From Acidobacteriaceae bacterium (lineage in GTDB: Bacteria; Acidobacteriota; Terriglobia; Terriglobales; Acidobacteriaceae): a stretch of DNA of 64,000 nucleotides. The position numbers were made by a program, and so were the translations under genes. Numbering within the stretch: position 1 is the stretch's first letter; each line of letters opens with the position of its first letter. A model generated the notes under the pieces. That model made no database searches, had not been told where the DNA came from, and saw nothing but the letters and a program-made list of their open reading frames with translations. Below, piece after piece: positions 1-64,000 of this stretch. The stretch is from the NCBI GenBank assembly GCA_003132405.1, contig PKXQ01000107.1:117602-181601 (forward strand), given 5' to 3'.

Positions 1-283
1 GCGAATCCGGGCGTGGCCTTAACGTGGTGGGATGAGGCGGCATGGGCGGAGCGCTTGGGTTACGCGCAGCAAGATGCGAGTCTTTCGGCAGGGGTCTTTC
101 GGGCGCCTGCGCGAGAGCAACCTGCGACTGTTGGAGTCGGTCCCGCGCGCACGGTGGGTGGAGTGCTATGGGGTCCACGAGGTACGCGGACGGCAAACGG
201 TCGAAGAGTTCGTTCGCTTGGAAGCGGCACACGACTTGAACCATCTTCGGCAGATCGACCACATCTTGGGTGGGTGTATGTAG
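1..283 (+). pseudogene. DinB-like protein, 3' part, frameshifted
   Basis: This is the C-terminal part of a DinB/YfiT-like four-helix protein, a family that includes metal-dependent thiol S-transferases and many uncharacterised members. Residues resembling the family (WDEAAWAERLGYAQQD) are read in frame 1 up to about base 105. The match then continues in frame 2 (RESNLRLLESVP, then AHDLNHLRQI, the typical C-terminal DinB helix) to the stop at 281-283. Neither frame alone gives the whole domain, so one base has been gained or lost near 105-112. The gene also runs off the left edge of the window. It is either a real pseudogene or a sequence error. The family call rests on the HDLNHLRQI ending and the spacing of the helices. 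Confidence 0.55.
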
Positions 284-490
284 TGGTAGCCGTTTGGCTG
301 ACTATAGCTCTTATGGTTGGCGTAACATCGCGATTACACTCACCGACTACATGAGCGGGTGCACTGCTTGATTCGAGTTGAGAGGTCAGTCGGCAAGTGG
401 GGCCAGTGCTTGCGGCCGGGTTGCCGCAGGAGGTTTTGCATCCTTTAAAGAGGCTATCACTTTGGAATCCGATAGCGCATGGCGCAGTTC

Positions 491-517
491 TGAGTGTAAC
501 GCCTGTTTTCGTCAAGT
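491..517 (+). repeat. Dispersed intergenic repeat, copy 1
   Basis: This is one of three near-identical copies of a motif beginning TGAGYGCTAACGCCTGTTT (here with one base missing: TGAGTGTAACGCCTG), followed by TCGTCAAG. The other copies start at 4082 and 4652, and a shorter piece, GCTAACGCCTG, lies at 3545. Its start, TGAGTGTAA, is the reverse complement of TTACACTCA at 333-341. Apart from this motif I see no gene between 284 and 595. The TAACGCC end resembles the inverse-core end of integron attC sites, but no matching 3' half (GGCGTTA) follows. Confidence 0.5.
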
Positions 518-595
518 ATCAATCCACCAGCGTCGAACAAACGGAGGAAGCGAAACCAGTCAATCCCGGACCGCAAATCGCGAAGGCGCACGGCG

Positions 596-1114
596 TCACG
601 TCGCCACAGAGGGATTTTGTGTAGCTCGCGTCGCCGGCTCGGGCAGTTGCTGTCCGCAATACGCGCAATTCGCCCAAGTGGGCTCAACGGGCTTATCACA
701 TTTCGGGCACGTTGGGTGCAGCAAAGTGCCGCAGTGCGGACAGAATGGGAATTTTGCCTTTTCGACATGCCCGCAGCCGGGGCACGGCTTCGGCAGAGGG
801 TCGCGGAGAATGAAGTACAAGATCATCCCAATCCCATGAGGAACGAAGATCGCCAGGAGCGTCCACATTACGTACCGCATCTGCCGCCGCTTCGCGTCGC
901 CGTAGATGTATCCGATCAGCGCAACCAGAGCCACCATGAACAGGAACATCGCGCACACGCACAGCGCTTGTCCCCAGCGCGGCCATTTGCCTACTTCCCG
1001 ATCCGTTGATGCGACAAAGATGAACAACGGCAGTGTGAAGCACAAATTGGCGAACCATGCAACGATCCACGCTGCCTTCGGAATCACGCGCAATTCCTTT
1101 GTGAAGCGGCTCAT
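596..1114 (-). CDS. Membrane protein with C-terminal double zinc ribbon
   Basis: This is a 172-residue protein of unknown function. Three hydrophobic segments lie at about residues 15-37, 50-72 and 82-104. A cytoplasmic tail follows with two CxxC-type zinc ribbons (CPGCG with CPHCG, then CPKC with CAYCG) at about 111-154, the arrangement of a double-zinc-ribbon (DZR-like) domain. The start is fixed by an AGGAGG eight bases upstream and by an ATGA overlap with the stop of the anti-sigma gene, which indicates translational coupling. An open frame continues upstream across the anti-sigma gene but has no supporting start. Its place as third gene of the sigma/anti-sigma operon suggests a part in the same envelope or stress response. 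That role is inference. Confidence 0.75.
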   Translation of the reverse strand: MSRFTKELRVIPKAAWIVAWFANLCFTLPLFIFVASTDREVGKWPRWGQALCVCAMFLFMVALVALIGYIYGDAKRRQMRYVMWTLLAIFVPHGIGMILYFILRDPLPKPCPGCGHVEKAKFPFCPHCGTLLHPTCPKCDKPVEPTWANCAYCGQQLPEPATRATQNPSVAT

Positions 1115-1590
1115 GCCAGCCTCCTTTCGCCGCGCTGCCGGATTGCCAGCATCACTGCGGCCACCCCTCCCGCGAGCCACCCTAGCGCGGTGAACGCGGC
1201 AAAACTGATCCACGTATGGCTGAACTGCGGCCCGAGCAACCTCTCGAAACGTCCGCTCACAACGTGGAAAACCGCCCAGCTCGCAATCGTCAGCAGCCAC
1301 GCAAAAGCCACGACAATAATCATTAGGCGGTGGTTCCAATCGTGCTCGGCCTGTTCCGTGAACTTCGCCTCGGCACGCGCCAGCGTCGCCTGCACCAGCC
1401 ACGAAGAAGGCTGGGGCGTCGGCAATCGGCGGAGTTCGCTCGCAATCGGCCGCCAAGCCCCCAATTCGTTCGAGCAGGCGATGCAAGACCGCACATGCTC
1501 CGCAACCTGCTTTTCTTCCGCGCTCGTCAGCGCGTCGGCTGCGGCCAGCGCCAGCAGTTCTCCAATCTTGTCGTGCTCGCTCATTGCCAT
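1111..1590 (-). CDS. Anti-sigma factor, zinc-finger (zf-HC2) type
   Basis: This 159-residue protein would hold the sigma factor encoded just upstream at the membrane. The N-terminal 50 residues form a putative zinc-finger anti-sigma domain, with the short HxxxCxxC-like element seen as EHVRSCIACSNEL at about 31-43. Transmembrane segments at about 88-110 and 128-149 follow. The start has GGAGG five bases upstream and overlaps the end of the sigma gene by a few bases; a second ATG two codons later is also possible. Partner and order are those of a classic ECF sigma/anti-sigma pair. Nothing in the sequence shows which signal releases the sigma factor. Confidence 0.85.
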   Translation of the reverse strand: MAMSEHDKIGELLALAAADALTSAEEKQVAEHVRSCIACSNELGAWRPIASELRRLPTPQPSSWLVQATLARAEAKFTEQAEHDWNHRLMIIVVAFAWLLTIASWAVFHVVSGRFERLLGPQFSHTWISFAAFTALGWLAGGVAAVMLAIRQRGERRLA

Positions 1591-2195
1591 GTACCTCCGG
1601 GATACCGCGCTTCGAGCGCGTAACGCAATTGTTCCAGCGAACGTCGCAGCCGCGACTTCACCGTTGCTACCGGAACCGCTGTAACCTGCGCGATTTCCTC
1701 AATCTTCATCTCATCCTCAAACCGCAGTGTGAGGACTTCGCGATACATCATCGGCAGCCCTGCCATCGCTTCGCTGATCTCCGTTCGGCGCTCGGCCGCG
1801 AGCGCGTGATCGAGCGGCGTGTGGTCTTTACACGGAATCCGGTCCGCCACGGTTTCGCTATGCCAGCTGTTTCCGAGCGGCTCGTCCAGGCTCTGCGGAC
1901 GAATCCGGCGCAAATGATCGATCGCCAGGTTGCGCGCCAGCGTGAACAGCCAGGCGTCGAAATTGCGGCTTGCATCAAAGGAACGAATCTTCTCGACCAC
2001 TCTCAACCATGTTTGCTGGAACAGGTCTTCCGCCTCGGCGGGCTGCCGCACGATGCGCAGCAGGTAGCGATACAGGCGATTCTGGTACCGGGTGATCAGT
2101 TCCGAGAGAGCGTTCAGGTCGCCCTGGCGAAGCCGGACCACATCCGCATCCACTGCCACAAGCCCCTCCAGCGATAGTGCGGTCGCCCCCACCAT
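1581..2195 (-). CDS. ECF-family RNA polymerase sigma factor
   Basis: This is a sigma-70 family extracytoplasmic-function factor. Region 2 begins at LRQGDLNALSELI, with the core-binding stretch around AEDLFQQTWLRVVEK and the -10-recognising part around FDAWLFTLARNLAIDHLRR. Region 4 is the C-terminal helix-turn-helix, with LPMMYREVLTLRF followed by IEEIAQVTAVPVATVKSRL. I chose the ATG at 2195 (204 residues); an upstream TTG at 2231 would add 12 residues and has no clear ribosome-binding site either way. It is the first gene of a three-gene operon with the anti-sigma and zinc-ribbon genes. ECF factors usually activate their own operon, but I could not recognise that promoter upstream. Confidence 0.9.
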   Translation of the reverse strand: MVGATALSLEGLVAVDADVVRLRQGDLNALSELITRYQNRLYRYLLRIVRQPAEAEDLFQQTWLRVVEKIRSFDASRNFDAWLFTLARNLAIDHLRRIRPQSLDEPLGNSWHSETVADRIPCKDHTPLDHALAAERRTEISEAMAGLPMMYREVLTLRFEDEMKIEEIAQVTAVPVATVKSRLRRSLEQLRYALEARYPGGTWQ

Positions 2196-2231
2196 ACTCG
2201 TAATACGGATGAGTGCCCAAAAAAGACGCAA

Positions 2232-2562
2232 GAGATGCAGTTGCTAGATTGGTGTTGCTAGGTATAAGAACAGTCTACTGAAGGATATGAGAGACAACGA
2301 TGATTGGCGAAACATCAAAATTAACACTTATCATCCCGCCCAAACGCGTACGAAAAGCGCCCATACTTGTGCAACCACCTTACAACAGTTGGTTGGCCGA
2401 ACCTCGCATGAGTTTATCTCAATCACAGAAATTTTCGCAGACTCCCTCGTATCTTGAATCCTTTTGGTGTTCTCGCCCGTATTCTCAAAGTGCTCAAATG
2501 CACAATACAGAGCGCAGGAGCGCAACTCAGATCCTGCATTGCTCTTCCGTAGGAGGTTTGAC
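2232..2562. other. Intergenic region between divergent operons
   Basis: No gene is supported here. It should hold the promoters of the leftward sigma-factor operon and of the rightward small-membrane-protein genes. The only clear signal is the AGGAGG at 2551-2556 serving the next gene. Confidence 0.5.
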
Positions 2563-2961
2563 ATGCATGACACAAAGGAGCGGTTGTCTTTATTGTGGAT
2601 CTTCGCGTTATTGAACTACCTGTATGCGGACGTTCTTGCCCTGTGGGCTGTTGCCCACCCCCCACATCTCCCACCATGGGTTCTGGCGGGTTCAGCGGTC
2701 TTGATGGAAATACCCATCGCCATGATTGTGGCGTGTCGACTACTTCCGTTTAGAGCGAACCGGCTGGCGAATATCATCGCGGGTGCAATTTTGACCCTTG
2801 TAAACGGTTTCCTGACCTACGTTCCGCCTCTGGCCGGATGGGGCAGGCCGCCCGCTCTTCCTGAGTACTTGTTCTTCGCGACGATCGAAACTGTATTCAC
2901 CTCGGTCATCATCTGGCAGGCGTGGACTTGGTCAGGGGTTGAGACTGTCCGCACGTCGTAA
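2563..2961 (+). CDS. Small membrane protein, DUF6326-like
   Basis: This 132-residue integral membrane protein has four predicted hydrophobic segments. The N-terminal pattern KERLSLLWIFALLNYLYADV is the recognisable start of the DUF6326 family, whose function is unknown. The ATG at 2563 is preceded by a perfect AGGAGG six bases upstream, so it is preferred over in-frame upstream starts. The gene heads a run of small + strand genes, with 26 bases to the next one. The cell location would be the cytoplasmic membrane. I cannot say more about its role. Confidence 0.7.
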   Translation: MHDTKERLSLLWIFALLNYLYADVLALWAVAHPPHLPPWVLAGSAVLMEIPIAMIVACRLLPFRANRLANIIAGAILTLVNGFLTYVPPLAGWGRPPALPEYLFFATIETVFTSVIIWQAWTWSGVETVRTS

Positions 2962-2987
2962 CTGGTCGCTCAAATAATGAGGTCAAT

Positions 2988-3380
2988 GTGAAAAGAGAAC
3001 GCCTGACACAGATCGTCCTGGTGATCGTGGGGCTGTTCAATCTGGCCCAAATTTATTTTCTATATACGGATCTGCGGCATTCCAGCTGGCTTTTGGAGCG
3101 GAAGAGCGAGATCCACCCGATGTTTCTGAGCTTTTTTATTCCGGTCGGGGTCTTTCTACTCATGGCCGCAAGGAGACCCTCTGAGCATCGCTCGATGATT
3201 GCTCTAGCAGCTTGGTGGCACATCTCCCATGGCACGGTGATGGCTATTCAAACCGTGGAAGCCTGGAATCACGGCGTCCACAGGAACTTTACTGATGTGA
3301 TCGTATTCCTTGTGATCGGAGTCGTCCTGTTAGCGCTTCTGCCAGCAAAACGAGAGGCAGTCACGCCAGGAGTTGCGTGA
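2988..3380 (+). CDS. Small membrane protein, DUF6632-like
   Basis: This 130-residue protein has hydrophobic segments at about 6-27, 44-62, 70-90 and 99-120, giving four membrane helices. It starts with GTG at 2988 just after an AGGT-containing stretch; an overlapping ATG two bases earlier is followed at once by a stop. Features such as PMFLSFFIPVGVFLLMA and WWHISHGTVMAIQ match the uncharacterised DUF6632 family as I remember it. It is probably co-transcribed with the preceding DUF6326-like gene. Function is unknown. Confidence 0.65.
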   Translation: MKRERLTQIVLVIVGLFNLAQIYFLYTDLRHSSWLLERKSEIHPMFLSFFIPVGVFLLMAARRPSEHRSMIALAAWWHISHGTVMAIQTVEAWNHGVHRNFTDVIVFLVIGVVLLALLPAKREAVTPGVA

Positions 3381-3634
3381 ACGAGCGCAGAAACCCCACA
3401 CTCTGCGCGGATAACGTTTCTTCTCGTCTTCGTTTCATTCGTTTCACGGTTTTTTCCCAAGGGGATGACAGTGTAGCGGCGCGGCTCTGGACAGATTGGC
3501 GTTAAATCATTAACACCAACTACGCCCCGTCCGGGTCATTTGGTGCTAACGCCTGGTAGCGACAGTTGACTTTCGGCAGTCATTCGAAAAGAATCCTAGT
3601 GGGCATAAACTCCTTTAGGGAAAGACTTTCAGCT
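3381..3634. other. Intergenic with partial repeat and hairpin
   Basis: No gene is seen. CACCAA at 3511-3516 can pair with TTGGTG at 3539-3544, directly followed by GCTAACGCCTG (3545-3555), the core of the motif repeated at 491, 4082 and 4652. GGCGTTAA lies at about 3499. The arrangement recalls an attC recombination site, but the arms do not fit the consensus well. Confidence 0.35.
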
Positions 3635-4045
3635 ATGCCAAAGCCACGGACGCTCGCCCTACTGGTTGTCATCGCACACTGGATCGTAGCTGTCTGGCAC
3701 CTGTTTCTTGCGGCAAACATTCTTCCAGCCCCAAACAACAACGTTAGCTGGCTGGCCATAATCTTGATATCGTCCGGGCATTTGTGCGTATCAATTGCGT
3801 TATGGAAGCTCAGCGACAAACTTGTCGGGACGGTATTATTGATTTTCTTCTTGTGTGCCTTGGGTGCCGATCTTTACGAGCACTTCCTACATTCAGCTCC
3901 GAACAACATTTTCATGGTGACAGCTGGTAACTGGACGGCCTGGTTTGACGCAAGTGTCGTTGGCCTTCTCGCGCTTGAGATCCTGGCATGTTCGCTTGGA
4001 ATTCTGTTACTCGGCGGATGGCCGGCTCCGAGGACAGCGATCTAG
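3635..4045 (+). CDS. Uncharacterised four-helix membrane protein
   Basis: This 136-residue protein has hydrophobic segments at about 8-28, 39-58, 66-84 and 108-130, so it is an integral membrane protein. I place the start at the ATG at 3635, which has a purine-rich TTAGGGA upstream; a TTG at 3566 would add a polar 23-residue leader and looks wrong. I do not recognise the family. It belongs to the same run of + strand small genes as its neighbours, but is separated from the previous one by about 250 bases, so it probably has its own promoter. Confidence 0.6.
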   Translation: MPKPRTLALLVVIAHWIVAVWHLFLAANILPAPNNNVSWLAIILISSGHLCVSIALWKLSDKLVGTVLLIFFLCALGADLYEHFLHSAPNNIFMVTAGNWTAWFDASVVGLLALEILACSLGILLLGGWPAPRTAI

Positions 4046-4081
4046 CTGGTGAAATATCCGACTACACTCAAAACCCCTCAA

Positions 4082-4107
4082 TGAGCGCTAACGCCTGTTC
4101 TCGTCAC
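4082..4107 (+). repeat. Dispersed intergenic repeat, copy 2
   Basis: TGAGCGCTAACGCCTGTTC followed by TCGTCAC. It matches the copies at 491 and 4652 at about 22 of 26 positions and lies just after the stop of the preceding gene. TACACTCA at about 4062-4069 precedes it, again close to the complement of the motif start. Confidence 0.5.
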
Positions 4108-4162
4108 CCATCGTTTTCCCTCTAACATGTGAGGCTGCGGCTAGGCCATAATTGAAAACGAT

Positions 4163-4600
4163 ATGGAGCAGATTCGGTTTGGAGATCAGGTGATCCGCTT
4201 CGACAGGGAGAGAACCGCACAGGCTTATTCCTCAATGAAAGGCGGGGATGCCGAAAGGTGCGGGTGCTCCTCTTGCCGAAACTTCGCGGCTCAGCGGAGC
4301 ACTGTTTATCCAGAGAACTTCCGCCGACTTCTCGATCAACTTGGTGTCAATGTGGAAAAAGAAGGGGAAGTTTACGAATGCGGCCCCGAAGGCTCGCTGA
4401 GGATATACGGCGGATGGTTTTATCTTGTTGGGGAACTCATCGAGCCGGGGGAACGGTTGACCGATGCCGGTTCAGGCTTTCAGTACTACTTTGTGGATGC
4501 CAAACATCTACCAAAACCGAAAACGAACTTCGGCCAGAGCTTCATAGCAGTCGAGTTCTCAACGAAGTTGCCATGGGTGATCTCGGAGCAGCCCGGTTAA
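4163..4600 (+). CDS. Uncharacterised cytoplasmic protein with CGCSSC motif
   Basis: This 145-residue protein has no signal peptide and no membrane segment. It has a cysteine cluster CGCSSCRNF at about residues 33-41, which could bind metal, followed by an alpha/beta-like region with a hydrophobic strand GGWFYLVGELI and a glycine-rich turn. I have a sense of similar short soluble proteins in several phyla but cannot name a family. The ATG at 4163 has no strong Shine-Dalgarno, only weak purines upstream. It stands alone between two copies of the dispersed repeat, as a gene cassette would. Confidence 0.6.
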   Translation: MEQIRFGDQVIRFDRERTAQAYSSMKGGDAERCGCSSCRNFAAQRSTVYPENFRRLLDQLGVNVEKEGEVYECGPEGSLRIYGGWFYLVGELIEPGERLTDAGSGFQYYFVDAKHLPKPKTNFGQSFIAVEFSTKLPWVISEQPG

Positions 4601-4651
4601 TGCAAGAAATGGCGGCTGCCGAGATGCGGCAAGTTCGCTAATGATTCTCAA

Positions 4652-4679
4652 TGAGTGCTAACGCCTGTTTTTATCAAGT
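4652..4679 (+). repeat. Dispersed intergenic repeat, copy 3
   Basis: TGAGTGCTAACGCCTGTTT followed by TTATCAAG. It is nearly identical to the copies at 491 and 4082 and lies 50 bases after the stop of the preceding gene, the same position relative to a gene end as copy 2. Confidence 0.5.
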
Positions 4680-4798
4680 GTGTTGCCGACGCGCTGATTT
4701 AGACCCGTAAACTGTTCATTCTTGGGGCAGATTCCGATTGACTGAAAATTGATCTCATGTGAATTGACTGTACTGGGGAAAAGGTCAATGCTACTCCC

Positions 4799-5332
4799 AT
4801 GAGGAGAACCTCCTACTTAACAGCGGTTTTGTTGGCACTCCCTGCCGCATTCGGTCCGTTCCTCATATCGGGCGCGTCATCTTTGGCGCAAACATCCCGA
4901 CCGCCGGACTTGACGTTAATCGAGAAGAACATAGCCAATCAGTTCAATGAAGTACGCAAAAGGGCAGGCCTCAAGGCGTTGAAAATCCGCCGTGACCTAA
5001 GAGTGCGAATGGCAGCGTGTTCCATCCAGATCAAAGGGCCTGATCCCATTGTCTCCTCGTATCTAACTGCCGACCCCGAAAAGCCGAACGATGCGCTAAC
5101 ACGTTTGGCAAAGTTCAACTCGAACCACGACCATGTAGCAGTGGGTGTGTGGTTTGCCGCAACACAACAGTACCCGTCCGGCATGTACTGGGTCGTTGTG
5201 TACGATGAGGATGGTGCCGCTAAAGAAGCGTTCTGGAGTCACTTTTACTTAACCGATGCTTTTGAGTATGAAACGCCTTTCGATAAGCAGTGGAAGCGGG
5301 GCCTTCCTCAGGAATGCCGAGCTATTCAGTGA
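4799..5332 (+). CDS. Secreted CAP-like domain protein
   Basis: This 177-residue protein has an N-terminal signal peptide (basic MRRTSY, hydrophobic core to about residue 28, cleavage probably after SSLAQ). The mature part begins with a pattern typical of CAP/SCP domains: an N-terminal helix NEVRKRAGLKALK followed by a short conserved helix LRVRMAACS. The usual CAP histidine and glutamate positions are not convincingly present, so it may be degenerate. It would act outside the cytoplasmic membrane. The start ATG at 4799 directly precedes the basic signal-peptide N-region. CAP membership is moderately supported by this short pattern only. Confidence 0.55.
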   Translation: MRRTSYLTAVLLALPAAFGPFLISGASSLAQTSRPPDLTLIEKNIANQFNEVRKRAGLKALKIRRDLRVRMAACSIQIKGPDPIVSSYLTADPEKPNDALTRLAKFNSNHDHVAVGVWFAATQQYPSGMYWVVVYDEDGAAKEAFWSHFYLTDAFEYETPFDKQWKRGLPQECRAIQ

Positions 5333-5949
5333 AAGGCCGAACGAGATAGTTGTTGCTAAATCCCGATTACACTCATTAATCCCGGATCGGCCTTCCTTCA
5401 GGATGGATGCCCGTTTTCGGCGGACTTCCGCGGGCGAGCGAATGATACGACCTCATTAGAAAACTACACCTTTCTAACGTCCGGGCCGTCGGTGGTGCGA
5501 ACCAATGTTTATGCGGCTCTGAAGGGGTAGATCTTGAGGAGGTTTTCTAACAACACAAATTACGCACATTCTCGATCCGGATCGAAATGTCGCTTGGAAC
5601 GCTGGCAACAGAGACAAATATGTATCGGTGGGATGCGCCTACCAGCAAATCAAGGTGCCGGGAGGGGGAGTTTATTTTTCCGTACACCGATTTTGCCAGT
5701 CTCATGGGCATTTTTTAGCTCGATCAATGACTTAGGTCGCGGTCTTCGCCACGAATTGGGCCCTTCTGAGCGTCAACTCCCAGCCAAAACGGTAGGGGAC
5801 GGTAGGGCAAAATCGCGCTCTCGAACCATCTCTGCGTGATCCACGAAATGAGAAAGGCGCGAGATGAGCGCATTATCTGAAGCCTTCCCTGAGCGTTAAA
5901 TTGTCATCTAATGTCTGAGGGATGCGGTGGCATTCGGAAGGAGTTGGCG
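5333..5949. other. Gene-poor stretch
   Basis: No gene can be firmly supported. A protein-like frame is open from about 5538 to 5735 (it includes the short stretches DPDRNVAWNAGNRDKY and KVPGGGVYFSVHRF) behind an AGGAGG at 5537-5542, but has no usable start codon. It could be a gene fragment. TTACACTCA at about 5365 repeats the sequence at 333. Confidence 0.3.
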
Positions 5950-6729
5950 ATGATTAAGCATTGGAAGAAGTTGCTTTTGCCTTTGGTAGTTGGAGCCATA
6001 ATTTACGCGATTGCTGGAGGCCCAGCCGAATACTCCCGTTTGCGGGGCATTGTGGTAGATAAAGCTGCCGCCGAAGAGGAACAAGTCAATAACAATTCGC
6101 GATTTACGAAATTGGTGAGCGATCTGACGCACAATGTTTATGTGCGCTCTCAGTTAATGCGTCCGTTGGAAAAGGATCTCCCGACTGAGCGCAATAAGAG
6201 AAAGAGCGCGCTTGCAAAACTGGATGAAGCTAAAAAAGAGCAGAGCGCCGATCTCGCAAGCATGACTGGTTTTTATGCTCACCCTAGTAACGGCTGGGCA
6301 GCCAACAGTCGGAACCAGTTCCTAATAACCTACAGTGATGAAAGCGCGTTGATCGATTCTTTGATAGCCACCGTGAAGCACGATCCCAAAGCAAATTCTC
6401 AACAGCTAAAGTTTCTTGACGATCACGTGGTCTTTGCGGCCCATGCATTGGATAGTGCAATTAAGGAAGAGGACGCTAACTTGAAAGATAAGATCGCCGC
6501 ATACGACATCATCATCCCGCAACTGGACCAGCAATTTAGAAATGTCCGCATCAAAATCGCATTGGCTGCGCTTTTTGCAATTTTCGGGAGTGTAGCACTG
6601 CTTGTCGCGTTACTTTTCCAGTCACATCGCCCGCAGGGACCCGATGGCCGATCTTCGGGGAGCATTGATACCAATGCCCTCACTGGCCGCGCTTGGCTCA
6701 GACATGGCAGTACGATACCCGGAGCTTGA
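5950..6729 (+). CDS. Membrane-anchored coiled-coil protein of unknown function
   Basis: This is a 259-residue protein. One membrane segment lies near the N-terminus (LLLPLVVGAIIYAIAGG) and a second near residues 205-227 (IALAALFAIFGSVALLVALLF). The region between is charged and helical, rich in Lys/Glu/Asp, and would form a periplasmic coiled-coil sensor-like domain of about 180 residues. The ATG at 5950 follows GGAG at good spacing and is preferred over the ATG at 5911. The layout of two helices flanking a four-helix-like domain is reminiscent of ligand-sensing regions of signal transducers, but no HAMP, kinase or cyclase domain follows. I do not recognise a family. Confidence 0.6.
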   Translation: MIKHWKKLLLPLVVGAIIYAIAGGPAEYSRLRGIVVDKAAAEEEQVNNNSRFTKLVSDLTHNVYVRSQLMRPLEKDLPTERNKRKSALAKLDEAKKEQSADLASMTGFYAHPSNGWAANSRNQFLITYSDESALIDSLIATVKHDPKANSQQLKFLDDHVVFAAHALDSAIKEEDANLKDKIAAYDIIIPQLDQQFRNVRIKIALAALFAIFGSVALLVALLFQSHRPQGPDGRSSGSIDTNALTGRAWLRHGSTIPGA

Positions 6730-7059
6730 AAGAAATATCAACGCTCAACCTAGAACCACACCGCTCTGCCTCAGAGATGCCGAGAGAAGCACGATCGGGG
6801 GTCGGCGGGGGCCCGTAACCGATGGAGGGTAAGGATCGGCGGAAGGAGGACCTCGGCCTTACCCTGACCGCGGCCATCAGTTCGCGTTTTTTGCACACCT
6901 CGCCAGAATCGATCAGATCGTGATCAAGGCCGGGAAAATCATGGTGGGGACGGAGTTCGATGAATAGCGGCTAATGGGTGGGGGCGACAAGAACCCCTGC
7001 GCCCTGCGGGAAATCTGCCGGGCGAAATTCTCTCTGCTTCCTACCGCCAGACGGATCGT
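6730..7059. other. Intergenic, no gene seen
   Basis: No coding region is supported. GGTAAGG (6829-6835) and CCTTACC (6858-6864) form the arms of a possible hairpin. The surrounding sequence is GC-rich and has short open stretches that look like the remains of a gene, but I could not identify it. Confidence 0.3.
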
Positions 7060-7224
7060 CTAGCGTTTCTTGTCAGGCTCCACTTTGAATTTCACGTGGA
7101 CGGGAACCTTCGTCGGCACCTTAGCCTCAAAATCCACTGGTGTCCCATCTTTCTTAGTGAAGCTGATTTCCTTTTCCTGCTTCACCACTTTGTGAGCATC
7201 AAACTCAACTGTCTTCTTAGCCAT
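7060..7224 (-). CDS. 54-residue basic protein downstream of MBL hydrolase
   Basis: This small protein begins MAKKTVEFDAHKVVKQEK and ends KVEPDKKR. It is rich in lysine and valine, has no cysteine, no signal and no membrane segment, and its alternating pattern (EISFTKKDG, VPVHVKFKV) suggests a small beta-sheet fold. An AGGAAGGTAA stretch lies just upstream of the ATG. It starts 60 bases after the stop of the metallo-beta-lactamase-fold gene on the same strand, so the two are probably one transcript. I know of no family. The clean ribosome-binding site and non-random composition support it as real. Confidence 0.55.
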   Translation of the reverse strand: MAKKTVEFDAHKVVKQEKEISFTKKDGTPVDFEAKVPTKVPVHVKFKVEPDKKR

Positions 7225-7284
7225 GTTAAGTTACCTTCCTTTGAGTATCGCGCTTCGCAACACCCTTGTTAGATGTTGCCTATT

Positions 7285-8211
7285 CTAGCGACGACTCTTC
7301 ATGGCCTCGAACAGCCAAGACAGGTCGTTGGTGACTTTTTCGATCTTGTTATCGATCAGGCATTGCGTGCTGAGCGAGTACTTGCCTTCGTTGTTCACAC
7401 TGATTGTGATCGTGCCATCTTTCCGCGTTGTCATCCGCCGCCGCGTCGCCCCATCGGGAAACGTCCTTCCGAGGGCATATGCTTCTTGGGAATAACGGTC
7501 GTCGATATGCTCATCGTAGTTGTGAATGGAGACGATGTTCAGGATCGGCTTTCCCATCGCGGCGTACAGAGCTTCGGAGAAGCCTGACTGATGGCCGTGG
7601 TGCGAAGTGATATAGAAGTCCACACCATTGACCTCTTCTTTGAATTTGGGTCGGAGCTTGAGCAGAGCTTCCCACCCGGACGTTTCCATGTCGCCGCCGA
7701 ATAGAAACTTCTCCTGATGCTCAGTCCCAGTGAACGTGGCAACCGTCACGATGCTCGAATTGTTGATGTACTTGGTTTCGTCAATCGCCTTCGCTTCATC
7801 GGGCGAGAGCATGAATGATTTGATCGTCATGCCCCAATCCGGCCAAGCCACGGGCGTCGTGTTGTACGTGTTTTGCCAGTCCCGGTACGTGTCGAGGTTG
7901 TCGTAGTCGGCCTCGGCGGTCTTGACATCCTCCCAGTCGTATTTCTGCCTGAGCAGGAGCGCGGGCGGGCACCTTTCCTGCACCGTCTCCACGTCCCCAA
8001 TGTGATCGTCGTGAGGATGCGTGACGATCAATTTTGTCAGGGCGTGACCGTCCCAAGGCACTATGGTGGGAAGTTCTTTCTCCACGAGGTACAGAGCGGG
8101 TGAGAACTTTCCGGTACAGCCGCAATCAATGAGCACGCCGTAGTTTGTGGGCGTCCGTATAAACGCGGACGCCCCATGTTCAACATCGAAGACAACCACC
8201 TTCATTCCCAT
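7285..8211 (-). CDS. MBL-fold metallohydrolase, ComEC/Rec2-like
   Basis: This 308-residue cytoplasmic protein has a complete metallo-beta-lactamase fold. The metal-binding motif THPHDDH is at residues 64-70, followed by the strand-end FGGDME and SHHGH near residue 205, which supply the remaining ligands. The order and the short spacing resemble the hydrolase domain of ComEC/Rec2, here free-standing and without membrane helices. Such stand-alone proteins may be nucleases or phosphodiesterases. The substrate is unknown. The start at 8211 follows GGAGAGGTGA; an ATG two codons later is also possible. It is followed on the same strand by the 54-residue gene. Confidence 0.8.
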   Translation of the reverse strand: MGMKVVVFDVEHGASAFIRTPTNYGVLIDCGCTGKFSPALYLVEKELPTIVPWDGHALTKLIVTHPHDDHIGDVETVQERCPPALLLRQKYDWEDVKTAEADYDNLDTYRDWQNTYNTTPVAWPDWGMTIKSFMLSPDEAKAIDETKYINNSSIVTVATFTGTEHQEKFLFGGDMETSGWEALLKLRPKFKEEVNGVDFYITSHHGHQSGFSEALYAAMGKPILNIVSIHNYDEHIDDRYSQEAYALGRTFPDGATRRRMTTRKDGTITISVNNEGKYSLSTQCLIDNKIEKVTNDLSWLFEAMKSRR

Positions 8212-8226
8212 GACATCACCTCTCCT

Positions 8227-8517
8227 TTACTTAGCTGCTGTCGCAGCGGTTTTGACTTCAGGAACGCTTGCCAAGTAAGCATGAAACACTGGCGTCTCGG
8301 ACAACACTCGGAATCTCGTCATCCGTACCCAGAAAATGCCTCCTACGAGGAACAGAAGAACCACTCCGCAAAATAGAAAGCCCACGTGATAAGCAACAGA
8401 GAGATGAAGGTCACGGGTGATTCGGTCCAGTGGGGCCAAGGCAAAAATGGAAACCACGATCATGCCTCGTGCTAGATCAGAATTGGCGACGAACAGATCC
8501 CGCTTTGCGAAAGCACC
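8227..8517 (-). pseudogene. C-terminal piece of a membrane protein, 5' end lost
   Basis: The last ~95 residues of a leftward frame contain two clear hydrophobic segments (around VAYHVGFLFCGVVLLFLVGG and ARGMIVVSIFAL) and an ordinary tail ending in TAATAAK. Further upstream the same frame runs antisense to the serine-recombinase remnant, and the residues there look random. I therefore read the intact part as ending near 8510, where the recombinase sequence begins. This is probably the surviving 3' end of a gene cut by the insertion. The family is not recognised. Confidence 0.4.
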
Positions 8518-8886
8518 TTGGATTCGGGTCAACTTCTGCGTGCCAAGCTCCGCGGCGAGGTGAGCCAACCCGACTATGTCCAGGCAAACTCTGACTTTGA
8601 TAATGAAATCGACGCCATCACAAAGGAGTTGACTGCCAGTCACTCGCAGCATGGAACCCTCGACGCCTTTCTGCGCTTCTCGAAGCTGATGCTGGTAGAC
8701 ATAGCAACTGCTTGGCAGCGAGCAGACGTTGAGCAACGGGTGCGTGTTCAAAATTTCTTGTTCCAGGATGGAATTAGCTACGAAAAAAACCAAAGATTTT
8801 TGAACACCGCTAACGCTACGTTATTTCAACAACTACGGGCCCTCGCGCACTGCAAGGGAGGATTTGGCGTCCCCGACGGGATTTGA
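8518..8886 (+). pseudogene. Large serine recombinase, C-terminal remnant
   Basis: About 120 residues match the C-terminal region of large serine site-specific recombinases found in mobile elements: LLRAKLRGEVSQPDY, then LDAFLRFSKLMLVDIATAW, then QRVRVQNFLF and LFQQLRALA. The catalytic resolvase domain and the recombinase domain are missing; a stop lies upstream at about 8473. The frame ends GVPDGI and its stop codon lies inside the tRNA-Glu fragment that begins at 8865. That is what is expected when the recombinase gene abuts the attachment site. It is a relic of an integrated element and cannot be active. Confidence 0.7.
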
Positions 8887-8911
8887 ACCCGTGTTACCGC
8901 CGTGAAAGGGC
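8865..8911 (-). tRNA. tRNA-Glu 3' fragment (att-site scar)
   Basis: Read on the - strand, this gives the 3' part of tRNA-Glu(UUC): most of the anticodon arm (loop CTTTCAC), the T arm with GGTTCAAATCC, the 3' acceptor strand and CCA. The 5' part (D arm and 5' acceptor strand) is absent; similarity stops abruptly at 8911. It is not a functional tRNA. A 3' tRNA fragment next to a recombinase gene is the usual signature of an attachment site (attL or attR) left by integration into a tRNA gene. Confidence 0.7.
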
Positions 8912-9153
8912 GCTGACAGACTGTATCACGTTGTAATTGCAAGGCAGCGGTCGCAACGCAACGCCCTGTAAGGAACCAGTGAGAGCACAATGTAACAGAC
9001 TTTGGTTGTACCGTCCTTGTACCGCGAGTCTTGGCACGGCAAGTCTAAGAACTGTCAAGGGCCAAAGGAGATCGCGCACAGCTTCTCGAAGCTGGAGGCG
9101 AGCGTATGTGGAAAGCCTTGATGGCAGAATTAACAAGCATTCCATCTCGGTTC

Positions 9154-9305
9154 ACCTGCCCAATCAGCCGAAGAATACGCAGCGCCCGCTACGAGAATGA
9201 AGAATCCCAGGCGGCTGGCCAAGAACCCCAAACCGATTGACACGAGAAACGAACCGACATACAGGGGATTGCGGACGACCCGCGGGTTACACGGGAGAAG
9301 TTGAA
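9154..9305 (-). pseudogene. Isoprenylcysteine methyltransferase-like fragment
   Basis: On the - strand a ~45-residue stretch carries RVVRNPLYVGSFLV followed by a hydrophobic segment (LGFLASRLGFFILVAGA). RNPxY with adjoining membrane helices is the signature of the isoprenylcysteine carboxyl methyltransferase / phospholipid methyltransferase group. No start and no complete domain can be found on either side, so it is a relic. It lies between the tRNA-Glu scar and the DUF6259-type hydrolase gene, and probably was damaged by the same rearrangement. Confidence 0.45.
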
Positions 9306-9447
9306 AACATGGACGCGCACTGAGAGCAAGCTTCGAAGCTACCGCAGAAATTCTGTAATGTTGTCAATGACTCCTGTAAACCAAAGTGTTTGACTGATTC
9401 CCCCACATCAGATATCAAGAAACGCTAGCACGGTCCGTCGGCGATCG

Positions 9448-11418
9448 ATGGCGCATGGCCGTCGACACATTTTGTCCGCAGGCCCGACAATCAGGGACAT
9501 CGATTGGAGAAAAACGCGATTGTGGTCCCGTAGGCAATTCGCCAAAGCTATTTATGGAGCTACCTCCTGGGGATTGGTTTCCCATCCTCTTTTAGCTAGG
9601 GGCATGCAGGCGCCCACTGGCGGCCTGCGGGTGGACGGCCATCGGATTCTGGCGGGTACTCGGGACTTGGAAGTTGAGTTTGTAGGCCTGGGCATTGCTC
9701 GAATTCATGACCGGCTGACCGGAAAAGAGTACTTAAATACGGTCCCCACCGCACATCTGCTGTTAAGGCATAAGTCCAATGAAGGAGTATTGACCGAGGC
9801 GGAGCTGACGCAGATTCGTCAGATTTCACCGCGGGAAGTGGAGATTGAATACAAGCCATTGTCCACGGGTTTGCCGGGGGCAAAGGTGATTGGGCGGGTC
9901 AGTGTTTCGGACGACGCCGTCACGTTTGGAGCGGACGTCAAGTTGAACCAACCGGGGCTGACCGAGGTTTTGCATCCTCTTCGTGAGCTGGACAACCGAA
10001 ATGAGGTGATGCTTCCGGTATTGGGAGGCGTACGTTTTACGGGGTCTGATCATCCTCAACTCTTCCTGGATCCTTCCAGCGTGGAGAGCCTGCTGGCAGC
10101 GCCCAAGCGGAAGAACAAGGAGGTTTTTACCTGGCCTAACCTGCTGTCGGGATGTTTTTTGTTTTACAAAGCCGGAAACAGCGGCTTCTGGCTGCGCTCC
10201 GAGGATGAGATGCAGCGCTTCAAGGCCGCGTATCTTGACCAAACCGAGCGGACTTTCAACGTAAGCGTGGGATCACAGGTGGCGGGAGCCACTGACGAAT
10301 GCCGTGCATTCTCCGGCGCCTCCTGGAAGCTTGGGGTATTCGGCCAGGACTGGGAACGGAAGCTCGACGACTATGTGGAATACCTGAGAGCAAAATCTCC
10401 GGCGTGGGCATATCAGAAAAATACCATTCCGTGGGTAAATGACGTCCGCCTGGTTTTGAATCAGTTCAAGGTGGTTGAGCAGGATCCCAGTGGGCAGGTT
10501 CACGATAACCCGGCCTTACTGAAAACCGATCTGGAACTCGTGAAACGGTTGAGCGATTTGATCCGCCCTCAACAAGTCATCATTTATGCCTTTCAGTGGC
10601 AGCTTATACCTTTTGAAGTCGGAGCTGGAGTCGGGTATCCCGACTGGACACCGTCTCCCCTGTTCGTGAAGCTTGCGGTTGAGGCAAGGAAGATGGGATA
10701 CCACGTGATGCCCCATCTGAACTATTTCGCCATCAGCCCGAAAAACACCCACTATCAGGATTTTGAACCTTACATTTTGCGCGAACCCACGACTGGCAAG
10801 AAACTGGGCTGGTTGCTGAATGAAGAGAAAAAACAAGGACTGGCTTACCTCCATCCCGCGGCGCCAGGGTGGTTCGAACTGCAAATGGCACTCGTCAAAC
10901 AGATGCTGGCAGCAGTTCCGGTCGACGCCATCTTCTGGGATCAGACTCTGAATCTCCTGAACGCGCAAAACGTGGTTGTGAATGGGAAGACGACCATCCA
11001 AGCCTCGATCGATTTTCTTCGCGGGTTTCGTGAGGCTTTCCCGGCCCTGGCTTTTGGCGGGGAAGGGGTAACCGAAATAACAGTTCCCTATCAGGATTTT
11101 GTCCAGGCCCACACACCAGGCCTCTATGCCTTGACTAACGGTGATCCCGGCAACACCAAGGGTTTTCACTGGGGGTTGAACCCGCAGACACTTTCCATGC
11201 GGGCTCCCATGATTAGCCGGTTGTATTCGAAGTTCACGCAAGTGGTCGGTTTTGCCGCGGAACCCGACGTGCGAAGCCCCAGTTTTTCGGATTGGATACA
11301 TCTGCAGAAACAGTACCAACTGGTGACGGCTATTGAAGGATTGTCAATGAAGGACCTGGACGATCCCCAGGGATTTGCGGCGCAGACAATCCGAGGACTG
11401 GCCAATTCCCGCCCGTGA
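9448..11418 (+). CDS. DUF6259-like glycoside hydrolase, Tat-exported
   Basis: This is a 656-residue protein. A twin-arginine-like motif (SRRQFAKA, residues 28-35) and a hydrophobic stretch suggest export by Tat. An N-terminal beta-rich domain (about 55-320) is followed by a TIM-barrel-like region with IIYAFQWQ, GYHVMPHLNYFA, VDAIFWDQT and ALAFGGEGVTE. This resembles DUF6259 proteins, which are thought to be glycoside hydrolases. A likely catalytic pair is the Asp of FWDQ and the Glu of GGEG. The C-terminus ends abruptly where the decayed SDR sequence begins, so the terminal domain may be lost. The substrate is unknown. It heads a run of carbohydrate genes. Confidence 0.65.
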   Translation: MAHGRRHILSAGPTIRDIDWRKTRLWSRRQFAKAIYGATSWGLVSHPLLARGMQAPTGGLRVDGHRILAGTRDLEVEFVGLGIARIHDRLTGKEYLNTVPTAHLLLRHKSNEGVLTEAELTQIRQISPREVEIEYKPLSTGLPGAKVIGRVSVSDDAVTFGADVKLNQPGLTEVLHPLRELDNRNEVMLPVLGGVRFTGSDHPQLFLDPSSVESLLAAPKRKNKEVFTWPNLLSGCFLFYKAGNSGFWLRSEDEMQRFKAAYLDQTERTFNVSVGSQVAGATDECRAFSGASWKLGVFGQDWERKLDDYVEYLRAKSPAWAYQKNTIPWVNDVRLVLNQFKVVEQDPSGQVHDNPALLKTDLELVKRLSDLIRPQQVIIYAFQWQLIPFEVGAGVGYPDWTPSPLFVKLAVEARKMGYHVMPHLNYFAISPKNTHYQDFEPYILREPTTGKKLGWLLNEEKKQGLAYLHPAAPGWFELQMALVKQMLAAVPVDAIFWDQTLNLLNAQNVVVNGKTTIQASIDFLRGFREAFPALAFGGEGVTEITVPYQDFVQAHTPGLYALTNGDPGNTKGFHWGLNPQTLSMRAPMISRLYSKFTQVVGFAAEPDVRSPSFSDWIHLQKQYQLVTAIEGLSMKDLDDPQGFAAQTIRGLANSRP

Positions 11419-11435
11419 ATGTTGTCTCGGAATTT

Positions 11436-12140
11436 CCGGACCGGCGCACATCGAGGAGCCGCTGACGAGGGCGCGAAAGTTGTTATTGCCGACGTGTACG
11501 CCATCGCGGGGCAGAAAACCGCATCGGACATCAAACAAAAAAAGGCGCGGCTCATTTCTTGCGTGCTGACATTTCTCAGGAAGAGCAGGCGCGCGCGATC
11601 GCGGACGAAACCGTAAGAGTTTTTGGGAAGGTGGACATTCTAGTGAACGTGGCCGTATTTGTGCTGAAGGGCATCGACGCTTCAGTGGAAGACCGGCGAC
11701 GTTCGCCAGGTGTCAACGTGATTGGCACATCTCACCAAGTACGCCATCGAACCGATGAAGAAGGGCGGTGGCGGAACCATTGTCAATTTGGCCTCCATCT
11801 CGAGCTGGGTGACGCAGGCGAACCTCATCACCTACAGCGCCACGAAGGCCGCGCTTCTGCAAATGACACGCAACATGGCCATGGATTCTGCCGCCCACAA
11901 TATCCGCGTCAATTGCGTTTGTCCCGGCAGCATCATAACCTCGACGACTTACCAGTACATGGAAGAGACCGGAAAAACACTCGAGCAGGTCGACGCCGAG
12001 GAGGGGGGCAAAGACTTTGTTAAACCGCGCGGGGAAGGCGAGCGAAGCCGCTTCTGCGATTTTATTCTTGGCATCAGACGAAGCTTCCTACATAACCGGC
12101 GCCCATTTTGATGGTAGATGGTGGCTACACAGCAATGTAG
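11436..12140 (+). pseudogene. SDR dehydrogenase, decayed copy of the 51716 gene
   Basis: This is a broken paralogue of the intact short-chain dehydrogenase at 51716-52477. Matching pieces occur in successive frames: GAKVVIADV and TASDIKQKK, then FGKVDILVN, then GTIVNLASISSW with YSATKAALLQM (the YxxxK catalytic pair), then SYITG. The Rossmann start (TGAGSGIG in the other copy) has been replaced by sequence joined to the preceding hydrolase gene, and at least three frameshifts follow. The stop at 12138-12140 aligns with the stop of the intact copy. The downstream epimerase is duplicated in the same order. Confidence 0.85.
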
Positions 12141-12170
12141 TTCTGATGTAACCCTGGGGGTAAATACCAC

Positions 12171-13178
12171 GTGCAAAACATGGAACCGTCTTCGAACAGC
12201 CGGCGCTTTCTTATAACCGGAGCCAAAGGGTTTATTGGCGCATGGGTCGTCAAGAATTTGGTAGAGCGTGGCGATCGACCCTGGATTTTCGATGTCGATC
12301 GCGAGTCCCACCGCTTGCGGAGGCTGTTGTCCGACGACGCGATGGCCAGCGTCTCCTTCGTCGCCGGCGAGATCGCTCGTTTGGAAGAACTCGACCGGGC
12401 CGTGGCGGGGAACGGCATTACGCATGTGATTCACCTCGCGGCACTTCAGGTGCCGGCATGCGCCGCCAACCCACAACTGGGCGCGCAAACCAACGTTCTC
12501 GGTACATTGAACGTGTTTGAGGTGGCGCGTCGCCGCCGCGATTTGGTGAAGCACATTGTTTATGCCAGCTCGGCCGCCGTTTTTGGTCCCGAGGAATTCT
12601 ATGGGACCGCGACCGTGCGGGAGGGCGCGCCGCTTGAGCCGGGTACTCACTATGGTGTCTTCAAACAATGTAATGAAGGAAACGCTCGTGTCTACTACAA
12701 AAGCGACGGCATATCGAGCACGGGGCTGCGACCGTGGGCCGTGTACGGCGTCGGACGCGATGTCGGACTGACCTCAGACCCCACCAAGGCAATTAAAGCT
12801 GGGGTTGTCGGGCGTGACTATACCATCCGCTTCACAGGAGGGCTCGACCTGCAATATGTAGACGACACCGCTAAAACTTTCTTACGATGCGCCGAGGGGG
12901 AGCTTCCCGGAGCCCGTGTTTATACGCTGCGCGGCACCGTTACTCAAATGCCCGATTTCATCGCCGCCCTCGAGCGCGACAATCCACGCGCGCATGGCCG
13001 CATCAAAGCTGTTGGCCCGCAGCTTCCCATCGCATACGACCTGGACAACAGTGCCCTGATTCGGGACTTCCGGGACGCGCCGAACACGCCAATGGCGCAA
13101 GGAATTCGCGAAACGCGCGTGCTCTTTGAGCAGCTAAACGCAGCCGGAAGGCTCACGATCGAGGATCTGAACGCATAA
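12171..13178 (+). CDS. NAD-dependent epimerase/dehydratase, copy 1
   Basis: This 335-residue extended SDR has the nucleotide-binding motif GAKGFIG near the N-terminus, the YASS strand, and an active-site YGVFK (YxxxK). A SDPTKAIK region and a substrate-binding C-terminal half complete it, the normal length for UDP-sugar epimerase or sugar-acid dehydrogenase relatives. It starts with GTG behind GGGGG; the paralogue at 52509 also starts with GTG behind GGAGG. The two copies agree at roughly four residues in five by eye. Next to an SDR, a role in oxidising a free sugar or sugar acid is possible. The substrate cannot be named. Unlike its SDR neighbour, this copy is intact. Confidence 0.85.
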   Translation: MQNMEPSSNSRRFLITGAKGFIGAWVVKNLVERGDRPWIFDVDRESHRLRRLLSDDAMASVSFVAGEIARLEELDRAVAGNGITHVIHLAALQVPACAANPQLGAQTNVLGTLNVFEVARRRRDLVKHIVYASSAAVFGPEEFYGTATVREGAPLEPGTHYGVFKQCNEGNARVYYKSDGISSTGLRPWAVYGVGRDVGLTSDPTKAIKAGVVGRDYTIRFTGGLDLQYVDDTAKTFLRCAEGELPGARVYTLRGTVTQMPDFIAALERDNPRAHGRIKAVGPQLPIAYDLDNSALIRDFRDAPNTPMAQGIRETRVLFEQLNAAGRLTIEDLNA

Positions 13179-13208
13179 AGCAGCAGGAACGTTCGAGGTT
13201 CGCGTTCT

Positions 13209-13345
13209 TCACGGTGCCGGTTGAACTTGCCGTCGAAAAAAGTCCAGCGATTGATTCACACGTTGAGGCGTCTGCTCTTGCACCGCGGGGCTGTCCGTGA
13301 ATGAGAGTCGTGGAAGCGTCCGTCCCGGTCTCAATCTGAGGCACA
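13209..13345 (-). pseudogene. 3' remnant of a CehA-like gene
   Basis: On the - strand DSPAVQEQTPQRVNQSLDF ends at a stop at 13209. It aligns with the last residues of the CehA-like protein encoded at 53571 (DSPALKEETLRRLNQSLDY). A little upstream TTLI matches TTMI, but one base is out of frame. Its place after the epimerase is the same as in the other copy, so it marks the right end of the duplicated block. Confidence 0.75.
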
Positions 13346-13391
13346 CGCTCGGGATTCGTCTGGACCGCGCTTATTCGAAAGGAGAATTTCA

Positions 13392-14897
13392 ATGTTGAAA
13401 ACAATATCGAGGCTGACGCTCCGAGTTCTGACATTCAGCTCCGTAATACTGCTGCAAAGCCTCTGTTCGGCTGGCGAGCCACAAATGTCGGCCGTGAAAC
13501 ACACGATCCAATTGGGCCCTCTCTATGAAGTGAACCTTGAATATTTTCCAAACCACAGTCTGAAAGAGTTGTCGGAGGCGATGCCCCGTCTGGAGAAGCT
13601 GGGAATCAAAACCGTCTACCTGCTGCCGATCTTTGAATGCGCCGGCGGGGCCCAGTACGAAATAAACGACTATTACAAGATCAACCCGAGGTATGGCATT
13701 GCCGCCGACCTCAAGGAAATGATCTCAGTCGCACACCGGCACGACATAAGCGTGCTGCTCGATTTCGTCACTTCAGTCGTGCCCGAGACGAGCTATATCT
13801 TCACGAAACATCCCGAGTGGATCGTGCGGAACGCCAAGGGTGAAATGCAGAGATATGTCCCCGTTCCCGAGTGGGGGTGGGCGCCGGATTGCACCAATCC
13901 TCTGGTGATCGATTACTACATAAAGATTGCCCAATACTACGTCAAGGAGTTCGATACCGATGGCTGGAGGGTGGATTCCCCGGCGGACAACTACGACATC
14001 ACCAAGGTGCCCGGCGACCACAGCCGAATCCAGATGTTGAGGTCTTTGAGGGCGGCTATCAGCGGAGTCAAGGCTTCGGCCATTCTGATTGCCGAACTGA
14101 CCGGGCCGTCGGCACTGGTGCGGGAACTCCCGATCAAGGCGGAGCCACTCTTCGATGAGATGTGCGATGCCGCTTACAACTATCCAATCGTCGGCTTCAT
14201 GGGAGGGTCCAAACCGGGCGATTACCACTATGTTAACCCCGGCCCCTGGGGAAAATGGACCCCCACGATCATGGAGTTCGTCGTATACAACCACGCCACA
14301 TCGCGAGAGTTCGTCGAGGCGGTGACGCAACAGCCGATTCTCCACCATCGTCTTAGGGCGAATTACACCGAGAATCACGACACAGCCCGGGTCTCGGCCG
14401 GATTTCCCGACCAGCATCGCGCGCTCTTTGTGCTTATCGCCTCCATGCCCGGATTTCCCGTTGTGCATGCCGGCGAGGAGTTAGGAGATAAAACTCATCC
14501 AGAAGCGATGTATCCGGTGGCTCAAGTGGTGGACTGGAACGGCGGCGACAAAGAGCTTGAGGCTTTCTATACCCGCGTTCTGGCGGTCCGCGCCGAAAAT
14601 CCGGCGTTGCAGGATGGCAACATTGAGGATGTCTGGAAGCAGGGTGATAACGCCATCGCTTTCCTACGGAGTTCCGGCGGCAATCATGTGATCGTCGCCC
14701 TGAATTTCGGCGGCCAACCGGCCAAAAGCGTGGTGAGCATCCCGATTGAAAAACTGAACCTGGGCCCGGTATCGCAGTATCAATTGCGCGACGAACTATC
14801 CGGCAGCATAACAAAGTCGAAGGGGAAGGATTTACAGAACCTTGAAGTGGTCTTGAAACCCTACGGTTACCAGCTGATCAGCATCAAACCCATCTAG
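13392..14897 (+). CDS. Secreted GH13-family alpha-amylase-like enzyme
   Basis: This 501-residue protein has a signal peptide (hydrophobic core to about residue 26, then CSAG; possibly a lipoprotein). The GH13 barrel is clear. The nucleophile is Asp195 in GWRVD, the acid/base is Glu235 in ILIAE, and the third carboxylate is Asp330 in ENHD. A short beta-domain ends the protein. Conserved region I is unusual: it reads LLDFVTSVVPE instead of a strand ending in NH. It would hydrolyse or transfer alpha-glucosidic bonds outside the cytoplasm. The start has GGAG nine bases upstream. It is probably co-transcribed with the GH63-like gene 32 bases downstream. Confidence 0.85.
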   Translation: MLKTISRLTLRVLTFSSVILLQSLCSAGEPQMSAVKHTIQLGPLYEVNLEYFPNHSLKELSEAMPRLEKLGIKTVYLLPIFECAGGAQYEINDYYKINPRYGIAADLKEMISVAHRHDISVLLDFVTSVVPETSYIFTKHPEWIVRNAKGEMQRYVPVPEWGWAPDCTNPLVIDYYIKIAQYYVKEFDTDGWRVDSPADNYDITKVPGDHSRIQMLRSLRAAISGVKASAILIAELTGPSALVRELPIKAEPLFDEMCDAAYNYPIVGFMGGSKPGDYHYVNPGPWGKWTPTIMEFVVYNHATSREFVEAVTQQPILHHRLRANYTENHDTARVSAGFPDQHRALFVLIASMPGFPVVHAGEELGDKTHPEAMYPVAQVVDWNGGDKELEAFYTRVLAVRAENPALQDGNIEDVWKQGDNAIAFLRSSGGNHVIVALNFGGQPAKSVVSIPIEKLNLGPVSQYQLRDELSGSITKSKGKDLQNLEVVLKPYGYQLISIKPI

Positions 14898-14929
14898 GCA
14901 GCGCCAGTATTTCGAAGGGGAGTCATCAA

Positions 14930-17287
14930 ATGACCGGAAGATCCACAACATTGCGCGCGAAACTTGGAATCGGGGTTCTGATCGTTTTCTTAGGTCTTCC
15001 CTTCCTTGCATCACACTCCGCGTCAGCGCAGTCTCTATAGGCGTCGAACTCTGCCGGGGATTTTTCCGCGACCGGTTGGAACACATGGGATATCGCGCGA
15101 CCCAATGCCATGGTTCATCTGTCCGACGGCATCGTATTAGATCTTTCTATCTATAACTCATACACCGGGCAGCCGCTCGGTCGCATACTTCTCAACGATG
15201 TCCAGCGCTTTGGCACCCATGCACCGGACGGCTCGTATTGCCTGGCACGATACAAACAGGGCGACTTCACGTACGAAGTCGAATTTGCGGTTCGAGGAAC
15301 CGGCGTTATCGCCCACGTCCATCCTCTGACCCAAACGGATAATCTTCTTATAGCTGAGTTTTCTTTTGATTTTGGCCATACCGGGAAAGTGGAAAAACAA
15401 GGTTCCCGCGTGATTGTCAGCGGGGAGGGATCGCATTTCTATGCCTCCTCACCCAATCCTGAGAAGCAAGAATCCAGTCTGTCCAATGAGCGCCGAATGG
15501 TATGGGATCTCAACGGCGACCGCTGGGTGATATTTTCAACCGACCCGAAGCAGACAAATTCGGAGGAAACTTCCCGGGCCCAAGTAGAAGAGATTCGTAA
15601 GACATATGAGAATGAGCGGGTCCGGAGTGGAGGACTCCTGGAAGACAGCGCGCAGGCCGCTTCCGATGCTGTCGCCTGGAACATTGTGTGGAATGCCAAA
15701 GGCCAGGTTCCGGTCGCAACCGTGGCGCGTGAATTCCCCACCGGAAGTGGCGTGGTGTGGGGAGGATATATACAAGGCGGTTGGGACGCGATCCAGGGTC
15801 TGCAAGCCGACTTACAATCGCCATCGATGGCTGAGGCGAGCGTCCTCGGATTGCTGCTGGATGCGTCCCCCAAAGGCTTCATTCCCAATGCCGCCACTGG
15901 CTGGGGTTTGACGGAGGATCGTTCCGAACCACCGCTCGCCGCATACGCCGCTCTGAAGCTGTATCGAGAGCATGACGACCGCCAGTTTCTGGAGGAGGCC
16001 TATCCAATTCTCTGCCGTTGGCATGATTGGTGGCCGACGGCGCGGGACGGGAATCACGATGGCCTGCTCGAATGGGGATCGACGCCGCCCGGCACGCAGA
16101 GCTTCCTCGATTTCACCAATCAGGAGATCGACGGTCTGAAGAGCGCATACAGGCGGCTCGGATTCGAACCGCCGTCGATTCAGTTCTCCGACATGGTGGA
16201 CAACATCAAAATGGCCGGGGACGAGAGCGGCCTGGACAACAGCCCCATGTGGGACGGAGTGAAATTCAACAAGCAGACTCACACGATGGAGCAGGACGAT
16301 GTTGGCCTCAGTTCCCTTTGGGCCCTTGACGGCTGGGCGCTTGCCGAAATCGCGCACATTCTCGGCCGCAGTCAGGAAGAACAGAAGTACCGCCAGGATT
16401 TTCATGACATGAGCGCCCGCGTCAACGAATTGATGTGGAGCGAAGCCGACGGTATGTATTTCAACCGCTCCTGGGACGGAACATTCAACAAGAGGATTTC
16501 GACAACCAACTTTCATCCCCTGCTAGCGGGAATCGCGAGTCCGGAGCGCGCCCAACGCATGGTGCAGCAATACCTGCTGAACACGCAGAAATTCTGGGGA
16601 GAATATGTCGTTCCGGCTACGCCGAGAGATGACCCAGCATTTAAGGATCAAGACTACTGGCGCGGTCGAATCTGGGGTCCGACGAATTACCTGCTCTATC
16701 AGGGACTGAAGCGGATTGGTCTGGACGATGTGGCGGCTCAGGTTGCCGCCAAAAGCACGTTGTTGTTTCTGAAGGAGTGGCATACTAATGGTCACATCCA
16801 TGAGAATTACAATACGATGCTCGGGATCGGGGATGACGTGGTGGGCAGTTCGGTTCGGTACTACGCCTGGGGAGGCCTTCTGCCGTTGACCATGGTGGAG
16901 GACCTGATCGATGTCGAACCGTGGAGCGACTCCGGCCTTCGTCTCGGGTCGTTGAGCGACCGGAATGTATCGGCGAGCAACGTGTGGATCGGGAAAGACA
17001 ACTACGACGTTTTCCTCGGTCCTGGGCTCCGCGTCATGAGGAACGGAAAAAAGCTGCTTGAAGCCGAGCATCCCGTCGTGCTGCGAAATGTTGTCTGGGA
17101 AAAAGAGCGCGTGCGCTTTAACGTTACCGCCAAGACTGATGGGCGAATTACGCTCTGCGGTTTTGGGGAGAATGAAAAAGTGCAGTGCGCTGCGTGTCTG
17201 GAAAAGAAATTGACTGCGCATGAGGGGAATTTGGTAATCGAGGTGGGACCTGAGGTCAAAAGCGTGAATTTGGTGCGCAATCCCTAA
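14930..17287 (+). pseudogene. GH63/MGH1-like glycoside hydrolase with in-frame amber codon
   Basis: A signal peptide starts at the ATG at 14930, behind GGGGAG, and ends in HSASAQS. Codon 37 (15038-15040) is TAG. The same frame continues without interruption to 17287, and a catalytic region begins soon after. That region is an (alpha/alpha)6-barrel of the MGH1-like / GH63 group: WGLTEDRSEPPLAAYAALKLY, DGLLEWGS, SLWALDGWALAEIA, YWRGRIWGPTNYLLYQ and the C-terminal YNTMLGIGDDV. Likely catalytic acids are in DGLLEWG and the C-terminal region. An internal start at 15110 would lack the export signal. It is a point-mutated gene, an amber-readthrough gene or a sequence error. Confidence 0.75.
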
Positions 17288-17330
17288 GGCCGACGCTCGC
17301 TAGAGGCACGCTCTGAATAGAGAATCGATA

Positions 17331-18707
17331 ATGGCGGAGCATCTTACATCGCCGTCCACCGATCGGCTGGAAAAGGCTGTCGGCAGCTTGACCTCGCTAC
17401 TGGGGCGACACGTCACAACGGCAACGGCGATCCGGGATCACCATAGCCACGGCGAGTCGTACCATCTACCCGCTCTGCCTGATGTGGTCTGCTTTCCCCA
17501 CACCACCGAAGAAGTCAGTGAGATTCTGAAAATCAGCGCGGCTCATGACCTGCCGGTAATTCCCTTCGGCGCCGGGACCTCCCTGGAAGGGCAGGTCAAT
17601 GCGATTCACGGCGGCATCGCGATCGATTTGCGTAAGATGAATAATCTGGTGCGCCTCGGCGTGGAAGACCTCGACGCGACAGTTCAGGCCGGTATGACGC
17701 GCCTTCAGTTGAATAAGGCTTTACGCGACACCGGTCTTACCTTCTTTATCGATCCAGGCGCCGACTGCACCATTGGTGGCATGGCTGCAACCCGTGCTTC
17801 CGGAACGACTGCCATCCGCTACGGCACAATTGCTGAGAATGTGCTGGCGCTAACCGTAGTCCTGGCTGACGGCCGCATTATCAAGACCGGCACGCGCGCC
17901 CGCAAGTCGGCGGCGGGTTACGATCTGACGCACCTTTTTATCGGCTCCGAGGGAACGCTCGGCGTCATCACCGAAGTTACGGTGAAGCTTCACCCGCTTC
18001 CCGAAGCCGTATCTGCGGCCGTCTGCTCATTTGAAAGCATTCGAGGAGCTGTCGAGACTGTGATTGAGACGATTCAGCTCGGCGTCTCGGTCGCCCGGAT
18101 CGAATTACTGGATAGCGTGCAAATGGACGCGGTGAACCGGTATTCGAAAACCAACTACCCGGTCGCGGCCACATTGTTTTTTGAGTTCCATGGATTCAAC
18201 GAGCGTCACGCCAATGATCAAGCCGCGTTCGTGGAGTCCCTTACCGCCGAACACGGTGGACGCGGATTCCAGTGGGCGACGCGGCTAGAGGATCGTGAGA
18301 AGCTTTGGGAGGCCCGGCACGCCGCCCTCTACGCGTCGCTGGCGCTTCGCCCCGGCTCGAAAGGTTTTGTAACGGACGTGTGCGTCCCCATCTCGCGGCT
18401 TTCCGAGTGCATCCTCGAGACCCTCGAAGACAAGCAGGACGCACCGTTTCCGGCAACGCTGGTCGGCCACGTCGGAGACGGCAATTTTCACATGATTTGT
18501 ATGCTCGATCCGAGCAGTGAAGCGGAGACCGACGCAGCTCATCGTTTGATGGACCGGATGGTAACCCGCGCACTGTCCATGGGCGGAACGTGTACCGGCG
18601 AGCATGGCATCGGCTATGGGAAGATGAACTACATGGCTGCCGAGCACGGAGCGGCTGTCGATGTTATGCGTGCGATTAAGCGCGCGCTTGATCCGATAAC
18701 CGCATGA
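17331..18707 (+). CDS. FAD-linked D-lactate/glycolate oxidase-type dehydrogenase
   Basis: This 458-residue protein is of the GlcD / D-lactate dehydrogenase (cytochrome) family. An N-terminal VAO/PCMH FAD-binding domain has PFGAGTSLEG at about 78-87 and DPGADCTIGGM near 141. The C-terminal cap domain has HVGDGNFH near 384 and GEHGIG near 426. It oxidises a 2-hydroxy acid and passes electrons to the respiratory chain. The C-terminus stops at DPITA; in the next frame the expected ending NRMNPGKMILP and a stop at 18731-18733 are intact, so one base is missing near 18697. Loss of about 12 tail residues may be tolerated. Lactate from deoxy-sugar breakdown would be a sensible substrate. Confidence 0.85.
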   Translation: MAEHLTSPSTDRLEKAVGSLTSLLGRHVTTATAIRDHHSHGESYHLPALPDVVCFPHTTEEVSEILKISAAHDLPVIPFGAGTSLEGQVNAIHGGIAIDLRKMNNLVRLGVEDLDATVQAGMTRLQLNKALRDTGLTFFIDPGADCTIGGMAATRASGTTAIRYGTIAENVLALTVVLADGRIIKTGTRARKSAAGYDLTHLFIGSEGTLGVITEVTVKLHPLPEAVSAAVCSFESIRGAVETVIETIQLGVSVARIELLDSVQMDAVNRYSKTNYPVAATLFFEFHGFNERHANDQAAFVESLTAEHGGRGFQWATRLEDREKLWEARHAALYASLALRPGSKGFVTDVCVPISRLSECILETLEDKQDAPFPATLVGHVGDGNFHMICMLDPSSEAETDAAHRLMDRMVTRALSMGGTCTGEHGIGYGKMNYMAAEHGAAVDVMRAIKRALDPITA

Positions 18708-18768
18708 ATCCGGGGAAAATGATCCTGCCATGACGCGAGAACGGAGAAACACGTGCAAGAGATAATTT

Positions 18769-19566
18769 ATGGCTGATAAACGTAAGACCGGTTCGAAATC
18801 CGCGGCAGTCTGGCCCAATCGATTCAAGGGGCAGGTGGCAGTTGTTACCGGAGCAGCTTCCGGCTTGGGGCAAGGAATCGCTCTGCGATTGGCACGTGAG
18901 GGAGCAAAAGTCGCGCTGCTGGATTTGAATCCGGAGCGGCTGCGAAACACGGTGCGAGATTTTAAGCGCACGGGTTTGGCGGCTTTTCCGTTTGTTACGG
19001 ACGTATCCGACGACGCCTCTGTGCGCTCGCAGATGGCGCAGATCGAGCAACAACTCGGCCCACCGGATTTGGTGGTCCACAGCGCTGGCATTGTGGGGCC
19101 AACCAATACGTTTATTGTCGACTATCCGGTCGAGGCCTTTGACCAGATCTATGCGGTAAACCTCCGCGGCTCCTTCCTGATGACAAAATACGCGGTGGCG
19201 GCCATGCTTCCGCGGAAATCAGGCAGCATCCTTCTTATAGCGTCCGTCGCAGGGAAGGAAGGAAATCCGATGATGTGCGGTTATTCTTCCACGAAAGCGG
19301 GCGTCATCGGCCTAGTGAAGGGCGTTGCGAAGGAGTATGCGGAGCAAGGGATCACGGTGAACGGCCTGGCTCCTGCCGTGGTTATGACTGAGATGGTCCG
19401 GCAGACCGCGCCGGAACAGGTGGCTTACATGACGGCCAAGATTCCGATGAAACGGCTCGGCACGATTGAAGAAGTGGCCGCCATGGCCACATTTATCGTG
19501 TCCCGCGAGTGCAGTTTCGCCACCGGCTTCACTTTCGACCTAACCGGCGGGCGCAGCACGTACTAA
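18769..19566 (+). CDS. SDR-family dehydrogenase
   Basis: This 265-residue classical short-chain dehydrogenase has cofactor motif TGAASGLG, a structural HSAG in place of NNAG, the catalytic Ser of IASVAG, and YSSTK for the Tyr/Lys pair. The preference for NAD is suggested by an Asp (LLDLN) at the end of the second strand. It begins about 60 bases after the FAD-linked oxidase, on the same strand, and ends before a strong hairpin. Relatives include 3-oxoacyl reductases and deoxy-sugar-acid dehydrogenases. In this neighbourhood a 2-keto-3-deoxy-L-rhamnonate (or fuconate) 4-dehydrogenase role, as for LRA5, is plausible but unproven. Confidence 0.85.
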   Translation: MADKRKTGSKSAAVWPNRFKGQVAVVTGAASGLGQGIALRLAREGAKVALLDLNPERLRNTVRDFKRTGLAAFPFVTDVSDDASVRSQMAQIEQQLGPPDLVVHSAGIVGPTNTFIVDYPVEAFDQIYAVNLRGSFLMTKYAVAAMLPRKSGSILLIASVAGKEGNPMMCGYSSTKAGVIGLVKGVAKEYAEQGITVNGLAPAVVMTEMVRQTAPEQVAYMTAKIPMKRLGTIEEVAAMATFIVSRECSFATGFTFDLTGGRSTY

Positions 19567-19576
19567 GAGCCGTGCG

Positions 19577-19615
19577 AACAACCGGGAGACTTTCGTCTCA
19601 GCCCGGTTAGTTGTT
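19577..19615 (+). terminator. Hairpin after the SDR gene
   Basis: AACAACCGGG pairs with CCCGGTTAGTTGTT (one bulge), and AGAC/GTCT can form a nested inner stem. It lies 11 bases after the stop of the SDR gene and would end the rightward operon. No T-run follows, so termination may need a factor. Confidence 0.5.
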
Positions 19616-19805
19616 ACCTGACTTATGCGCGTTCCTCTGAGTTGAGCAGGAATGACCGAAGCGAACTTGAGTTCGAAAACCACCGTTACGGTTACGCCCA
19701 GTAAGATCAACCCTTGCGAAACTCGCGCTGGATGATGATTCCGCGAACATATCAGAAAATCCAATAAACATGCGGCTTCGCGCATACTATCTCGACCATG
19801 CTTGT

Positions 19806-19825
19806 GTGCATAAAATTCTATGCAC
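19806..19825. promoter_or_regulatory. Palindrome GTGCATA-N6-TATGCAC
   Basis: A perfect 7-base inverted repeat with a 6-base spacer sits between the converging SDR and GH31 genes, which are otherwise separated by 285 bases without a gene (19616-19900). It could be a protein-binding site or part of a terminator. No function is shown. Confidence 0.3.
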
Positions 19826-19900
19826 GAATTGCCCCGTGTTTTCAATAGCTTACGGCTGGGCTCGGCGAAATGGGGAAGGCGTTCCCAGCTCGGAGAGAGT

Positions 19901-22585
19901 TCAAATGTGCATAGGTGAGGTGTTAACAACTTCCAGCGTAAAATCGGCGCTTGAGAACAGGACGTGCAGCGTATGGCGGTCCGTACTCAGCCACCATCCC
20001 TTCTTGTGCAACTCGTAACCGATATCGTCGATAGCTTCGAGGCTGCTGCCGGAAAGCTCCACACTCTTCGGAGCGGCAGACGCAGGAAGAATAATTTCGT
20101 AGTTCATCAGTTGTGGCGAACCGGTTCCGCGTACCTCGATGCGTGAAGACTGTTGGTCAACGGAAGCTTTCGAGCCGTCAGCCAAGGTGAACTCGTCGTG
20201 GAAATCGACGTTAGACGGGACGATCCGCCATGTCAGACTGTTGCCCAATGTTCGATAATTCTGGCCTGCCAGGTCGCTAGCCAATGTTTCCGTCGCGGAG
20301 TCGATCAAGGGAATGATGCTGCCGGCACGCAACATGATCGGAATACGATCTAATGGCGCCGGAACTTCGACTTGTCGGCCTCCCTCCAGCAACTCGCCAG
20401 TCCAGTAATCCACCCACGCTCCCTTCGGCAGGTAGAGCGATCGAGTGGTGGCACCTTGCGCGATCACCGGTGCCACCAGGATCTTTGTACCTAACAAATA
20501 TTCGTTCTCCGCTTGCCATGTCATCGGATCGTCAGGATATTCGAGCATCAGATGGCGCATGAGGGGCAGCCCATCCTGGTGCGCTTCCTGGGCATACGAA
20601 TAAAGATATGGAAACAGCGAGACGTGCAACGACGCGTATCGGCGAAACAGATCGGTAGTTTCAGAGTCGAACCAAAGATCGACTGCCCACTTGGGTTGGT
20701 TCCACTTGTGGTCGCGCATGATCGGGCATAATGCGCCAAACTCGAGCCAGCGTATCCAGAGTTCTTTTGAAGTTCCGCCACTCTGAATATCAGGTCCCCA
20801 GATCGAGAAGCCCGAAAAGCCGGCGGATATGCCCGCGGATACCAGCGATGGCAGTCCAAGATTCGGATCCCAACTCGGATACTGGTCGCCTCCCCACAGC
20901 ACTGGAGTGTAACTTTGAGAGCCCGCATAGCCTGACCGGGAAAACTCAACCACATCCGCCTTTGCTCTATGTGCAGACTCGTAGCTTACTCGGTGGTAAA
21001 GAAGGGGATACAAATCCTTAATCTCGATGCCGCGTTTTCCGATGGCAAAGCGGTCGGTGTCGCGGGTTTGCTCGCCGAAGTCTTCCATCCAGCCGTCAAA
21101 GTCGTATTCAACGACGCTCTTTTGCTTCATCATTCCCCACCAGTCGGCGGCTTGCGGTTTCGTGAAGTCAACTTTGCCGGTTCTTAAACCCAGGAAGTCA
21201 AAGGAAGAAATCGATTTTCCGTCGGGACCCAAGACGAAATTTCCTTCGCGCTCACCTTGCTGATAAATGGGGTTGGGATAAGGGTAGGGTTCCAATCTCG
21301 AATCGACCCAGGAATTAGTGTAGACCAGAACTTTGAAACCCATCTTGTGAAACAATTCAGCAACGCCGCGTGGCGGCCCATAAAAACCAGTCGTCCACAA
21401 AGGCCAGCCAATGTTTCCCGCGGGATCGACTAGGTCTTGAATCCACAAGGCGCTTACAGGAATTCCAAGGTCTCGCAAGCGTTGCGCTTCGCCGAGAGCG
21501 CCTTCATTGTAGAAGACCCCGAGGTCGTGAAGACCCTTCGTCACGTTGACCCATACTCCAAAGGCCCACGGCGGCGGCAAGGGCGTTCGACCGGTTAGGC
21601 TGGTGTAAGACTCAATGACTTCCTTCGGACCACTCCCTACGAAAAGATACAAATCTGTAGATGGAGCCGGAATCTGTACCGATACTTCTCCTTGCTCCGC
21701 TCTCATCAAGTCGAATGTGCTGGGCCAGGTTGTATCAAGATAGAGCCCGATACCCTGTGGGTTAAACAAGAAAGGCACAGGAACATAAGTCCAATTGTGT
21801 CCGATTTCTCCCGGTTCGTTTTTCCGACCAGGGCCACGTTTCATCGCCTCTAACTCTTTGCCGAAATCGTCCCCTGGCCCCAACGTGGTCTTTATGCCGT
21901 CAAGCTGCGTTTTGACAAAACGTTCTCCCAATCCGAAGAATGGCCCCTTGCCGGCGAAACTCAAGCCCAAATGCGAGTCACTTCCAGCCGGAAACGCCGC
22001 AATGGAAAGGCGAATTATATTTCGCGTAACAACCGTAAGTTCAACGTTGGCATTTTCGGACGAACCGGGTACGGTCCCCTGGATGATCCACCGGTCACCA
22101 TCCTTTCGCACCCCGCGAACCCTGGTAAGTGCACGTGGGGGAGAATTGGTTGCGTTACTGTCGGAAGCGTCCCACCAAATAGCAGGGTGGGATTTCGTCG
22201 GCGCAAGCTCCCACCGCGCCCCAGTCTTCTTATTGATGAGCCGAAGCCGCCAAGTTGATTTCTCCACCTCGAACTGCCAGAGATCAGTCTCAAGATGCAA
22301 CTGCTGCGCGGTTTCGGTCTCCGACACTTTGACGGCACGCAACTCTCCCTTAAGAAGTTGCCCGCCGCTCATATGACTCGGGCGAATGGCGTCGCGCCCC
22401 AATTCGGTGAACATGTCTTTCGATTCTTGCGATGACGAATAACGTTGGGTGTAAGCCGGCTGAGTTTGCGCTTGTCCCACGCCCACCGCGGCAAGGATCA
22501 ATAATGCTAACGTTGGCACTCTAGTTGCGCGCCGCTTGGCGCACATGCACTCACACATGGCAACCGCCTGGGGTCTGAAGTTCAT
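19901..22585 (-). CDS. GH31-family alpha-glycosidase, exported
   Basis: This is an 894-residue protein. A signal peptide follows a basic, cysteine-rich N-region (hydrophobic core near 24-38). An N-terminal beta-sandwich (about 80-330) precedes the GH31 barrel. The nucleophile is Asp502 in GWMEDFGE and the acid/base is Asp567 in WGGDQYPSW. The DFGE and GGDQ versions are closer to the YihQ sulfoquinovosidase branch than to maltases (which have DMNE), so substrates other than maltose should be considered. C-terminal beta-domains end the protein. It is monocistronic or read after the damaged alpha-galactosidase/TonB genes, 97 bases downstream of them. Confidence 0.9.
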   Translation of the reverse strand: MNFRPQAVAMCECMCAKRRATRVPTLALLILAAVGVGQAQTQPAYTQRYSSSQESKDMFTELGRDAIRPSHMSGGQLLKGELRAVKVSETETAQQLHLETDLWQFEVEKSTWRLRLINKKTGARWELAPTKSHPAIWWDASDSNATNSPPRALTRVRGVRKDGDRWIIQGTVPGSSENANVELTVVTRNIIRLSIAAFPAGSDSHLGLSFAGKGPFFGLGERFVKTQLDGIKTTLGPGDDFGKELEAMKRGPGRKNEPGEIGHNWTYVPVPFLFNPQGIGLYLDTTWPSTFDLMRAEQGEVSVQIPAPSTDLYLFVGSGPKEVIESYTSLTGRTPLPPPWAFGVWVNVTKGLHDLGVFYNEGALGEAQRLRDLGIPVSALWIQDLVDPAGNIGWPLWTTGFYGPPRGVAELFHKMGFKVLVYTNSWVDSRLEPYPYPNPIYQQGEREGNFVLGPDGKSISSFDFLGLRTGKVDFTKPQAADWWGMMKQKSVVEYDFDGWMEDFGEQTRDTDRFAIGKRGIEIKDLYPLLYHRVSYESAHRAKADVVEFSRSGYAGSQSYTPVLWGGDQYPSWDPNLGLPSLVSAGISAGFSGFSIWGPDIQSGGTSKELWIRWLEFGALCPIMRDHKWNQPKWAVDLWFDSETTDLFRRYASLHVSLFPYLYSYAQEAHQDGLPLMRHLMLEYPDDPMTWQAENEYLLGTKILVAPVIAQGATTRSLYLPKGAWVDYWTGELLEGGRQVEVPAPLDRIPIMLRAGSIIPLIDSATETLASDLAGQNYRTLGNSLTWRIVPSNVDFHDEFTLADGSKASVDQQSSRIEVRGTGSPQLMNYEIILPASAAPKSVELSGSSLEAIDDIGYELHKKGWWLSTDRHTLHVLFSSADFTLEVVNTSPMHI

Positions 22586-22681
22586 AGGTCACGTCGCGAT
22601 AATATGCCGGTTGGGGCTGTCTATCAGTTAAAGTTCTGTTGTAGCCGCTCGCCTCAGCTACGCAGAGCGATTCGAATCCGC

Positions 22682-23339
22682 TCACTTCTTTGCCAAAACC
22701 AACTGCACACTGTGGTCGCTTGATCCTTTATCGAAACTCTCCTTTGGAATTCGCAGCAAACCGCGGGAGTAAGTAAACGAATGAGAGGGCAAAGTCTTTC
22801 CGTCAACCTTGACCGCGTGAGGCATTCTCGCGAGGTAAGCGCCGAAGTCCCCAGGCTCCTGCAAACTCACCACAATGCTTGCGCCCTTGCGCTCCACCGA
22901 CACCAAAGCGGCTGGGCCTAGATACTTGTCCAAAGAACCAAAAACGGCAACGCCCTGATCGACGGGCACAAAAGTAAATAAATCGTGACCAAACTCGGAA
23001 AGGTTGATTGCAAGCTCTGGCTGCTTCGAATTCAGAATGCTGACCGTTCCGGTGCTGCGTCGGTAGACTGCGATGGTGCCTTCGGCTCGTGCCGGCTGAG
23101 TTGGCTCGACCAGCCCCCTTGCGTCCTGGGTCCTCACGACCCCGCTCACGGTCTTCGCCGATTTGTTGACGTTAAAGACCGCGACCATGGCCGCCTTCAG
23201 ACCGGGGCGAGTGATTGTTCCAAACACCTTCAGCGGCACCGGCTCAAGAGATGGATCCCTGAGCAACAGGTCTGACGTCACCATTCCGGACCCGTCCAGC
23301 ATCAACAAGGGACCGTGGTTCGGGACGTTGCAGACTGTC
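22682..23339 (-). pseudogene. Alpha-galactosidase-like (GH36/Sip1 type) C-terminal remnant
   Basis: About 215 residues of the end of a carbohydrate-active enzyme, entering in the phrase NVPNHGPLLMLDGSG, then SDLLLRDPS, VPLKVFG and AVFNVNKSA, with a beta-rich C-terminal domain. This order is like the end of Sip1-related alpha-galactosidases (GH36 group). The catalytic barrel is missing. Upstream the sequence switches, around 23310-23340, to the 5' part of a TonB-receptor gene in a different frame. A deletion has therefore joined the two genes. The family call is tentative. Confidence 0.5.
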
Positions 23340-24249
23340 TTATGCGCTCGCCCTGGTAGTCGCCAAAGAAAAACAGCTTATTTTTAATGATCGGGCCGCC
23401 GATCGAACCGCCATATTGATTGAATTTATACGGCAGTTTGATGGGAGAAAATGGCGGTGTAGCGTCCAGGAAATCATTGCGAAAATATTCGAAGAGACTG
23501 CCGTGAAAGCTGTTGGCGCCGCTGCGGAGGTGCGCATTGATGACTCCGCCCAGAGCTCGCCCGTACTCCGCGCTGAAGTCACTGGCTAGAACCTGGAACT
23601 CCCCTACCGACTCCAGATTGGGCAATATATCGACCGAACCGGCAGCCGCAGGAACCACGTCCGCACCGTCGATCAGGAAACTGTTCCCAGCACTGCGAGC
23701 GCCGTTGATGTTGTAGAGACCCGTCGAAACGCCCGGCGCCAGGGCGCCTTGAGCCGCCGGCGCCACTCCGGCAACGAGGAGAATGAGGTTCTCGAAGTTT
23801 CTGCCATTGAGCGGCAGGTCCTGAACCAATTTCTCGGGGATCACGCCACCCAGAGTGGAAGTTGTCGTGTCTATGAGCTGTTGCGCCAGGCCGACAACTT
23901 CCATCTTTTCCTTTTGCGTACCGGGCTGCATTACAAAGTTTGTTGTAATAGTTTGCCCGATCGACAGGACCAGGCCCACTTTGGACTGCGGCTGAAAACC
24001 GGCATGACTCACGTCGATCTTGTATTGTCCTGGCAATAGATCGGGGACCGAGAACAGCCCCGCCGAGTCCGTCACGACCGTGCGACTGATGTTCTTCCCC
24101 ACATCCGTAATGCGGACCTCCGCGTCACGCATTGCCGCCCCCGAACTATCGGTAACCTCGCCTGTCATTGTACCGGTGGAGACTTGGGCGCACATCCAAA
24201 CCGGGACAACCGCTAATACTGCCGTCACAAGAAAAAGCTTAAGTTTCAT
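23302..24249 (-). pseudogene. TonB-dependent receptor (Oar-like), 5' third only
   Basis: A signal peptide is followed by a carboxypeptidase-regulatory-like domain (about 25-105: GTMTGEVTDSSGA, then LPGQYKIDV), a plug domain with DLPLNGRNFENL, and the start of the barrel (SAEYGRALGGVINAHLRSGAN, LFEYFRND, NKLFFFGDYQGE). Full members have about 1100 residues; this one ends after 315, where alpha-galactosidase sequence begins. It cannot form a barrel. The receptor would have imported an oligosaccharide, and the alpha-galactosidase piece suggests which kind. The upstream 24250-24715 holds no gene and should contain its promoter and that of the rightward SDR gene. Confidence 0.85.
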
Positions 24250-24715
24250 GATCCGCGCCTCGCAACGATTTTCAAGTCAATTCTGCTACGTACTCGGAAC
24301 AACCGTCACGACTGCATGTCGATCATTCTCTCGCTTTAGCATTACTTCTTCCTTTTTGCGCTTCCTCATTCTTACGGGTTCTTTTGCATCCAAGATGCTC
24401 TCTGTGGTGCAAGAAGCATCTCGCAAACAAACAGGTCAGTTTTTACACCCTCCAGCCCGCTGCGTTCAACCTTACCGTTTTACGGAATTTAATTACTTCT
24501 TTACATTTATTCACAACACAAAAACGGTTGTTGTTTTCGCAATGGGCGTTTCAGATCAGTGTAGACTGCGTTTGCCCTGATTCACTCGTAAGGCCTCTCA
24601 TCAACGGCCTGGTGAACCGAGATTCGCCTGCGGCGGCGGATATGGTTGGCGCGAACGAGCGACATAGCTGGTGACCGCGAGCAGCGCACAGATTCGATCA
24701 GAAAGAGTGGACCAG

Positions 24716-25516
24716 ATGTCGACTAAGGTGCGACCCACAACTCCCAGTCAGCAACACTATGCAACATACCCCACCCTCCGCGGGAAGAACGTTCTCATCA
24801 CTGGAGGCGCGACTGGCATCGGAGAGGTATTGGTTTCGCGCTTCGCGGAACAGGGCGCGCGGGTTGCTTTTCTTGACATCGAGGATGCGCAAGCCAAAAA
24901 ACTGGTCGCGCGTATCGCGAGGAATGGGAGTGTACCACCTCGATACCTGCACTGCGATTTGACGGATTTGGCAGCCATCCGGGAGTGTGTCGCAAGTGTA
25001 ATCAGCTCTTTTAAGGGAATCGATGTACTAGTAAATAATGCCGCCAACGATGAGCGCCACTCCGTCGAAGATGTATCTCCTGAACTTTGGGACCGGCTGA
25101 TGGCGGTGAACCTGCGGCATCAGTTCTTCACAACGCAGGCTGCTCTTCCCGCACTGAAGAAGGCGATGAAAGGCTCGATCATAAATATGAGTTCGATTGC
25201 CTGGCTGATCCCGTCGACGGGGCTGCCCCTGTACGTTGCAGCTAAAGCAGCGATCGTCGGACTAACGCGAACGTTGGCGCACGAAGTCGGAAAGGAAAAT
25301 ATTCGAGTGAATTGTGTGCTCCCGGGAGCGATCGTCACGGAACGTCAAAATCGCCTGTGGTTGACCGCAAAGTACAGAGCTGAAATTTTGTCAGGCCAGG
25401 CCTTGAAACGTCATATCCTGCCGAATGAGGTCGCAAGTCTCGTGCTCTTTTTGGCCGCGGACGACAGCAGTGGAATGAGCGGACAAAGCTACATTGTCGA
25501 CGGCGGATGGGCATGA
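24716..25516 (+). CDS. SDR sugar dehydrogenase, XylB (D-xylose dehydrogenase)-like
   Basis: This ~266-residue classical SDR has cofactor motif TGGATGIG, an Asp at FLDIE favouring NAD, NNAAND, the catalytic Ser in SSIAW and YVAAK. The stretches YPTLRGKNVLITGG, NDERHSVEDV, VNLRHQFFTTQA and the C-terminal VDGGWA are close to Caulobacter D-xylose 1-dehydrogenase as I recall it. It would oxidise an aldose to its lactone at C1. The start may be ATG 24716 or an upstream GTG at 24671. It stands alone between the truncated TonB gene and the convergent GH5-like gene. With the IlvD-type dehydratase it could form a pentose-oxidation route. Confidence 0.8.
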   Translation: MSTKVRPTTPSQQHYATYPTLRGKNVLITGGATGIGEVLVSRFAEQGARVAFLDIEDAQAKKLVARIARNGSVPPRYLHCDLTDLAAIRECVASVISSFKGIDVLVNNAANDERHSVEDVSPELWDRLMAVNLRHQFFTTQAALPALKKAMKGSIINMSSIAWLIPSTGLPLYVAAKAAIVGLTRTLAHEVGKENIRVNCVLPGAIVTERQNRLWLTAKYRAEILSGQALKRHILPNEVASLVLFLAADDSSGMSGQSYIVDGGWA

Positions 25517-25552
25517 AGCTCTGTGGCTTTGACTTCGCTGATCCTGACTTCG

Positions 25553-26797
25553 CTAATCACGAGGCCGCGGATTCGGAGTTCGGGCCAATTCTTTCTGCAA
25601 ATAAAGGGCTGCCGGCCGTAGGTAACCGCTGGGATAAACCAGATCCGCAAATGGCGTAAACATTCTTCCGACCATGCCGCCCCACGCATACCACCCGATG
25701 CCGGAGTTCAGAATGACAGGTAAAGTTCGCTGGTAGTGTCGCAGTTGGCCTTCGTCCGTAGAGAGGTTCTCTTCGCCATAGTCTTTAAGCCAGTTGTCGG
25801 TGTTTGCCAGACCCTCAGACAATATCAAAGGCTTGTTCGCCTGGTGGGCAATATCGGCGGCCGCTTTCAAGTTCTTCGATAGTTCGTCGCCGAGAAGATA
25901 AGAATGAATCGAGAGCACGGTCTCGTATCTGGCGAACATCTTCAGATCTTCGAGGCTCCCGGCACCGATAGTGCGAACGGCGCCAGGGTATTTCTCCTGG
26001 AGGTAGGTGGCGACGTGTACCACGAAGGCTTCCACTTCACTTTCGCCCTCCTTATAAGTTAACGCCGAGGGCAAATCCATTAGCGTAGACGGCTCGTTCA
26101 TCACATCGAAAGCGAGGACTCCCGGATGGCCAGCTGCAGTCTTCATCACGGCATCGGTATAAGCGTCCATCTCGGACCAGTTTTCCCGGCCGATTTTGCG
26201 CGCTCCCGGATTCGGCGTCCAGCTCTGCCAGAAAATCACGTCGAAAGGTGTGTCGTCTGCGACAGGGACGAGTATCTCTCTGCCCCTTCCTTCGGCGAAC
26301 GTAGCATAGCGGCTGCGCAGAAGTTGTTTCTGTTGGTCCGACAGCGATGGCAGATGAAGAAAGTGATCATAAGCTTCGTGCACCGTCATCTCGACAGCAT
26401 TACGGCGCGGCTCGATCCCGCAAGAATCGAAGAGTACGAGGATGACGGAGAGTTTATGCTTCTCAGAAAGAGCCAGAGCAGCGCTCAGATTGCCAACAAA
26501 AAGAGAAGGATTTTCACGCCACGCCTGCTGGCTGAGCCATAGCCGCACACTGTTGAACCCTAGTTTTTCCATCCAGCCGAATTCACGGTCGGCCGACTGT
26601 GAATCGAAATGAAGCCACATATCGGTAGCATTGGCCGCATTGGAGGTGAAGAAGTTGACGCCTCGGAGTTGTCTCCAATGAGAGTCCTGTGCCACTGCGG
26701 CCGATCCCGCAAACAGGGTTGAACAAAGAAGGCACAGCAGCCTGGCCGCCAGCAAACGGGCAGACGAGCCTCTGCGGGCACCCGCATTCATTGCCAT
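25553..26797 (-). CDS. GH5-like secreted glycoside hydrolase
   Basis: This is a ~414-residue enzyme. A signal peptide follows the ATG at 26797 (AAGG upstream), with core LLAARLLCLLCSTLFAGSA and cleavage after AVAQ. An upstream ATG at 26866 would add 23 residues. The TIM barrel shows RGVNFF, then the acid/base Glu in FDVMNEPS (about residue 235) and the nucleophile Glu in PLILSEG (about 328), the clan GH-A pattern of GH5-type cellulases and mannanases. No carbohydrate-binding module is evident. It may act on beta-linked hemicellulose. The gene converges with the XylB-like gene and diverges from the XylR-type regulator. Confidence 0.8.
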   Translation of the reverse strand: MAMNAGARRGSSARLLAARLLCLLCSTLFAGSAAVAQDSHWRQLRGVNFFTSNAANATDMWLHFDSQSADREFGWMEKLGFNSVRLWLSQQAWRENPSLFVGNLSAALALSEKHKLSVILVLFDSCGIEPRRNAVEMTVHEAYDHFLHLPSLSDQQKQLLRSRYATFAEGRGREILVPVADDTPFDVIFWQSWTPNPGARKIGRENWSEMDAYTDAVMKTAAGHPGVLAFDVMNEPSTLMDLPSALTYKEGESEVEAFVVHVATYLQEKYPGAVRTIGAGSLEDLKMFARYETVLSIHSYLLGDELSKNLKAAADIAHQANKPLILSEGLANTDNWLKDYGEENLSTDEGQLRHYQRTLPVILNSGIGWYAWGGMVGRMFTPFADLVYPSGYLRPAALYLQKELARTPNPRPRD

Positions 26798-27003
26798 GGA
26801 AACCTTGCGTGTCGGGACAGAATATAAAAGGCGGGCCATATTTTCCAGTGCAGCGAACCTTCGCAAGCGCCGATTATCCTAACATGAATCGTGTGCCTTG
26901 AAGTCGCAACTACCCGACTATGGCCCGGCGCCGGACATATTCTTGACTGTTAGGCCTTTACAGAATTTGCCAACCGCTTTCGCGTTGTTGCATACTCTTG
27001 GGC

Positions 27004-28173
27004 ATGTCGTCTTCGGTACGCAAGATTGCCCTGATCTTTGACGCGACCCTGACCTATGACCTGAAGGTGATGACGGGAGTCGCCGCATACCTGCAGGAGG
27101 GTGGCGAGTACAACGTCTATATCGAGGAAAATGCCCTCAAAGACCAGAGGCTGCCCGACCTCCATTCGTGGGGCGGAGATGGAATCATTGCAGACTTTGA
27201 CCATCCCGGCGTAGCAAAGGCCGTCGCAAGGTCGAAGCTTCCGGTTGTGGGTTTCGGCAGCGGTTATGGCTGGGAGGGATCATCGGTTCCCTATTTTTTT
27301 TCCAACAACCAGGTCATTGCCAGGATGGCCGCAGATCACCTCCTCGATCGAGGCTTTCGACACTTCGCATATTGCGGCTATGCTCCGACACCGATCAATG
27401 GCTGGTCCAAAGAACGCGAGAAGTCATTCGCGCAGCGTGTGGGCGAAAGAGGATTCAGTTGCGAAATTTATTCTGACTCCTACAAGACTACGCATCAGTG
27501 GACGTCTGTTCAGCGCTCGCTAGGTAAGTGGTTGGAATCCCTCCCCAAGCCGCTGGGCGTGATGGCCGCGAATGACAACCGTGCACGTCACGTGCTTGAG
27601 TCCTGTCGCACCTTCAATTTGCGGATTCCTCAGGACATCGCTGTGATTGGCGTTGACAATGATGAATTGCTTTGCATCCTTAGCACCCCCCCCCTTACCA
27701 GTATTGAACAAGGAGCAAAACAGGTTGGATACGATGCAGCCGCTCTGCTCGAACACCTCATGTCCGGAAAGAAGTTACGCAAGAAGAACTTTGTGATCGA
27801 CCCGATGGGGATTGTGGTTCGCCAGTCAACGGACGTTCTGGCCATTGACGAACCGAAAGTTGCGAAGGCAATGGCCTTCATCCAGGAGCATGCTTTCGAA
27901 GGCATTAAGGTGCCCGACGTTGTGGAGGCAGCAGCCGTTTCGCGATCGGGACTTGAGACCCGCTTCGCCAAGACGTTGGGATACACAATTCGTGCCGCGA
28001 TACGACAAGTTCAGCTCGAACGAGCCAGACGACTGATCTCAGATACAAATGTCCCTCTAAAACAGGTCGCTTCCGATACTGGATTCCGATCGGTGCAGCA
28101 CATGACCACACTTTTCGGAAAATCCTTCGGACAGTCCCCCGCGAAATATCGTGAGGTGGTCAATTTCTCCTAG
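27004..28173 (+). CDS. XylR-type transcription factor (PBP1-like plus AraC HTH)
   Basis: This ~389-residue regulator has an N-terminal periplasmic-binding-protein-like sugar sensor (about 8-265, with VVGFGSGYGWEG, MAANDNRARHV and AVIGVDND) fused to an AraC-type DNA-binding domain (about 285-385, ending with LKQVASDTGFRS and FGQSPAKYR). This is the architecture of XylR of E. coli. It would bind a pentose or deoxyhexose and activate nearby operons. I use the ATG at 27004; a TTG two codons earlier is possible. The gene is divergent from GH5 and convergent with GH78, so it probably governs one or both clusters. Confidence 0.85.
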   Translation: MSSSVRKIALIFDATLTYDLKVMTGVAAYLQEGGEYNVYIEENALKDQRLPDLHSWGGDGIIADFDHPGVAKAVARSKLPVVGFGSGYGWEGSSVPYFFSNNQVIARMAADHLLDRGFRHFAYCGYAPTPINGWSKEREKSFAQRVGERGFSCEIYSDSYKTTHQWTSVQRSLGKWLESLPKPLGVMAANDNRARHVLESCRTFNLRIPQDIAVIGVDNDELLCILSTPPLTSIEQGAKQVGYDAAALLEHLMSGKKLRKKNFVIDPMGIVVRQSTDVLAIDEPKVAKAMAFIQEHAFEGIKVPDVVEAAAVSRSGLETRFAKTLGYTIRAAIRQVQLERARRLISDTNVPLKQVASDTGFRSVQHMTTLFGKSFGQSPAKYREVVNFS

Positions 28174-28208
28174 AGGTAAGCCGGCCTCCTGGGATGCAAC
28201 GGCCCCGC

Positions 28209-30728
28209 CTATGGCTTCGGCGCAATCTCTGATCCCGTCTCTATCCAGAGGTCATCGTTTCCTTCCACAGAAAAGGTGTATCCGGCTGGACATTGAATGT
28301 GGTATTCATTTTTGCCATCTTTTTTGCGCCAGATCAGGGTGATTACCCCGCCCTCGACCGGAACCCGGCCCCGGCACCAAACCAAACGGACATCAGGAAA
28401 GCGAAGTCGCACCACTTTGTTTACGGAATCGATTTCATATAGACCCAACACGTCCCGATAAAGTAACCGCACAATATGCGAGGCAAAACCGTGATCGCAG
28501 CTTCCGGAGGTTTCTACGTTTTCCCAAAGCGTGCCCGTTCGATCTGCCATGTAAAGGAGAGAGGAAATAGATTCATCGAGAATCTGCTGCCCCAGCCCAA
28601 CGCGAGACAGGAGTTCCAGTCTCATCACATTCCCGATGAACGCGTTGGCCTCATGGACTTCGGGAAAAGCGCCCGTGTCCTTGCGCCGCGGCCCGAGATG
28701 ATCTCGCGCGTTTTCCCACAGCGCCGGATGGCTTTCTGGCGTCACGACGCCGAAGTAAAACGCTGAGTATTGGCAGATTTCAGATCGATTTCGCGTGACG
28801 TTTAGTTTTCCATTCTCCCTGATTGCGTTGTCAACGAAGAACTCTCCGTCAAACGATTGCTTAAGAATGACGCGGCGTATTTTCTCCGCCTCTTCCTCCA
28901 GCTCTGGAATGCTATACATTGCGCCGACCGCCTGAAGTGACGCCGCATAAAGCATGTTGGTGGGATAGTTCACATCCTGAACAAACTTATTAGCGTCAGA
29001 CCATTCCACAAAAACCCATCCCTTGAGTTTTTCCAACAGCCCGTCCTCATTCTTGAAGGCCTGAAAATACTGCGCGAGCTCGAGGACCCGGGGACGCAGG
29101 GCCTCCACCAATGCACGATCACCGCTTCGCCGAAGGTAATCCTCGAGCTGTATCACAAACCACAGGCCCCAGTTGGGAATGAAATTTCCATCAATGTGGT
29201 CGGCGGGATAACACATCGGAAGCATGCCCCTGGGCAAGGAAGGAAAGCTTTCAGGCAGGAGAAAGTTTTCCAGAAAATTGCGCTCCTCGACTGTATCTCC
29301 CGCGAGGGCCTGCGCAGCCTGGGCCGTGAAATAGCTGTCGCAGAGCCATCCGGCTCTCTCGCGAGACGGGCAATCGGTAAAGAGATCCAGCGCATTCTGC
29401 CGGTAAGTTTCGCGGCCCGCCGCAAACAATTGATTGAGCCGGTCGTCGCTGGCCGCAAAATGTGCGCGCTCCACATTGGGGTTGGCATATTCGCGAAGGT
29501 AGATGGACTTCACATCGCACTCGCCAAAAAGCGCGATCAGCTTCAGATACCGCAGCGTATATGGTTCCAACGATTCCACGTGGTAGGTTCCGGGCTCCAA
29601 TTCGTAAAGCACAATGTTGACGCACTTCAGGCGTTTGAAATCCACGTCGCCATCGGTAAGAATTTCGTCGAACGTAAAAAACAGCCGCGCCGACTTCTTG
29701 CATATGACTTCCGCGCCAATAAAACCGGTGAGATTCGTGCCCAAATCCACGATCGTGTAAGACTTCTCCCCCAGGCTTAAAACTTCTTGCGCATTGCATC
29801 GCCGCCGCGCCGTGCTGCTTGGGACAGTCTTCACGGTCTGAAGCTCAATCGACGGAATCACGTCTAATTCTTTCTCCGGGAACCCCTTGAGCGTTGGGCC
29901 GATCTCCGTCAAGGATCGGTCTTTCCATATCGTCTCAGGCTTAAAACCTGTTTCGACCTGCCCTTCGCTGACCCTCCACTCCGGTTGGCGCAAGTAGAAC
30001 AGCGGATTTGGGACGTTACGCGGCAGGAGCTTTTTCGGTGCGAGCGATTTGCACGGGACATGGTCCACGCGTGCCGTGGTGGTCGTGCGCCACTCTTGAT
30101 GCTGCGGCTGCAGGCGATAGACTTCTGAAAATGGGCGCTGGAAGCTGTAGCGCTGCACCTTCCGCACCCTTTCGCGCAGAATGACGGCCTGAAACAAATG
30201 CGACGTTCTTCCCGTAGCCGCTACTACTGAATCGCCGGCGCGGACCTCAGCTTGAAGAAATGATGGCTGATCGAGTACGTAATAACTGTTGACGTTGTAG
30301 CCGGCGACCTCAATCGCAACCACGTTCTTTCCCGGTCGGATAAGTTCGCCAATATCCCACTCGTCGACTCGATAATGTCCGTGCCCCGCGCGCGCCGGAC
30401 CATAACCGCAGAACTCGCCGTTCACGAAACAGCGATAAATCGTCGACGCGGCAATGCGTAAGACGACTGCGCCATCCAATGGACCATCAACCACCGCACG
30501 GAATCCGACGAGAATATTCTTTTCCAGTTCCATGCCTTTCGGCCAAATGGGATGCGCATGAAGAAAATAATGCCGGTCCTTCTCCCCGGTTGCTTCAGTC
30601 GTAGTCGCATGAAGCGGCACGGTAGTGGTTGCAACACCCAGGCTAAGGGTTCCAAGGCCCTGCACGAATCTGCGGCGTGAAAATCCAGATGAGGGTTCCG
30701 GAGCTTTGTCCATATTTGTAGTTCTCAC
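28209..30728 (-). CDS. GH78-like alpha-L-rhamnosidase, Tat-exported
   Basis: This is an 839-residue enzyme. A twin-arginine signal (SRRRFVQGLG) starts it; GTG at 30728 or ATG at 30713 may be the start. Beta-sandwich domains (about 50-420) include the sugar-binding segment FVNGEFCGYGPARAG. The (alpha/alpha)6 catalytic domain has DCPSRERAGWLCDSY, the GH78 signature around the general acid, then NWGLWFVIQLEDY and VFVEWSD. A C-terminal beta-domain contains DVRLVWCRGRVPVEGG. It removes terminal L-rhamnose from plant polysaccharides or glycosides. It is the last gene of the leftward lactonase-hydrolase-dehydratase operon. Confidence 0.85.
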   Translation of the reverse strand: MRTTNMDKAPEPSSGFSRRRFVQGLGTLSLGVATTTVPLHATTTEATGEKDRHYFLHAHPIWPKGMELEKNILVGFRAVVDGPLDGAVVLRIAASTIYRCFVNGEFCGYGPARAGHGHYRVDEWDIGELIRPGKNVVAIEVAGYNVNSYYVLDQPSFLQAEVRAGDSVVAATGRTSHLFQAVILRERVRKVQRYSFQRPFSEVYRLQPQHQEWRTTTTARVDHVPCKSLAPKKLLPRNVPNPLFYLRQPEWRVSEGQVETGFKPETIWKDRSLTEIGPTLKGFPEKELDVIPSIELQTVKTVPSSTARRRCNAQEVLSLGEKSYTIVDLGTNLTGFIGAEVICKKSARLFFTFDEILTDGDVDFKRLKCVNIVLYELEPGTYHVESLEPYTLRYLKLIALFGECDVKSIYLREYANPNVERAHFAASDDRLNQLFAAGRETYRQNALDLFTDCPSRERAGWLCDSYFTAQAAQALAGDTVEERNFLENFLLPESFPSLPRGMLPMCYPADHIDGNFIPNWGLWFVIQLEDYLRRSGDRALVEALRPRVLELAQYFQAFKNEDGLLEKLKGWVFVEWSDANKFVQDVNYPTNMLYAASLQAVGAMYSIPELEEEAEKIRRVILKQSFDGEFFVDNAIRENGKLNVTRNRSEICQYSAFYFGVVTPESHPALWENARDHLGPRRKDTGAFPEVHEANAFIGNVMRLELLSRVGLGQQILDESISSLLYMADRTGTLWENVETSGSCDHGFASHIVRLLYRDVLGLYEIDSVNKVVRLRFPDVRLVWCRGRVPVEGGVITLIWRKKDGKNEYHIQCPAGYTFSVEGNDDLWIETGSEIAPKP

Positions 30729-30770
30729 GCGCTACAACGTTTATTCATCCCGCCGCCGTTGCCGCGACGG

Positions 30771-31685
30771 TTATGACCCGAATATTCGAAAGCGGTTCTC
30801 AGGTTGCCCGCTGACGGTCGTCTCAATTGCAAACAGTCCGCCCGCCAGCCGGTCACTCGGCGGCGCGTCTGCCATTGCAGTTGTGACATAAAGAGTTTTT
30901 CGATCGTCCCCACCGAACGCACAAGTTGTAATATTCTTCACTGGCATCTCAATGACGCAGTCAATTCGGCCGTCAGGCGCAACCCGGACAACGCAGCCTC
31001 CGTAATACCGGCTGTTCCACAAATAGCCTTCCGCATCGACCGTGGAACCATCGGGCAGACCGCGCGGAAAACCCTTTAGAAAAGGACGTTCATTCGCAAT
31101 CGTCTGCGTGGAGGGGTCGTAGTCATAGCACCAGATCGTGTTGGCGAGAGAGTCGGCAAAATATTGAACTCGGCGGTCAGGGCTCCACGCCAGTGTATTG
31201 GAGATGCCAATGTCTGTCCGATGTATGGTTGCGCCAGCGTTGCAGTCAATACGATCGGAGTCGAGACGATAGAGAACGCCGTCTTTCCGGTCAATGGCGG
31301 AAGGAGTACCGTCCGGATTCACGTTATTCTGCATCGAACCGATCCAAAGCGAACCACACGGATCGACTCGACTCTCATTCAGTCGGACCTGCGGCCATCC
31401 CGTAGGGCGAAAGATCGGATCGCGCCGTACGTCAGATGCTGGCTCCCAAAGGATTACGCCAGAGCCAAGTACGACAACCAGCACATCGTCTCGATCCGTG
31501 AGCGTGAGCGCGGTGACCGGTTCATCAAAAAACCAGGTACGGACACACTTATCCGCTAGCGTGTAACGATGAATCAGAAAGCGATTGATGTCCGTCCAGT
31601 ACACGGCGCGATGGGCTTCGTGCCACACCACGCCTTCGCCACACCGGTCGCCCGTGGGCGCAACGCAGATCGGTTCGAAGATCAT
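30771..31685 (-). CDS. SMP-30/gluconolactonase-family sugar lactonase
   Basis: This 304-residue six-bladed beta-propeller of the SMP-30/gluconolactonase/LRE family has the metal-binding Glu in GEGVVWHE, RLNESRVDPCGSLWIGSM, an Asn in ISNTLAWSPD and the Asp in LPDGSTVDAEGYLWN. It would hydrolyse a sugar-1,4- or 1,5-lactone to the acid. It lies in a tight operon: 11 bases after the FAH-family hydrolase gene and 42 bases before the GH78 gene. This matches the second step (LRA2-type) of non-phosphorylating L-rhamnose or pentose oxidation. Cytoplasmic; no signal peptide. Confidence 0.88.
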   Translation of the reverse strand: MIFEPICVAPTGDRCGEGVVWHEAHRAVYWTDINRFLIHRYTLADKCVRTWFFDEPVTALTLTDRDDVLVVVLGSGVILWEPASDVRRDPIFRPTGWPQVRLNESRVDPCGSLWIGSMQNNVNPDGTPSAIDRKDGVLYRLDSDRIDCNAGATIHRTDIGISNTLAWSPDRRVQYFADSLANTIWCYDYDPSTQTIANERPFLKGFPRGLPDGSTVDAEGYLWNSRYYGGCVVRVAPDGRIDCVIEMPVKNITTCAFGGDDRKTLYVTTAMADAPPSDRLAGGLFAIETTVSGQPENRFRIFGS

Positions 31686-31696
31686 CGCGCCGTCCG

Positions 31697-32545
31697 CTAT
31701 CCCGCCTCGGCCGTAACCATCTGGTTCTGTTGCCCAAGGCCGGATATGCGCAGTTGAAGCCGATTTCCCGGACGCAAGTAAAGCGGTGGCTTTCGGCCAA
31801 AACCCACGCCAGGCGGCGTACCGGTGGAAATTATGTCGCCCGTTCTCAGGCTCATGAACCGGCTGACATAGCTAATCAAGCTGGCAACTCCGAAAATCAT
31901 AGTTCGCGTATTCCCGCTTTGGCGGCGCTGACCATCTACGTCAAGCCACAGATCAAGATTCTGCGGATCGGGCACTTCGTCGGGCGTCACCAGCCAGGGA
32001 CCGACAGGACCGAAAGTATCGGCGCTCTTGCCTTTGACCCACTGGCCCGTGCCTTCCAATTGAAAAGCGCGTTCGGAGAGATCATTGACTATGCAATATC
32101 CGGCGACGTGCGATAGCACATTGGCCTCCTCTACATATTTGCCCGGTTTGCCGATGACAACGCCCAGTTCGATCTCCCAGTCCATCTTTTGCGATCCGCG
32201 TGGGATTAAAACGTCATCGTCGGGGCCACAAATGGATGACGTAGCTTTCATGAAGATCACCGGTTCGGAAGGCACTGCCATTCCGGACTCCGCCGCGTGA
32301 TCGGAATAATTTAGACCTATGCAGATAAATTTTCCGACGCTAGCAACGCAAGGACCAATCCGTGTTTGGCCGGACACTTTTGGTAAAGTCGCCAGGTCGA
32401 TGTCGCGCAGCTTCTCAATCGCATCGGGAAGTAAAGATTCTCCTCCAACGTCAGAAATAATTCCCGACAAGTCACGTATTTCGCCGGCCCCATCGAGAGC
32501 ACCAGGTTTTTCCTCTCCCGGCGCACCATAGCGTAGTAATTTCAC
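31697..32545 (-). CDS. FAH-family hydrolase, 2,4-diketo-3-deoxy-sugar-acid type
   Basis: This 282-residue member of the fumarylacetoacetate hydrolase superfamily has CIGLNYSDHAAESG, PVIFMKATSSICGPDDD, the metal-ligand strand DWEIELGVVIGK and STGTPPGVGFGRKPP. It is the usual length for this group. Known relatives hydrolyse 2,4-diketo-3-deoxy-L-fuconate or -rhamnonate to pyruvate and L-lactate (LRA6 type), or act as ureidoglycolate lyase. Here the lactonase and IlvD-type dehydratase genes flank it in one leftward operon, which favours the sugar-acid role. The ATG at 32545 follows AGGAGAGGG-like purines. Confidence 0.85.
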   Translation of the reverse strand: MKLLRYGAPGEEKPGALDGAGEIRDLSGIISDVGGESLLPDAIEKLRDIDLATLPKVSGQTRIGPCVASVGKFICIGLNYSDHAAESGMAVPSEPVIFMKATSSICGPDDDVLIPRGSQKMDWEIELGVVIGKPGKYVEEANVLSHVAGYCIVNDLSERAFQLEGTGQWVKGKSADTFGPVGPWLVTPDEVPDPQNLDLWLDVDGQRRQSGNTRTMIFGVASLISYVSRFMSLRTGDIISTGTPPGVGFGRKPPLYLRPGNRLQLRISGLGQQNQMVTAEAG

Positions 32546-32585
32546 TTCCCTCTCCTATACCTTCCTGGAAGGTATCCCTAATAGC

Positions 32586-34316
32586 TCAATGCGACTCTCG
32601 CGGAATGTCGTCGCCGCGGCCACCCGTCAGGAAGTCCAGGTCCGCTCCCGTGTTCGCCTGCATCACGCGCTCGACATAGAGTTGCTGGTAGCCGCCCTTC
32701 ATGGAGTTCACCGGAGGCTGCCATTGCCTGCGCCGCCGCTCCAACTTTTCCGGCGAAACATCGAGGTGAAGCCGTCGCGATTCCACGTCTAATTCGATGA
32801 CGTCGCCGTCCTGAACCAATGCAAGGTTGCCGCCCACCGCGGCCTCGGGACAAACGTGCAGCACCACCGTTCCATAGGCCGTCCCGCTCATGCGCGCATC
32901 TGAGACGCGCACCATGTCGGTGATGCCGCGCTTCAGCAACTTGGCCGGCAAACCCATGTTGCCCACCTCGGCCATTCCCGGATAACCCTTCGGCCCGCAA
33001 TTTTTCAATACAAGAACGCAATTCTCGTCGACATCAAGATCGGGATTGTCGATGCGCCCTTTGTAATGTTCGATATTCTCAAATACCACAGCGCGCCCGC
33101 GATGCTGCATAAGATGGGGCGAAGCCGCCGAAGGCTTGAGGACTGCGCCATCCGGCGCCAGGTTGCCGCGCAACACCGCGATGCCGCCGTGCTCGACCAT
33201 CGGTTTTTCCAGGGGCCGGATGACTTCGGGATTCCAGTTCGGAGCAGAGTGGCAATTTTCCCAGACTGTTTTGCCATTGACGGTCAGAGCATCGCGATGA
33301 ATGAGGTTGCGCTCGTCGAGCGCGCGAATAATCGCGGGCAGCCCACCGGCGTAATAAAAATCCTCCATGAGAAAACGGCCCGAGGGCATTAGATCCAGCA
33401 GCGTCGGCACATTCCGGCCAAGAGAATCCCAATCGTCGAGTGTAACGTTCACACCAATGCGTCCGGCAATCGCAAGCAGGTGAATTACCGCGTTGGTCGA
33501 CCCGCCCACCGCTCCATTTACGACGATTGCGTTCTCGAAGGCTTCGCGAGTCAAAATGCGGCTGATTCGCACATCATCCCGCACCATGTCGACAATCCGC
33601 GCGCCCGCAGTGTGGGCCAGGACATAGCGCCGCGAATCCACGGCGGGGATGGCCGCGTTATGCGGCAATCCGAGCCCGAGCGCCTCGACCATGCACGCCA
33701 TGGTGGAGGCCGTACCCATGGTCATGCAGTGGCCAGCGGAGCGCGACATGCAAGCCTCGGCGTCCATATACGCCTGCGTGCTCACAGTGCCGGCTTTCAA
33801 TTCCTCTTCAAAACGCCAGACTGCCGTCCCCGAGCCGATGTCGTGCCCGTGATATTTTCCGTTGAGCATCGGGCCACCCGAAACGACCAACGCCGGGACG
33901 TTGCAGCTCGCGGCCCCCATGACCAGGGACGGCGTAGTTTTATCGCAGCCGCACAACAGCACCACGCCGTCGATCGGGTTCCCGCGGATCGACTCTTCGA
34001 CATCCATGCTGACCAAATTCCGGAAGAGCATCGCCGTTGGCCGGATGTTCGTCTCCCCCAGCGACATAACGGGAAACTCGAGAGGCAGGCCTCCGGCCTC
34101 CCAGACGCCGCGTTTGACGTACTCGGCAATGTGGCGAAAATGCGCGTTGCAGGGCGTCAGTTCCGACCAGGTGTTGCAGATGCCGATGACGGGACGCCCA
34201 TCAAATACATGGTCGGGAAATCCCTGGTTGCGCATCCAGCTGCGATGCACAAAACCGTCTTTGTCGGTTTTTCCAAACCACGCAGCGGAGCGATACTTGC
34301 GCTTCTCGTCAGGCAT
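32586..34316 (-). CDS. IlvD/Edd-family sugar-acid dehydratase
   Basis: This 576-residue iron-sulfur dehydratase has three conserved cysteines at residues 47 (GICNTWS), 124 (LCGCDKT) and 189 (AEACMSRS). These are the [2Fe-2S] ligands of the L-arabinonate/D-xylonate dehydratase branch, which also carries the AGHCMTMGTAST segment. It removes water from an aldonic acid to give a 2-keto-3-deoxy acid. It is read after the remains of rhaB and rhaI and before the FAH hydrolase and lactonase, so it is part of a sugar-oxidation operon. The substrate may be a pentonate or a 6-deoxyhexonate; the window also encodes an enolase-type rhamnonate dehydratase. Confidence 0.9.
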   Translation of the reverse strand: MPDEKRKYRSAAWFGKTDKDGFVHRSWMRNQGFPDHVFDGRPVIGICNTWSELTPCNAHFRHIAEYVKRGVWEAGGLPLEFPVMSLGETNIRPTAMLFRNLVSMDVEESIRGNPIDGVVLLCGCDKTTPSLVMGAASCNVPALVVSGGPMLNGKYHGHDIGSGTAVWRFEEELKAGTVSTQAYMDAEACMSRSAGHCMTMGTASTMACMVEALGLGLPHNAAIPAVDSRRYVLAHTAGARIVDMVRDDVRISRILTREAFENAIVVNGAVGGSTNAVIHLLAIAGRIGVNVTLDDWDSLGRNVPTLLDLMPSGRFLMEDFYYAGGLPAIIRALDERNLIHRDALTVNGKTVWENCHSAPNWNPEVIRPLEKPMVEHGGIAVLRGNLAPDGAVLKPSAASPHLMQHRGRAVVFENIEHYKGRIDNPDLDVDENCVLVLKNCGPKGYPGMAEVGNMGLPAKLLKRGITDMVRVSDARMSGTAYGTVVLHVCPEAAVGGNLALVQDGDVIELDVESRRLHLDVSPEKLERRRRQWQPPVNSMKGGYQQLYVERVMQANTGADLDFLTGGRGDDIPRESH

Positions 34317-34322
34317 GAAGTT

Positions 34323-34793
34323 CTAGTCCCGAAAACTCTCCATTGTCGTGTATCCAGTTTGCCTCTCGAAACACGGTCGTTTACTGGATTCCATTAGTTC
34401 TTTACATGTTAACGTCAGCTCCGCCAAGGCACGAATCATAGCGAAGTCCGGCCCGGCGCGAATTTGAAACAATAAACGAGGCCCAATACGAGTAAGAGAG
34501 CACCCCACCAGCTCCCCTTGTTCTCCAAGCAGGGCGTAGTCGACTCCCCATGCATCGACGCCAATTCCCGCCAATTCCAATTTGTCCACACTGACGAGAG
34601 CCTTGCGCACCTCAAACCACAGTCGGGGTACATCCCAATGAAGAGCGCGTGCATACTCCACCGGTTCATTCGGGAAGCGATGGACTTCTTCGGTGGTCAG
34701 AACTCCATCGCGAAAACGCGCCAGGACGGCTCGTCCACTCTCCGCGCCGAAATCGAAGGCCAAATATGGCCTTTCCAATTCGCTTTTAGGCAT
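34323..34793 (-). pseudogene. rhaB: Rhamnulokinase (rhaB) N-terminal fragment
   Basis: The first ~100 residues of an FGGY-family kinase: ATP-phosphate motif YLAFDFGAESGRAV, VHRFPNEPV, LHWDVPRLW and GIGVDAWGVDYALL, which is the rhamnulokinase version. After GELVG the frame runs into unrelated residues and stops at 34323, so about 80 percent of the protein (normally ~490 residues) is missing. It would have phosphorylated L-rhamnulose. It follows the broken rhaI gene on the same strand, as in rhamnose operons of related bacteria. Confidence 0.8.
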
Positions 34794-34799
34794 AAGAAG

Positions 34800-35540
34800 A
34801 AATGCTCCCCGCATTTCGCTCTGCGCGCTCCTTCGTGATGCGATCCAAGTAGCCACTTTCCCGGAATGCCATCATCGGGTCCCGAGGATGTCCTTTGGAA
34901 TCGCGCCACTCTTCGATCACAGGTCTCACATCTGTGGCGAAGGCATCTTGGAATAGAGATTCCGCTCCAACCAGGTCGCATTTTATCCCGCGCCTCGGCA
35001 AGAGCAGCGTTATCACAACTCAGCATGGCAAGCCTTGAGGTTGTCATCGAACCAGCGCTTGCGCTGCCGCATGTTGGTTGTTCCCGGATAGTTGGACCCG
35101 TCGGCGAACCATATGGAGATGTCTCGACTGTGCAGGCTGCGAGCGATTTCGATACTGTCCTTGGTGTGTCGAAGTGCCATATCGCGAATCGACTTGTCCG
35201 GGTTGCCGAAAGAACCGTATTTATAACGCTGATCCTGAAAAAGGTTTGGATTGACAGACCCGGGTTGCATGCCATAGACGCGCGCCAGCCGCTGGATCTC
35301 TCCAATACGTTGGAGCCCCCCGGCCAGATCCCATTGCACATGCAATGCAATGCTCGGACATGTTCCCGTCAATTCATGTACCCGGCTCGCATCGCTGAAC
35401 TTTTCTTCGATCGTGGTCGCGGCAGCGGGCTGAGAAAATTTTCCGAACCGGGTCCCCGTGTTCGCGAAACCCCACGAAGGAATTTCCATGCTAAAGCGTT
35501 CCAGCGCCCCGTATAATCTTTCAGCCTTTCTTGAATCCAT
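34800..35540 (-). pseudogene. rhaI: L-rhamnose isomerase (rhaI type), internally deleted
   Basis: The intact beginning (ATG at 35540 behind AGAGG) runs for ~175 residues: IPSWGFANTGTRF, SIALHVQWDL, GSVNPNLFQD, GSFGNPD and IWFADGSNYPG. It matches the TIM-barrel L-rhamnose isomerase of the Pseudomonas stutzeri type (about 430 residues). A stop follows NLKACHAEL near 35013. C-terminal pieces continue in two other frames: NAALAEARDK, then VGAESLFQDAFATDVRPVIEEW and AFRESGYLDR. About 170 residues of the barrel are gone. The enzyme cannot work, so L-rhamnose cannot enter the isomerase route through this gene. Confidence 0.8.
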
Positions 35541-35638
35541 GACTAGCCTCTTTCGGAGTAAACCTACACATGACGGATGCCGCGTGCTCGATACCCCCTT
35601 TTTCAGTCCACCAAACCAGTTCGCAAAGCCGTTCCGTG

Positions 35639-37369
35639 CTACTTCTTCAAAGCAAAAACCCACAGTACTCCACCTTGCGGAATTGACTTTGTGAGTTTTT
35701 CGTGAATCGGTCCAGCCCACAGCGGAATTGCGCCGCCAAATCCAGAAAGCACCGCCACATACTGTACTCCGTCAACTGTGTAGGTGACTGGAACGCCCAC
35801 GATTCCTGAGTTGGTGCGGAACTTCCAAAGAACATCACCCGTCTTCGCGTTGAAGGCAGTAAAATCCCGGTCGGTCAACGTGCCCGTGAAAACCAGAGAC
35901 CCGGCCGTGGAAAGTGCGCCGGCCCACAGAGGAGCTTCGTATTTTTTGGACCACATCTTCTTACCAGTGGCCACGTCAATCGCTTGGAACTCTCCGATGT
36001 AATCCGGGTGCGCAGGGTGCATTTCGAAGTCGGCACGGACGTACATTTTGCCCGCCTCATACTTCCCGGGCAGGTCCGAAATTGTCATGCACCAGTGGTT
36101 GCTGGACACGTACGCATAGCCTGTAGCCGGGCTGAACGAGATTGGCATCCAGTTCTTTCCACCCAAAAAGGCCGGGCAGGTGTCCACCTTCTTATCTTCC
36201 GGACTCTTGGAGGGATCAACATTAGGTCGCCCCGTCTTCGGATCAAGTCCAGTGAACGTCGTCGGACTGGCGAACGGTTCTCCGTAAATAAACTGGGCAC
36301 TGGTGCGGTCCAGCAGGTAGAAATAGCCGTTCCGGTTGGCGTTGATCCATCCCTTGACTCTGTGGCCCTGGCGGTCAATATCAACCAGCACGGCTTCATT
36401 GACCCCATCGTAATCCCACAAGTCATGCGGGGTGTACTGGTAGTGCAACCGTATTTGACCACTATCGGCATCTAAAGCGAGCGTCGAGTCGGTGTAGAGA
36501 TCGTCTCCCGGTCGCACATCACCCGCCCACGGTCCAGGATTCCCCACACCCCAGAAAATCAGATTCTGTTGCGCGTCGTAGGTGCCGGTCAACCAGGTTG
36601 CCCCGCCACCAGTTTTCCAGGCATCACCTGCTGCCCAGCTTTCGTGCCCTGGATTGCCGGGCCCTGGAATGGAGTGGGTTTTCCAAACGCTCTGGCCGGT
36701 TTCGGCGTTGAACGCCTCGATGAAGCCGCGTATACCATACTCGCCCCCTGCCACTCCGGTCACCACCTTGCCTTTGACGATGAGAGGGGCAGACGTGATA
36801 ACGTACCCATTTTGATAATCGGCCACCTTCGTATCCCAAACCACATGTCCCGTACGCGCATCGAGCGCAACCAGATGGGCATCGAGAGTGCCCATGTAAA
36901 CCTTATCCCCATAGAGCGCCACGCCGCGATTCACGACGTCGCAGCAGATTTCGCCCAGAGCCTTTTCTGGCACATCACGGTCATATCGCCACAGCATACT
37001 GCCGGTTTTGGCATCAAGCGCAAACAGCTTGTTGTAAGCCGCCGTGACGAACAGGATGCCCCCATTGACCACAGGAGCGGCTTCGTGACCTGCCGTCACT
37101 CCAGTCGAGAAGGTCCAGACTGGGACTAGATCCTTGATGTTCTTGGTATTGACCTGATCGAGCGGGCTGTAACCCTGGCCGTCGTAAGTGCGGCGGAACA
37201 TAAGCCAATCGCCCGCCGCCGGTTGAAGGAGCCGCTGATCCGTCACTGGATCGTAACTGGCGGACGGCGCGGCCTTGCTGTCCCCCCCCATCACAGGCAG
37301 AACCAAAGACGTGGCTACCACAATTAAAGCCAAAGAGCTAACCGAGACGTTCCAATTCCTGACACGCAT
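35639..37369 (-). CDS. PQQ-dependent alcohol dehydrogenase, lanthanide-type motif
   Basis: This 576-residue quinoprotein is exported by a signal peptide (core SLALIVVATSLVLPVMGG). It is an eight-bladed propeller with repeated W-motifs (GHVVWDT, GQSVWKT, GDVLWKF). The vicinal disulfide is Cys142-Cys143 (GEICCDVV). The catalytic Asp319 lies in LWDYDG, and Asp321, two residues later, is the extra ligand characteristic of lanthanide-dependent enzymes (XoxF, PedH); calcium enzymes have a small residue there. The start at 37369 follows AAGGAGGG; an ATG at 37393 lies inside that site. It oxidises alcohols or aldehydes in the periplasm. No cytochrome domain is fused. The Rieske gene precedes it in the operon. 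Confidence 0.9.
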   Translation of the reverse strand: MRVRNWNVSVSSLALIVVATSLVLPVMGGDSKAAPSASYDPVTDQRLLQPAAGDWLMFRRTYDGQGYSPLDQVNTKNIKDLVPVWTFSTGVTAGHEAAPVVNGGILFVTAAYNKLFALDAKTGSMLWRYDRDVPEKALGEICCDVVNRGVALYGDKVYMGTLDAHLVALDARTGHVVWDTKVADYQNGYVITSAPLIVKGKVVTGVAGGEYGIRGFIEAFNAETGQSVWKTHSIPGPGNPGHESWAAGDAWKTGGGATWLTGTYDAQQNLIFWGVGNPGPWAGDVRPGDDLYTDSTLALDADSGQIRLHYQYTPHDLWDYDGVNEAVLVDIDRQGHRVKGWINANRNGYFYLLDRTSAQFIYGEPFASPTTFTGLDPKTGRPNVDPSKSPEDKKVDTCPAFLGGKNWMPISFSPATGYAYVSSNHWCMTISDLPGKYEAGKMYVRADFEMHPAHPDYIGEFQAIDVATGKKMWSKKYEAPLWAGALSTAGSLVFTGTLTDRDFTAFNAKTGDVLWKFRTNSGIVGVPVTYTVDGVQYVAVLSGFGGAIPLWAGPIHEKLTKSIPQGGVLWVFALKK

Positions 37370-37414
37370 ACTTTGGCCCTCCTTAGTTTGCATGCAAACT
37401 CGTCATTGATCATT

Positions 37415-38023
37415 TCAACCGTGTTGCGCTCCCACGTGCGAGCTGAACTCACCCGCCACTTTGAGCATGCCCTTCTCGACTCTAAGAGGCAGGAGTGGCA
37501 GCGGCCTTGGCGCGGGACCGAAAACAACTTTTGCCCCCTGCACGGGATCAAAAGCTGATTTGTGGCATGGGCACTGGAACCGTTTTTTCTCGGCATCCCA
37601 GTTCTCAACCAGGCAACCCAAATGGGTACACATGGCCGAGTACGCCAAGACGCCTTGAACCGAGCTTTCCCGTAGTTCTGGCGTAATTTTCTTAGGATTG
37701 ACCCGGACCAGGAGGATCAAGCTGGCATTCCCGTTGTCATCGCGCACTATGCCTGAGACAGGATCTCTAGCCCGCACGAGCACCGGAGGCGCGTCGATTA
37801 CCAGGTCCTTGAGGCAGACAGGATTATGGGTCTGGGGCGCCGCGTACACGACGAACACATCTCCAACCTGAGGTGCTGCAACCGCGTTTTTCTCGCCCGA
37901 GAATGCGTTGAGCCTCCCAGCCACCGAAAACAGCGCCGCCGTGCCAAGGCAACCGCCGGCGCACTTAAGCAACTCCCGGCGCTTGATACAAGCGCTCCGG
38001 CTTGGGCGAGTCTCGATGTTCAC
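37415..38023 (-). CDS. Rieske [2Fe-2S] protein, exported
   Basis: This 202-residue protein has an N-terminal RRELLKCAGGCLGTAALF segment like a Tat signal/anchor. The Rieske domain has box 1 CTHLGC (Cys132, His134, and Cys137 for the disulfide) and box 2 CPCH (Cys151, Cys153, His154). It resembles the Rieske subunit of cytochrome bc complexes but stands alone, without a cytochrome b gene. The PQQ dehydrogenase follows 45 bases downstream on the same strand. A periplasmic electron-transfer role for that dehydrogenase is a reasonable inference. The promoter region upstream is shared with the divergent TonB receptor gene. Confidence 0.85.
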   Translation of the reverse strand: MNIETRPSRSACIKRRELLKCAGGCLGTAALFSVAGRLNAFSGEKNAVAAPQVGDVFVVYAAPQTHNPVCLKDLVIDAPPVLVRARDPVSGIVRDDNGNASLILLVRVNPKKITPELRESSVQGVLAYSAMCTHLGCLVENWDAEKKRFQCPCHKSAFDPVQGAKVVFGPAPRPLPLLPLRVEKGMLKVAGEFSSHVGAQHG

Positions 38024-38035
38024 GCCACCAACATA

Positions 38036-38086
38036 TCAGACAAGTATATTTTCTGCTTGACAGTCTAGCAGCTCTGCACCTATTGT
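38036..38086 (+). promoter_or_regulatory. Promoter with shared operator repeat, site A
   Basis: Operator-like element CAGACAAGTAT-N6-TGCTTGACAG, a copy of the inverted repeat also found at 51381, 59291 and 62508. The -35 box TTGACA (38057-38062) is the right arm of the repeat; -10 TATTGT (38081-38086) follows after 18 bases. It would start transcription near 38093, ahead of the TonB receptor gene. A repressor bound here would cover the -35 box. It also lies 13 bases upstream of the divergent Rieske/PQQ operon start codon. Confidence 0.7.
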
Positions 38087-38143
38087 GTCTATCGCGTTTA
38101 TGAACCGCGAATACGCGAGTGCGGATTCTGGAGGTTGCTATCC

Positions 38144-41100
38144 ATGTTGACAGCAAACGCTTGGCAGAATTACCGAACGCGAAGACAAGGGATCGGCAGG
38201 GGTGTTGCGGGATTCTTAGGATTAATGCGATGTGCTGTTGTGCTGGCCTTCCTGGGTGCAGCCACCACGGTGCTATGCGCACAGGAACAAACAGCCATTG
38301 TAGGCACTGTGACGGACGCCACTGGCTCCGTCCTGCCGGGCGTGCACATTACGATTACTAACGAGGCCACTGGTCAAAGTCGAACCTTGGATAGCAACAA
38401 CAGCGGCGACTATGCGGCTCCCAGCCTCGCGATTGGAACCTACACCGTAAAAGCCACGTCGCCCAAATTCAAGGAATACGTCGAGACGGGAATTTCGCTC
38501 ACTGTAGGTGCTACGGTGCGTGCAGATATTCGCATGAATCTTGGCTCAACTACGGAAACAGTGTCCGTGAGCGCCGAGACGGAACAGGTGCAGTCAGATA
38601 CGAGTGAAGTAAGCAACCTCATTTCCAGTAAGGAAATATCGAACCTGGATATTAATGGGCGCGATATTCTTTCTTTGTTAACGCTGGGTGCCGGCGTTAC
38701 TACCACTGCGCCCGATTTTCAGGTACCTACGGCTGTCACGGCCAGTTTTGTCTATGCCTTCAATGGGATGAGCGCATCCGACAACGTATGGCTGATCGAC
38801 GGTGGCGAGGCTTATGATCGCGGTGCCGGCGGAACCATGAACGTGCTGCCTTCCCCAGATGCGATCTCCGAATTCAAAGTGCTTTCCAGTAATTACAGCC
38901 CAGACTATGGCTTCGGATCAGGGGGAATTATCACGATGGTGCTCAAGTCCGGGACGCAACATTTTCATGGCGCATTGTGGGAATATTTCCGCAATAACGA
39001 CCTCGATGCTAACAACTACTTCGCCAATCTGTACCAGACCCCAACGCCCGAATTGCGCTTTAATACCTTTGGCGGCAATCTAGGGGGGCCGATACCGTTT
39101 CCTGGTCGCACAGGCCGACCGAAGACGTTCTTCTTCGTCAACGAGGAGGAGCGCCGCATAGTGTTGGGCGCGCAATTCAACGGTATTGTTCCCACGATTC
39201 CGGAACGAAGTGGAGATTTCAGCGCGGCGGCGCCGATTTACGTCCCCTCCAACATCGGCGACCCGGCAAAACTGGCGCAGTACGCCAGCCTTGGGCTTGT
39301 TCCGGGCCAGCAATTTCCGGGAAATCAGATACCTGCGTCGCTCCTCGATCCAAATTTCCAGCTATTGTTGGGAACGGGCGCAATCCCTCTGCCAACCAGT
39401 GGAGATGAATACAGCGCCCCGGCCAATACGACGGTAAATCTCCGTGAAGACGTGGTCCGCATTGACCACACGGTAAACGACAAGATTCAACTTATGGGGC
39501 ACTATCTCCATGATGGTTTTCAAGAGCTTGTTCCGGGAGAATTCGGCGGCTATCCCACGGTGTCCTTCCCCGTGGCCGACCCCAGCTACAACGCAGTCAT
39601 TAAAATGACGTATATCTTCCGTCCGAACCTGCTGAACGAAGCTTCATTCAATTACAATGGCAACAAGATTATCGGTGGCATTTCGGGCATTTACCATGAA
39701 CCTGCTGGCTGGGATGTCAATAAGCTTTTTCCAGGCAACGATCCAAATGAGCGCATGCCGGTAACGATCATCGGCGCACCATTCGGCGCGTCCTACATTC
39801 CGGGCCCCCTTCCTTACACTAACGGTGCAACTGATTTCCAGGAACGAGATGACGTCTCGTGGGCCAAAGGGCCGCACAATTTTAAATTTGGTGGCTCCTT
39901 TATGCGCTACGCGAAGAGTCAGGACTTCATCGCATTTACCAACGGCGAGGATATCGCCTTAGGTATTTACACCGCTCAGTATAGCTCGACCGGCCAATTG
40001 CTTGCCCCTGGTAACTCGTTTGCCGATATGCTCATGGGGCTAGAGACTGCCTATACCGAAGCGGAGTCGAAGCCGAGGCTCCACGCCCGCGCGAACTTCG
40101 GAGACGTGTATTTTATGGACAACTGGCGCGTAGACCGAAGGCTGACGTTGAATTTGGGTGTACGCTATGAACTGTTGCCCCATTCGTACGAAGCATTTAA
40201 TCGCGTATCCAATTTTGTCGCCTCCGATTATATTAACGCAAACGCGGCGGTCTTCAACAGCGACGGCAGTATCAGCTCCAGCAGCCCCGGTGTGGGCACT
40301 GTGTCTGGCGTTCCTTTATCGAATGTTCCGTTTTATCTGAACGGAATTGTACTGGCGGGTCGCAACGGAGTTCCTAGGGGATTAGTCAATAATCATTGGG
40401 ATACAGTCGAGCCCCGAGTTGGCTTTGCGTACGACCTTCTCGGCACCGGCAAGACAATCCTTCGCGCGGGCGTGGGGATTTTCTTCAATCAAATCCAGGG
40501 CGGAGATCTGTACAATGCCACGCCAAATCCGCCGTTTACCAATACCCCTAGCTTGACCAGTGTTTATTTCTCGAATCCCGGTCTAAGTACTATCAACGGC
40601 CAGAGTATCCCCGCATTTCCGATACTACCCCAAAGTCTCACCAATCTTGCGCCGAATTATGACATTCCAGAGACCGCACAATGGAACTTTGGCATTCAGC
40701 AACAATTGAATGGTAAGTCGATATTCTCGCTAGCATATGTGGGGAATGCCGGCTGGCACGAGTGGCTTCAGCGTGCCATCGATACGGTACCACTGAGCGA
40801 CTCCAATCGAGCAGCTATTGTAGCCGGGGCTTATAACCCAAACCTGGACCGCATTTATCGCGGGTACTCTGGCATTACCCAACAGGAAACGACCGGCATT
40901 AGTAGGTATGCGTCATTACAGGCCAACCTTCGGGTGGAGAGCGCCCACGGGACCGCGCAATTGGCCTATACCTGGGCGCATGCACTGGACATTAATTCGC
41001 TGGAGACACAGATAGGTGCCGCCGTAACCAATCCGTTCAACCTCAGAGCGGACTATGGATCGAGCGATTTGGATATCCGGAATACGTTTGTTGCAAGCTA

Positions 41101-41593
41101 CATTTATCCAATTCCCACTCCCCACGCATGGTCCAACGCGTTCGCGCGCCAACTTCTCGGTGGATGGCAAATTTCCGGCATTACATCGATACAAAGCGGC
41201 TTGCCATTCTCGGTGCCTCTAGGCTATGACAATATTGGAGTGGGAGGCGGTACAACATCCCGAGCGGATATCGTCGCCCCCGTGTCGTATCCACAGACAC
41301 GATTGCAATGGTTCTCTACCAGTTCGTTTGCAGCGCCCCCCCTTCTCACTTTTGGAGATTCAGGACGCAATATTCTCAGGCTTCCAGGTCGCGACGTATG
41401 GAATATCGCCCTCTTTAAGACCTTCCCGCTCCACGAAAGTATGAAGCTGCAGTTTCGCGCGGATTCTTACAATACCTTCAATCACACTCAATTCAACCAG
41501 GTAGATGGTGGATTCAGCGACGCTTTGTTCGGCCAGGTAACTTCAACTTATGATCCTCGCGTGCTTCAGTTGAGTCTGCGGTTCGGGTTTTGA
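38144..41593 (+). CDS. TonB-dependent receptor, Oar/SusC-like
   Basis: This is a ~1149-residue outer-membrane receptor. The ATG at 38144 is behind GGAGG; a TTG three codons earlier is also open. A signal sequence ends near LCAQEQ, followed by a carboxypeptidase-regulatory-like domain (AIVGTVTDATGSVLPG, about 48-130), a plug with NLDINGRDILSL, the YSPDYGFGSGG and KSGTQHFHG segments, then a large beta-barrel ending in the aromatic LSLRFGF. Acidobacteria have many such receptors for oligosaccharides. The operator-bearing promoter at 38036 drives it. A CehA-like gene overlaps its stop codon (TGATG), so the two are translated together. RhaT follows, so the ligand may contain rhamnose. Confidence 0.92.
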   Translation: MLTANAWQNYRTRRQGIGRGVAGFLGLMRCAVVLAFLGAATTVLCAQEQTAIVGTVTDATGSVLPGVHITITNEATGQSRTLDSNNSGDYAAPSLAIGTYTVKATSPKFKEYVETGISLTVGATVRADIRMNLGSTTETVSVSAETEQVQSDTSEVSNLISSKEISNLDINGRDILSLLTLGAGVTTTAPDFQVPTAVTASFVYAFNGMSASDNVWLIDGGEAYDRGAGGTMNVLPSPDAISEFKVLSSNYSPDYGFGSGGIITMVLKSGTQHFHGALWEYFRNNDLDANNYFANLYQTPTPELRFNTFGGNLGGPIPFPGRTGRPKTFFFVNEEERRIVLGAQFNGIVPTIPERSGDFSAAAPIYVPSNIGDPAKLAQYASLGLVPGQQFPGNQIPASLLDPNFQLLLGTGAIPLPTSGDEYSAPANTTVNLREDVVRIDHTVNDKIQLMGHYLHDGFQELVPGEFGGYPTVSFPVADPSYNAVIKMTYIFRPNLLNEASFNYNGNKIIGGISGIYHEPAGWDVNKLFPGNDPNERMPVTIIGAPFGASYIPGPLPYTNGATDFQERDDVSWAKGPHNFKFGGSFMRYAKSQDFIAFTNGEDIALGIYTAQYSSTGQLLAPGNSFADMLMGLETAYTEAESKPRLHARANFGDVYFMDNWRVDRRLTLNLGVRYELLPHSYEAFNRVSNFVASDYINANAAVFNSDGSISSSSPGVGTVSGVPLSNVPFYLNGIVLAGRNGVPRGLVNNHWDTVEPRVGFAYDLLGTGKTILRAGVGIFFNQIQGGDLYNATPNPPFTNTPSLTSVYFSNPGLSTINGQSIPAFPILPQSLTNLAPNYDIPETAQWNFGIQQQLNGKSIFSLAYVGNAGWHEWLQRAIDTVPLSDSNRAAIVAGAYNPNLDRIYRGYSGITQQETTGISRYASLQANLRVESAHGTAQLAYTWAHALDINSLETQIGAAVTNPFNLRADYGSSDLDIRNTFVASYIYPIPTPHAWSNAFARQLLGGWQISGITSIQSGLPFSVPLGYDNIGVGGGTTSRADIVAPVSYPQTRLQWFSTSSFAAPPLLTFGDSGRNILRLPGRDVWNIALFKTFPLHESMKLQFRADSYNTFNHTQFNQVDGGFSDALFGQVTSTYDPRVLQLSLRFGF

Positions 41594-43350
41594 TGGCAAA
41601 CAGAAAATTGGCGGCCGGGGCCAGGACAGAATCGCAAATCACGCGGACAGACGGAAGCTCGATGAGGTACCGGGTTCTCGTAGTCCTCTTTCTTACCAGC
41701 CTGGCGTCGGTCTTGTCTCGGACGCAGCAACCGGAGTCGGCTCCCCCCACACACTGAGGGCCGGCTTCGAATCACCATCAATGACCTTAGCACCAACCGC
41801 CAGGTCCCGGTGCGTTGCTATCTGACGGATGCAGCCGGCCGGGCATGGTTTCCCGAGCACAGCATCAAATATGACAAACAATTCCTCGGTTTTAGCGAGC
41901 AAGATTTCATTACTGATGGCCAATTCGAAATTGCTTTGCCTGAATCCCAATACGTTCTCACGGTTGAGCACGGGCCGGAGTATTTGCCCGCCAGCCAGAA
42001 GATTGAAGTCCATTCGGGAATGACGCAGGAAGTGAAAATCGAATTAAAACGTTGGATCAACATGAATGACCGCGGGTGGTATTCGGGGGACCTACATACT
42101 CACCGAGATTGGCACGAGATGTCGGAGATACTTTTGGCGGAGGATCTGAACATCGGCCCGACGATCACACAATGGGCCGCCGCTTGGGCGCCGGACGACC
42201 CAATGGGCATTATGGCTTCGAGCCCTGGCCGCATGACTCTGCTGACTCGTTCCCCCGAGGTAGCGACCGCTGGCGCGGCCATACGGAACGTTGATTCTGC
42301 TCACGCGTATTCAATCTACGACACAGAGATTGAACGCCCCGGTGGAGCGGGGACAGTCGTGTTTGTCGGGCTGACCGCTCCCTTCGTTGCTCAAGGGACG
42401 TTGTTAAGCCCGCTGGACTCGGACTTTGCGGCACGGGTTCACAACTTAAGTGGGTACGTGGATGCCGAGAAACTCATTTACCGTGAAGTGCCGGTGCTAG
42501 TAGCAGACGGCCTGATCGATTTCGCTGGTGTCGTCAATAACGCTTTCAACCGCCACGGCGCCATAACAGGACGAATCAAAGACTCGAAGGTTGTTGCGGA
42601 CAAATCTTCTCCCGAAACACCGGAGGAAGCGGCTCTGGTCAGCATGGATATCTACTACAAATACCTCAATTGCGGTTCCGGCTTCCAATTTCAGCCGGCA
42701 CTGCCTCTGGTGTGATGCCAAGTCCAGTCGGTTACAACCGGGTATATGTGCACTTGGAGAAGGGATTTGGCTTTCGCCAATGGTTCCAAGCTCTCAAGGA
42801 GGGGCGTAGTTTTGCTACGAACGGCCCCGTTCTGTTTTTTACTGTGAACAACCACGAACCTGGAGATACGATTTCAATCGGGCCGGGCACCACAGGAAGC
42901 ACTAAGCATTTGACCATTCACGCCGAGGCACGCTCTGCCGGGCAACTGGACAGGTTGGAAGTGGTGTGGAAGGGCCACGTTGTCAAACGAATTCAGGCAG
43001 CGAACAATTCCTCGACTATAGATGCGGTGTTTGAATTTGATGCTAAGGAAAGCGGTTGGCTTATCGCCCGTACTTTTGAAAAGCCGGCGCCGACATTTCA
43101 CTTTGCACAGACCAATCCAGTTTTTGTTCGAGTCGACGATGATCCGGGCGTGGTTTCGGAGGATGCACGGTTCTTCATCGACTGGATCGACCGGGAGACG
43201 AACTTCTTCGAAAACTCAACCGGCTTCCAAGACGAGGCTGACCGGAAGGCAATGCTCGCACTGGTTCGACAGGCGCGCTCACTGTATGAACGGCTGGCGA
43301 CCAAAGCGCTCCCGAAGGGCCGGGGAAGTCGTGCCGATTCCTCTCAATAA
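41593..43350 (+). pseudogene. CehA/McbA-like metallohydrolase, two frameshifts
   Basis: This is a homologue of the intact protein encoded at 53571. It starts at ATG 41593 (overlapping the TonB stop) or 41662, with a signal peptide MRYRVLVVLFLTSL. Frame 1 stops after 41750. Removing one C from the C6 run at 41743-41748 restores the frame into HTEGRLRITIND and the rest. The PHP-type metal motif is GWYSGDLHTH. A second frameshift near 42675 interrupts CGFRLPISAGT, after which the C-terminal half runs to 43350. The domain order matches CehA/McbA-family hydrolases. It may be functional if the homopolymer shifts are sequence errors. Confidence 0.75.
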
Positions 43351-43406
43351 ACAATCGGTCAGCGACCGGAGGAAGCGTATGGAACGCGCTCGAGATCGGA
43401 GTTCGC

Positions 43407-44426
43407 GTGATCACAATGAAGGGTTGGGGCGTTGCCTGTGTATTGCTGGCCGGCGTCTTGAATGCCAGCTTCATGCTTCCGATGAAACGCATAAAAGCGT
43501 GGCCCTGGGAAAACGTCTGGTTGATCTATTCGATGGTAGGTATGGTGATCCTGCCGTGGACACTCGCGCTCTCAACCGTCCCTCGTTTGGGCGACGTGTA
43601 TCGGAATACGGCGTGGTCAGTCTTGGTGAAAGTGGTCCTGTTTGGAATGGCCTGGGGAGGTGGTTCCACGCTCTTTGGAATTGGCGTAAGGCGGGTGGGG
43701 ATGGCACTAGGCTACTCCCTCATCTTTGGCATTACGGCTTCATTCGGCTCCCTGTTTCCCCTCCTCTTCTTGCACCCTGAAAGCTTAATGTCCGGCCAAG
43801 GTTGGACATTGATGGGCGGTACGGCCCTGGTGATGGTAGGCCTAATTTTCTTGTGCATTGCCGGAAGGATGCGGGAGAGAGAGATGCGAGTTACCACTTC
43901 GGCGGTGGCGTTTTCGGGCTTCGCTATGGGATTGGTAATCTGCATTTTTTCCGGCCTCTTCTCATCCATGCTCAACTTCAGCTTCATCTTTGGCATAGAC
44001 TTACAACATCTTGCGTCATCGTTTGGGTCAAGCCCCACCATGTCAGCTAATTCTATTTGGTGCCTCACGCTCAGTGCGGGCTTCATCGTAAACGCAATTT
44101 GCTGCGGACGCCTTTTAAGCAAGAACCATACCTGGCATCTGTTGTGGGAACCTGGCTTCGCCAGTTGTTGGATGAGCGCCCTTTTAATGGCATTTATCTG
44201 GTTTGGATGCATAGTCGCCTACGGAATCGGAGCCGCTTCCCTTGGAGTTCTTGGCGGAATTGTTGGCTGGCCGTTGCTAATGTCGATGACAGTTGTAGGG
44301 GCGAATGCTTGGGGGGTACTAACGGGCGAGTGGAAGGGTGCCAGACGTAGCTCACTCTCGTACTGGTGTGTGGGTCTTGCCAGTTTGCTGCTTGCGATCT
44401 ACTTGATCTCACGCGGCGCGACGTAG
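43407..44426 (+). CDS. rhaT: L-rhamnose/proton symporter RhaT
   Basis: This 339-residue membrane protein has ten hydrophobic segments. The start (GVLNASFMLPMKRIKAWPWENVWLIYS), WGGGSTLFGIGVRRVGMALGYS, the loop with MRERE, and GVLGGIVGWPLLMSM are the characteristic RhaT features. It imports L-rhamnose with a proton. GTG at 43407 has GGAG at good spacing; ATG at 43416 is the alternative. It lies downstream of the TonB and CehA-like genes and is probably in the same transcript, driven from the operator promoter at 38036. Downstream the chromosome turns into decayed phage-like DNA. Confidence 0.92.
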   Translation: MITMKGWGVACVLLAGVLNASFMLPMKRIKAWPWENVWLIYSMVGMVILPWTLALSTVPRLGDVYRNTAWSVLVKVVLFGMAWGGGSTLFGIGVRRVGMALGYSLIFGITASFGSLFPLLFLHPESLMSGQGWTLMGGTALVMVGLIFLCIAGRMREREMRVTTSAVAFSGFAMGLVICIFSGLFSSMLNFSFIFGIDLQHLASSFGSSPTMSANSIWCLTLSAGFIVNAICCGRLLSKNHTWHLLWEPGFASCWMSALLMAFIWFGCIVAYGIGAASLGVLGGIVGWPLLMSMTVVGANAWGVLTGEWKGARRSSLSYWCVGLASLLLAIYLISRGAT

Positions 44427-44639
44427 TTCTCTAGTAAATCGATATCCTGACGATACTGACAGGTTCCTGAGTAGAAATTGACTCGCGCTTACGAACAGGC
44501 TTGGCCCCGCGATCTGGACACACAATCTGGGCCGACAAACGAGGGTTGCCGATTGCTGCGGTTCGCCGGCTTTGAGCATTCGCTAAGCGAAAACGATCCG
44601 TCCTCACGATGGGTTTCGTAGACCTTTGGGTGAGCGAAT

Positions 44640-44852
44640 GTGTCAATACTAGAACAAGCAAGAACAGCCGAAGAGAAAATGCACAAGGCACAACGGGCTC
44701 TACTGGCCTTTGTTGCGCTTTCGCCAGTTGAGCCAGAGAATGTGGAGAACTATCGCGGGCTCGCGGAGGCACTGATAGAAGCTGCGCACGAGTACGTGCG
44801 CCTCGTTCTCGAACTAGATTCAGAAATGACCTACCCATCAACGGACAGCTAG
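44640..44852 (+). CDS. Small helical protein of unknown function
   Basis: A 70-residue, acidic, strongly helical frame starting with GTG (SILEQARTAEEKMHKAQRAL, then ENYRGLAEALIEAAHEYVRL). The helical periodicity and lack of cysteine look protein-like, but the ribosome-binding site is weak and no family is recognised. It sits just after RhaT at the edge of the phage-like region. Confidence 0.4.
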   Translation: MSILEQARTAEEKMHKAQRALLAFVALSPVEPENVENYRGLAEALIEAAHEYVRLVLELDSEMTYPSTDS

Positions 44853-45479
44853 GCCGTAATTCGCCAGAGCCTCACGTGCTTCCCTTCCAAATTCACTTTG
44901 CCGAGGCCTTTGGCATCAATGTGTGGGGCCGAAACGCGGGATTCTACGGGCTCGAACAACGTGTATCACGGCCTCCTGCGGAACCCGTACTAGGCATATC
45001 AGCTTTCATGGTTTTTCCAAAGTAGCCCCTCCCAAGGCGTGACTGTCAATTGACGTAATGTCTCTCAATAGCACTCATTATCAAGATGCGTTGAAAAGAC
45101 CTCTTCAAGAATCATCTGTTTCCCGAAGCCTTCGAGGCCTGATTCGGAGCGACAGAATCAACAACTTACGGGCGGCTCTGCGGAGCGGTTATTGAACGCC
45201 AGTTGGCACCTCCGCGAGTCGCTGATCGGTCAAGCGATCTTAAACTGTCAAGCGATCTTAAACCAAGGTCTCCGCCGGATTTCCTGCTCGGTTTGGATGT
45301 CCCCTCCCATTCCACTTAGTGGAATCCTGGAACCTTATAAACACTGGAAAAAACGGGGATACGGCCTGCAATTCATTCATTAAAATGGAGTTAACTTATT
45401 AATGGATGACGTCTACATAACTCGTCCAGTTTGTGTAGCTTGGCACGGTTGCAGTATTTTGACTGCCATTGGAGGCGCC
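44853..45479. other. Non-coding stretch with 16-base tandem repeat
   Basis: No gene is supported. TCAAGCGATCTTAAAC occurs at 45230-45245 and again at 45248-45263. This may be an iteron pair or a duplication at an insertion edge; two copies are too few to decide. Confidence 0.4.
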
Positions 45480-45722
45480 TTAGGCATCGGGCGGAGGTTC
45501 CTCTTCCGGCGGCACGGCGCCGAAGATGACTTCGATCTTCGCCACCTGGTCCTTGTCAGCCTTGCCCAGCAGGTCCTTCGACAGTCTGTGAACCGCCTCG
45601 AGGATGTGCAGCAGCTCGCCCGGCTTGATCGCGAGCTCCTCCTTCTCCTCGCCGGTGACCGGGTCCTTCAGCATGCGCACGGTTTCCAGCGTCTGGAAGC
45701 CGCGCAGCGCCTTCGTTTGCAT
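45480..45722 (-). CDS. Phage-like small protein, possibly truncated
   Basis: An 80-residue acidic, helical protein (LKDPVTGEEKEELAIKPGELLHILEAVHRLSKDLLGK). The same frame has a few plausible residues (AREIAQT) before the first ATG, then a stop, so the 5' end may be lost. Proteins of this kind occur next to phage packaging genes, and a small-terminase relation is possible but not demonstrated. Its phage-like - strand neighbours to the right support an origin in a mobile element. From 45723 to 46184 no gene is seen. Confidence 0.4.
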   Translation of the reverse strand: MQTKALRGFQTLETVRMLKDPVTGEEKEELAIKPGELLHILEAVHRLSKDLLGKADKDQVAKIEVIFGAVPPEEEPPPDA

Positions 45723-46184
45723 AGTCTGCGCGATCTCTCTAGCGTGGTTTTATTCATTGCCAGGCGCGTCCGTATCGCCTGCTGCTGCCCGACGCGGCAG
45801 GAGTCGAGTTCCTCCTCCTGCACCTTCCCCTAGTGACGAGTGCTAGTGTTCCCATTAAAATTGACCCGTTTGATCTACCCCTCGCCAACAACCGGATCGT
45901 ATAACTGCCAAAATCTGTCGGTGGCTTGACCGTCATTGTTGTTCCGCGAGAGCCACTGCGTCCACGGCGTCGGCGAGGGACAACCCTTGGTGCAGCGCCA
46001 CGCTAGTCACCTCGCCAAAGTGGGCATCGCAAAAACTAAACTATCCTTCGTCGTCTTCAATTGACCCAGTGGCTGCGTTCCCACAGCGGTTCAGATCACA
46101 TTTTTTCATCATTGCTCTTTTCTGAGTTCCTGCATTTGGCATGGAAGCCCTCCCGCGAGGAAGCGAGTACGGTCGTCATTTCAT

Positions 46185-46295
46185 CTATCGCTGTGGTAGT
46201 TCGCATATCCACTCAGTATCCGGGTTGCCGTTCGCGCCGATGTAGATCGTGCCGGGTCGGTCGCACTTGTTGTGGCAGCAGTCGTGATGTGTCAT
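46185..46295 (-). CDS. 36-residue cysteine-rich phage-type protein
   Basis: A short protein (MTHHDCCHNKCDRPG ... DTEWICELPQR) with four cysteines and several histidines that could bind zinc. AAGGACA lies just upstream of the ATG. It follows the next gene upstream by only 12 bases on the same strand. Small Cys/His proteins of this type are common in phage early regions. Function unknown. Confidence 0.45.
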   Translation of the reverse strand: MTHHDCCHNKCDRPGTIYIGANGNPDTEWICELPQR

Positions 46296-46306
46296 TCTTA
46301 GTGTCC

Positions 46307-46498
46307 TTAGAAAACCGAGGCGGCCGTCAGTCCCAACCGTTTCGCCAGTTCTGGGTGGCGCTTCTGGAGTGCCCAGAAATTTTTCCGCGCCCGCCATTTT
46401 GGGCAGCCTTTCCCCACAAATGGATGCTGCGCAATCATCAGCCAACGCTGCATACGCTCGGCGATCAAGTGTTCACGAATTTCAGGTCTGGCGTTCAT
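46307..46498 (-). CDS. 63-residue basic protein, phage-type
   Basis: A basic helical protein (REHLIAERMQRWLMIAQHPF, KGCPKWRARKNFWALQKRHPELAKRLG). It is compact and protein-like, with no known family. It forms a pair with the 36-residue gene 12 bases downstream. Between 46499 and 46736 I see no gene. Confidence 0.45.
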   Translation of the reverse strand: MNARPEIREHLIAERMQRWLMIAQHPFVGKGCPKWRARKNFWALQKRHPELAKRLGLTAASVF

Positions 46499-46736
46499 TC
46501 CTCTGCGAATCCTCCACGAAGGCGCGAGCGCCCCGGTTTTCAGGCAAGAGTGTGGGCACGGCCATTGATATGAAACAACTTAGTCTTTGCGACTCCCGGA
46601 TCTTGCTTCCTTACTATTGGCTTTGAAAGTCCACGAAGATCTGGTGATTGTCGACGAATGCCCTGGAACGGCTTGTTAACCTCGAGAAACGAAGAGGGAG
46701 AAGGAGGTTAAAGGCTTAATCGGCTCACGCTCAGAG

Positions 46737-47195
46737 TCACTCGTCCCCGCACAGTTCGTTCACAAGCTTAACCAGCACATCGGCGTGGCATCCCTTGCGC
46801 GGTTCGCGGTGCCAGCAGCCGAGCCTCTTGCCTTTCAGGTCAGGCAGCTTCGCCATCAAGTCTGGCCTCGACCGCACGTAGTCCTCGTATTCGTCTGCGG
46901 CAGATGGTTGACGTTCCCCCAGATGCTCTCGGTGAAGTCGTGTCCGTACCGCCGGAAGGCGCGACCGATATAGATGTCGTATGGCGCGTCGTTCACATGG
47001 ACCACGGTGGCGCCGCAGGGATTGTTGTGGCGCAAAGTGTAGGCGTCGGCCGGGGAAGCGCTGCACTTGCGGCAAAAGGGCGCCACCTACGTGCGCGTAG
47101 CCTTTGTCGCAAATGAAGGTGCTCTCCGCACACTCGGGACACAGCCGGCCGCCGACGTGCGTCTTGCCGTGAACGCAGACGGAGTTGTGCGTCAT
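46737..47195 (-). pseudogene. DUF4326-type phage protein with N-terminal zinc ribbon, frameshifted
   Basis: Start MTHNSVCVHGKTHVGGRLCPEC gives a zinc-ribbon-like beginning. After CDKGYAHVG the match moves to another frame (APFCRKCSAS, then TVVHVNDAPYDIYIGRAF and ESIWGN). It then returns to the first frame near a GGGGG run (46916-46920) for DEYEDYVRSRPDL, LKGKRLGCWH and CHADVLVKLVNE. YDIYIGR, GKRLGCW and CHADVL are DUF4326 hallmarks. Two single-base shifts split it. The ATG overlaps the upstream stop as TAATG, so it belonged to an operon. Confidence 0.6.
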
Positions 47196-47548
47196 TAGCT
47201 GTTCTCCACGATGACGCCGATGGCATTGTTCCAGCATTCGGCGCGAACTTCGTCATCCATGTAGTAGCCGACGGCATCCTTGGCCATGGCGGCAATCTCT
47301 TCGTCCGTCTTCGCAATGCCACGGTCTGCGAGTTGTTCGGCAATCTCTTCGCGTGCCACGACTTCATGGCCGACTTCCTGGCCGCGAACGATGTTGCCGG
47401 TGCACTCATGCAGGTATGGCTTCCCGCTATTCCAACGGAATTCCCAGAGGATGGTCTGGATGCGAGTGAAGCGCCAAGTCTTGCTGATCGGTTCCCCGTT
47501 GTTGGTGACAATCGTCATGTCAAAGGTCATCGTGTAGTCTGCTTCCAT
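47195..47548 (-). CDS. Uncharacterised phage-type protein
   Basis: A 117-residue soluble protein: a beta-rich N-half (MTFDMTIVTNNGEPISKTWRFTR) and an acidic helical C-half (REEIAEQLADRGIAKTDEEIAAMAKDAVG). No family is recognised. Its stop overlaps the start of the DUF4326-type gene (TAATG), which shows translational coupling. It is intact, unlike its neighbour. Confidence 0.5.
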   Translation of the reverse strand: MEADYTMTFDMTIVTNNGEPISKTWRFTRIQTILWEFRWNSGKPYLHECTGNIVRGQEVGHEVVAREEIAEQLADRGIAKTDEEIAAMAKDAVGYYMDDEVRAECWNNAIGVIVENS

Positions 47549-48285
47549 AATTTTCTGTGCTTTCTGTTTGCGTTATGTGCGACGGATCAAGTCGCCACCT
47601 TGTTAATACGCATTCCTTGGGATTCCCCAATCATTACTAAGACAAATGTCGGCACTACTTTCCCCGGCACGCCAGTATTAGTAGGTATGGGCGGGGCATC
47701 GAGACGCACGGGACAGCGATTACTGGACGAGTGCCGAAAGCGGAACGGCACCACATACGTGATCCCGACCGACTTGTTCAAGCCGCATGATTGAGGAACG
47801 CCATGGCAACAGGCGAACAATTACGCGACAAACACTCTCGGCTCATGGAACTATAGGCAGTCGCCGTATTGCTCTGTCCAAGAGTGCTACAACACGCCGG
47901 TGATCAGCTTGCTCAACCGCTCTTGCTGGTGCGAAATTCACCGCAGGCCTTGCCGCATGTAGCCGTCTTCGGGGTCATGGGGAAGCGCCGCTAACCTATC
48001 CGCTAACCTTGCCTACTTACGCCGCCATGGCTGCCGTAGTGCATAAGTGCGGTTCACAGTGCGGTTGCCGACCTTCCCAGTTGTTAATACTCGTTTCTTG
48101 CTACAGTCACTCTTTTTTGATGAGTCGAGGGGAGACGCCTAGGCCTCCAGATTGCTTAGCGCTTGGACACGCTTCGGTTCACGCGGCGCTTTCTGCACAT
48201 GGCCGCGAGATCTTTAGAGGCGACAGGAGGGCCTCTATGATTCAAAAACATCCTTATCCCCGGCCGGAGCGATGGAAACCGCCCT
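47549..48285. other. Phage-like stretch without a firm gene
   Basis: On + a frame to 47794 ends GGASRRTGQRLLDECRKRNG ... DLFKPHD and looks coding in codon use. A following + frame (about 47803-47955) is cysteine-rich (SPYCSVQECYN, SCWCEIHRRPCRM) but has no normal start codon. Both run against the direction of the neighbours. I record them only as possible gene pieces. Confidence 0.25.
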
Positions 48286-48877
48286 TCACTTTCCCGAAGA
48301 CTCTGCGCGGAGCCTCCGCACCCATTTCGGGTCCAGCATGTTTGTGAAAAATGGAATCATTTCCCATCCTTTGCGAAATTGGACGTGATCTCCGCAGACA
48401 TAGGTCATAACGACATCTTGCTCGTAGTGTTTGCAGACCAGGTCGACAATGATGTTTGCCTTTTCTTGGGTCTCTACTGTGAACAGGAACGGCCGCATGC
48501 CCTCGATCTGAAGTTTGTCTGGCCCTGGCATCGAGCCCCCTTCGGATCTGGGGATCATGGTGTAGCCGCCGTGCAGTAGCGCCACGTTCCGCAGTATTGC
48601 TTCGTCGTGGCCTCGCCCGAGTTTCCGCAGCCACTTGAAGTCGAACCAACGCCCGGTTGGGTTGCGGTGAGTCGGGATCTGGACACAGTAAACGTTCTGG
48701 GGCGGGTCCGGATCCGGCAGCGGAGGCAGCCCGCACTTCCCGCGCCATACGTTGAACCGTGCCACGAGTTCTTCGCGCTTGTCGGTCGGCCCCCACAACG
48801 TCCTGTTGAGGCCGTCCGTGACGCGCAGCTTGCCTTTGAAGGGGGTCGAACGAAATGGTCAGCCGTTCCGCTGTCAT
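48286..48877 (-). pseudogene. Phage-type protein, frameshift at a C5 run
   Basis: MTAERLTISFDP at 48877 leads, after one base is gained or lost at the homopolymer 48841-48845, into FKGKLRVTDGLNRTLWGP and on to the stop at 48286 (about 196 residues). The long second frame contains VARFNVWRGKCG, RWFDFKWLRKLG and TVETQEKANIIVDLVCKHYEQD. No family is recognised. The ATG overlaps the stop of the upstream gene as ATGA. This is a likely sequence error or a recent mutation, since the rest of the gene is clean. Confidence 0.5.
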
Positions 48878-49089
48878 TGCTGCCCATCTCTTACGGGGCG
48901 AGGTCGACTGGCGGTCTCGTCCTTCCAGCACCAGGGAGGGCACGGCGCCGTCCACTCGTCGAAGTGCTCAGCGCAGAGCCACCACTTGTGACCGTCCCCA
49001 CTGCCTGGATCCGTGAGCACGAAGTCCAATGCGGGCTTGCCACACGGCGTGCCGCCCGTCTGATCCCCCCACTCGCACTCGTGGCTCAT
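48874..49089 (-). CDS. 71-residue cysteine-rich phage-type protein
   Basis: MSHECEWGDQTGGTPCGKPA, then GHKWWLCAEHFDEW and CPPWCW: five cysteines plus histidines in zinc-finger-like spacing. Such single-domain CxxxxxxxxC...CxxH proteins are frequent in phage and plasmid accessory regions. It overlaps the next gene by ATGA. Function unknown. Confidence 0.5.
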   Translation of the reverse strand: MSHECEWGDQTGGTPCGKPALDFVLTDPGSGDGHKWWLCAEHFDEWTAPCPPWCWKDETASRPRPVRDGQQ

Positions 49090-49306
49090 GCCTGTTACCT
49101 CCCAGTTTAAACGTCATGCCGAACCTCCCTGCTCCCAGGCAGTGGCGCCAACCACCTGATTTGAGGTGACCCGAGTGACGATGGATCAGTGAAGGATGTG
49201 AAGGAGTGAGGGATTTTCGCATTGTAGGCTATATAGACGAACTAGAAACTCCCTCGTAAGAGGTTATCCCAATGCAATAAAGCTTCACGTGCTTCACTTT
49301 CCCTAT

Positions 49307-49333
49307 AACAGTGAGTTTTTAGCCTTCACTGTT
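49307..49333. terminator. Hairpin after the primase remnant
   Basis: AACAGTGA and TCACTGTT form an 8-base perfect stem with an 11-base loop, five bases beyond the end of the leftward primase gene. The region 49090-49337 contains no gene. There is no T-run on the - strand, so this may be a weak or factor-dependent terminator, or a binding site. Confidence 0.35.
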
Positions 49334-49337
49334 TTCG

Positions 49338-50132
49338 TCACAAGACGCTCTCGTCCTCGAACATCTCGGTTCCGATGCGCGTTTCGGCCAGCTTGACGCC
49401 TAGGTACACACGCCCTGTGTTCGTCGCCTTCTTCGCCCATCCGTGCTCCTTCATGCCGTCGGCGAACTTGCGCTCCGACACCTCCGCCTCATGGTTGCGC
49501 CGCGCCCAGTCTTTGTAGCGTTCGTACAGCGCACGCGCAGGCGTCTCGAAACCATTGCCGACCTCGCATTCGTCGGCGACGAACCGCATCAGCAGATCCT
49601 CTCGGCATGGTACTGCGCCGTGGCGTCCAGGACTTCCTTCGGCGGCATCAGGCCGTGGAGCCTCCACTGCTTCAGGCCCTCGACCATCCACCGGAGGATG
49701 CCGGGCGATTCGCGCCTGAGCTTGTCCGAAAGCTGCTTATCGTCGCGGTCCGCGAAGCTCACAGTGAACGGCACCAGCCGGATGCGACGCCATATGCCGT
49801 CGTCGGTGCCGCCGATGACCGGCTTGTGGTTCGTCGCGAGCCAGAGCTTGAACTGGGGCCTAAACTCGAAGTACTCCTTGAACTTGAAGCACGCCGCGAT
49901 CGTCTCCCCGCCCGTTAGCTGCTTCACGAGCGACTCCGCGAGCTTGTGCTGCTGCTCGCCCTCGGTCGCGGACACGAACCTGGCGCCGCGCATCTTGGCG
50001 ATGTCCGAAGATGGCCCTGTGCGGACATCTTTCTTGGCCACGAACGTGCCGAACTCGGCGGCCTGCGCGTAGTCGCCCATGACGTGGCGCACGACCTCAA
50101 GGAGGGTGGACTTGCCGTTCGCTCCTGCCCCG
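49338..50132 (-). pseudogene. D5/P4-type primase-helicase, C-terminal part, frameshifted
   Basis: A superfamily 3 helicase ATPase: Walker A GAGANGKST, then GDYAQAAEFGTFV, the KMRGARFVSATE strand, LTGGETIAACFKFKEYFEF, LWLATNHKPVI, the arginine-bearing GIWRRIRLVPF, and PPKEVLDATAQY. These are the hallmarks of phage/plasmid primases. Near 49598 a single-base shift moves the match to another frame: EDLLMRFVADECEVG, LYERYKDWARR, GRVYLGVKL. The N-terminal primase domain is absent; at 50132 the frame is fused to PAS-sensor sequence. It once replicated a phage or plasmid and cannot do so now. Confidence 0.75.
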
Positions 50133-50530
50133 AGGCTCGTGACCCTGGCCACGCGTGCGAGCTCCGATCGGGCCTTGCCGAGTGCCTCTTCCAAGAGTTG
50201 GTGCTGCGTCACATCCTGAACCGCGGCGATGTACACCAGTTGACCATCCTGATCTCGGGTCGCGTGAGCGACCGTGTTCACGTACTTGACCGAGTGGTCG
50301 GGCATCTGCAGCCGGTGCTCGCACTCAATGTCGCTGCCGTCGCCCCGCGCCCGGTCGAGCATTTCGTACAACAACTGGATGTCTTTCGGGTGCGCTCGAG
50401 AACAGACCAGCTCGACCGTCAAGGGAACGGCCGGGTCATGCTCAAAAATGCGATATACCTCCTCTGACCACGTAATTTCGTCTGTCGCCACACGCCAGGA
50501 AAAGCTACCGGTTGAACTGAGATGCTGGCC
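50133..50530 (-). pseudogene. PAS-domain piece of a sensor histidine kinase
   Basis: On - the sequence LSSTGSFSWRV, ITWSEEVYRIFEHDP, IECEHRLQMPDHSVKYVNTVAHA and YIAAVQDVTQH is a PAS domain of the kind found before HisKA kinases, and ARSELARVARVTSLG is the beginning of the kinase dimerisation helix. At that point the frame passes directly into the Walker A motif of the primase. At the other end a stop lies near 50540. Both borders are therefore junctions. A GTG at 50491 could start a chimeric 300-residue protein. Confidence 0.7.
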
Positions 50531-50949
50531 TTATGCGAGAAATGCTTCACGGCGCTTCAGCGCGGCGTCACTCTGTGCGCGTTCGACGGCGATGCTCGCT
50601 ATGTGCATGATTTGGTCGATAAGGGGACGAAGCTGCCGCTGTCAAGTTTGTGGACATCACTGGGAGCTACCTGATCCGTTGAACCCCGAAAAGCAGATTC
50701 ACACTTGTGTACTTCAGAATGGCACGATTCTGTTTTGGGACGAATCCCGGGGCTCTGTGTCGACGGCAAAACCGGCGAAACCTATCCACCGGGCACCGGG
50801 TAACGACGCTTGGATCCGGAGGGCGTGCAAGGCGCGGCCGAAACACCGGGAGCTCACTTGCAGTGAGGAAATCCCAACTCGAATCTCAGAGGAGAGGATT
50901 TGAATCCTGGTGCCAATTGCTTTTGTCAACCAAAATGAGCACGGATATC
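50531..50949. other. Right edge of the phage-like region, no gene identified
   Basis: A + strand frame from ATG 50522 (LCEKCFTALQRGVTLCAFDG) is protein-like for about 50 residues but unrecognised. GGATTTGAATCC at 50899-50910 is a perfect 12-base palindrome; it resembles a tRNA T-arm but cannot be folded as one. Confidence 0.3.
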
Positions 50950-51267
50950 TTATTCCATATAAAAAACTTCTTCCATCATGGCGAATCGTTCGTGTGAGCC
51001 AAGATCAGACACGGGCTCAAAATAGTTTGTCATTTCCGCTTGCCAACGCTGGTTTACAGGATCCTTTGCAAGCGCATCCCAAGCAGCATCGAAGTCTCTG
51101 ACCCGCATGACCAGAAAGAGGTCTTGACCGCGGCGAAAAATCGAGTAATCCGAAATACCGACTTCCTTCAGCTTCGCTAATAGCTCGGGCCAAACTGCGG
51201 TATGAGCTTTTTCGTATTCTTCGGTGGCGCCAGCTTTGATTCGCAAACGAAACGCTACTCGTGGCAT
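50950..51267 (-). CDS. rhaM: L-rhamnose mutarotase RhaM
   Basis: This 105-residue dimeric alpha-beta barrel protein of the RhaM family has a start MPRVAFRLRIKAG, EEYEKAHTAVWPELLAKLKEVGI (the His of the active site), YSIFRRG, and the C-terminal RWQAEMTNYFEPV. It interconverts alpha- and beta-L-rhamnose, feeding the next enzyme with the right anomer. The length is exactly that of the family. It is separated from RhaT by the decayed phage-like DNA. The operator at 51381 lies 114 bases upstream, but the promoter recognised there faces the other way. Confidence 0.92.
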   Translation of the reverse strand: MPRVAFRLRIKAGATEEYEKAHTAVWPELLAKLKEVGISDYSIFRRGQDLFLVMRVRDFDAAWDALAKDPVNQRWQAEMTNYFEPVSDLGSHERFAMMEEVFYME

Positions 51268-51380
51268 GAAACCCCTCCCTCAAACAAACTCCACCCGTAC
51301 GCCAAGACGGGATTAACGTCCAAGAGCCGGCTGCTGCCCGACGTGGGGCAGATTCCAAGCATCGCTTATGAGATTAGATA

Positions 51381-51431
51381 TCAGACAAGCATATGGCCTG
51401 CTTGACAGTCTGTCAGCTTGCGAACTAATAT
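51381..51431 (+). promoter_or_regulatory. Promoter with shared operator repeat, site B
   Basis: CAGACAAGCAT-N6-TGCTTGACAG, the same inverted repeat as at sites A, C and D. -35 TTGACA (51402-51407) is in the right arm; -10 TAATAT (51426-51431) comes after 18 bases. GACAGTCTGTC extends the symmetry on the right. It points toward the SDR/epimerase pair, whose first start codon is 285 bases away. Confidence 0.7.
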
Positions 51432-51715
51432 TTTACAGGGCATAGCTTCGGCAAACCGGCAGCGTTCGTTTGAATTAATGTCAAGAAATGATATTTGGAA
51501 ACATTCACCGTGAGTCGGCGGGTCGTCAAGTGTAGACCTCATTGTAGCGTTTTCATGGGTTCTGCGCCCCATCCGTTCCAGAGTCGTTGTGCGAAATCCG
51601 ACAAACTCGGCCCCGCTTAGAGACTTCGGGTTGTGATGGCCGATCTTTGCAGCCATCAATAGCTTTGCGGCTGCGCTACGCCGAGATAGAGTGCACTCTG
51701 GATGGCGGAGAAAGT

Positions 51716-52477
51716 ATGAGACTGAAAGATAAAGTAGCGATAATTACCGGCGCCGGCTCCGGAATCGGCCAGGCAACGGCTCTGCTGTTCGCTGAGGAAG
51801 GAGCGAAAGTCGTCATTGCGGACGTTGACACCGCCGCAGGGCAAAAAACCGCGTCGGATATCAAACAAAAAAAAGGCGAGTCGCATTTCTTGCACGCCGA
51901 TATTTCCCAGGAGGAACAGGCCAGGGAGATTGCTGATGAAACCGTAAGAGTATTTGGAAAAGTGGACATTCTGGTGAACAACGCGGCCGTATTTGTGCTG
52001 AAGGGCATCGATGCTTCAGTGGAAGAATGGCAACGCTCATTACGTGTCAATGTGATTGGTACTTCATTGGTCACCAAACACGCCATCCGGCCCATGATGA
52101 AAGGCGGAAGTGGAAGCATCGTCAACTTGGCGTCAATCTCAAGTTGGGTGGCGCAGGCGAACCTGGTAACGTACAGCGCCACCAAGGGAGCCCTCCTGCA
52201 AATGACGCGCAACATGGCCATGGATTTTGCGCCGCACAACATTCGTGTCAATTGCGTTTGTCCCGGCAGCATCATAACGTCCGCGACATATCAGTACATG
52301 GAAAAGACCGGGATGACGCTCGAGCAGGTTAATGCCGTGGAAGGAGCAAAAACGTTCCTGAAGCGTATGGGAGCGGTGCGCGAAGTCGCTTGCGCCATTC
52401 TATTCCTGGCCTCGGATGAGGCTTCGTACATCACCGGAACACATTTGATTGTTGATGGCGGCTACACAGCAATGTAA
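51716..52477 (+). CDS. SDR-family dehydrogenase, possible L-rhamnose dehydrogenase
   Basis: This 253-residue classical SDR has TGAGSGIG, an Asp in IADVD that favours NAD, NNAA, the Ser in ASISSW, YSATK and a C-terminal VDGGYTAM. The ATG at 51716 follows GGAG; longer frames upstream are not needed. It is the intact paralogue of the pseudogene at 11436. It is followed after 31 bases by the epimerase gene. Length and context (rhaM next door, rhamnonate dehydratase nearby) make a sugar 1-dehydrogenase such as LRA1 a good guess. The family is broad, so the substrate is not proven. Confidence 0.85.
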   Translation: MRLKDKVAIITGAGSGIGQATALLFAEEGAKVVIADVDTAAGQKTASDIKQKKGESHFLHADISQEEQAREIADETVRVFGKVDILVNNAAVFVLKGIDASVEEWQRSLRVNVIGTSLVTKHAIRPMMKGGSGSIVNLASISSWVAQANLVTYSATKGALLQMTRNMAMDFAPHNIRVNCVCPGSIITSATYQYMEKTGMTLEQVNAVEGAKTFLKRMGAVREVACAILFLASDEASYITGTHLIVDGGYTAM

Positions 52478-52508
52478 TCGTGTTCGAAACCTGGAGGCAT
52501 AATACCGC

Positions 52509-53519
52509 GTGAAAACGGCACAAACCACTTCCCCAAACGACAGGCGGTTTCTGATCACAGGAGCCAAAGGGTTTATTGGCGCGTGGGTGGTTAAGAATCT
52601 CGTAGAACGCGGCGATCACCCCTGGGTTTTCGACATTGATCGCGAGTCCCACCGCTTGCGGAGCTTATTATCCGACGACCAGTTGGCGAGTGTGTCATTC
52701 CTGGTGGGTGACATCGCTCATTTTGAAGATCTCGACAAGGCCGTGGCGGAGCATGGTATTACCCATGTGATTCACCTTGCAGCATTTCAAGTGCCGGCCT
52801 GCGCCGCTAATCCGCCGCTGGGAGCGCAAACCAACGTTATCGGCACATTGAACGTCTTTGAAGTGGCGCGGCGGCGGCGGGACTTGGTGAAGCATATTGC
52901 CTACGCCAGCTCCGCTGCGGTCTTTGGTCCCGAGGAGTTCTATGGGGCGTTGAAGGTGCCCGAGGGAGCGCCGCTTGAGCCATCGACACATTATGGTGTC
53001 TTCAAACAATGTAACGAAGGCAACGCTCGCGTCTACTTCGAAAATGACGGCATATCAAGCTCGGGACTGCGCCCCTGGGCCGTTTACGGCGTTGGACGCG
53101 ACGTGGGATTGACCTCAGACCCTACCAAGGCGATCAAAGCGGCGGTCGTTGGCCGCGATTACAAAATCCGTTTCACGGGAGGACTCGACTTACAGTATGT
53201 GGACGACACCGCCAAGATTTTCTTGCGCTGCGCCGATTCGGAGCTTCGCGGAGCACGCATTTACACACTTCGTGGCACGGTCACGCAAATGCCGGACTTC
53301 GTGGCTGCCCTCGAGCAGGACAATCCACGCGCACGTGGCCGGATCTCAGCTGCCGGCCGGTCACTCCCCATCGCATACGACCTCGACAACAGCGCGTTGC
53401 TTCGAGATTTTCCCGACGTGCCCAACACTCCACTTGCTCAAGGAATTCGGGAGACGCGCCAGCTCCTTGAGCAGCTGCATGATGCTGGAAAGCTCACGAT
53501 CGATGATCTGAATGTCTAA
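52509..53519 (+). CDS. NAD-dependent epimerase/dehydratase, copy 2
   Basis: This 336-residue extended SDR has GAKGFIG, YASS and the YGVFK active site. It starts with GTG behind TGGAGG. It is closely similar along its whole length to copy 1 at 12171. Positions conserved in both copies include ACAAN, FGPEEFYG, GLRPWAVYG and DLQYVDD. It is co-transcribed with the SDR gene from the operator promoter at 51381. The product probably acts on a nucleotide-free sugar or sugar acid in the same pathway. Epimerase, dehydratase and dehydrogenase activity cannot be told apart from sequence alone. Confidence 0.85.
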   Translation: MKTAQTTSPNDRRFLITGAKGFIGAWVVKNLVERGDHPWVFDIDRESHRLRSLLSDDQLASVSFLVGDIAHFEDLDKAVAEHGITHVIHLAAFQVPACAANPPLGAQTNVIGTLNVFEVARRRRDLVKHIAYASSAAVFGPEEFYGALKVPEGAPLEPSTHYGVFKQCNEGNARVYFENDGISSSGLRPWAVYGVGRDVGLTSDPTKAIKAAVVGRDYKIRFTGGLDLQYVDDTAKIFLRCADSELRGARIYTLRGTVTQMPDFVAALEQDNPRARGRISAAGRSLPIAYDLDNSALLRDFPDVPNTPLAQGIRETRQLLEQLHDAGKLTIDDLNV

Positions 53520-53570
53520 GTGCAGGTTTGCGAGATTAATTTCAGGGCCTCGCCTGCGGGTCTTCCCTTG

Positions 53571-55226
53571 TCAGTGTGCCGGTTGAGCTTCCAGGCGAAA
53601 ATAGTCCAGCGATTGATTCAAACGTCGGAGCGTCTCTTCTTTCAGAGCGGGGCTGTCAACGATCATGGTCGTGGGGCCGGCGCCGACCTCAGACTTGCCA
53701 CTCTTGACCTCCTCGATCAAGCTTTGAATGCGGCGAGCAAGATAGTCGGCGTCAGGGCGAGAAACCGGTATTGGAGACTCACCCTTCCAGAAATAGATCG
53801 GCGAAGTATGGGCAAGGCCGGTGCTCTCTCCTTGCTTCCCAACCCAGCGCGCTACGACCCATGAACTGTCTTTAAGCACGAGACGCGCGCTGCCACGATA
53901 AGTAAAGCCCTTCCTGTCCGGCCTCATCCTGATTGACTGAACAGTACCATTCACCACAATCTCGGCGTGGTCAATAGGAATTGCCGACAACATCGTCAAA
54001 TCGATCTTGACAGTGAGAGGAAAATGCTCCGATTTATAATCCTGGCCGGGCTCAAGACCATTGGCTTTGAGAAGGACCATCGGCCCTGTGGTAACGAAAG
54101 ACCGACCCTTTTTAAGCGCTGCGAACCAGCTGTCGACGTCGAACTTCCCCTCGACGTGTGCGTAGATTCTGGCCCATCCCATGGGAACCGGGTGCACTCC
54201 GTATGCGCTGCCCGCTGAGAGTTTGAGAGGGAAACCGGTATTGAGTAAGGCGTAATAGAGATCAAAACCAGCATTCGCGAATCCCGCGCAAGTTTCAGGA
54301 TAGTGATGAGCCAAGAGGCCCGGCCAACTACCCCACGGGCCGAGATAGCAACCGGATCGCCAGAAGTGATTATTAGCTACGCCCACGAAGTCGCCGGCTG
54401 ATGCCGCTACAATCGCAGGCAACTCAAGAGACGTGGCTTTTTCAGAATTAACAATCGCTCCACGCTGACGCGCCTTCTCGGCTGTCGCGGCCATCGGATA
54501 ATCCAAAGCTAGGGGAGCGCGGCCTAACCGTGAGATAAGCAACGCCGAGGAGTAGGTTTCGAGTTCCTCATTGATCACCGTGAAGAAGGAATCCGGACCG
54601 ACTTGAATGACTCCGTTCTGGTCCGCCTTTTCAAGAAAACTTGACAGATTTGTATCTCGTTTTTCAGCGGTATCGATGTGCCAGACTGTTATGGGGAGCG
54701 CAATATTCAGGTCCTCAGCCTGCATGAGAGTGGCCACATCCGGCAGGAGAGCATGAACGTGCATATCTCCTGAAAACCAACCCAGGCGGGCCATTTGGAT
54801 CCATCTCTTTAAGTGAAAGGTCCTCTCAACTCTTCCAGAAGCCGGTATGTCGAGACTCTCGATGATGGGGAGATACTCTTTTCCTTTTTCGATTGTCAGG
54901 GAATAAATTCCACCAGGTATTTCGTAGTTGAGAACTCCATGAACGGGAACGCTGTGATGCTCCCGCGCTCCACTGTGGCTTTCGAGCTTTTTGTACTGGA
55001 TGGATTGTGGATCAAAAAATGTATTGTCTTTTGAGTCCGTCAGATAGGCGCGCGCCGGACATGGGGCGCCTGTCTCGTCCAGGATGGTGATGGAAAGAGT
55101 TGTCGCCCACGCTGCCGACGCTGCCAGGACGCTCACCATGGCAGCCAATCGGATAATGTACGTTGAGCAACTGGCTCCAGCTCTAGTGTGTGTACGGCTG
55201 ACGCCCGCCCCGGCAGTTTTAGTCAT
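53571..55226 (-). CDS. CehA/McbA-like metallohydrolase (PHP superfamily), exported
   Basis: This 551-residue protein has a signal peptide (core IIRLAAMVSVLAASAAWA). A beta-sandwich domain (about 45-140; ITILDETGAPCPARAYLTD) is followed by the PHP-type metal site starting GWFSGDMHVH. Further conserved parts are VGVANNHFWR, SAGSAYGVHPVPMGWAR and WFAALKKGRSFVTTGP. CehA/McbA members hydrolyse aryl esters or carbamates, but most are uncharacterised. It is the last gene of the leftward operon after the MBL-like gene, which it overlaps by 8 bases. A frameshifted homologue is at 41593 and a 3' remnant at 13209. All three lie near rhamnose or TonB genes. Confidence 0.8.
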   Translation of the reverse strand: MTKTAGAGVSRTHTRAGASCSTYIIRLAAMVSVLAASAAWATTLSITILDETGAPCPARAYLTDSKDNTFFDPQSIQYKKLESHSGAREHHSVPVHGVLNYEIPGGIYSLTIEKGKEYLPIIESLDIPASGRVERTFHLKRWIQMARLGWFSGDMHVHALLPDVATLMQAEDLNIALPITVWHIDTAEKRDTNLSSFLEKADQNGVIQVGPDSFFTVINEELETYSSALLISRLGRAPLALDYPMAATAEKARQRGAIVNSEKATSLELPAIVAASAGDFVGVANNHFWRSGCYLGPWGSWPGLLAHHYPETCAGFANAGFDLYYALLNTGFPLKLSAGSAYGVHPVPMGWARIYAHVEGKFDVDSWFAALKKGRSFVTTGPMVLLKANGLEPGQDYKSEHFPLTVKIDLTMLSAIPIDHAEIVVNGTVQSIRMRPDRKGFTYRGSARLVLKDSSWVVARWVGKQGESTGLAHTSPIYFWKGESPIPVSRPDADYLARRIQSLIEEVKSGKSEVGAGPTTMIVDSPALKEETLRRLNQSLDYFRLEAQPAH

Positions 55227-56028
55227 GAAGTTCTTCCTTCCCTAAAGAACGCAACTTACCCTTCAGTTCAGCTTTTAACCTGTCCGCAGCAAGCGGGTCA
55301 TAGAGCGGGAGTAAGATGTCAGCCTCTGCCTTGATGCGCTTGTAGGCCTGCATACACTCTTCCAAACTTTCCATGATGCCGAGGGGTTGCATTTCCTCAA
55401 CATTGCGGTATTTGAAGAAGCAATCGGAAGCGACCAATTGCCCCGCTGATGTCCCGACGGTATACGCCATCGAAGAACGATGATGGGCTCCTGTCCAAAG
55501 AGCCTTGAGACCCGGCAGGATTTCATCCTCATCCTCAAGCAAACGCAATTTGTCCGGAGCTCGGATCTCCAGGTAGTGGAGGGAATCATCAGGGATACAC
55601 AGCCTTCTGGGGATGTGCATCTCGTACTTGGGGGCATGGAAGTCCTCGATCCATCCTCGCTTGGAAATGCAAATCCGGGCGTTCGAAAAAAGCTGTATAT
55701 TTCCCGTGGCGTAGGCCTGCAGCGGCGTGATTAGTACATAGTCTACGTCCTGTGGACGAATGCCAATTTCAGCCAATGCTTGCTGGGGCCGCTCCTTTTC
55801 CTGCCTGACCATCTGGGCCCGTGGATCGATTGTCTTTTTCCAGACTTCATTCATGTCCGTCAAATCCTGGGGAGGGCCAGTGTTGATGATTGCGGTTTTC
55901 CCGCCGCCGCGGATGACCACCATCCAGAAGTACAAAGTCTCCCAGGTGTTCCAACCGCTCATCCAGTACACCTCGGGACCTGGCACTTCGCATTGCCCCA
56001 TCTTCAGGATTTGAACTTCGTATTTCAC
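55219..56028 (-). CDS. MBL-fold protein lacking the metal-binding motif
   Basis: This 269-residue protein has the length and strand order of N-acyl-homoserine-lactonase-like MBL proteins: GGGKTAIINTGPP, then DVDYVLIT, FSNARICISKRGW, LWTGAHHRSSMAY and LVASDC. The canonical THxHxDHxGN appears as TPLQAYATGN (residues 101-110), so His, His, Asp and His are replaced by Pro, Gln, Tyr and Ala while the frame of the motif is kept. It should not bind zinc in the usual way. It may have a new activity or a binding role. It lies in the operon between the aldolase and CehA-like genes. Confidence 0.7.
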   Translation of the reverse strand: MKYEVQILKMGQCEVPGPEVYWMSGWNTWETLYFWMVVIRGGGKTAIINTGPPQDLTDMNEVWKKTIDPRAQMVRQEKERPQQALAEIGIRPQDVDYVLITPLQAYATGNIQLFSNARICISKRGWIEDFHAPKYEMHIPRRLCIPDDSLHYLEIRAPDKLRLLEDEDEILPGLKALWTGAHHRSSMAYTVGTSAGQLVASDCFFKYRNVEEMQPLGIMESLEECMQAYKRIKAEADILLPLYDPLAADRLKAELKGKLRSLGKEELHD

Positions 56029-56091
56029 TAAGACCCTTTCGTCGATGTTCCCGATGTTTTTGGTGCGTTATCTTTCCTCAGACGTTCGCTT

Positions 56092-57006
56092 TTAACTATT
56101 AGTGACGTGCAGGTCATCGGCTAGGGTGACCACCAGGTTCACCAGTTCCTCGATTAGTTGCGTGTACAGTTCACCCAGGTGCAATGTGGGCTCTCGCATT
56201 CGAGCCTGCGGAATTACTCCGCGCCTCATGAGTACGCGCTTTTCCATCTGGACGAATAACTCAATGTGATCGAGGGCAAAAACTAAAAAGGGCACAATCC
56301 GGTAGAACAATGTCTTGGCCTCATCCACGCTGCCCTGGTTGTACAACCTCAACACTTGCGTATAAACGTCAACCAGGGCGAGCCCCGGCATGATTCCCGA
56401 TGCGCCATGGGCCAAACCGTCAAAAAGGCGGAGACCTCCCCAGCCGTACAGAACCTTTACCTTCCCATTCGACTGCCTGACAATTTCCTGACACCGCTCG
56501 CCGGGCAAAACGTTTTCCAGTTTGGCGAACTGAAGGTTTGGACAGCGTTCCGCCAACTCCACAAAAAAACGCACCGGTAGACCGCCGCCTTGAAAATCTG
56601 CGTCCTGAAGCATCACCGGAATTTGCACACTACGACAGACGGCTTCAAAGAAGACCATTAATTCTGATGCGCCCAAAGCAACTGCGCGGGGAGCAACGAT
56701 CATGACTCCATCTGCTCCAAGAGACTGTGCATTCACGGAAAATTCCACGGATGAGCGAGTTGACGGAAATCCTGTGTTCGCCCACACTGGAACACGGTGC
56801 CGGCAGTGCCCAATAACAAGCTCAGTAACATGGAGCCGTTCCTGCTCAGAGAGTTTGTAGTATTCGCTGCCGAAGGCGGGGATGCAGAGGGCGGTTGCTC
56901 CCTTCTCGATACCGAAATCCACCTCATTTCGGAGCGACTCTTCATCGATGCTCTCGTCCTCGCGGAAAGGTGTCACCAAAACCGGAATAACTAGCCGTGC
57001 GCTCAA
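56092..57006 (-). CDS. DapA-family (dihydrodipicolinate synthase-like) aldolase
   Basis: This 304-residue class I aldolase/lyase is of the DHDPS/NAL superfamily. The Schiff-base lysine is Lys162 in FAKLENV. The usual tyrosine of the second active-site motif (YNxP) is replaced: the segment reads VMLQDADFQ, with Gln at that place. Early TPFREDESID and GSEYYKLSEQER fit the family. Members in sugar-acid clusters cleave 2-keto-3-deoxy acids to pyruvate and an aldehyde, or dehydrate them. It sits between the rhamnonate dehydratase and the MBL-like gene, so 2-keto-3-deoxy-L-rhamnonate is a likely substrate. Confidence 0.8.
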   Translation of the reverse strand: MSARLVIPVLVTPFREDESIDEESLRNEVDFGIEKGATALCIPAFGSEYYKLSEQERLHVTELVIGHCRHRVPVWANTGFPSTRSSVEFSVNAQSLGADGVMIVAPRAVALGASELMVFFEAVCRSVQIPVMLQDADFQGGGLPVRFFVELAERCPNLQFAKLENVLPGERCQEIVRQSNGKVKVLYGWGGLRLFDGLAHGASGIMPGLALVDVYTQVLRLYNQGSVDEAKTLFYRIVPFLVFALDHIELFVQMEKRVLMRRGVIPQARMREPTLHLGELYTQLIEELVNLVVTLADDLHVTNS

Positions 57007-57186
57007 GCGACCTCCGAAAAAGGCGATTCCGCTCCGACTGGAGTCATCTGGATTTGCCAGAATCGATTAACACACTGACGTATTGCTTATAAGTCGACCG
57101 ATCAGGAGTTTTCAGCCAGTCCTTGATCGCTTGCACCAGTCATCCGCAATTTGGCGAAGTGAAGACTCCATGGTTGCGGAGGCCGT

Positions 57187-58374
57187 TCACTCTATAATCT
57201 CGAACTGCTTCAACGATTCCTCGTCCATGTCAATTCCTAAGCCGGGGCGATTTTCGTCTAACTCAATATAACCTTCATGAGGAGTGGGCTCTCCTTTGAA
57301 GATGTACCAAAACAGCTCGTTCCCCAACTCAACATCAACGGGAGGAAAATACTCCGCCATCGGGGAGTTGTAGCTTGCCATCACTAGATGGTAATTGTGC
57401 AATTGACCGGCATGGGGAATCACGGGTACGGAGTATGCTTCCGCCAAAGCCGCAATCTTCCGAGCCGCCGTGATTCCACCGACCCGGCTAGTGTCAAACT
57501 GGATATAGTCGACTGCCTGTGAGTCGAGCAACTGGCGAAATCCGTGGAGGGTAAACTCGTGCTCACCGCCCGCAATCGGGATGCGACGCATCGCTCTCAG
57601 GGCGGCATAACCTGCAATGTCATCCGGGATGACAGGCTCTTCGAGCCAGCGCAGGTTGTAACGTTCGAGCAGTGGGATCATCCGTAATGCGTAATCCAGG
57701 GTCCAACCCATGTAGGCATCCGCCATCAGGTCTATGTCCCACCCTATGATCTCCCGGACAGTGCGGACCAGTTCCACATTGCGCTGCATTCCAGCAGCGC
57801 CATCCACTGGCCCCCAACCAAATCGAAGCTTCATGGCGCGGAACCCTTGGTCCTTATATGCTTGTGCCTCCTCGGCCAGTTGCTCCAGGGGTTGGCTATA
57901 AAGCCTGCTGGCATAGACAGGAATTTTGGATTTGGTCTTGCCGCCCAGTAGCCGGAAAAGAGGCTGCCCCAATGCCTTTCCAATCAGATCCCAGATGGCA
58001 ACATCCACCGCGCTGATCGCTACCATCACAATTCCCTTACGCCCGAACGCGATTGTCTTGCGGTACATGGATTGCCACAAATATTCCGTATCGAAGGGAT
58101 TGGCCCCGATTAGAAGTGGCGTCAGATACAAATCGATCACCTGCTTACTGATGCGCGGTGCTAATGCCGCCTCCCCTACTCCAACGAGACCAGTGTCAGT
58201 GCGAACTTCAACGATCAGCCAGCTATGGAATAAGAAAGAGCTCATGCCATCGATCGGAAGATCCAATAAATCCATGGGATTTGTACACTGATGTGGCTGC
58301 AGGGGTCGTGTCGGTCCTCGCCACTCGACCACACGAGTGCGGACTTCGGTGATCTTCATTCCGTCCTTCCCCAA
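57187..58374 (-). CDS. Enolase-superfamily sugar-acid dehydratase, L-rhamnonate type
   Basis: This 395-residue protein has an N-terminal capping domain (about 1-130) and a barrel with KLRFG (Lys182, Arg184), Asp219 in LMADAYM, Glu245 in RWLEEP and Glu271 in GGEHEF as metal ligands, and His321 in IPHAGQLHNYH. GPVDGAAGM, VIPDDIAGY and ELGNELFWYIF resemble L-rhamnonate dehydratase (E. coli RhmD/YfaW) among mandelate-racemase-group enzymes. It would convert L-rhamnonate to 2-keto-3-deoxy-L-rhamnonate. It follows the GntR regulator by about 100 bases and heads the aldolase/MBL/CehA operon. The exact aldonate is inferred. Confidence 0.82.
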   Translation of the reverse strand: MGKDGMKITEVRTRVVEWRGPTRPLQPHQCTNPMDLLDLPIDGMSSFLFHSWLIVEVRTDTGLVGVGEAALAPRISKQVIDLYLTPLLIGANPFDTEYLWQSMYRKTIAFGRKGIVMVAISAVDVAIWDLIGKALGQPLFRLLGGKTKSKIPVYASRLYSQPLEQLAEEAQAYKDQGFRAMKLRFGWGPVDGAAGMQRNVELVRTVREIIGWDIDLMADAYMGWTLDYALRMIPLLERYNLRWLEEPVIPDDIAGYAALRAMRRIPIAGGEHEFTLHGFRQLLDSQAVDYIQFDTSRVGGITAARKIAALAEAYSVPVIPHAGQLHNYHLVMASYNSPMAEYFPPVDVELGNELFWYIFKGEPTPHEGYIELDENRPGLGIDMDEESLKQFEIIE

Positions 58375-58476
58375 GCGTATCGGTCCAGTTCACCCGAAAA
58401 CTGAACGAGATCAGCGGATTCGCGCCGACTTCGACCGTATGTTGTGCACCCTAGACACAGCTGCGCAATAACCCTG

Positions 58477-59214
58477 CTACACTTCGACGACCGCGGCCCT
58501 GGAAGCCTTGACCAGAAGCGCGTACCCTCGCGAGAAGGTCAGAAGATGACTGCGCATCGCGGTGCGCGCCTGCTGTGCATTGCGGTGTCGGATAGCCTCA
58601 AAAATCTTTCGGTGCCCCTTGAGCCCGGTGGCAGCCGAGTCAGGAAGTTGCAGACTCCGGGAAATGTAATCGGACAGAAGAGTACGAATCGTACGCAAAA
58701 GTTGAGACAGGACATTGTTCTGTGAGGCGCGCGCGATGGTGAAATGAAACTCCATGTCCAACTGCAGAAAATCTCCCTCAGCACTTTTTACGTAGCGCTC
58801 CATTGCACTGAGCAGGTCGGCAAGGCGGTTCAAGTCGTCCTCGGTTGCCAGTTGCGAACTCAGCGCCGCCAACTCCGATTCAATCAAAGTTCGGGCCTCG
58901 GCGAGTTCGCTCACTTCACGCTCAGTATTCAACAGGCCGCGGTGGAGCACTCTGTCGAGAAACGCGGACGGTCCTTCGGTCACAAAAGAGCCATCTCCCG
59001 CTCGCATCTTCACTAAACCGATAAACGAAAGCGACCGTAGGGCCTCCCGTACCGTCGATCGGCCCACCTGGTACGACTGGCAGAGTTCGGCCTCGGAAGG
59101 AAGTTTTTCACCTGACACCAGTTGCCCTGATGTGATCATTTCAACAATCCGAAACGCCACCTGTTCGCTCAGCGGAACGCGGGACACGGGTTGAACAAGA
59201 TTCCTCATAAACAT
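58477..59214 (-). CDS. GntR-family regulator with FCD domain (FadR subfamily)
   Basis: This 245-residue regulator has a winged helix-turn-helix at about 14-80 (LSEQVAFRIVEMI, GEKLPSEAELCQSYQVGRSTVREALRSL) and an all-helical FCD ligand domain (about 95-235) with metal-binding positions in LDMEFHFTIA and MRSHL. Such proteins repress sugar-acid operons and release DNA on binding a pathway acid. The repeat at 59291 overlaps the -35 box of its own promoter. The same repeat stands before three other transcription units in this window, making this protein the best candidate for their regulator. Confidence 0.9.
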   Translation of the reverse strand: MFMRNLVQPVSRVPLSEQVAFRIVEMITSGQLVSGEKLPSEAELCQSYQVGRSTVREALRSLSFIGLVKMRAGDGSFVTEGPSAFLDRVLHRGLLNTEREVSELAEARTLIESELAALSSQLATEDDLNRLADLLSAMERYVKSAEGDFLQLDMEFHFTIARASQNNVLSQLLRTIRTLLSDYISRSLQLPDSAATGLKGHRKIFEAIRHRNAQQARTAMRSHLLTFSRGYALLVKASRAAVVEV

Positions 59215-59269
59215 TAGCTCCCTCTTCGTGCATGCTAAGGCTACCCCAAAACGAAGAGAGTTGGTTTTC

Positions 59270-59322
59270 CTTATACATACTCACTACTCGGCAGTCAAGC
59301 ATTTATAATGCTTGTCAGACAT
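59270..59322 (-). promoter_or_regulatory. Promoter with shared operator repeat, site C
   Basis: On - the element reads GACAAGCAT-N6-TGCTTGACTG. -35 TTGACT (59298-59293) lies in the repeat arm; -10 TATAAG (59275-59270) follows after 17 bases. It faces the GntR regulator gene, 55 bases ahead of its start codon, so autoregulation is likely. Confidence 0.7.
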
Positions 59323-59442
59323 GTAAAAAGTAAGCCGCGTTCCGGCAGCATTAGTTGATCGATCTTACTTCTGCATGTAACTTGCCCCTGATAGACTGGC
59401 TCAAACATAGAAAAATAAAGGCAAGCCAGTCTTTACCAAACG

Positions 59443-62400
59443 CTATGAAATCCGGTGTTCGTAATACGGCGTGATACGAACGGTTCCCAGCTGTGAGGTG
59501 AATTTGTAACGTTCAATGTGCCGTAACTCTAGTTCGTTCACGCCCGAGCGTAACGCCGGCTGCATATCAAACTTGAACGGATTGACGAAGCACGAGCCTA
59601 AACTCGTTCCGTTTAGCTTGACCTCGATGACTTGAGTCATATCTTCGATTGCTAAGTCGGCAAACAGCGCCTCGGAGGCAGTCCATTCAAAATTTCGCTT
59701 GTAAATCGCTCCGTTCGGTTCGCTGGGAGTTCTCGTCCAGCCCTCCGTAAGGGCGAGCGGCGAAAGCTTGCCAGACGGCGTTGACCACTGCTTCTCTTCT
59801 TTGCTGCCCTTACCGCGCACGACAGCGTAATGAACAAGTCCCGGAGTGTAGGTTCGAAGTTTGATGGTGCCGTCTTCCGTCCGTTCCAGTCCATCCGCAT
59901 CTGTCTCAGTTATGTAAGTTTCAGGCTGAGCCGACGGGTTAACGACAATGAACAAAGACTCGTAGCGATTAAGACTGATTTCGACCGAGACTCCGTCATC
60001 GGTTGGAACATAATAAGGTGATTGACGAATCGATCCATCGACGGGATTCCAGAGTTCGGGTATCCCGCGTGCCCCACGCAGTCTCACGCGTGTGCGTACT
60101 GTTTCTCCCTCATTGTTGAAAAAGTACAGATCTCTTCCCGAAAGACGACGGTGATAAAACTGCAGCATCGTCAGATTGGGATCGATCCAGACATCATGAA
60201 CATTTAACGAATAGATGTGGTGCGCAAGATCTTTGTATCCCATCAAGTGGGCATGACCGGGCCCGCTCGCGTCGGTTCCCCATAGCCTCTGCGCCAGACT
60301 CTTGACTTCGGCGTCGCCGCGATTATCCGTAGAGCGAGTAGGCGTCGAAGGAACGAGCTTCACCACCGCGAACTGCGGATCGTCCGAGGCTATCCGTAAG
60401 CTGGGCCCGAGGAGAAACACACTTCCCCCAGCTTCATAGAACTGGACAATACGGCGCAGGACCTTCACCGGAATGGCATCCACGCCGGGCAGAACCAGAA
60501 ACTCGTACTTCTCTCGCCCTAAGTGAATGTGACCATCGCTAGGCCGGCAGCGCGCCGGATCGGAGAATACATCATAAGAGACCAGATCATAATCAAGGTG
60601 CGCCTGGCTCAACGCTTGACACGACTTCCACACCTCCTCAACCGCTCCTACCCAAGCGGATTCGGCAGTATCCAAGACCAAAGCCTGCGCGACGTGTTGG
60701 CCACCGCGAATCATCATGGTTTCGCGATTTACGATGGTCTGATATGCGGGGAAGTAGCTCGTAAACGGGTTATCCTTGTGCAGCCAGAACTCGGGCTGCA
60801 CTTCCCAATCGGGAGGATTCTTCGTATCGAAACCACACGGCACGATATGGTTCAATCCGCGGCAAGTGGTCCAATCGATCATTGCCTTCATCTCGGTCAG
60901 GCCGGTGCGCCACCCGGTCGCGGCAAAATGCTCGACCATCGCTTGATCGAGGGGCACTTCCTTATAATGACTGATTGAGCTGGCCATTTTGGATTGGCGC
61001 CAGTAGACATCCATGTCGGGCGTGAACCACTGATCAAAGATGTGATCGAAGCCTCCCATGCTGAGAGCTTCCAGGGTACGGAAATTGCTTCCGGTACCTG
61101 GGCCAAGTTGATAGGGGAAGTCCTCGCGAACGTGTCCATTGGTCTGAATGCCATGCGCCTCCGCGAATTGAGTTTGCTTGCCGATGAACAAGCGCGCGTA
61201 CTCGGAACTCACAAAATCCATGTAATCGCGTCGCACTCGATTGGTGGTCGCGCCGTGCTCTATCCAGAGGAGCGGTAGCACCGGTTTTAACGAGTAGCCA
61301 AAACGCTTTTCAAAGCGGGAGAGCAAGTCTGGCGTCCAGGGAAAGCCTGCGCCTGCCTGACCCGGCATCAATCCGCTGGAATAGAATCCCGGCTCGTCGA
61401 TGTAAAATCCCTTCCACGTGCGCCCGAGGTTTTCGTAGCCGATTGCGCGGCACGTGCCTTCAAGCACCAGACTGACATACAGATCCATGGCCTCTTCACT
61501 AAGCGGGTCTACATATCCCCGAACCTCGCCATGAAGCAGGTCAGGGTATCCTTTTGGATCGTCGATGCCGGGCTGCCAGGCCCCGTGAACGAAAATTTCC
61601 CAATCCCCTCCCGGCATCTGCCATGTCAAATGGTTGTCTGAGACAAGGTCAGACAGATCTTTGAAGGAATCGTGCGGCCCGATTGCGGACACGGTCGCCA
61701 GTTGCTGCGACGGAAGCACTTCGTGGATATCGATTGATACCGTGCCGGGCCCGTGACAAACGCGCCGGTAGGGCATCGTGACTTCCCATTTTCCAAATCT
61801 GCGGTTCTTCGCGACCACGGCTCCGCCGGCATATCCACAGGGATAGTTCTTATCGTCTTGTTCCCAGACCGTCAGCCCGAACTTACGCGCTTCATCTACG
61901 ATCACTCGCCAGCAGCGCCAGTTGTCCTCTTGAAGAAATCCACGAAAGTCGTATGGGTGCAAGGTGACTCCTTGAAAACCAAAACGGTGGATCACCTGCA
62001 TGAATTCCCGAAGTTCGGCAGCCGACTCGGTTCCGTGGACAATCAAGAAAGGACAGGAACTGCGCGTCGGATTCGTTCCTCTGAAAGCAGCGGCGAGTGA
62101 GTCCCAATCCATCTCGGTTGTCGGAGTTGCACTGAGTGCATTCGAAGGCTCAGTCTCGCCTCCGGACCCGACGGCCGCCACGCTGAACGTGTAACCGGTT
62201 CCATTCTCCAGCCCTTGAAGGGAATATTCAGTCACTTGAACATCATCGATCGTGCTGAGAGTCCCGTGAAGAAGACCGTAACGAACCTTGTAGGAAAGCG
62301 CGCCCTTTACTGGCGTAAATGACAGCACTACTCCCGTATGTTCAGCCCGAACCGAATTTAGAACAGGCGGTCCCCACTCCCGCGGCGGCAACGGAACAGG

Positions 62401-62478
62401 AGACGAAATCGCTTGCCACAGTGGCAGTCGAAGCAGCGGAGCGATTCCAGCTATGGATAAGAATGACCGGCGATTCAC
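59443..62478 (-). CDS. Large exported glycoside hydrolase, GH106-like (alpha-L-rhamnosidase)
   Basis: This is a 1011-residue enzyme. RRSFLSIAGIAPLLRLP is a Tat-type export signal. A fibronectin-III-like domain (about 40-120, LNSVRAEHTGVVLSFTP ... SNALSATPTT) is followed by a barrel. It carries GFQGVTLHPYDFRG, WKGFYIDEPGFYS, THGHVRED-like TNGHVREDFPYQLG and HYKEVPLDQAMVEHF. Beta-domains end it, the last being a sugar-binding sandwich (EVKLNGTSLGSCFVNPF). This order resembles GH106 rhamnosidases and related large hydrolases; the Glu of YIDEPG is a catalytic candidate. It diverges from the TonB receptor gene at 62596 and shares the operator region with it. Confidence 0.6.
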   Translation of the reverse strand: MNRRSFLSIAGIAPLLRLPLWQAISSPVPLPPREWGPPVLNSVRAEHTGVVLSFTPVKGALSYKVRYGLLHGTLSTIDDVQVTEYSLQGLENGTGYTFSVAAVGSGGETEPSNALSATPTTEMDWDSLAAAFRGTNPTRSSCPFLIVHGTESAAELREFMQVIHRFGFQGVTLHPYDFRGFLQEDNWRCWRVIVDEARKFGLTVWEQDDKNYPCGYAGGAVVAKNRRFGKWEVTMPYRRVCHGPGTVSIDIHEVLPSQQLATVSAIGPHDSFKDLSDLVSDNHLTWQMPGGDWEIFVHGAWQPGIDDPKGYPDLLHGEVRGYVDPLSEEAMDLYVSLVLEGTCRAIGYENLGRTWKGFYIDEPGFYSSGLMPGQAGAGFPWTPDLLSRFEKRFGYSLKPVLPLLWIEHGATTNRVRRDYMDFVSSEYARLFIGKQTQFAEAHGIQTNGHVREDFPYQLGPGTGSNFRTLEALSMGGFDHIFDQWFTPDMDVYWRQSKMASSISHYKEVPLDQAMVEHFAATGWRTGLTEMKAMIDWTTCRGLNHIVPCGFDTKNPPDWEVQPEFWLHKDNPFTSYFPAYQTIVNRETMMIRGGQHVAQALVLDTAESAWVGAVEEVWKSCQALSQAHLDYDLVSYDVFSDPARCRPSDGHIHLGREKYEFLVLPGVDAIPVKVLRRIVQFYEAGGSVFLLGPSLRIASDDPQFAVVKLVPSTPTRSTDNRGDAEVKSLAQRLWGTDASGPGHAHLMGYKDLAHHIYSLNVHDVWIDPNLTMLQFYHRRLSGRDLYFFNNEGETVRTRVRLRGARGIPELWNPVDGSIRQSPYYVPTDDGVSVEISLNRYESLFIVVNPSAQPETYITETDADGLERTEDGTIKLRTYTPGLVHYAVVRGKGSKEEKQWSTPSGKLSPLALTEGWTRTPSEPNGAIYKRNFEWTASEALFADLAIEDMTQVIEVKLNGTSLGSCFVNPFKFDMQPALRSGVNELELRHIERYKFTSQLGTVRITPYYEHRIS

Positions 62479-62507
62479 AGCCCTATTTTCCCAGTTCAGT
62501 TCGTATA

Positions 62508-62561
62508 CTTGTCAGACAAGCATCTTTTCTGCTTGACAGTTTAACAGCCGTAAATTATATT
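62508..62561 (+). promoter_or_regulatory. Promoter with shared operator repeat, site D
   Basis: CTTGTCAGACAAG (62508-62520) runs into GACAAGCAT-N6-TGCTTGACAG. -35 TTGACA (62533-62538) and -10 TATATT (62556-62561) are 17 bases apart, a near-consensus sigma-70 promoter. It would start the TonB receptor message near 62568. The left arm alone is a 13-base palindrome of the kind bound by GntR/FCD proteins. Confidence 0.75.
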
Positions 62562-62595
62562 CCGTGCTCGTTGCTCTGTCAAGGTTGTAGCCATT

Positions 62596-64000
62596 ATGGA
62601 GCTTTTTCCGGAAAAGAGGACCACACACGTGAATGGGAAACGAATCCGGAGGGGCATCGCAGCCGCCTATTGTTTACTGACGCTTGTATTGGGTTCGACA
62701 CAACTCGCCTTCGCTCAGGCCGGCTCTGGAACAATTACTGGTACGGTTTCTGATCAATCCGGTGCCGTGCTTCCAAAGATCCAGGTTGTTATCAGGAGTC
62801 TGGAGCGCGGAGTCGAGTACAAGACTCAAACAACCAGTAGCGGCGTGTACGACGTCGGTTTCCTGCCTCCCGGACAATATTCAGCGACGGTCGAAGCGCA
62901 GGGATTCAAGAAGATGGTTAATACAGGACTTCCTCTAGAAGTCGGCCAGACCATGCGAGTCGACTTCCCACTGGCAGTGGGTGCGATGAGCCAAGAGGTG
63001 CAGGTGCAAGGTAACATAACCGAGCTGCTAAAGTCCGAGACCTCGGAGGTAGGCCAAGTGATCGAGCAGCAGCAAGTGCAGGACTTGCCTCTGAATGGGC
63101 GTAGCTTTACAGATTTGATTACCTTGAATGCCGGCGTGGAAACTGGCCCGCAGGGCGCAGCTAACTCCGGCTATAACTTCAATGGTGGCCGAACCGACAC
63201 GAACATGTTTTTGGTTGAAGGCGTCGATAACATCAACATACGCGGAAACCTGTTGCTGAGCCCTTCAATTGACGCCATTCAAGAATTTCAAATTCAGACT
63301 GGTAACTTTTCAGCCGAATATGGCCGGACCGCTGGCGGGGTTGTGGAAGTGCAACTTCGGTCTGGTACGAACAAATTGCACGGAACAGTATTCGAGTTCC
63401 TACGCAACGACAAGCTGGACGCCAACGGCTACTTCAATAACCAGGTTCCACCGTTGCCGGGGCAGACGCAACCACCTAAACAACCCCTGAAGCAGAACCA
63501 GTTTGGATTCTCGCTGGGCGGTCCAATCAAGAAGGACAAGCTATTCTTTTTCGGCGACTATCAGGGCACCCGCCAACGGCAAGGGACTTCGGCGCTTTTC
63601 AGCGTGCCGACCGCTGATGAACGTCAAGGCAATTTCGCTGAGGTGCTCCCGGCCGGACAGCCGATCTACCAGAACGCAGTGGTGGCACTTTTCGGTCTTC
63701 CGCCACAAGTGTATCCGGGGTGCAATCCGGCCAATTTTACTCCCCAAACGTGCCAGGTGATTCCAGCAACTGGGACCGATGGGATTGACAAGGCGGCCGC
63801 AAACGTATCTGCACTGTACCCGCTGCCCAACACCGCGGGTCTCCTTGTGCCAGGAGTGGGTTACTTCGACAATTACGCTGCCGTTGGTTCTGGCTCGACC
63901 AATGTGGACAGCTTTGACGTCAAAATGGATTACCATCCGCGCGATCCAGATTCCTTTTCATTCCGATACTCATTTGCCAACTCGAAACTTTTGGTTCCGG
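62596..64000 (+). CDS. TonB-dependent receptor, Oar/SusC-like, 5' part
   Basis: The first 468 residues of an outer-membrane receptor that runs off the window. A signal peptide (core GIAAAYCLLTLVLGSTQLAFA) is followed by the carboxypeptidase-regulatory-like domain (GTITGTVSDQSGAVLPK ... LPPGQYSATVEA, about 45-125), then a plug with DLPLNGRSFTDL and FLVEGVDN. SAEYGRTAGGVVEVQLRSGTN, FEFLRNDKLDANGYF and KLFFFGDYQGTRQRQG begin the barrel. It starts at ATG 62596 behind the operator promoter. It is probably the importer for products of the divergent GH106-like enzyme. The frame is open to the last base. Confidence 0.9.
   Translation, partial: MELFPEKRTTHVNGKRIRRGIAAAYCLLTLVLGSTQLAFAQAGSGTITGTVSDQSGAVLPKIQVVIRSLERGVEYKTQTTSSGVYDVGFLPPGQYSATVEAQGFKKMVNTGLPLEVGQTMRVDFPLAVGAMSQEVQVQGNITELLKSETSEVGQVIEQQQVQDLPLNGRSFTDLITLNAGVETGPQGAANSGYNFNGGRTDTNMFLVEGVDNINIRGNLLLSPSIDAIQEFQIQTGNFSAEYGRTAGGVVEVQLRSGTNKLHGTVFEFLRNDKLDANGYFNNQVPPLPGQTQPPKQPLKQNQFGFSLGGPIKKDKLFFFGDYQGTRQRQGTSALFSVPTADERQGNFAEVLPAGQPIYQNAVVALFGLPPQVYPGCNPANFTPQTCQVIPATGTDGIDKAAANVSALYPLPNTAGLLVPGVGYFDNYAAVGSGSTNVDSFDVKMDYHPRDPDSFSFRYSFANSKLLVP

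Follow-up and report, generated by a model that had tools for sequence, protein, structure and literature searches.

A putative GntR/FCD operator shared by four promoters at a sugar-related locus of an Acidobacteriaceae bacterium

Introduction

Why should one short repeat recur in front of genes as different as outer membrane receptors, a dehydrogenase and a transcription factor? The question is raised by a 64,000-nucleotide stretch of an Acidobacteriaceae draft genome (the window, meaning the whole stretch analyzed), in which a first-pass annotation had proposed that the repeat GACAAGYAT-N6-TGCTTGACWG marks a local regulon. A search of the open-access literature in one library found no GntR regulon of Acidobacteriota, and the analyses below assign a predicted regulator, operator and target list to a sugar locus of this poorly studied soil phylum. 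The genes of the locus are:

38135-41593 (+), Oar-type TonB-dependent outer membrane receptor 1 (Oar1; CarboxypepD_reg and OMP_b-brl_4)
41810-43350 (+), CehA-like protein 1; by comparison with CehA-like protein 2, a single frameshift near 42676 interrupts its reading frame
43407-44426 (+), RhaT-family sugar/proton symporter (domain/family profile matches)
51716-52477 (+), SDR-family dehydrogenase, likely start ATG 51716
52509-53519 (+), NAD-dependent epimerase/dehydratase-family protein (domain/family profile matches)
53571-55226 (-), CehA/McbA-family metallohydrolase (CehA-like protein 2; NCBIfam)
55219-56028 (-), metallo-beta-lactamase-fold (MBL) hydrolase, possible lactonase (Pfam score just below cut-off)
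56092-57006 (-), DHDPS-family aldolase or dehydratase (domain/family profile matches)
57187-58374 (-), enolase-superfamily (MR/MLE) sugar-acid dehydratase, predicted from family
58477-59214 (-), GntR/FCD transcription factor, proposed regulator (PF00392 and PF07729)
59443-62478 (-), GH106-like protein carrying fn3, transcribed divergently from Oar2
62596-64000 (+), Oar-type TonB-dependent receptor 2 (Oar2), extending past the window end

Four promoters share one site

A pattern search of the window identified exactly four matches to GACAAGYAT-N6-TGCTTGACWG, all with the same internal spacing and confined to 24.5 kb, at 38039-38063 (+), 51384-51408 (+), 59292-59316 (-) and 62515-62539 (+). These were the four equally spaced sites of the first-pass annotation, whose start positions had been off by 1-7 bases. 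With up to three mismatches there were seven matches, including reverse readings of the near-palindrome, compared to a mean of 0.04 in dinucleotide shuffles. Each site sits within a predicted sigma-70-like promoter, and in all four the right arm supplies the -35 box, with a -10 box 17-18 bases on, as had been described:

38057-38086 (+), promoter 1: -35 TTGACA (38057-38062), 18 bp, -10 TATTGT (38081-38086)
51402-51431 (+), promoter 2: -35 TTGACA, 18 bp, -10 TAATAT
59270-59298 (-), promoter 3: -35 TTGACT, 17 bp, -10 TATAAG
62533-62561 (+), promoter 4: -35 TTGACA, 17 bp, -10 TATATT

Across the host genome, AAGYAT-N6-TGCTTGAC had four exact matches, all in the window. The one-mismatch matches were site 3 read in reverse and two strays, one inside a mechanical ORF (C121) and one between ORFs (C27), and none of the palindrome forms searched for was found at either stray locus. 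The longer pattern TRTCWGACAAG-N12-TTGACW gave four exact matches in the 5.72-Mb draft, none with one or two mismatches and 26 with three; the total of 30, compared to 28 in a reversed control, is at background level except for the four exact matches. Ten stray loci were inspected (host L005, L006 and L109-L112; L215, L216, L224 and L225 in other genomes), and the match lay inside a mechanical ORF in all but L005, where it lay between ORFs. A genome-wide regulon was ruled out by the lack of one- or two-mismatch matches and by three-mismatch matches close to the reversed control. The first-pass annotation had named random scatter as the counter-case to its local regulon, and the scan instead placed every exact match in the window. 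The four sites form a single predicted local regulon: they precede several neighboring units, and no others occur in a draft genome that is 88.84% complete and may lack targets far from the window.

A 13-bp palindrome as the probable operator core

The putative operator core is the 13-bp palindrome CTTGTCWGACAAG, whose center lies about 12 bp upstream of that of the AAGCA/TGCTT repeat:

38032-38044 (+), operator 1, palindrome CATATCAGACAAG, upstream of Oar1-CehA-RhaT; two mismatches to the 13-mer
51377-51389 (+), operator 2, GATATCAGACAAG, upstream of the SDR/epimerase pair; departs from consensus at 3 of 13 positions
59311-59323 (-), operator 3, CATGTCTGACAAG, upstream of the GntR gene; one mismatch
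62508-62520 (+), operator 4, CTTGTCAGACAAG, a perfect palindrome in the gap separating the GH106-like gene from Oar2; no mismatches

The first-pass annotation was right to see an operator-like element, but its symmetric core, AAGCA/TGCTT, is replaced here by CTTGTCWGACAAG, which is better kept in relatives of the GntR gene. What had been seen was the right half of the palindrome, the AAGCA/TGCTT repeat being its inner half facing the -35 box; the left halves (CATATC, GATATC, CATGTC and CTTGTC) had been overlooked, and the sites are therefore longer than 25 bp. The right arm is the -35 box, perhaps with a weak half-site. Read as TTGT-CWG-ACAA, CTTGTCWGACAAG matches the FadR-subfamily operator form TKGT-N3-ACMA (PMC4494728), and the window site also fits TNGTNNNACNA, as given in an excerpt of PMC2230225.

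The GntR/FCD protein as candidate regulator

The protein encoded at 58477-59214 has an N-terminal GntR winged helix-turn-helix (PF00392, 68.2 bits, cut-off 27) and a C-terminal FCD domain (PF07729, 102.3 bits, cut-off 24.3), i.e., it belongs to the FadR subfamily. Its scores stayed below threshold for each of the 25 listed NCBIfam families, including the NanR subfamily (148.6 of 260 bits) and the LldR lactate-regulator equivalog (112.9 of 311 bits). Residues D153, H157, H201 and H223 were the same in all 13 relatives aligned and resemble the FCD metal site.

With at most one mismatch, CTTGTCWGACAAG was found within 400 bp upstream of 7 of 18 GntR relatives (6/17 leaving the window out), compared to 0/25 and 1/64 in two sets of more distant GntR genes and 0/360 shuffles. 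This count, from which partial matches (L059, L060) and named copies of already-counted loci (L136, L138-L148) were left out, is partly circular because the consensus was first taken from window site 4 and relatives. In a check made blind to the window, palindromes with 5-bp arms were sought de novo at the 17 other relatives, and TTGTC-N1-GACAA ranked first (4/17 vs. 2/25 distant genes); its presence at two of the 25 indicates that the half-site is partly a family trait. Eight of the 18 relatives had no good palindrome in the 400 bp upstream (three mismatches in one, four to five in seven), among them L149 (51% identical), whose only match was poor, with 19-bp spacing and on the other strand. 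Treatment of all 18 as orthologs was dropped after a neighbor check and a tree, in which most site-bearing relatives fell within a lactate-linked clade and were not strict orthologs.

The palindrome recurs at GntR relatives in other genera. In the two nearest by tree path (L134 and L135) an Oar receptor gene is transcribed divergently from the GntR gene, the palindrome occupies the region separating the two, and an enolase-type gene follows downstream. Among six chosen genomes (the three nearest and three already known to carry the site), exact CTTRTCWGACAAG occurred upstream of a GntR relative in five, in four of which it was the only exact match in the genome. The pattern TGTCWGACAAG-N11-13-TTGAC had six matches in 398 family genomes, compared to one in the reversed control: two in the window, two upstream of GntR relatives and two strays. 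The window GntR gene and five relatives share an operator-to-TTGAC distance of 12 bp; in one relative it is 11 bp. This recurrence and the fit to the FadR-subfamily form favor the regulator named in the first-pass annotation: the GntR/FCD protein very probably acts at the four sites, and likely at its own putative promoter.

Proposed mechanism and known systems

Judged from sequence, the probability that the GntR/FCD protein recognizes the four sites as its operators is about 0.82. A dimer of this FadR-subfamily protein would bind CTTGTCWGACAAG; exactly 12 bp separate this palindrome from a near-consensus -35 box, and the palindrome's center would fall near -54. It would control four units of predicted extent (Oar1-CehA-RhaT; SDR-epimerase; GntR-dehydratase-DHDPS-MBL-CehA; and Oar2), with the divergent GH106-like gene a possible extra target of operator 4, and a small hydroxy-acid of the pathway would release or switch binding. 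We lean toward repression, given how close the promoters are to consensus and given that the TGCTTGAC arm may act as a second half-site covering the -35 box; activation is the somewhat less probable mode. Activation would match the upstream position of the operator, and a plain repressor would not usually have its site centered near -54. At ptsG of Corynebacterium glutamicum, a GntR1/GntR2 site centered at -60 was linked to activation (excerpt of PMC2230225).

According to the same excerpt, GntR1 and GntR2 share the FadR-subfamily operator but control gluconate and glucose uptake, and in a different phylum. The FadR-subfamily regulators LldR, GlcC, DgoR and ExuR, which govern the use of hydroxy-acids and sugar acids, likewise combine a GntR helix-turn-helix with FCD, the form TKGT-N3-ACMA and a gene beside presumed targets; unlike theirs, the predicted targets here include Oar-type TonB receptors, which would place outer membrane receptors under a cytoplasmic hydroxy-acid-type sensor. 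The window system is an ordinary kind of bacterial regulon, its twist being that related switches use the same site beside lactate transporters, and four promoters with one site type are few enough for complete testing.

Pathway and ligand

The GH106, RhaT and GH78-like domains agree with rhamnose. The bacterial L-rhamnose regulons in the part of PMC3870299 consulted also have rhamnosidase-like and RhaT-like genes nearby, but their regulators are of the AraC, DeoR and LacI families, and that part does not contain the word GntR; an excerpt of PMC5507952 has GntR and rhamnonate in separate statements on other organisms. The co-regulated dehydratase had L-rhamnonate dehydratase as its best NCBIfam match but stayed under that family's cut-off (239.8 of 393 bits), and it scored 519 bits to the uncharacterized "putative galactonate dehydratase" group (3stp/3sqs/3ssz) vs. 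215 to L-rhamnonate dehydratases. No paper that names two of 3STP, 3SQS and 3SSZ came up in a literature search. The rhamnose-derived acid earlier proposed as signal is thus not established, as the dehydratase belongs to an uncharacterized group.

The ligand could instead be lactate, kept with the operator from the lactate-linked sister clade, which we regard as unlikely, though compatible with the GntR/FCD operator reading. In seven of the 11 members of that clade the GntR gene adjoins an L-lactate permease gene carrying the same operator, or is at most about 4.2 kb from it (L032, L033, L067, L071, L072, L073 and L076; 41-47% identical to the window protein, separate clade with 100/99 support), and four share the 12-bp distance to TTGAC. 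The palindrome was present with at most two mismatches in the 300 bp upstream of 7/7 permease genes, compared to 0/350 shuffles and 18/152 mechanical ORFs at these loci, a set that includes the permease and GntR genes themselves. L-rhamnose breakdown without phosphorylation yields pyruvate and L-lactaldehyde (excerpt of PMC3870299). Lactate is a possible product of deoxysugar breakdown via lactaldehyde. Against lactate, the GntR genes of the window, L134, L135 and L149 have an enolase-type dehydratase gene nearby, and the stretches examined contain no lactate permease; the lactate permease of the host lies at another genomic location, in a 4.6-kb locus free of palindromes with under three mismatches, which also ruled it out as a fifth target; and lactate sensing by the sister clade is itself deduced from neighboring genes.

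Between the window regulator and this clade, the operator appears to have been kept while the neighboring target pathway changed. We speculate, as a doubtful extension, that an FCD lineage in Acidobacteriota kept one operator code while its targets moved between L-lactate uptake and TonB-receptor sugar(-acid) scavenging, possibly without losing its response to lactate; if so, lactate from deoxysugar breakdown would signal back to outer membrane receptors.

Other sources of the shared site

It is improbable that another transcription factor binds CAAGYA-N7-TGCTTG, with the GntR gene a mere bystander target. That pattern is perfect in all four sites, and the TGC before the -35 box, which sigma-70 does not require, also speaks for such a factor. 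However, at the 17 other relatives it was found once with at most one mismatch and four times with at most two, compared to six and nine for the palindrome (0 and 1 vs. 0 and 3 at the 25 more distant genes). In L071, L072 and L073 the right arm is reduced to TTGAC while TGTCWGACAA is kept, and the palindrome agrees with the GntR family's own consensus. CAAGYA-N7-TGCTTG was ruled out as the core operator, being less well kept in relatives.

Local duplication of one promoter without a common regulator, for which the 24.5-kb confinement and the 23/25 core bases shared by sites 1 and 4 could be cited, is very improbable because the flanks of the four sites are unrelated, the first downstream genes are of three families and the same palindrome occurs in other genera. 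Flank identity between site pairs was 17-35% (counting from the first G of GACAAG, over -70 to -13 and +26 to +100), i.e., 11-19 of 58 bases upstream and 13-26 of 75 downstream, which is background and speaks against simple duplication, as the first-pass annotation had held.

Operator-like sites in the window

Searches of the window for the 25-base operator-like pattern that the first-pass annotation had placed in four promoters identified four copies, none with a mismatch, each upstream of putative target genes:

38039 (+), site 1: Oar-type TonB receptor, CehA-like gene and RhaT-family transporter
51384 (+), site 2: SDR and epimerase-family protein, ~280 bp beyond the predicted start
59292 (-), site 3: GntR, enolase-superfamily dehydratase, DHDPS-family enzyme, MBL-fold hydrolase and CehA/McbA-family metallohydrolase, all (-), with intergenic gaps of at most ~180 bp
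62515 (+), site 4: second Oar-type receptor, divergent from a GH106-like protein

All four sites sit inside sigma-70-like promoters. As had been annotated, the right arm of the pattern supplies the -35 box (TTGACA, TTGACA, TTGACT and TTGACA at sites 1-4), and a -10 box (TATTGT, TAATAT, TATAAG and TATATT) follows after 17-18 bp. The upstream (-70 to -13) and downstream (+26 to +100) flanks were identical between sites at 11-19 of 58 and 13-26 of 75 positions, respectively, which is background; the sites are therefore not simple duplicates, in agreement with the first-pass annotation.

The first CehA-like gene (41810-43350) has one frameshift near 42676 relative to the intact second copy (53571-55226), which could be a true mutation or a draft-assembly error. 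Few convincing genes lie between RhaT and operator 2 (44500-51300); this region, which includes a DUF4326 protein (46737-47237) and a PAS + DUF5906 fusion (49589-50491), looks like decayed mobile DNA.

A palindrome as the probable operator core

Reading the sites further left revealed a 13-bp palindrome, CTTGTCWGACAAG, with two mismatches at site 1 (CATATCAGACAAG), three at site 2 (GATATCAGACAAG), one at site 3 (CATGTCTGACAAG) and none at site 4 (CTTGTCAGACAAG), and exactly 12 bp from the -35 box at all four. The repeat was thus a real element, but its AAGCA/TGCTT arms comprise only the inner half of this palindrome plus the -35 region. The palindrome fits the FadR-subfamily operator form given in a section of PMC4494728 (TKGT and ACMA boxes, three bases between) and also TNGTNNNACNA, from a passage of PMC2230225. 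The right arm of the inverted repeat, TGCTTGAC, could act as a weak second half-site, although the weaker extra half-sites described near GntR operators in PMC4494728 (7-12 nt from the centre) lie nearer to the operator centre. Operator 4, the window's sole perfect palindrome, sits in the interval 62478-62596 separating the GH106-like gene from the divergent Oar2 gene, either or both of which it may control.

The host genome (158 contigs totalling 5.72 Mb, 88.84% complete) contains exactly four perfect matches to the inner part of the 25-base pattern, all within the window. TRTCWGACAAG-N12-TTGACW gave four exact host matches and 26 with three mismatches, but no match at one or two; those with three are at control level (30 matches in all versus 28 for the reversed control).

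Association of the palindrome with GntR

The gene at 58477-59214 encodes a protein with a GntR HTH and an FCD domain. Thirteen of the 398 genomes available for the bacterial family, host counted, have a relative of it at E <= 1e-45. With four further relatives added from named genomes (L134, L135, L137 and L149), we took 18 relatives, window GntR among them, and set their 400-bp upstream regions against those of two other sets: 25 more distant GntR genes (L034-L058), mostly of the same genus or family but with four drawn from other families of the class, and 64 GntR genes (L150-L213), one of which (L156) is titled Acidobacteriaceae. Allowing one mismatch, the palindrome was upstream of 7/18 relatives (three perfect), 0/25 and 1/64 comparison genes, and was reached in 0/360 shuffles of the 18 regions. 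Because the consensus was partly read from site 4, palindromes with 5-bp arms were also sought blind in the 17 relatives without the window; TTGTC-N1-GACAA ranked top (4/17, and 2/25 of the more distant genes).

Among six hand-picked relatives' genomes (three chosen as the nearest, three as site carriers from the earlier comparison), exact CTTRTCWGACAAG occurred upstream of a GntR relative in five, as the sole exact match genome-wide in four of these, and had no exact match in the sixth, that of L149. Across the 398 genomes TGTCWGACAAG-N11-13-TTGAC had six matches (reversed control, one): two in the window and two upstream of GntR relatives, the remaining two being strays within mechanical ORFs. 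The regulator is thus very probably the GntR protein, as proposed earlier, although eight of the 18 relatives, L149 (51% identity) included, had no good palindrome within 400 bp upstream (three mismatches in one, four to five in seven). Near the GntR starts of L032, L067 and L070, TGTCTGCTATYCTGA recurs; it resembles half of an operator joined to a -10 box.

According to a section of PMC4494728, Arg at HTH position 28 accompanies G/C as the second base of TKGT, and Gly at position 59 is likewise tied to G/C. In the window GntR, Ala42 occupies position 28 of the Pfam GntR match (15-78) and is conserved at 90% or more among 13 relatives, and the second base of the box is T (TTGT); Gly73, at position 59, runs against a simple base-residue picture. 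The two numberings, which we take to correspond, were aligned through a FadR sequence, and the Ala42/TTGT agreement is therefore a consistency check that appears only mildly supportive.

Neighboring genes and phylogeny

The nearest relatives by tree path, L134 (61%) and L135 (50%), have the palindrome (0 and 1 mismatches) between GntR and a divergent Oar gene, so two further genomes also have the operator beside an Oar receptor; their downstream enolase-type genes are 77% (over 209 residues) and 38% identical, respectively. Seven of the other relatives adjoin an L-lactate permease gene or lie no more than ~4.2 kb from one (Pfam identified five of these permeases, tblastn all seven). All seven permease genes had the palindrome at 0-2 mismatches within 300 bp upstream, compared with 0/350 shuffles and 18/152 mechanical ORFs at those loci, a count that takes in the permeases and GntR.

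In a maximum-likelihood tree the seven belong to a single 11-member clade (support 100/99), the other four members having no permease in the stretches examined. The window GntR grouped with L134 (84/91) outside this clade, and L135 joined three relatives that have an Oar gene no further than 4 kb away (82/73). Support for the deeper forks was weak. The operator was thus retained, with a different pathway next to it. The 4.6-kb locus of the host's lactate permease (contig C23) has no palindrome below three mismatches.

Candidate signal and direction of control

PMC4494728 describes FadR-subfamily proteins as binding small ligands, carboxylic acids among them. The rhamnose-derived acid proposed earlier fits the GH106, RhaT and, to the left, GH78-type domain, which suggest a rhamnose link, but the site 3 dehydratase was far closer to 3stp, 3sqs and 3ssz (~519 bits; "putative galactonate dehydratase" and similar) than to rhamnonate dehydratases (215 bits), and fell below the NCBIfam rhamnonate cut-off even though that model was its best NCBIfam match. 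Candidate ligands would be an aldonate, or lactate as presumed for the permease-linked sister clade.

We predict, with modest confidence, that the window GntR represses these promoters, acting through the palindrome and perhaps a half-site over the -35 box, a reading suited by their being near consensus. The palindrome centre lies at about -54 if transcription starts 7 bp past the -10 box, as we assumed. Activation would be suited by the case of ptsG, where PMC2230225 links a site at -60 to activation by GntR1/2. Searches of one open-access library found no GntR regulon from Acidobacteriota, and the text of PMC3870299 contains "GntR" and "Acidobacteri" 0 times each.

Other sugar genes

An adjacent sugar-breakdown set (24671-34316) comprises an SDR, GH78-type rhamnosidase domain, SMP-30 lactonase, FAH-family hydrolase, IlvD-type dehydratase and XylR-like AraC-family regulator (26998-28173); no GntR palindrome below three mismatches was found there. 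Just right of the window, locus L064 (G000:C142:181600-201000) carries a second gene set (alpha-amylase-like, GH63/trehalase-like, GH31, FAD oxidase, SDR and Oar fragment) 77-86% identical to the genes at 13392-24249, and L065, further right, has IlvD-like and rhamnosidase-like genes 90% and 75% identical to window genes.
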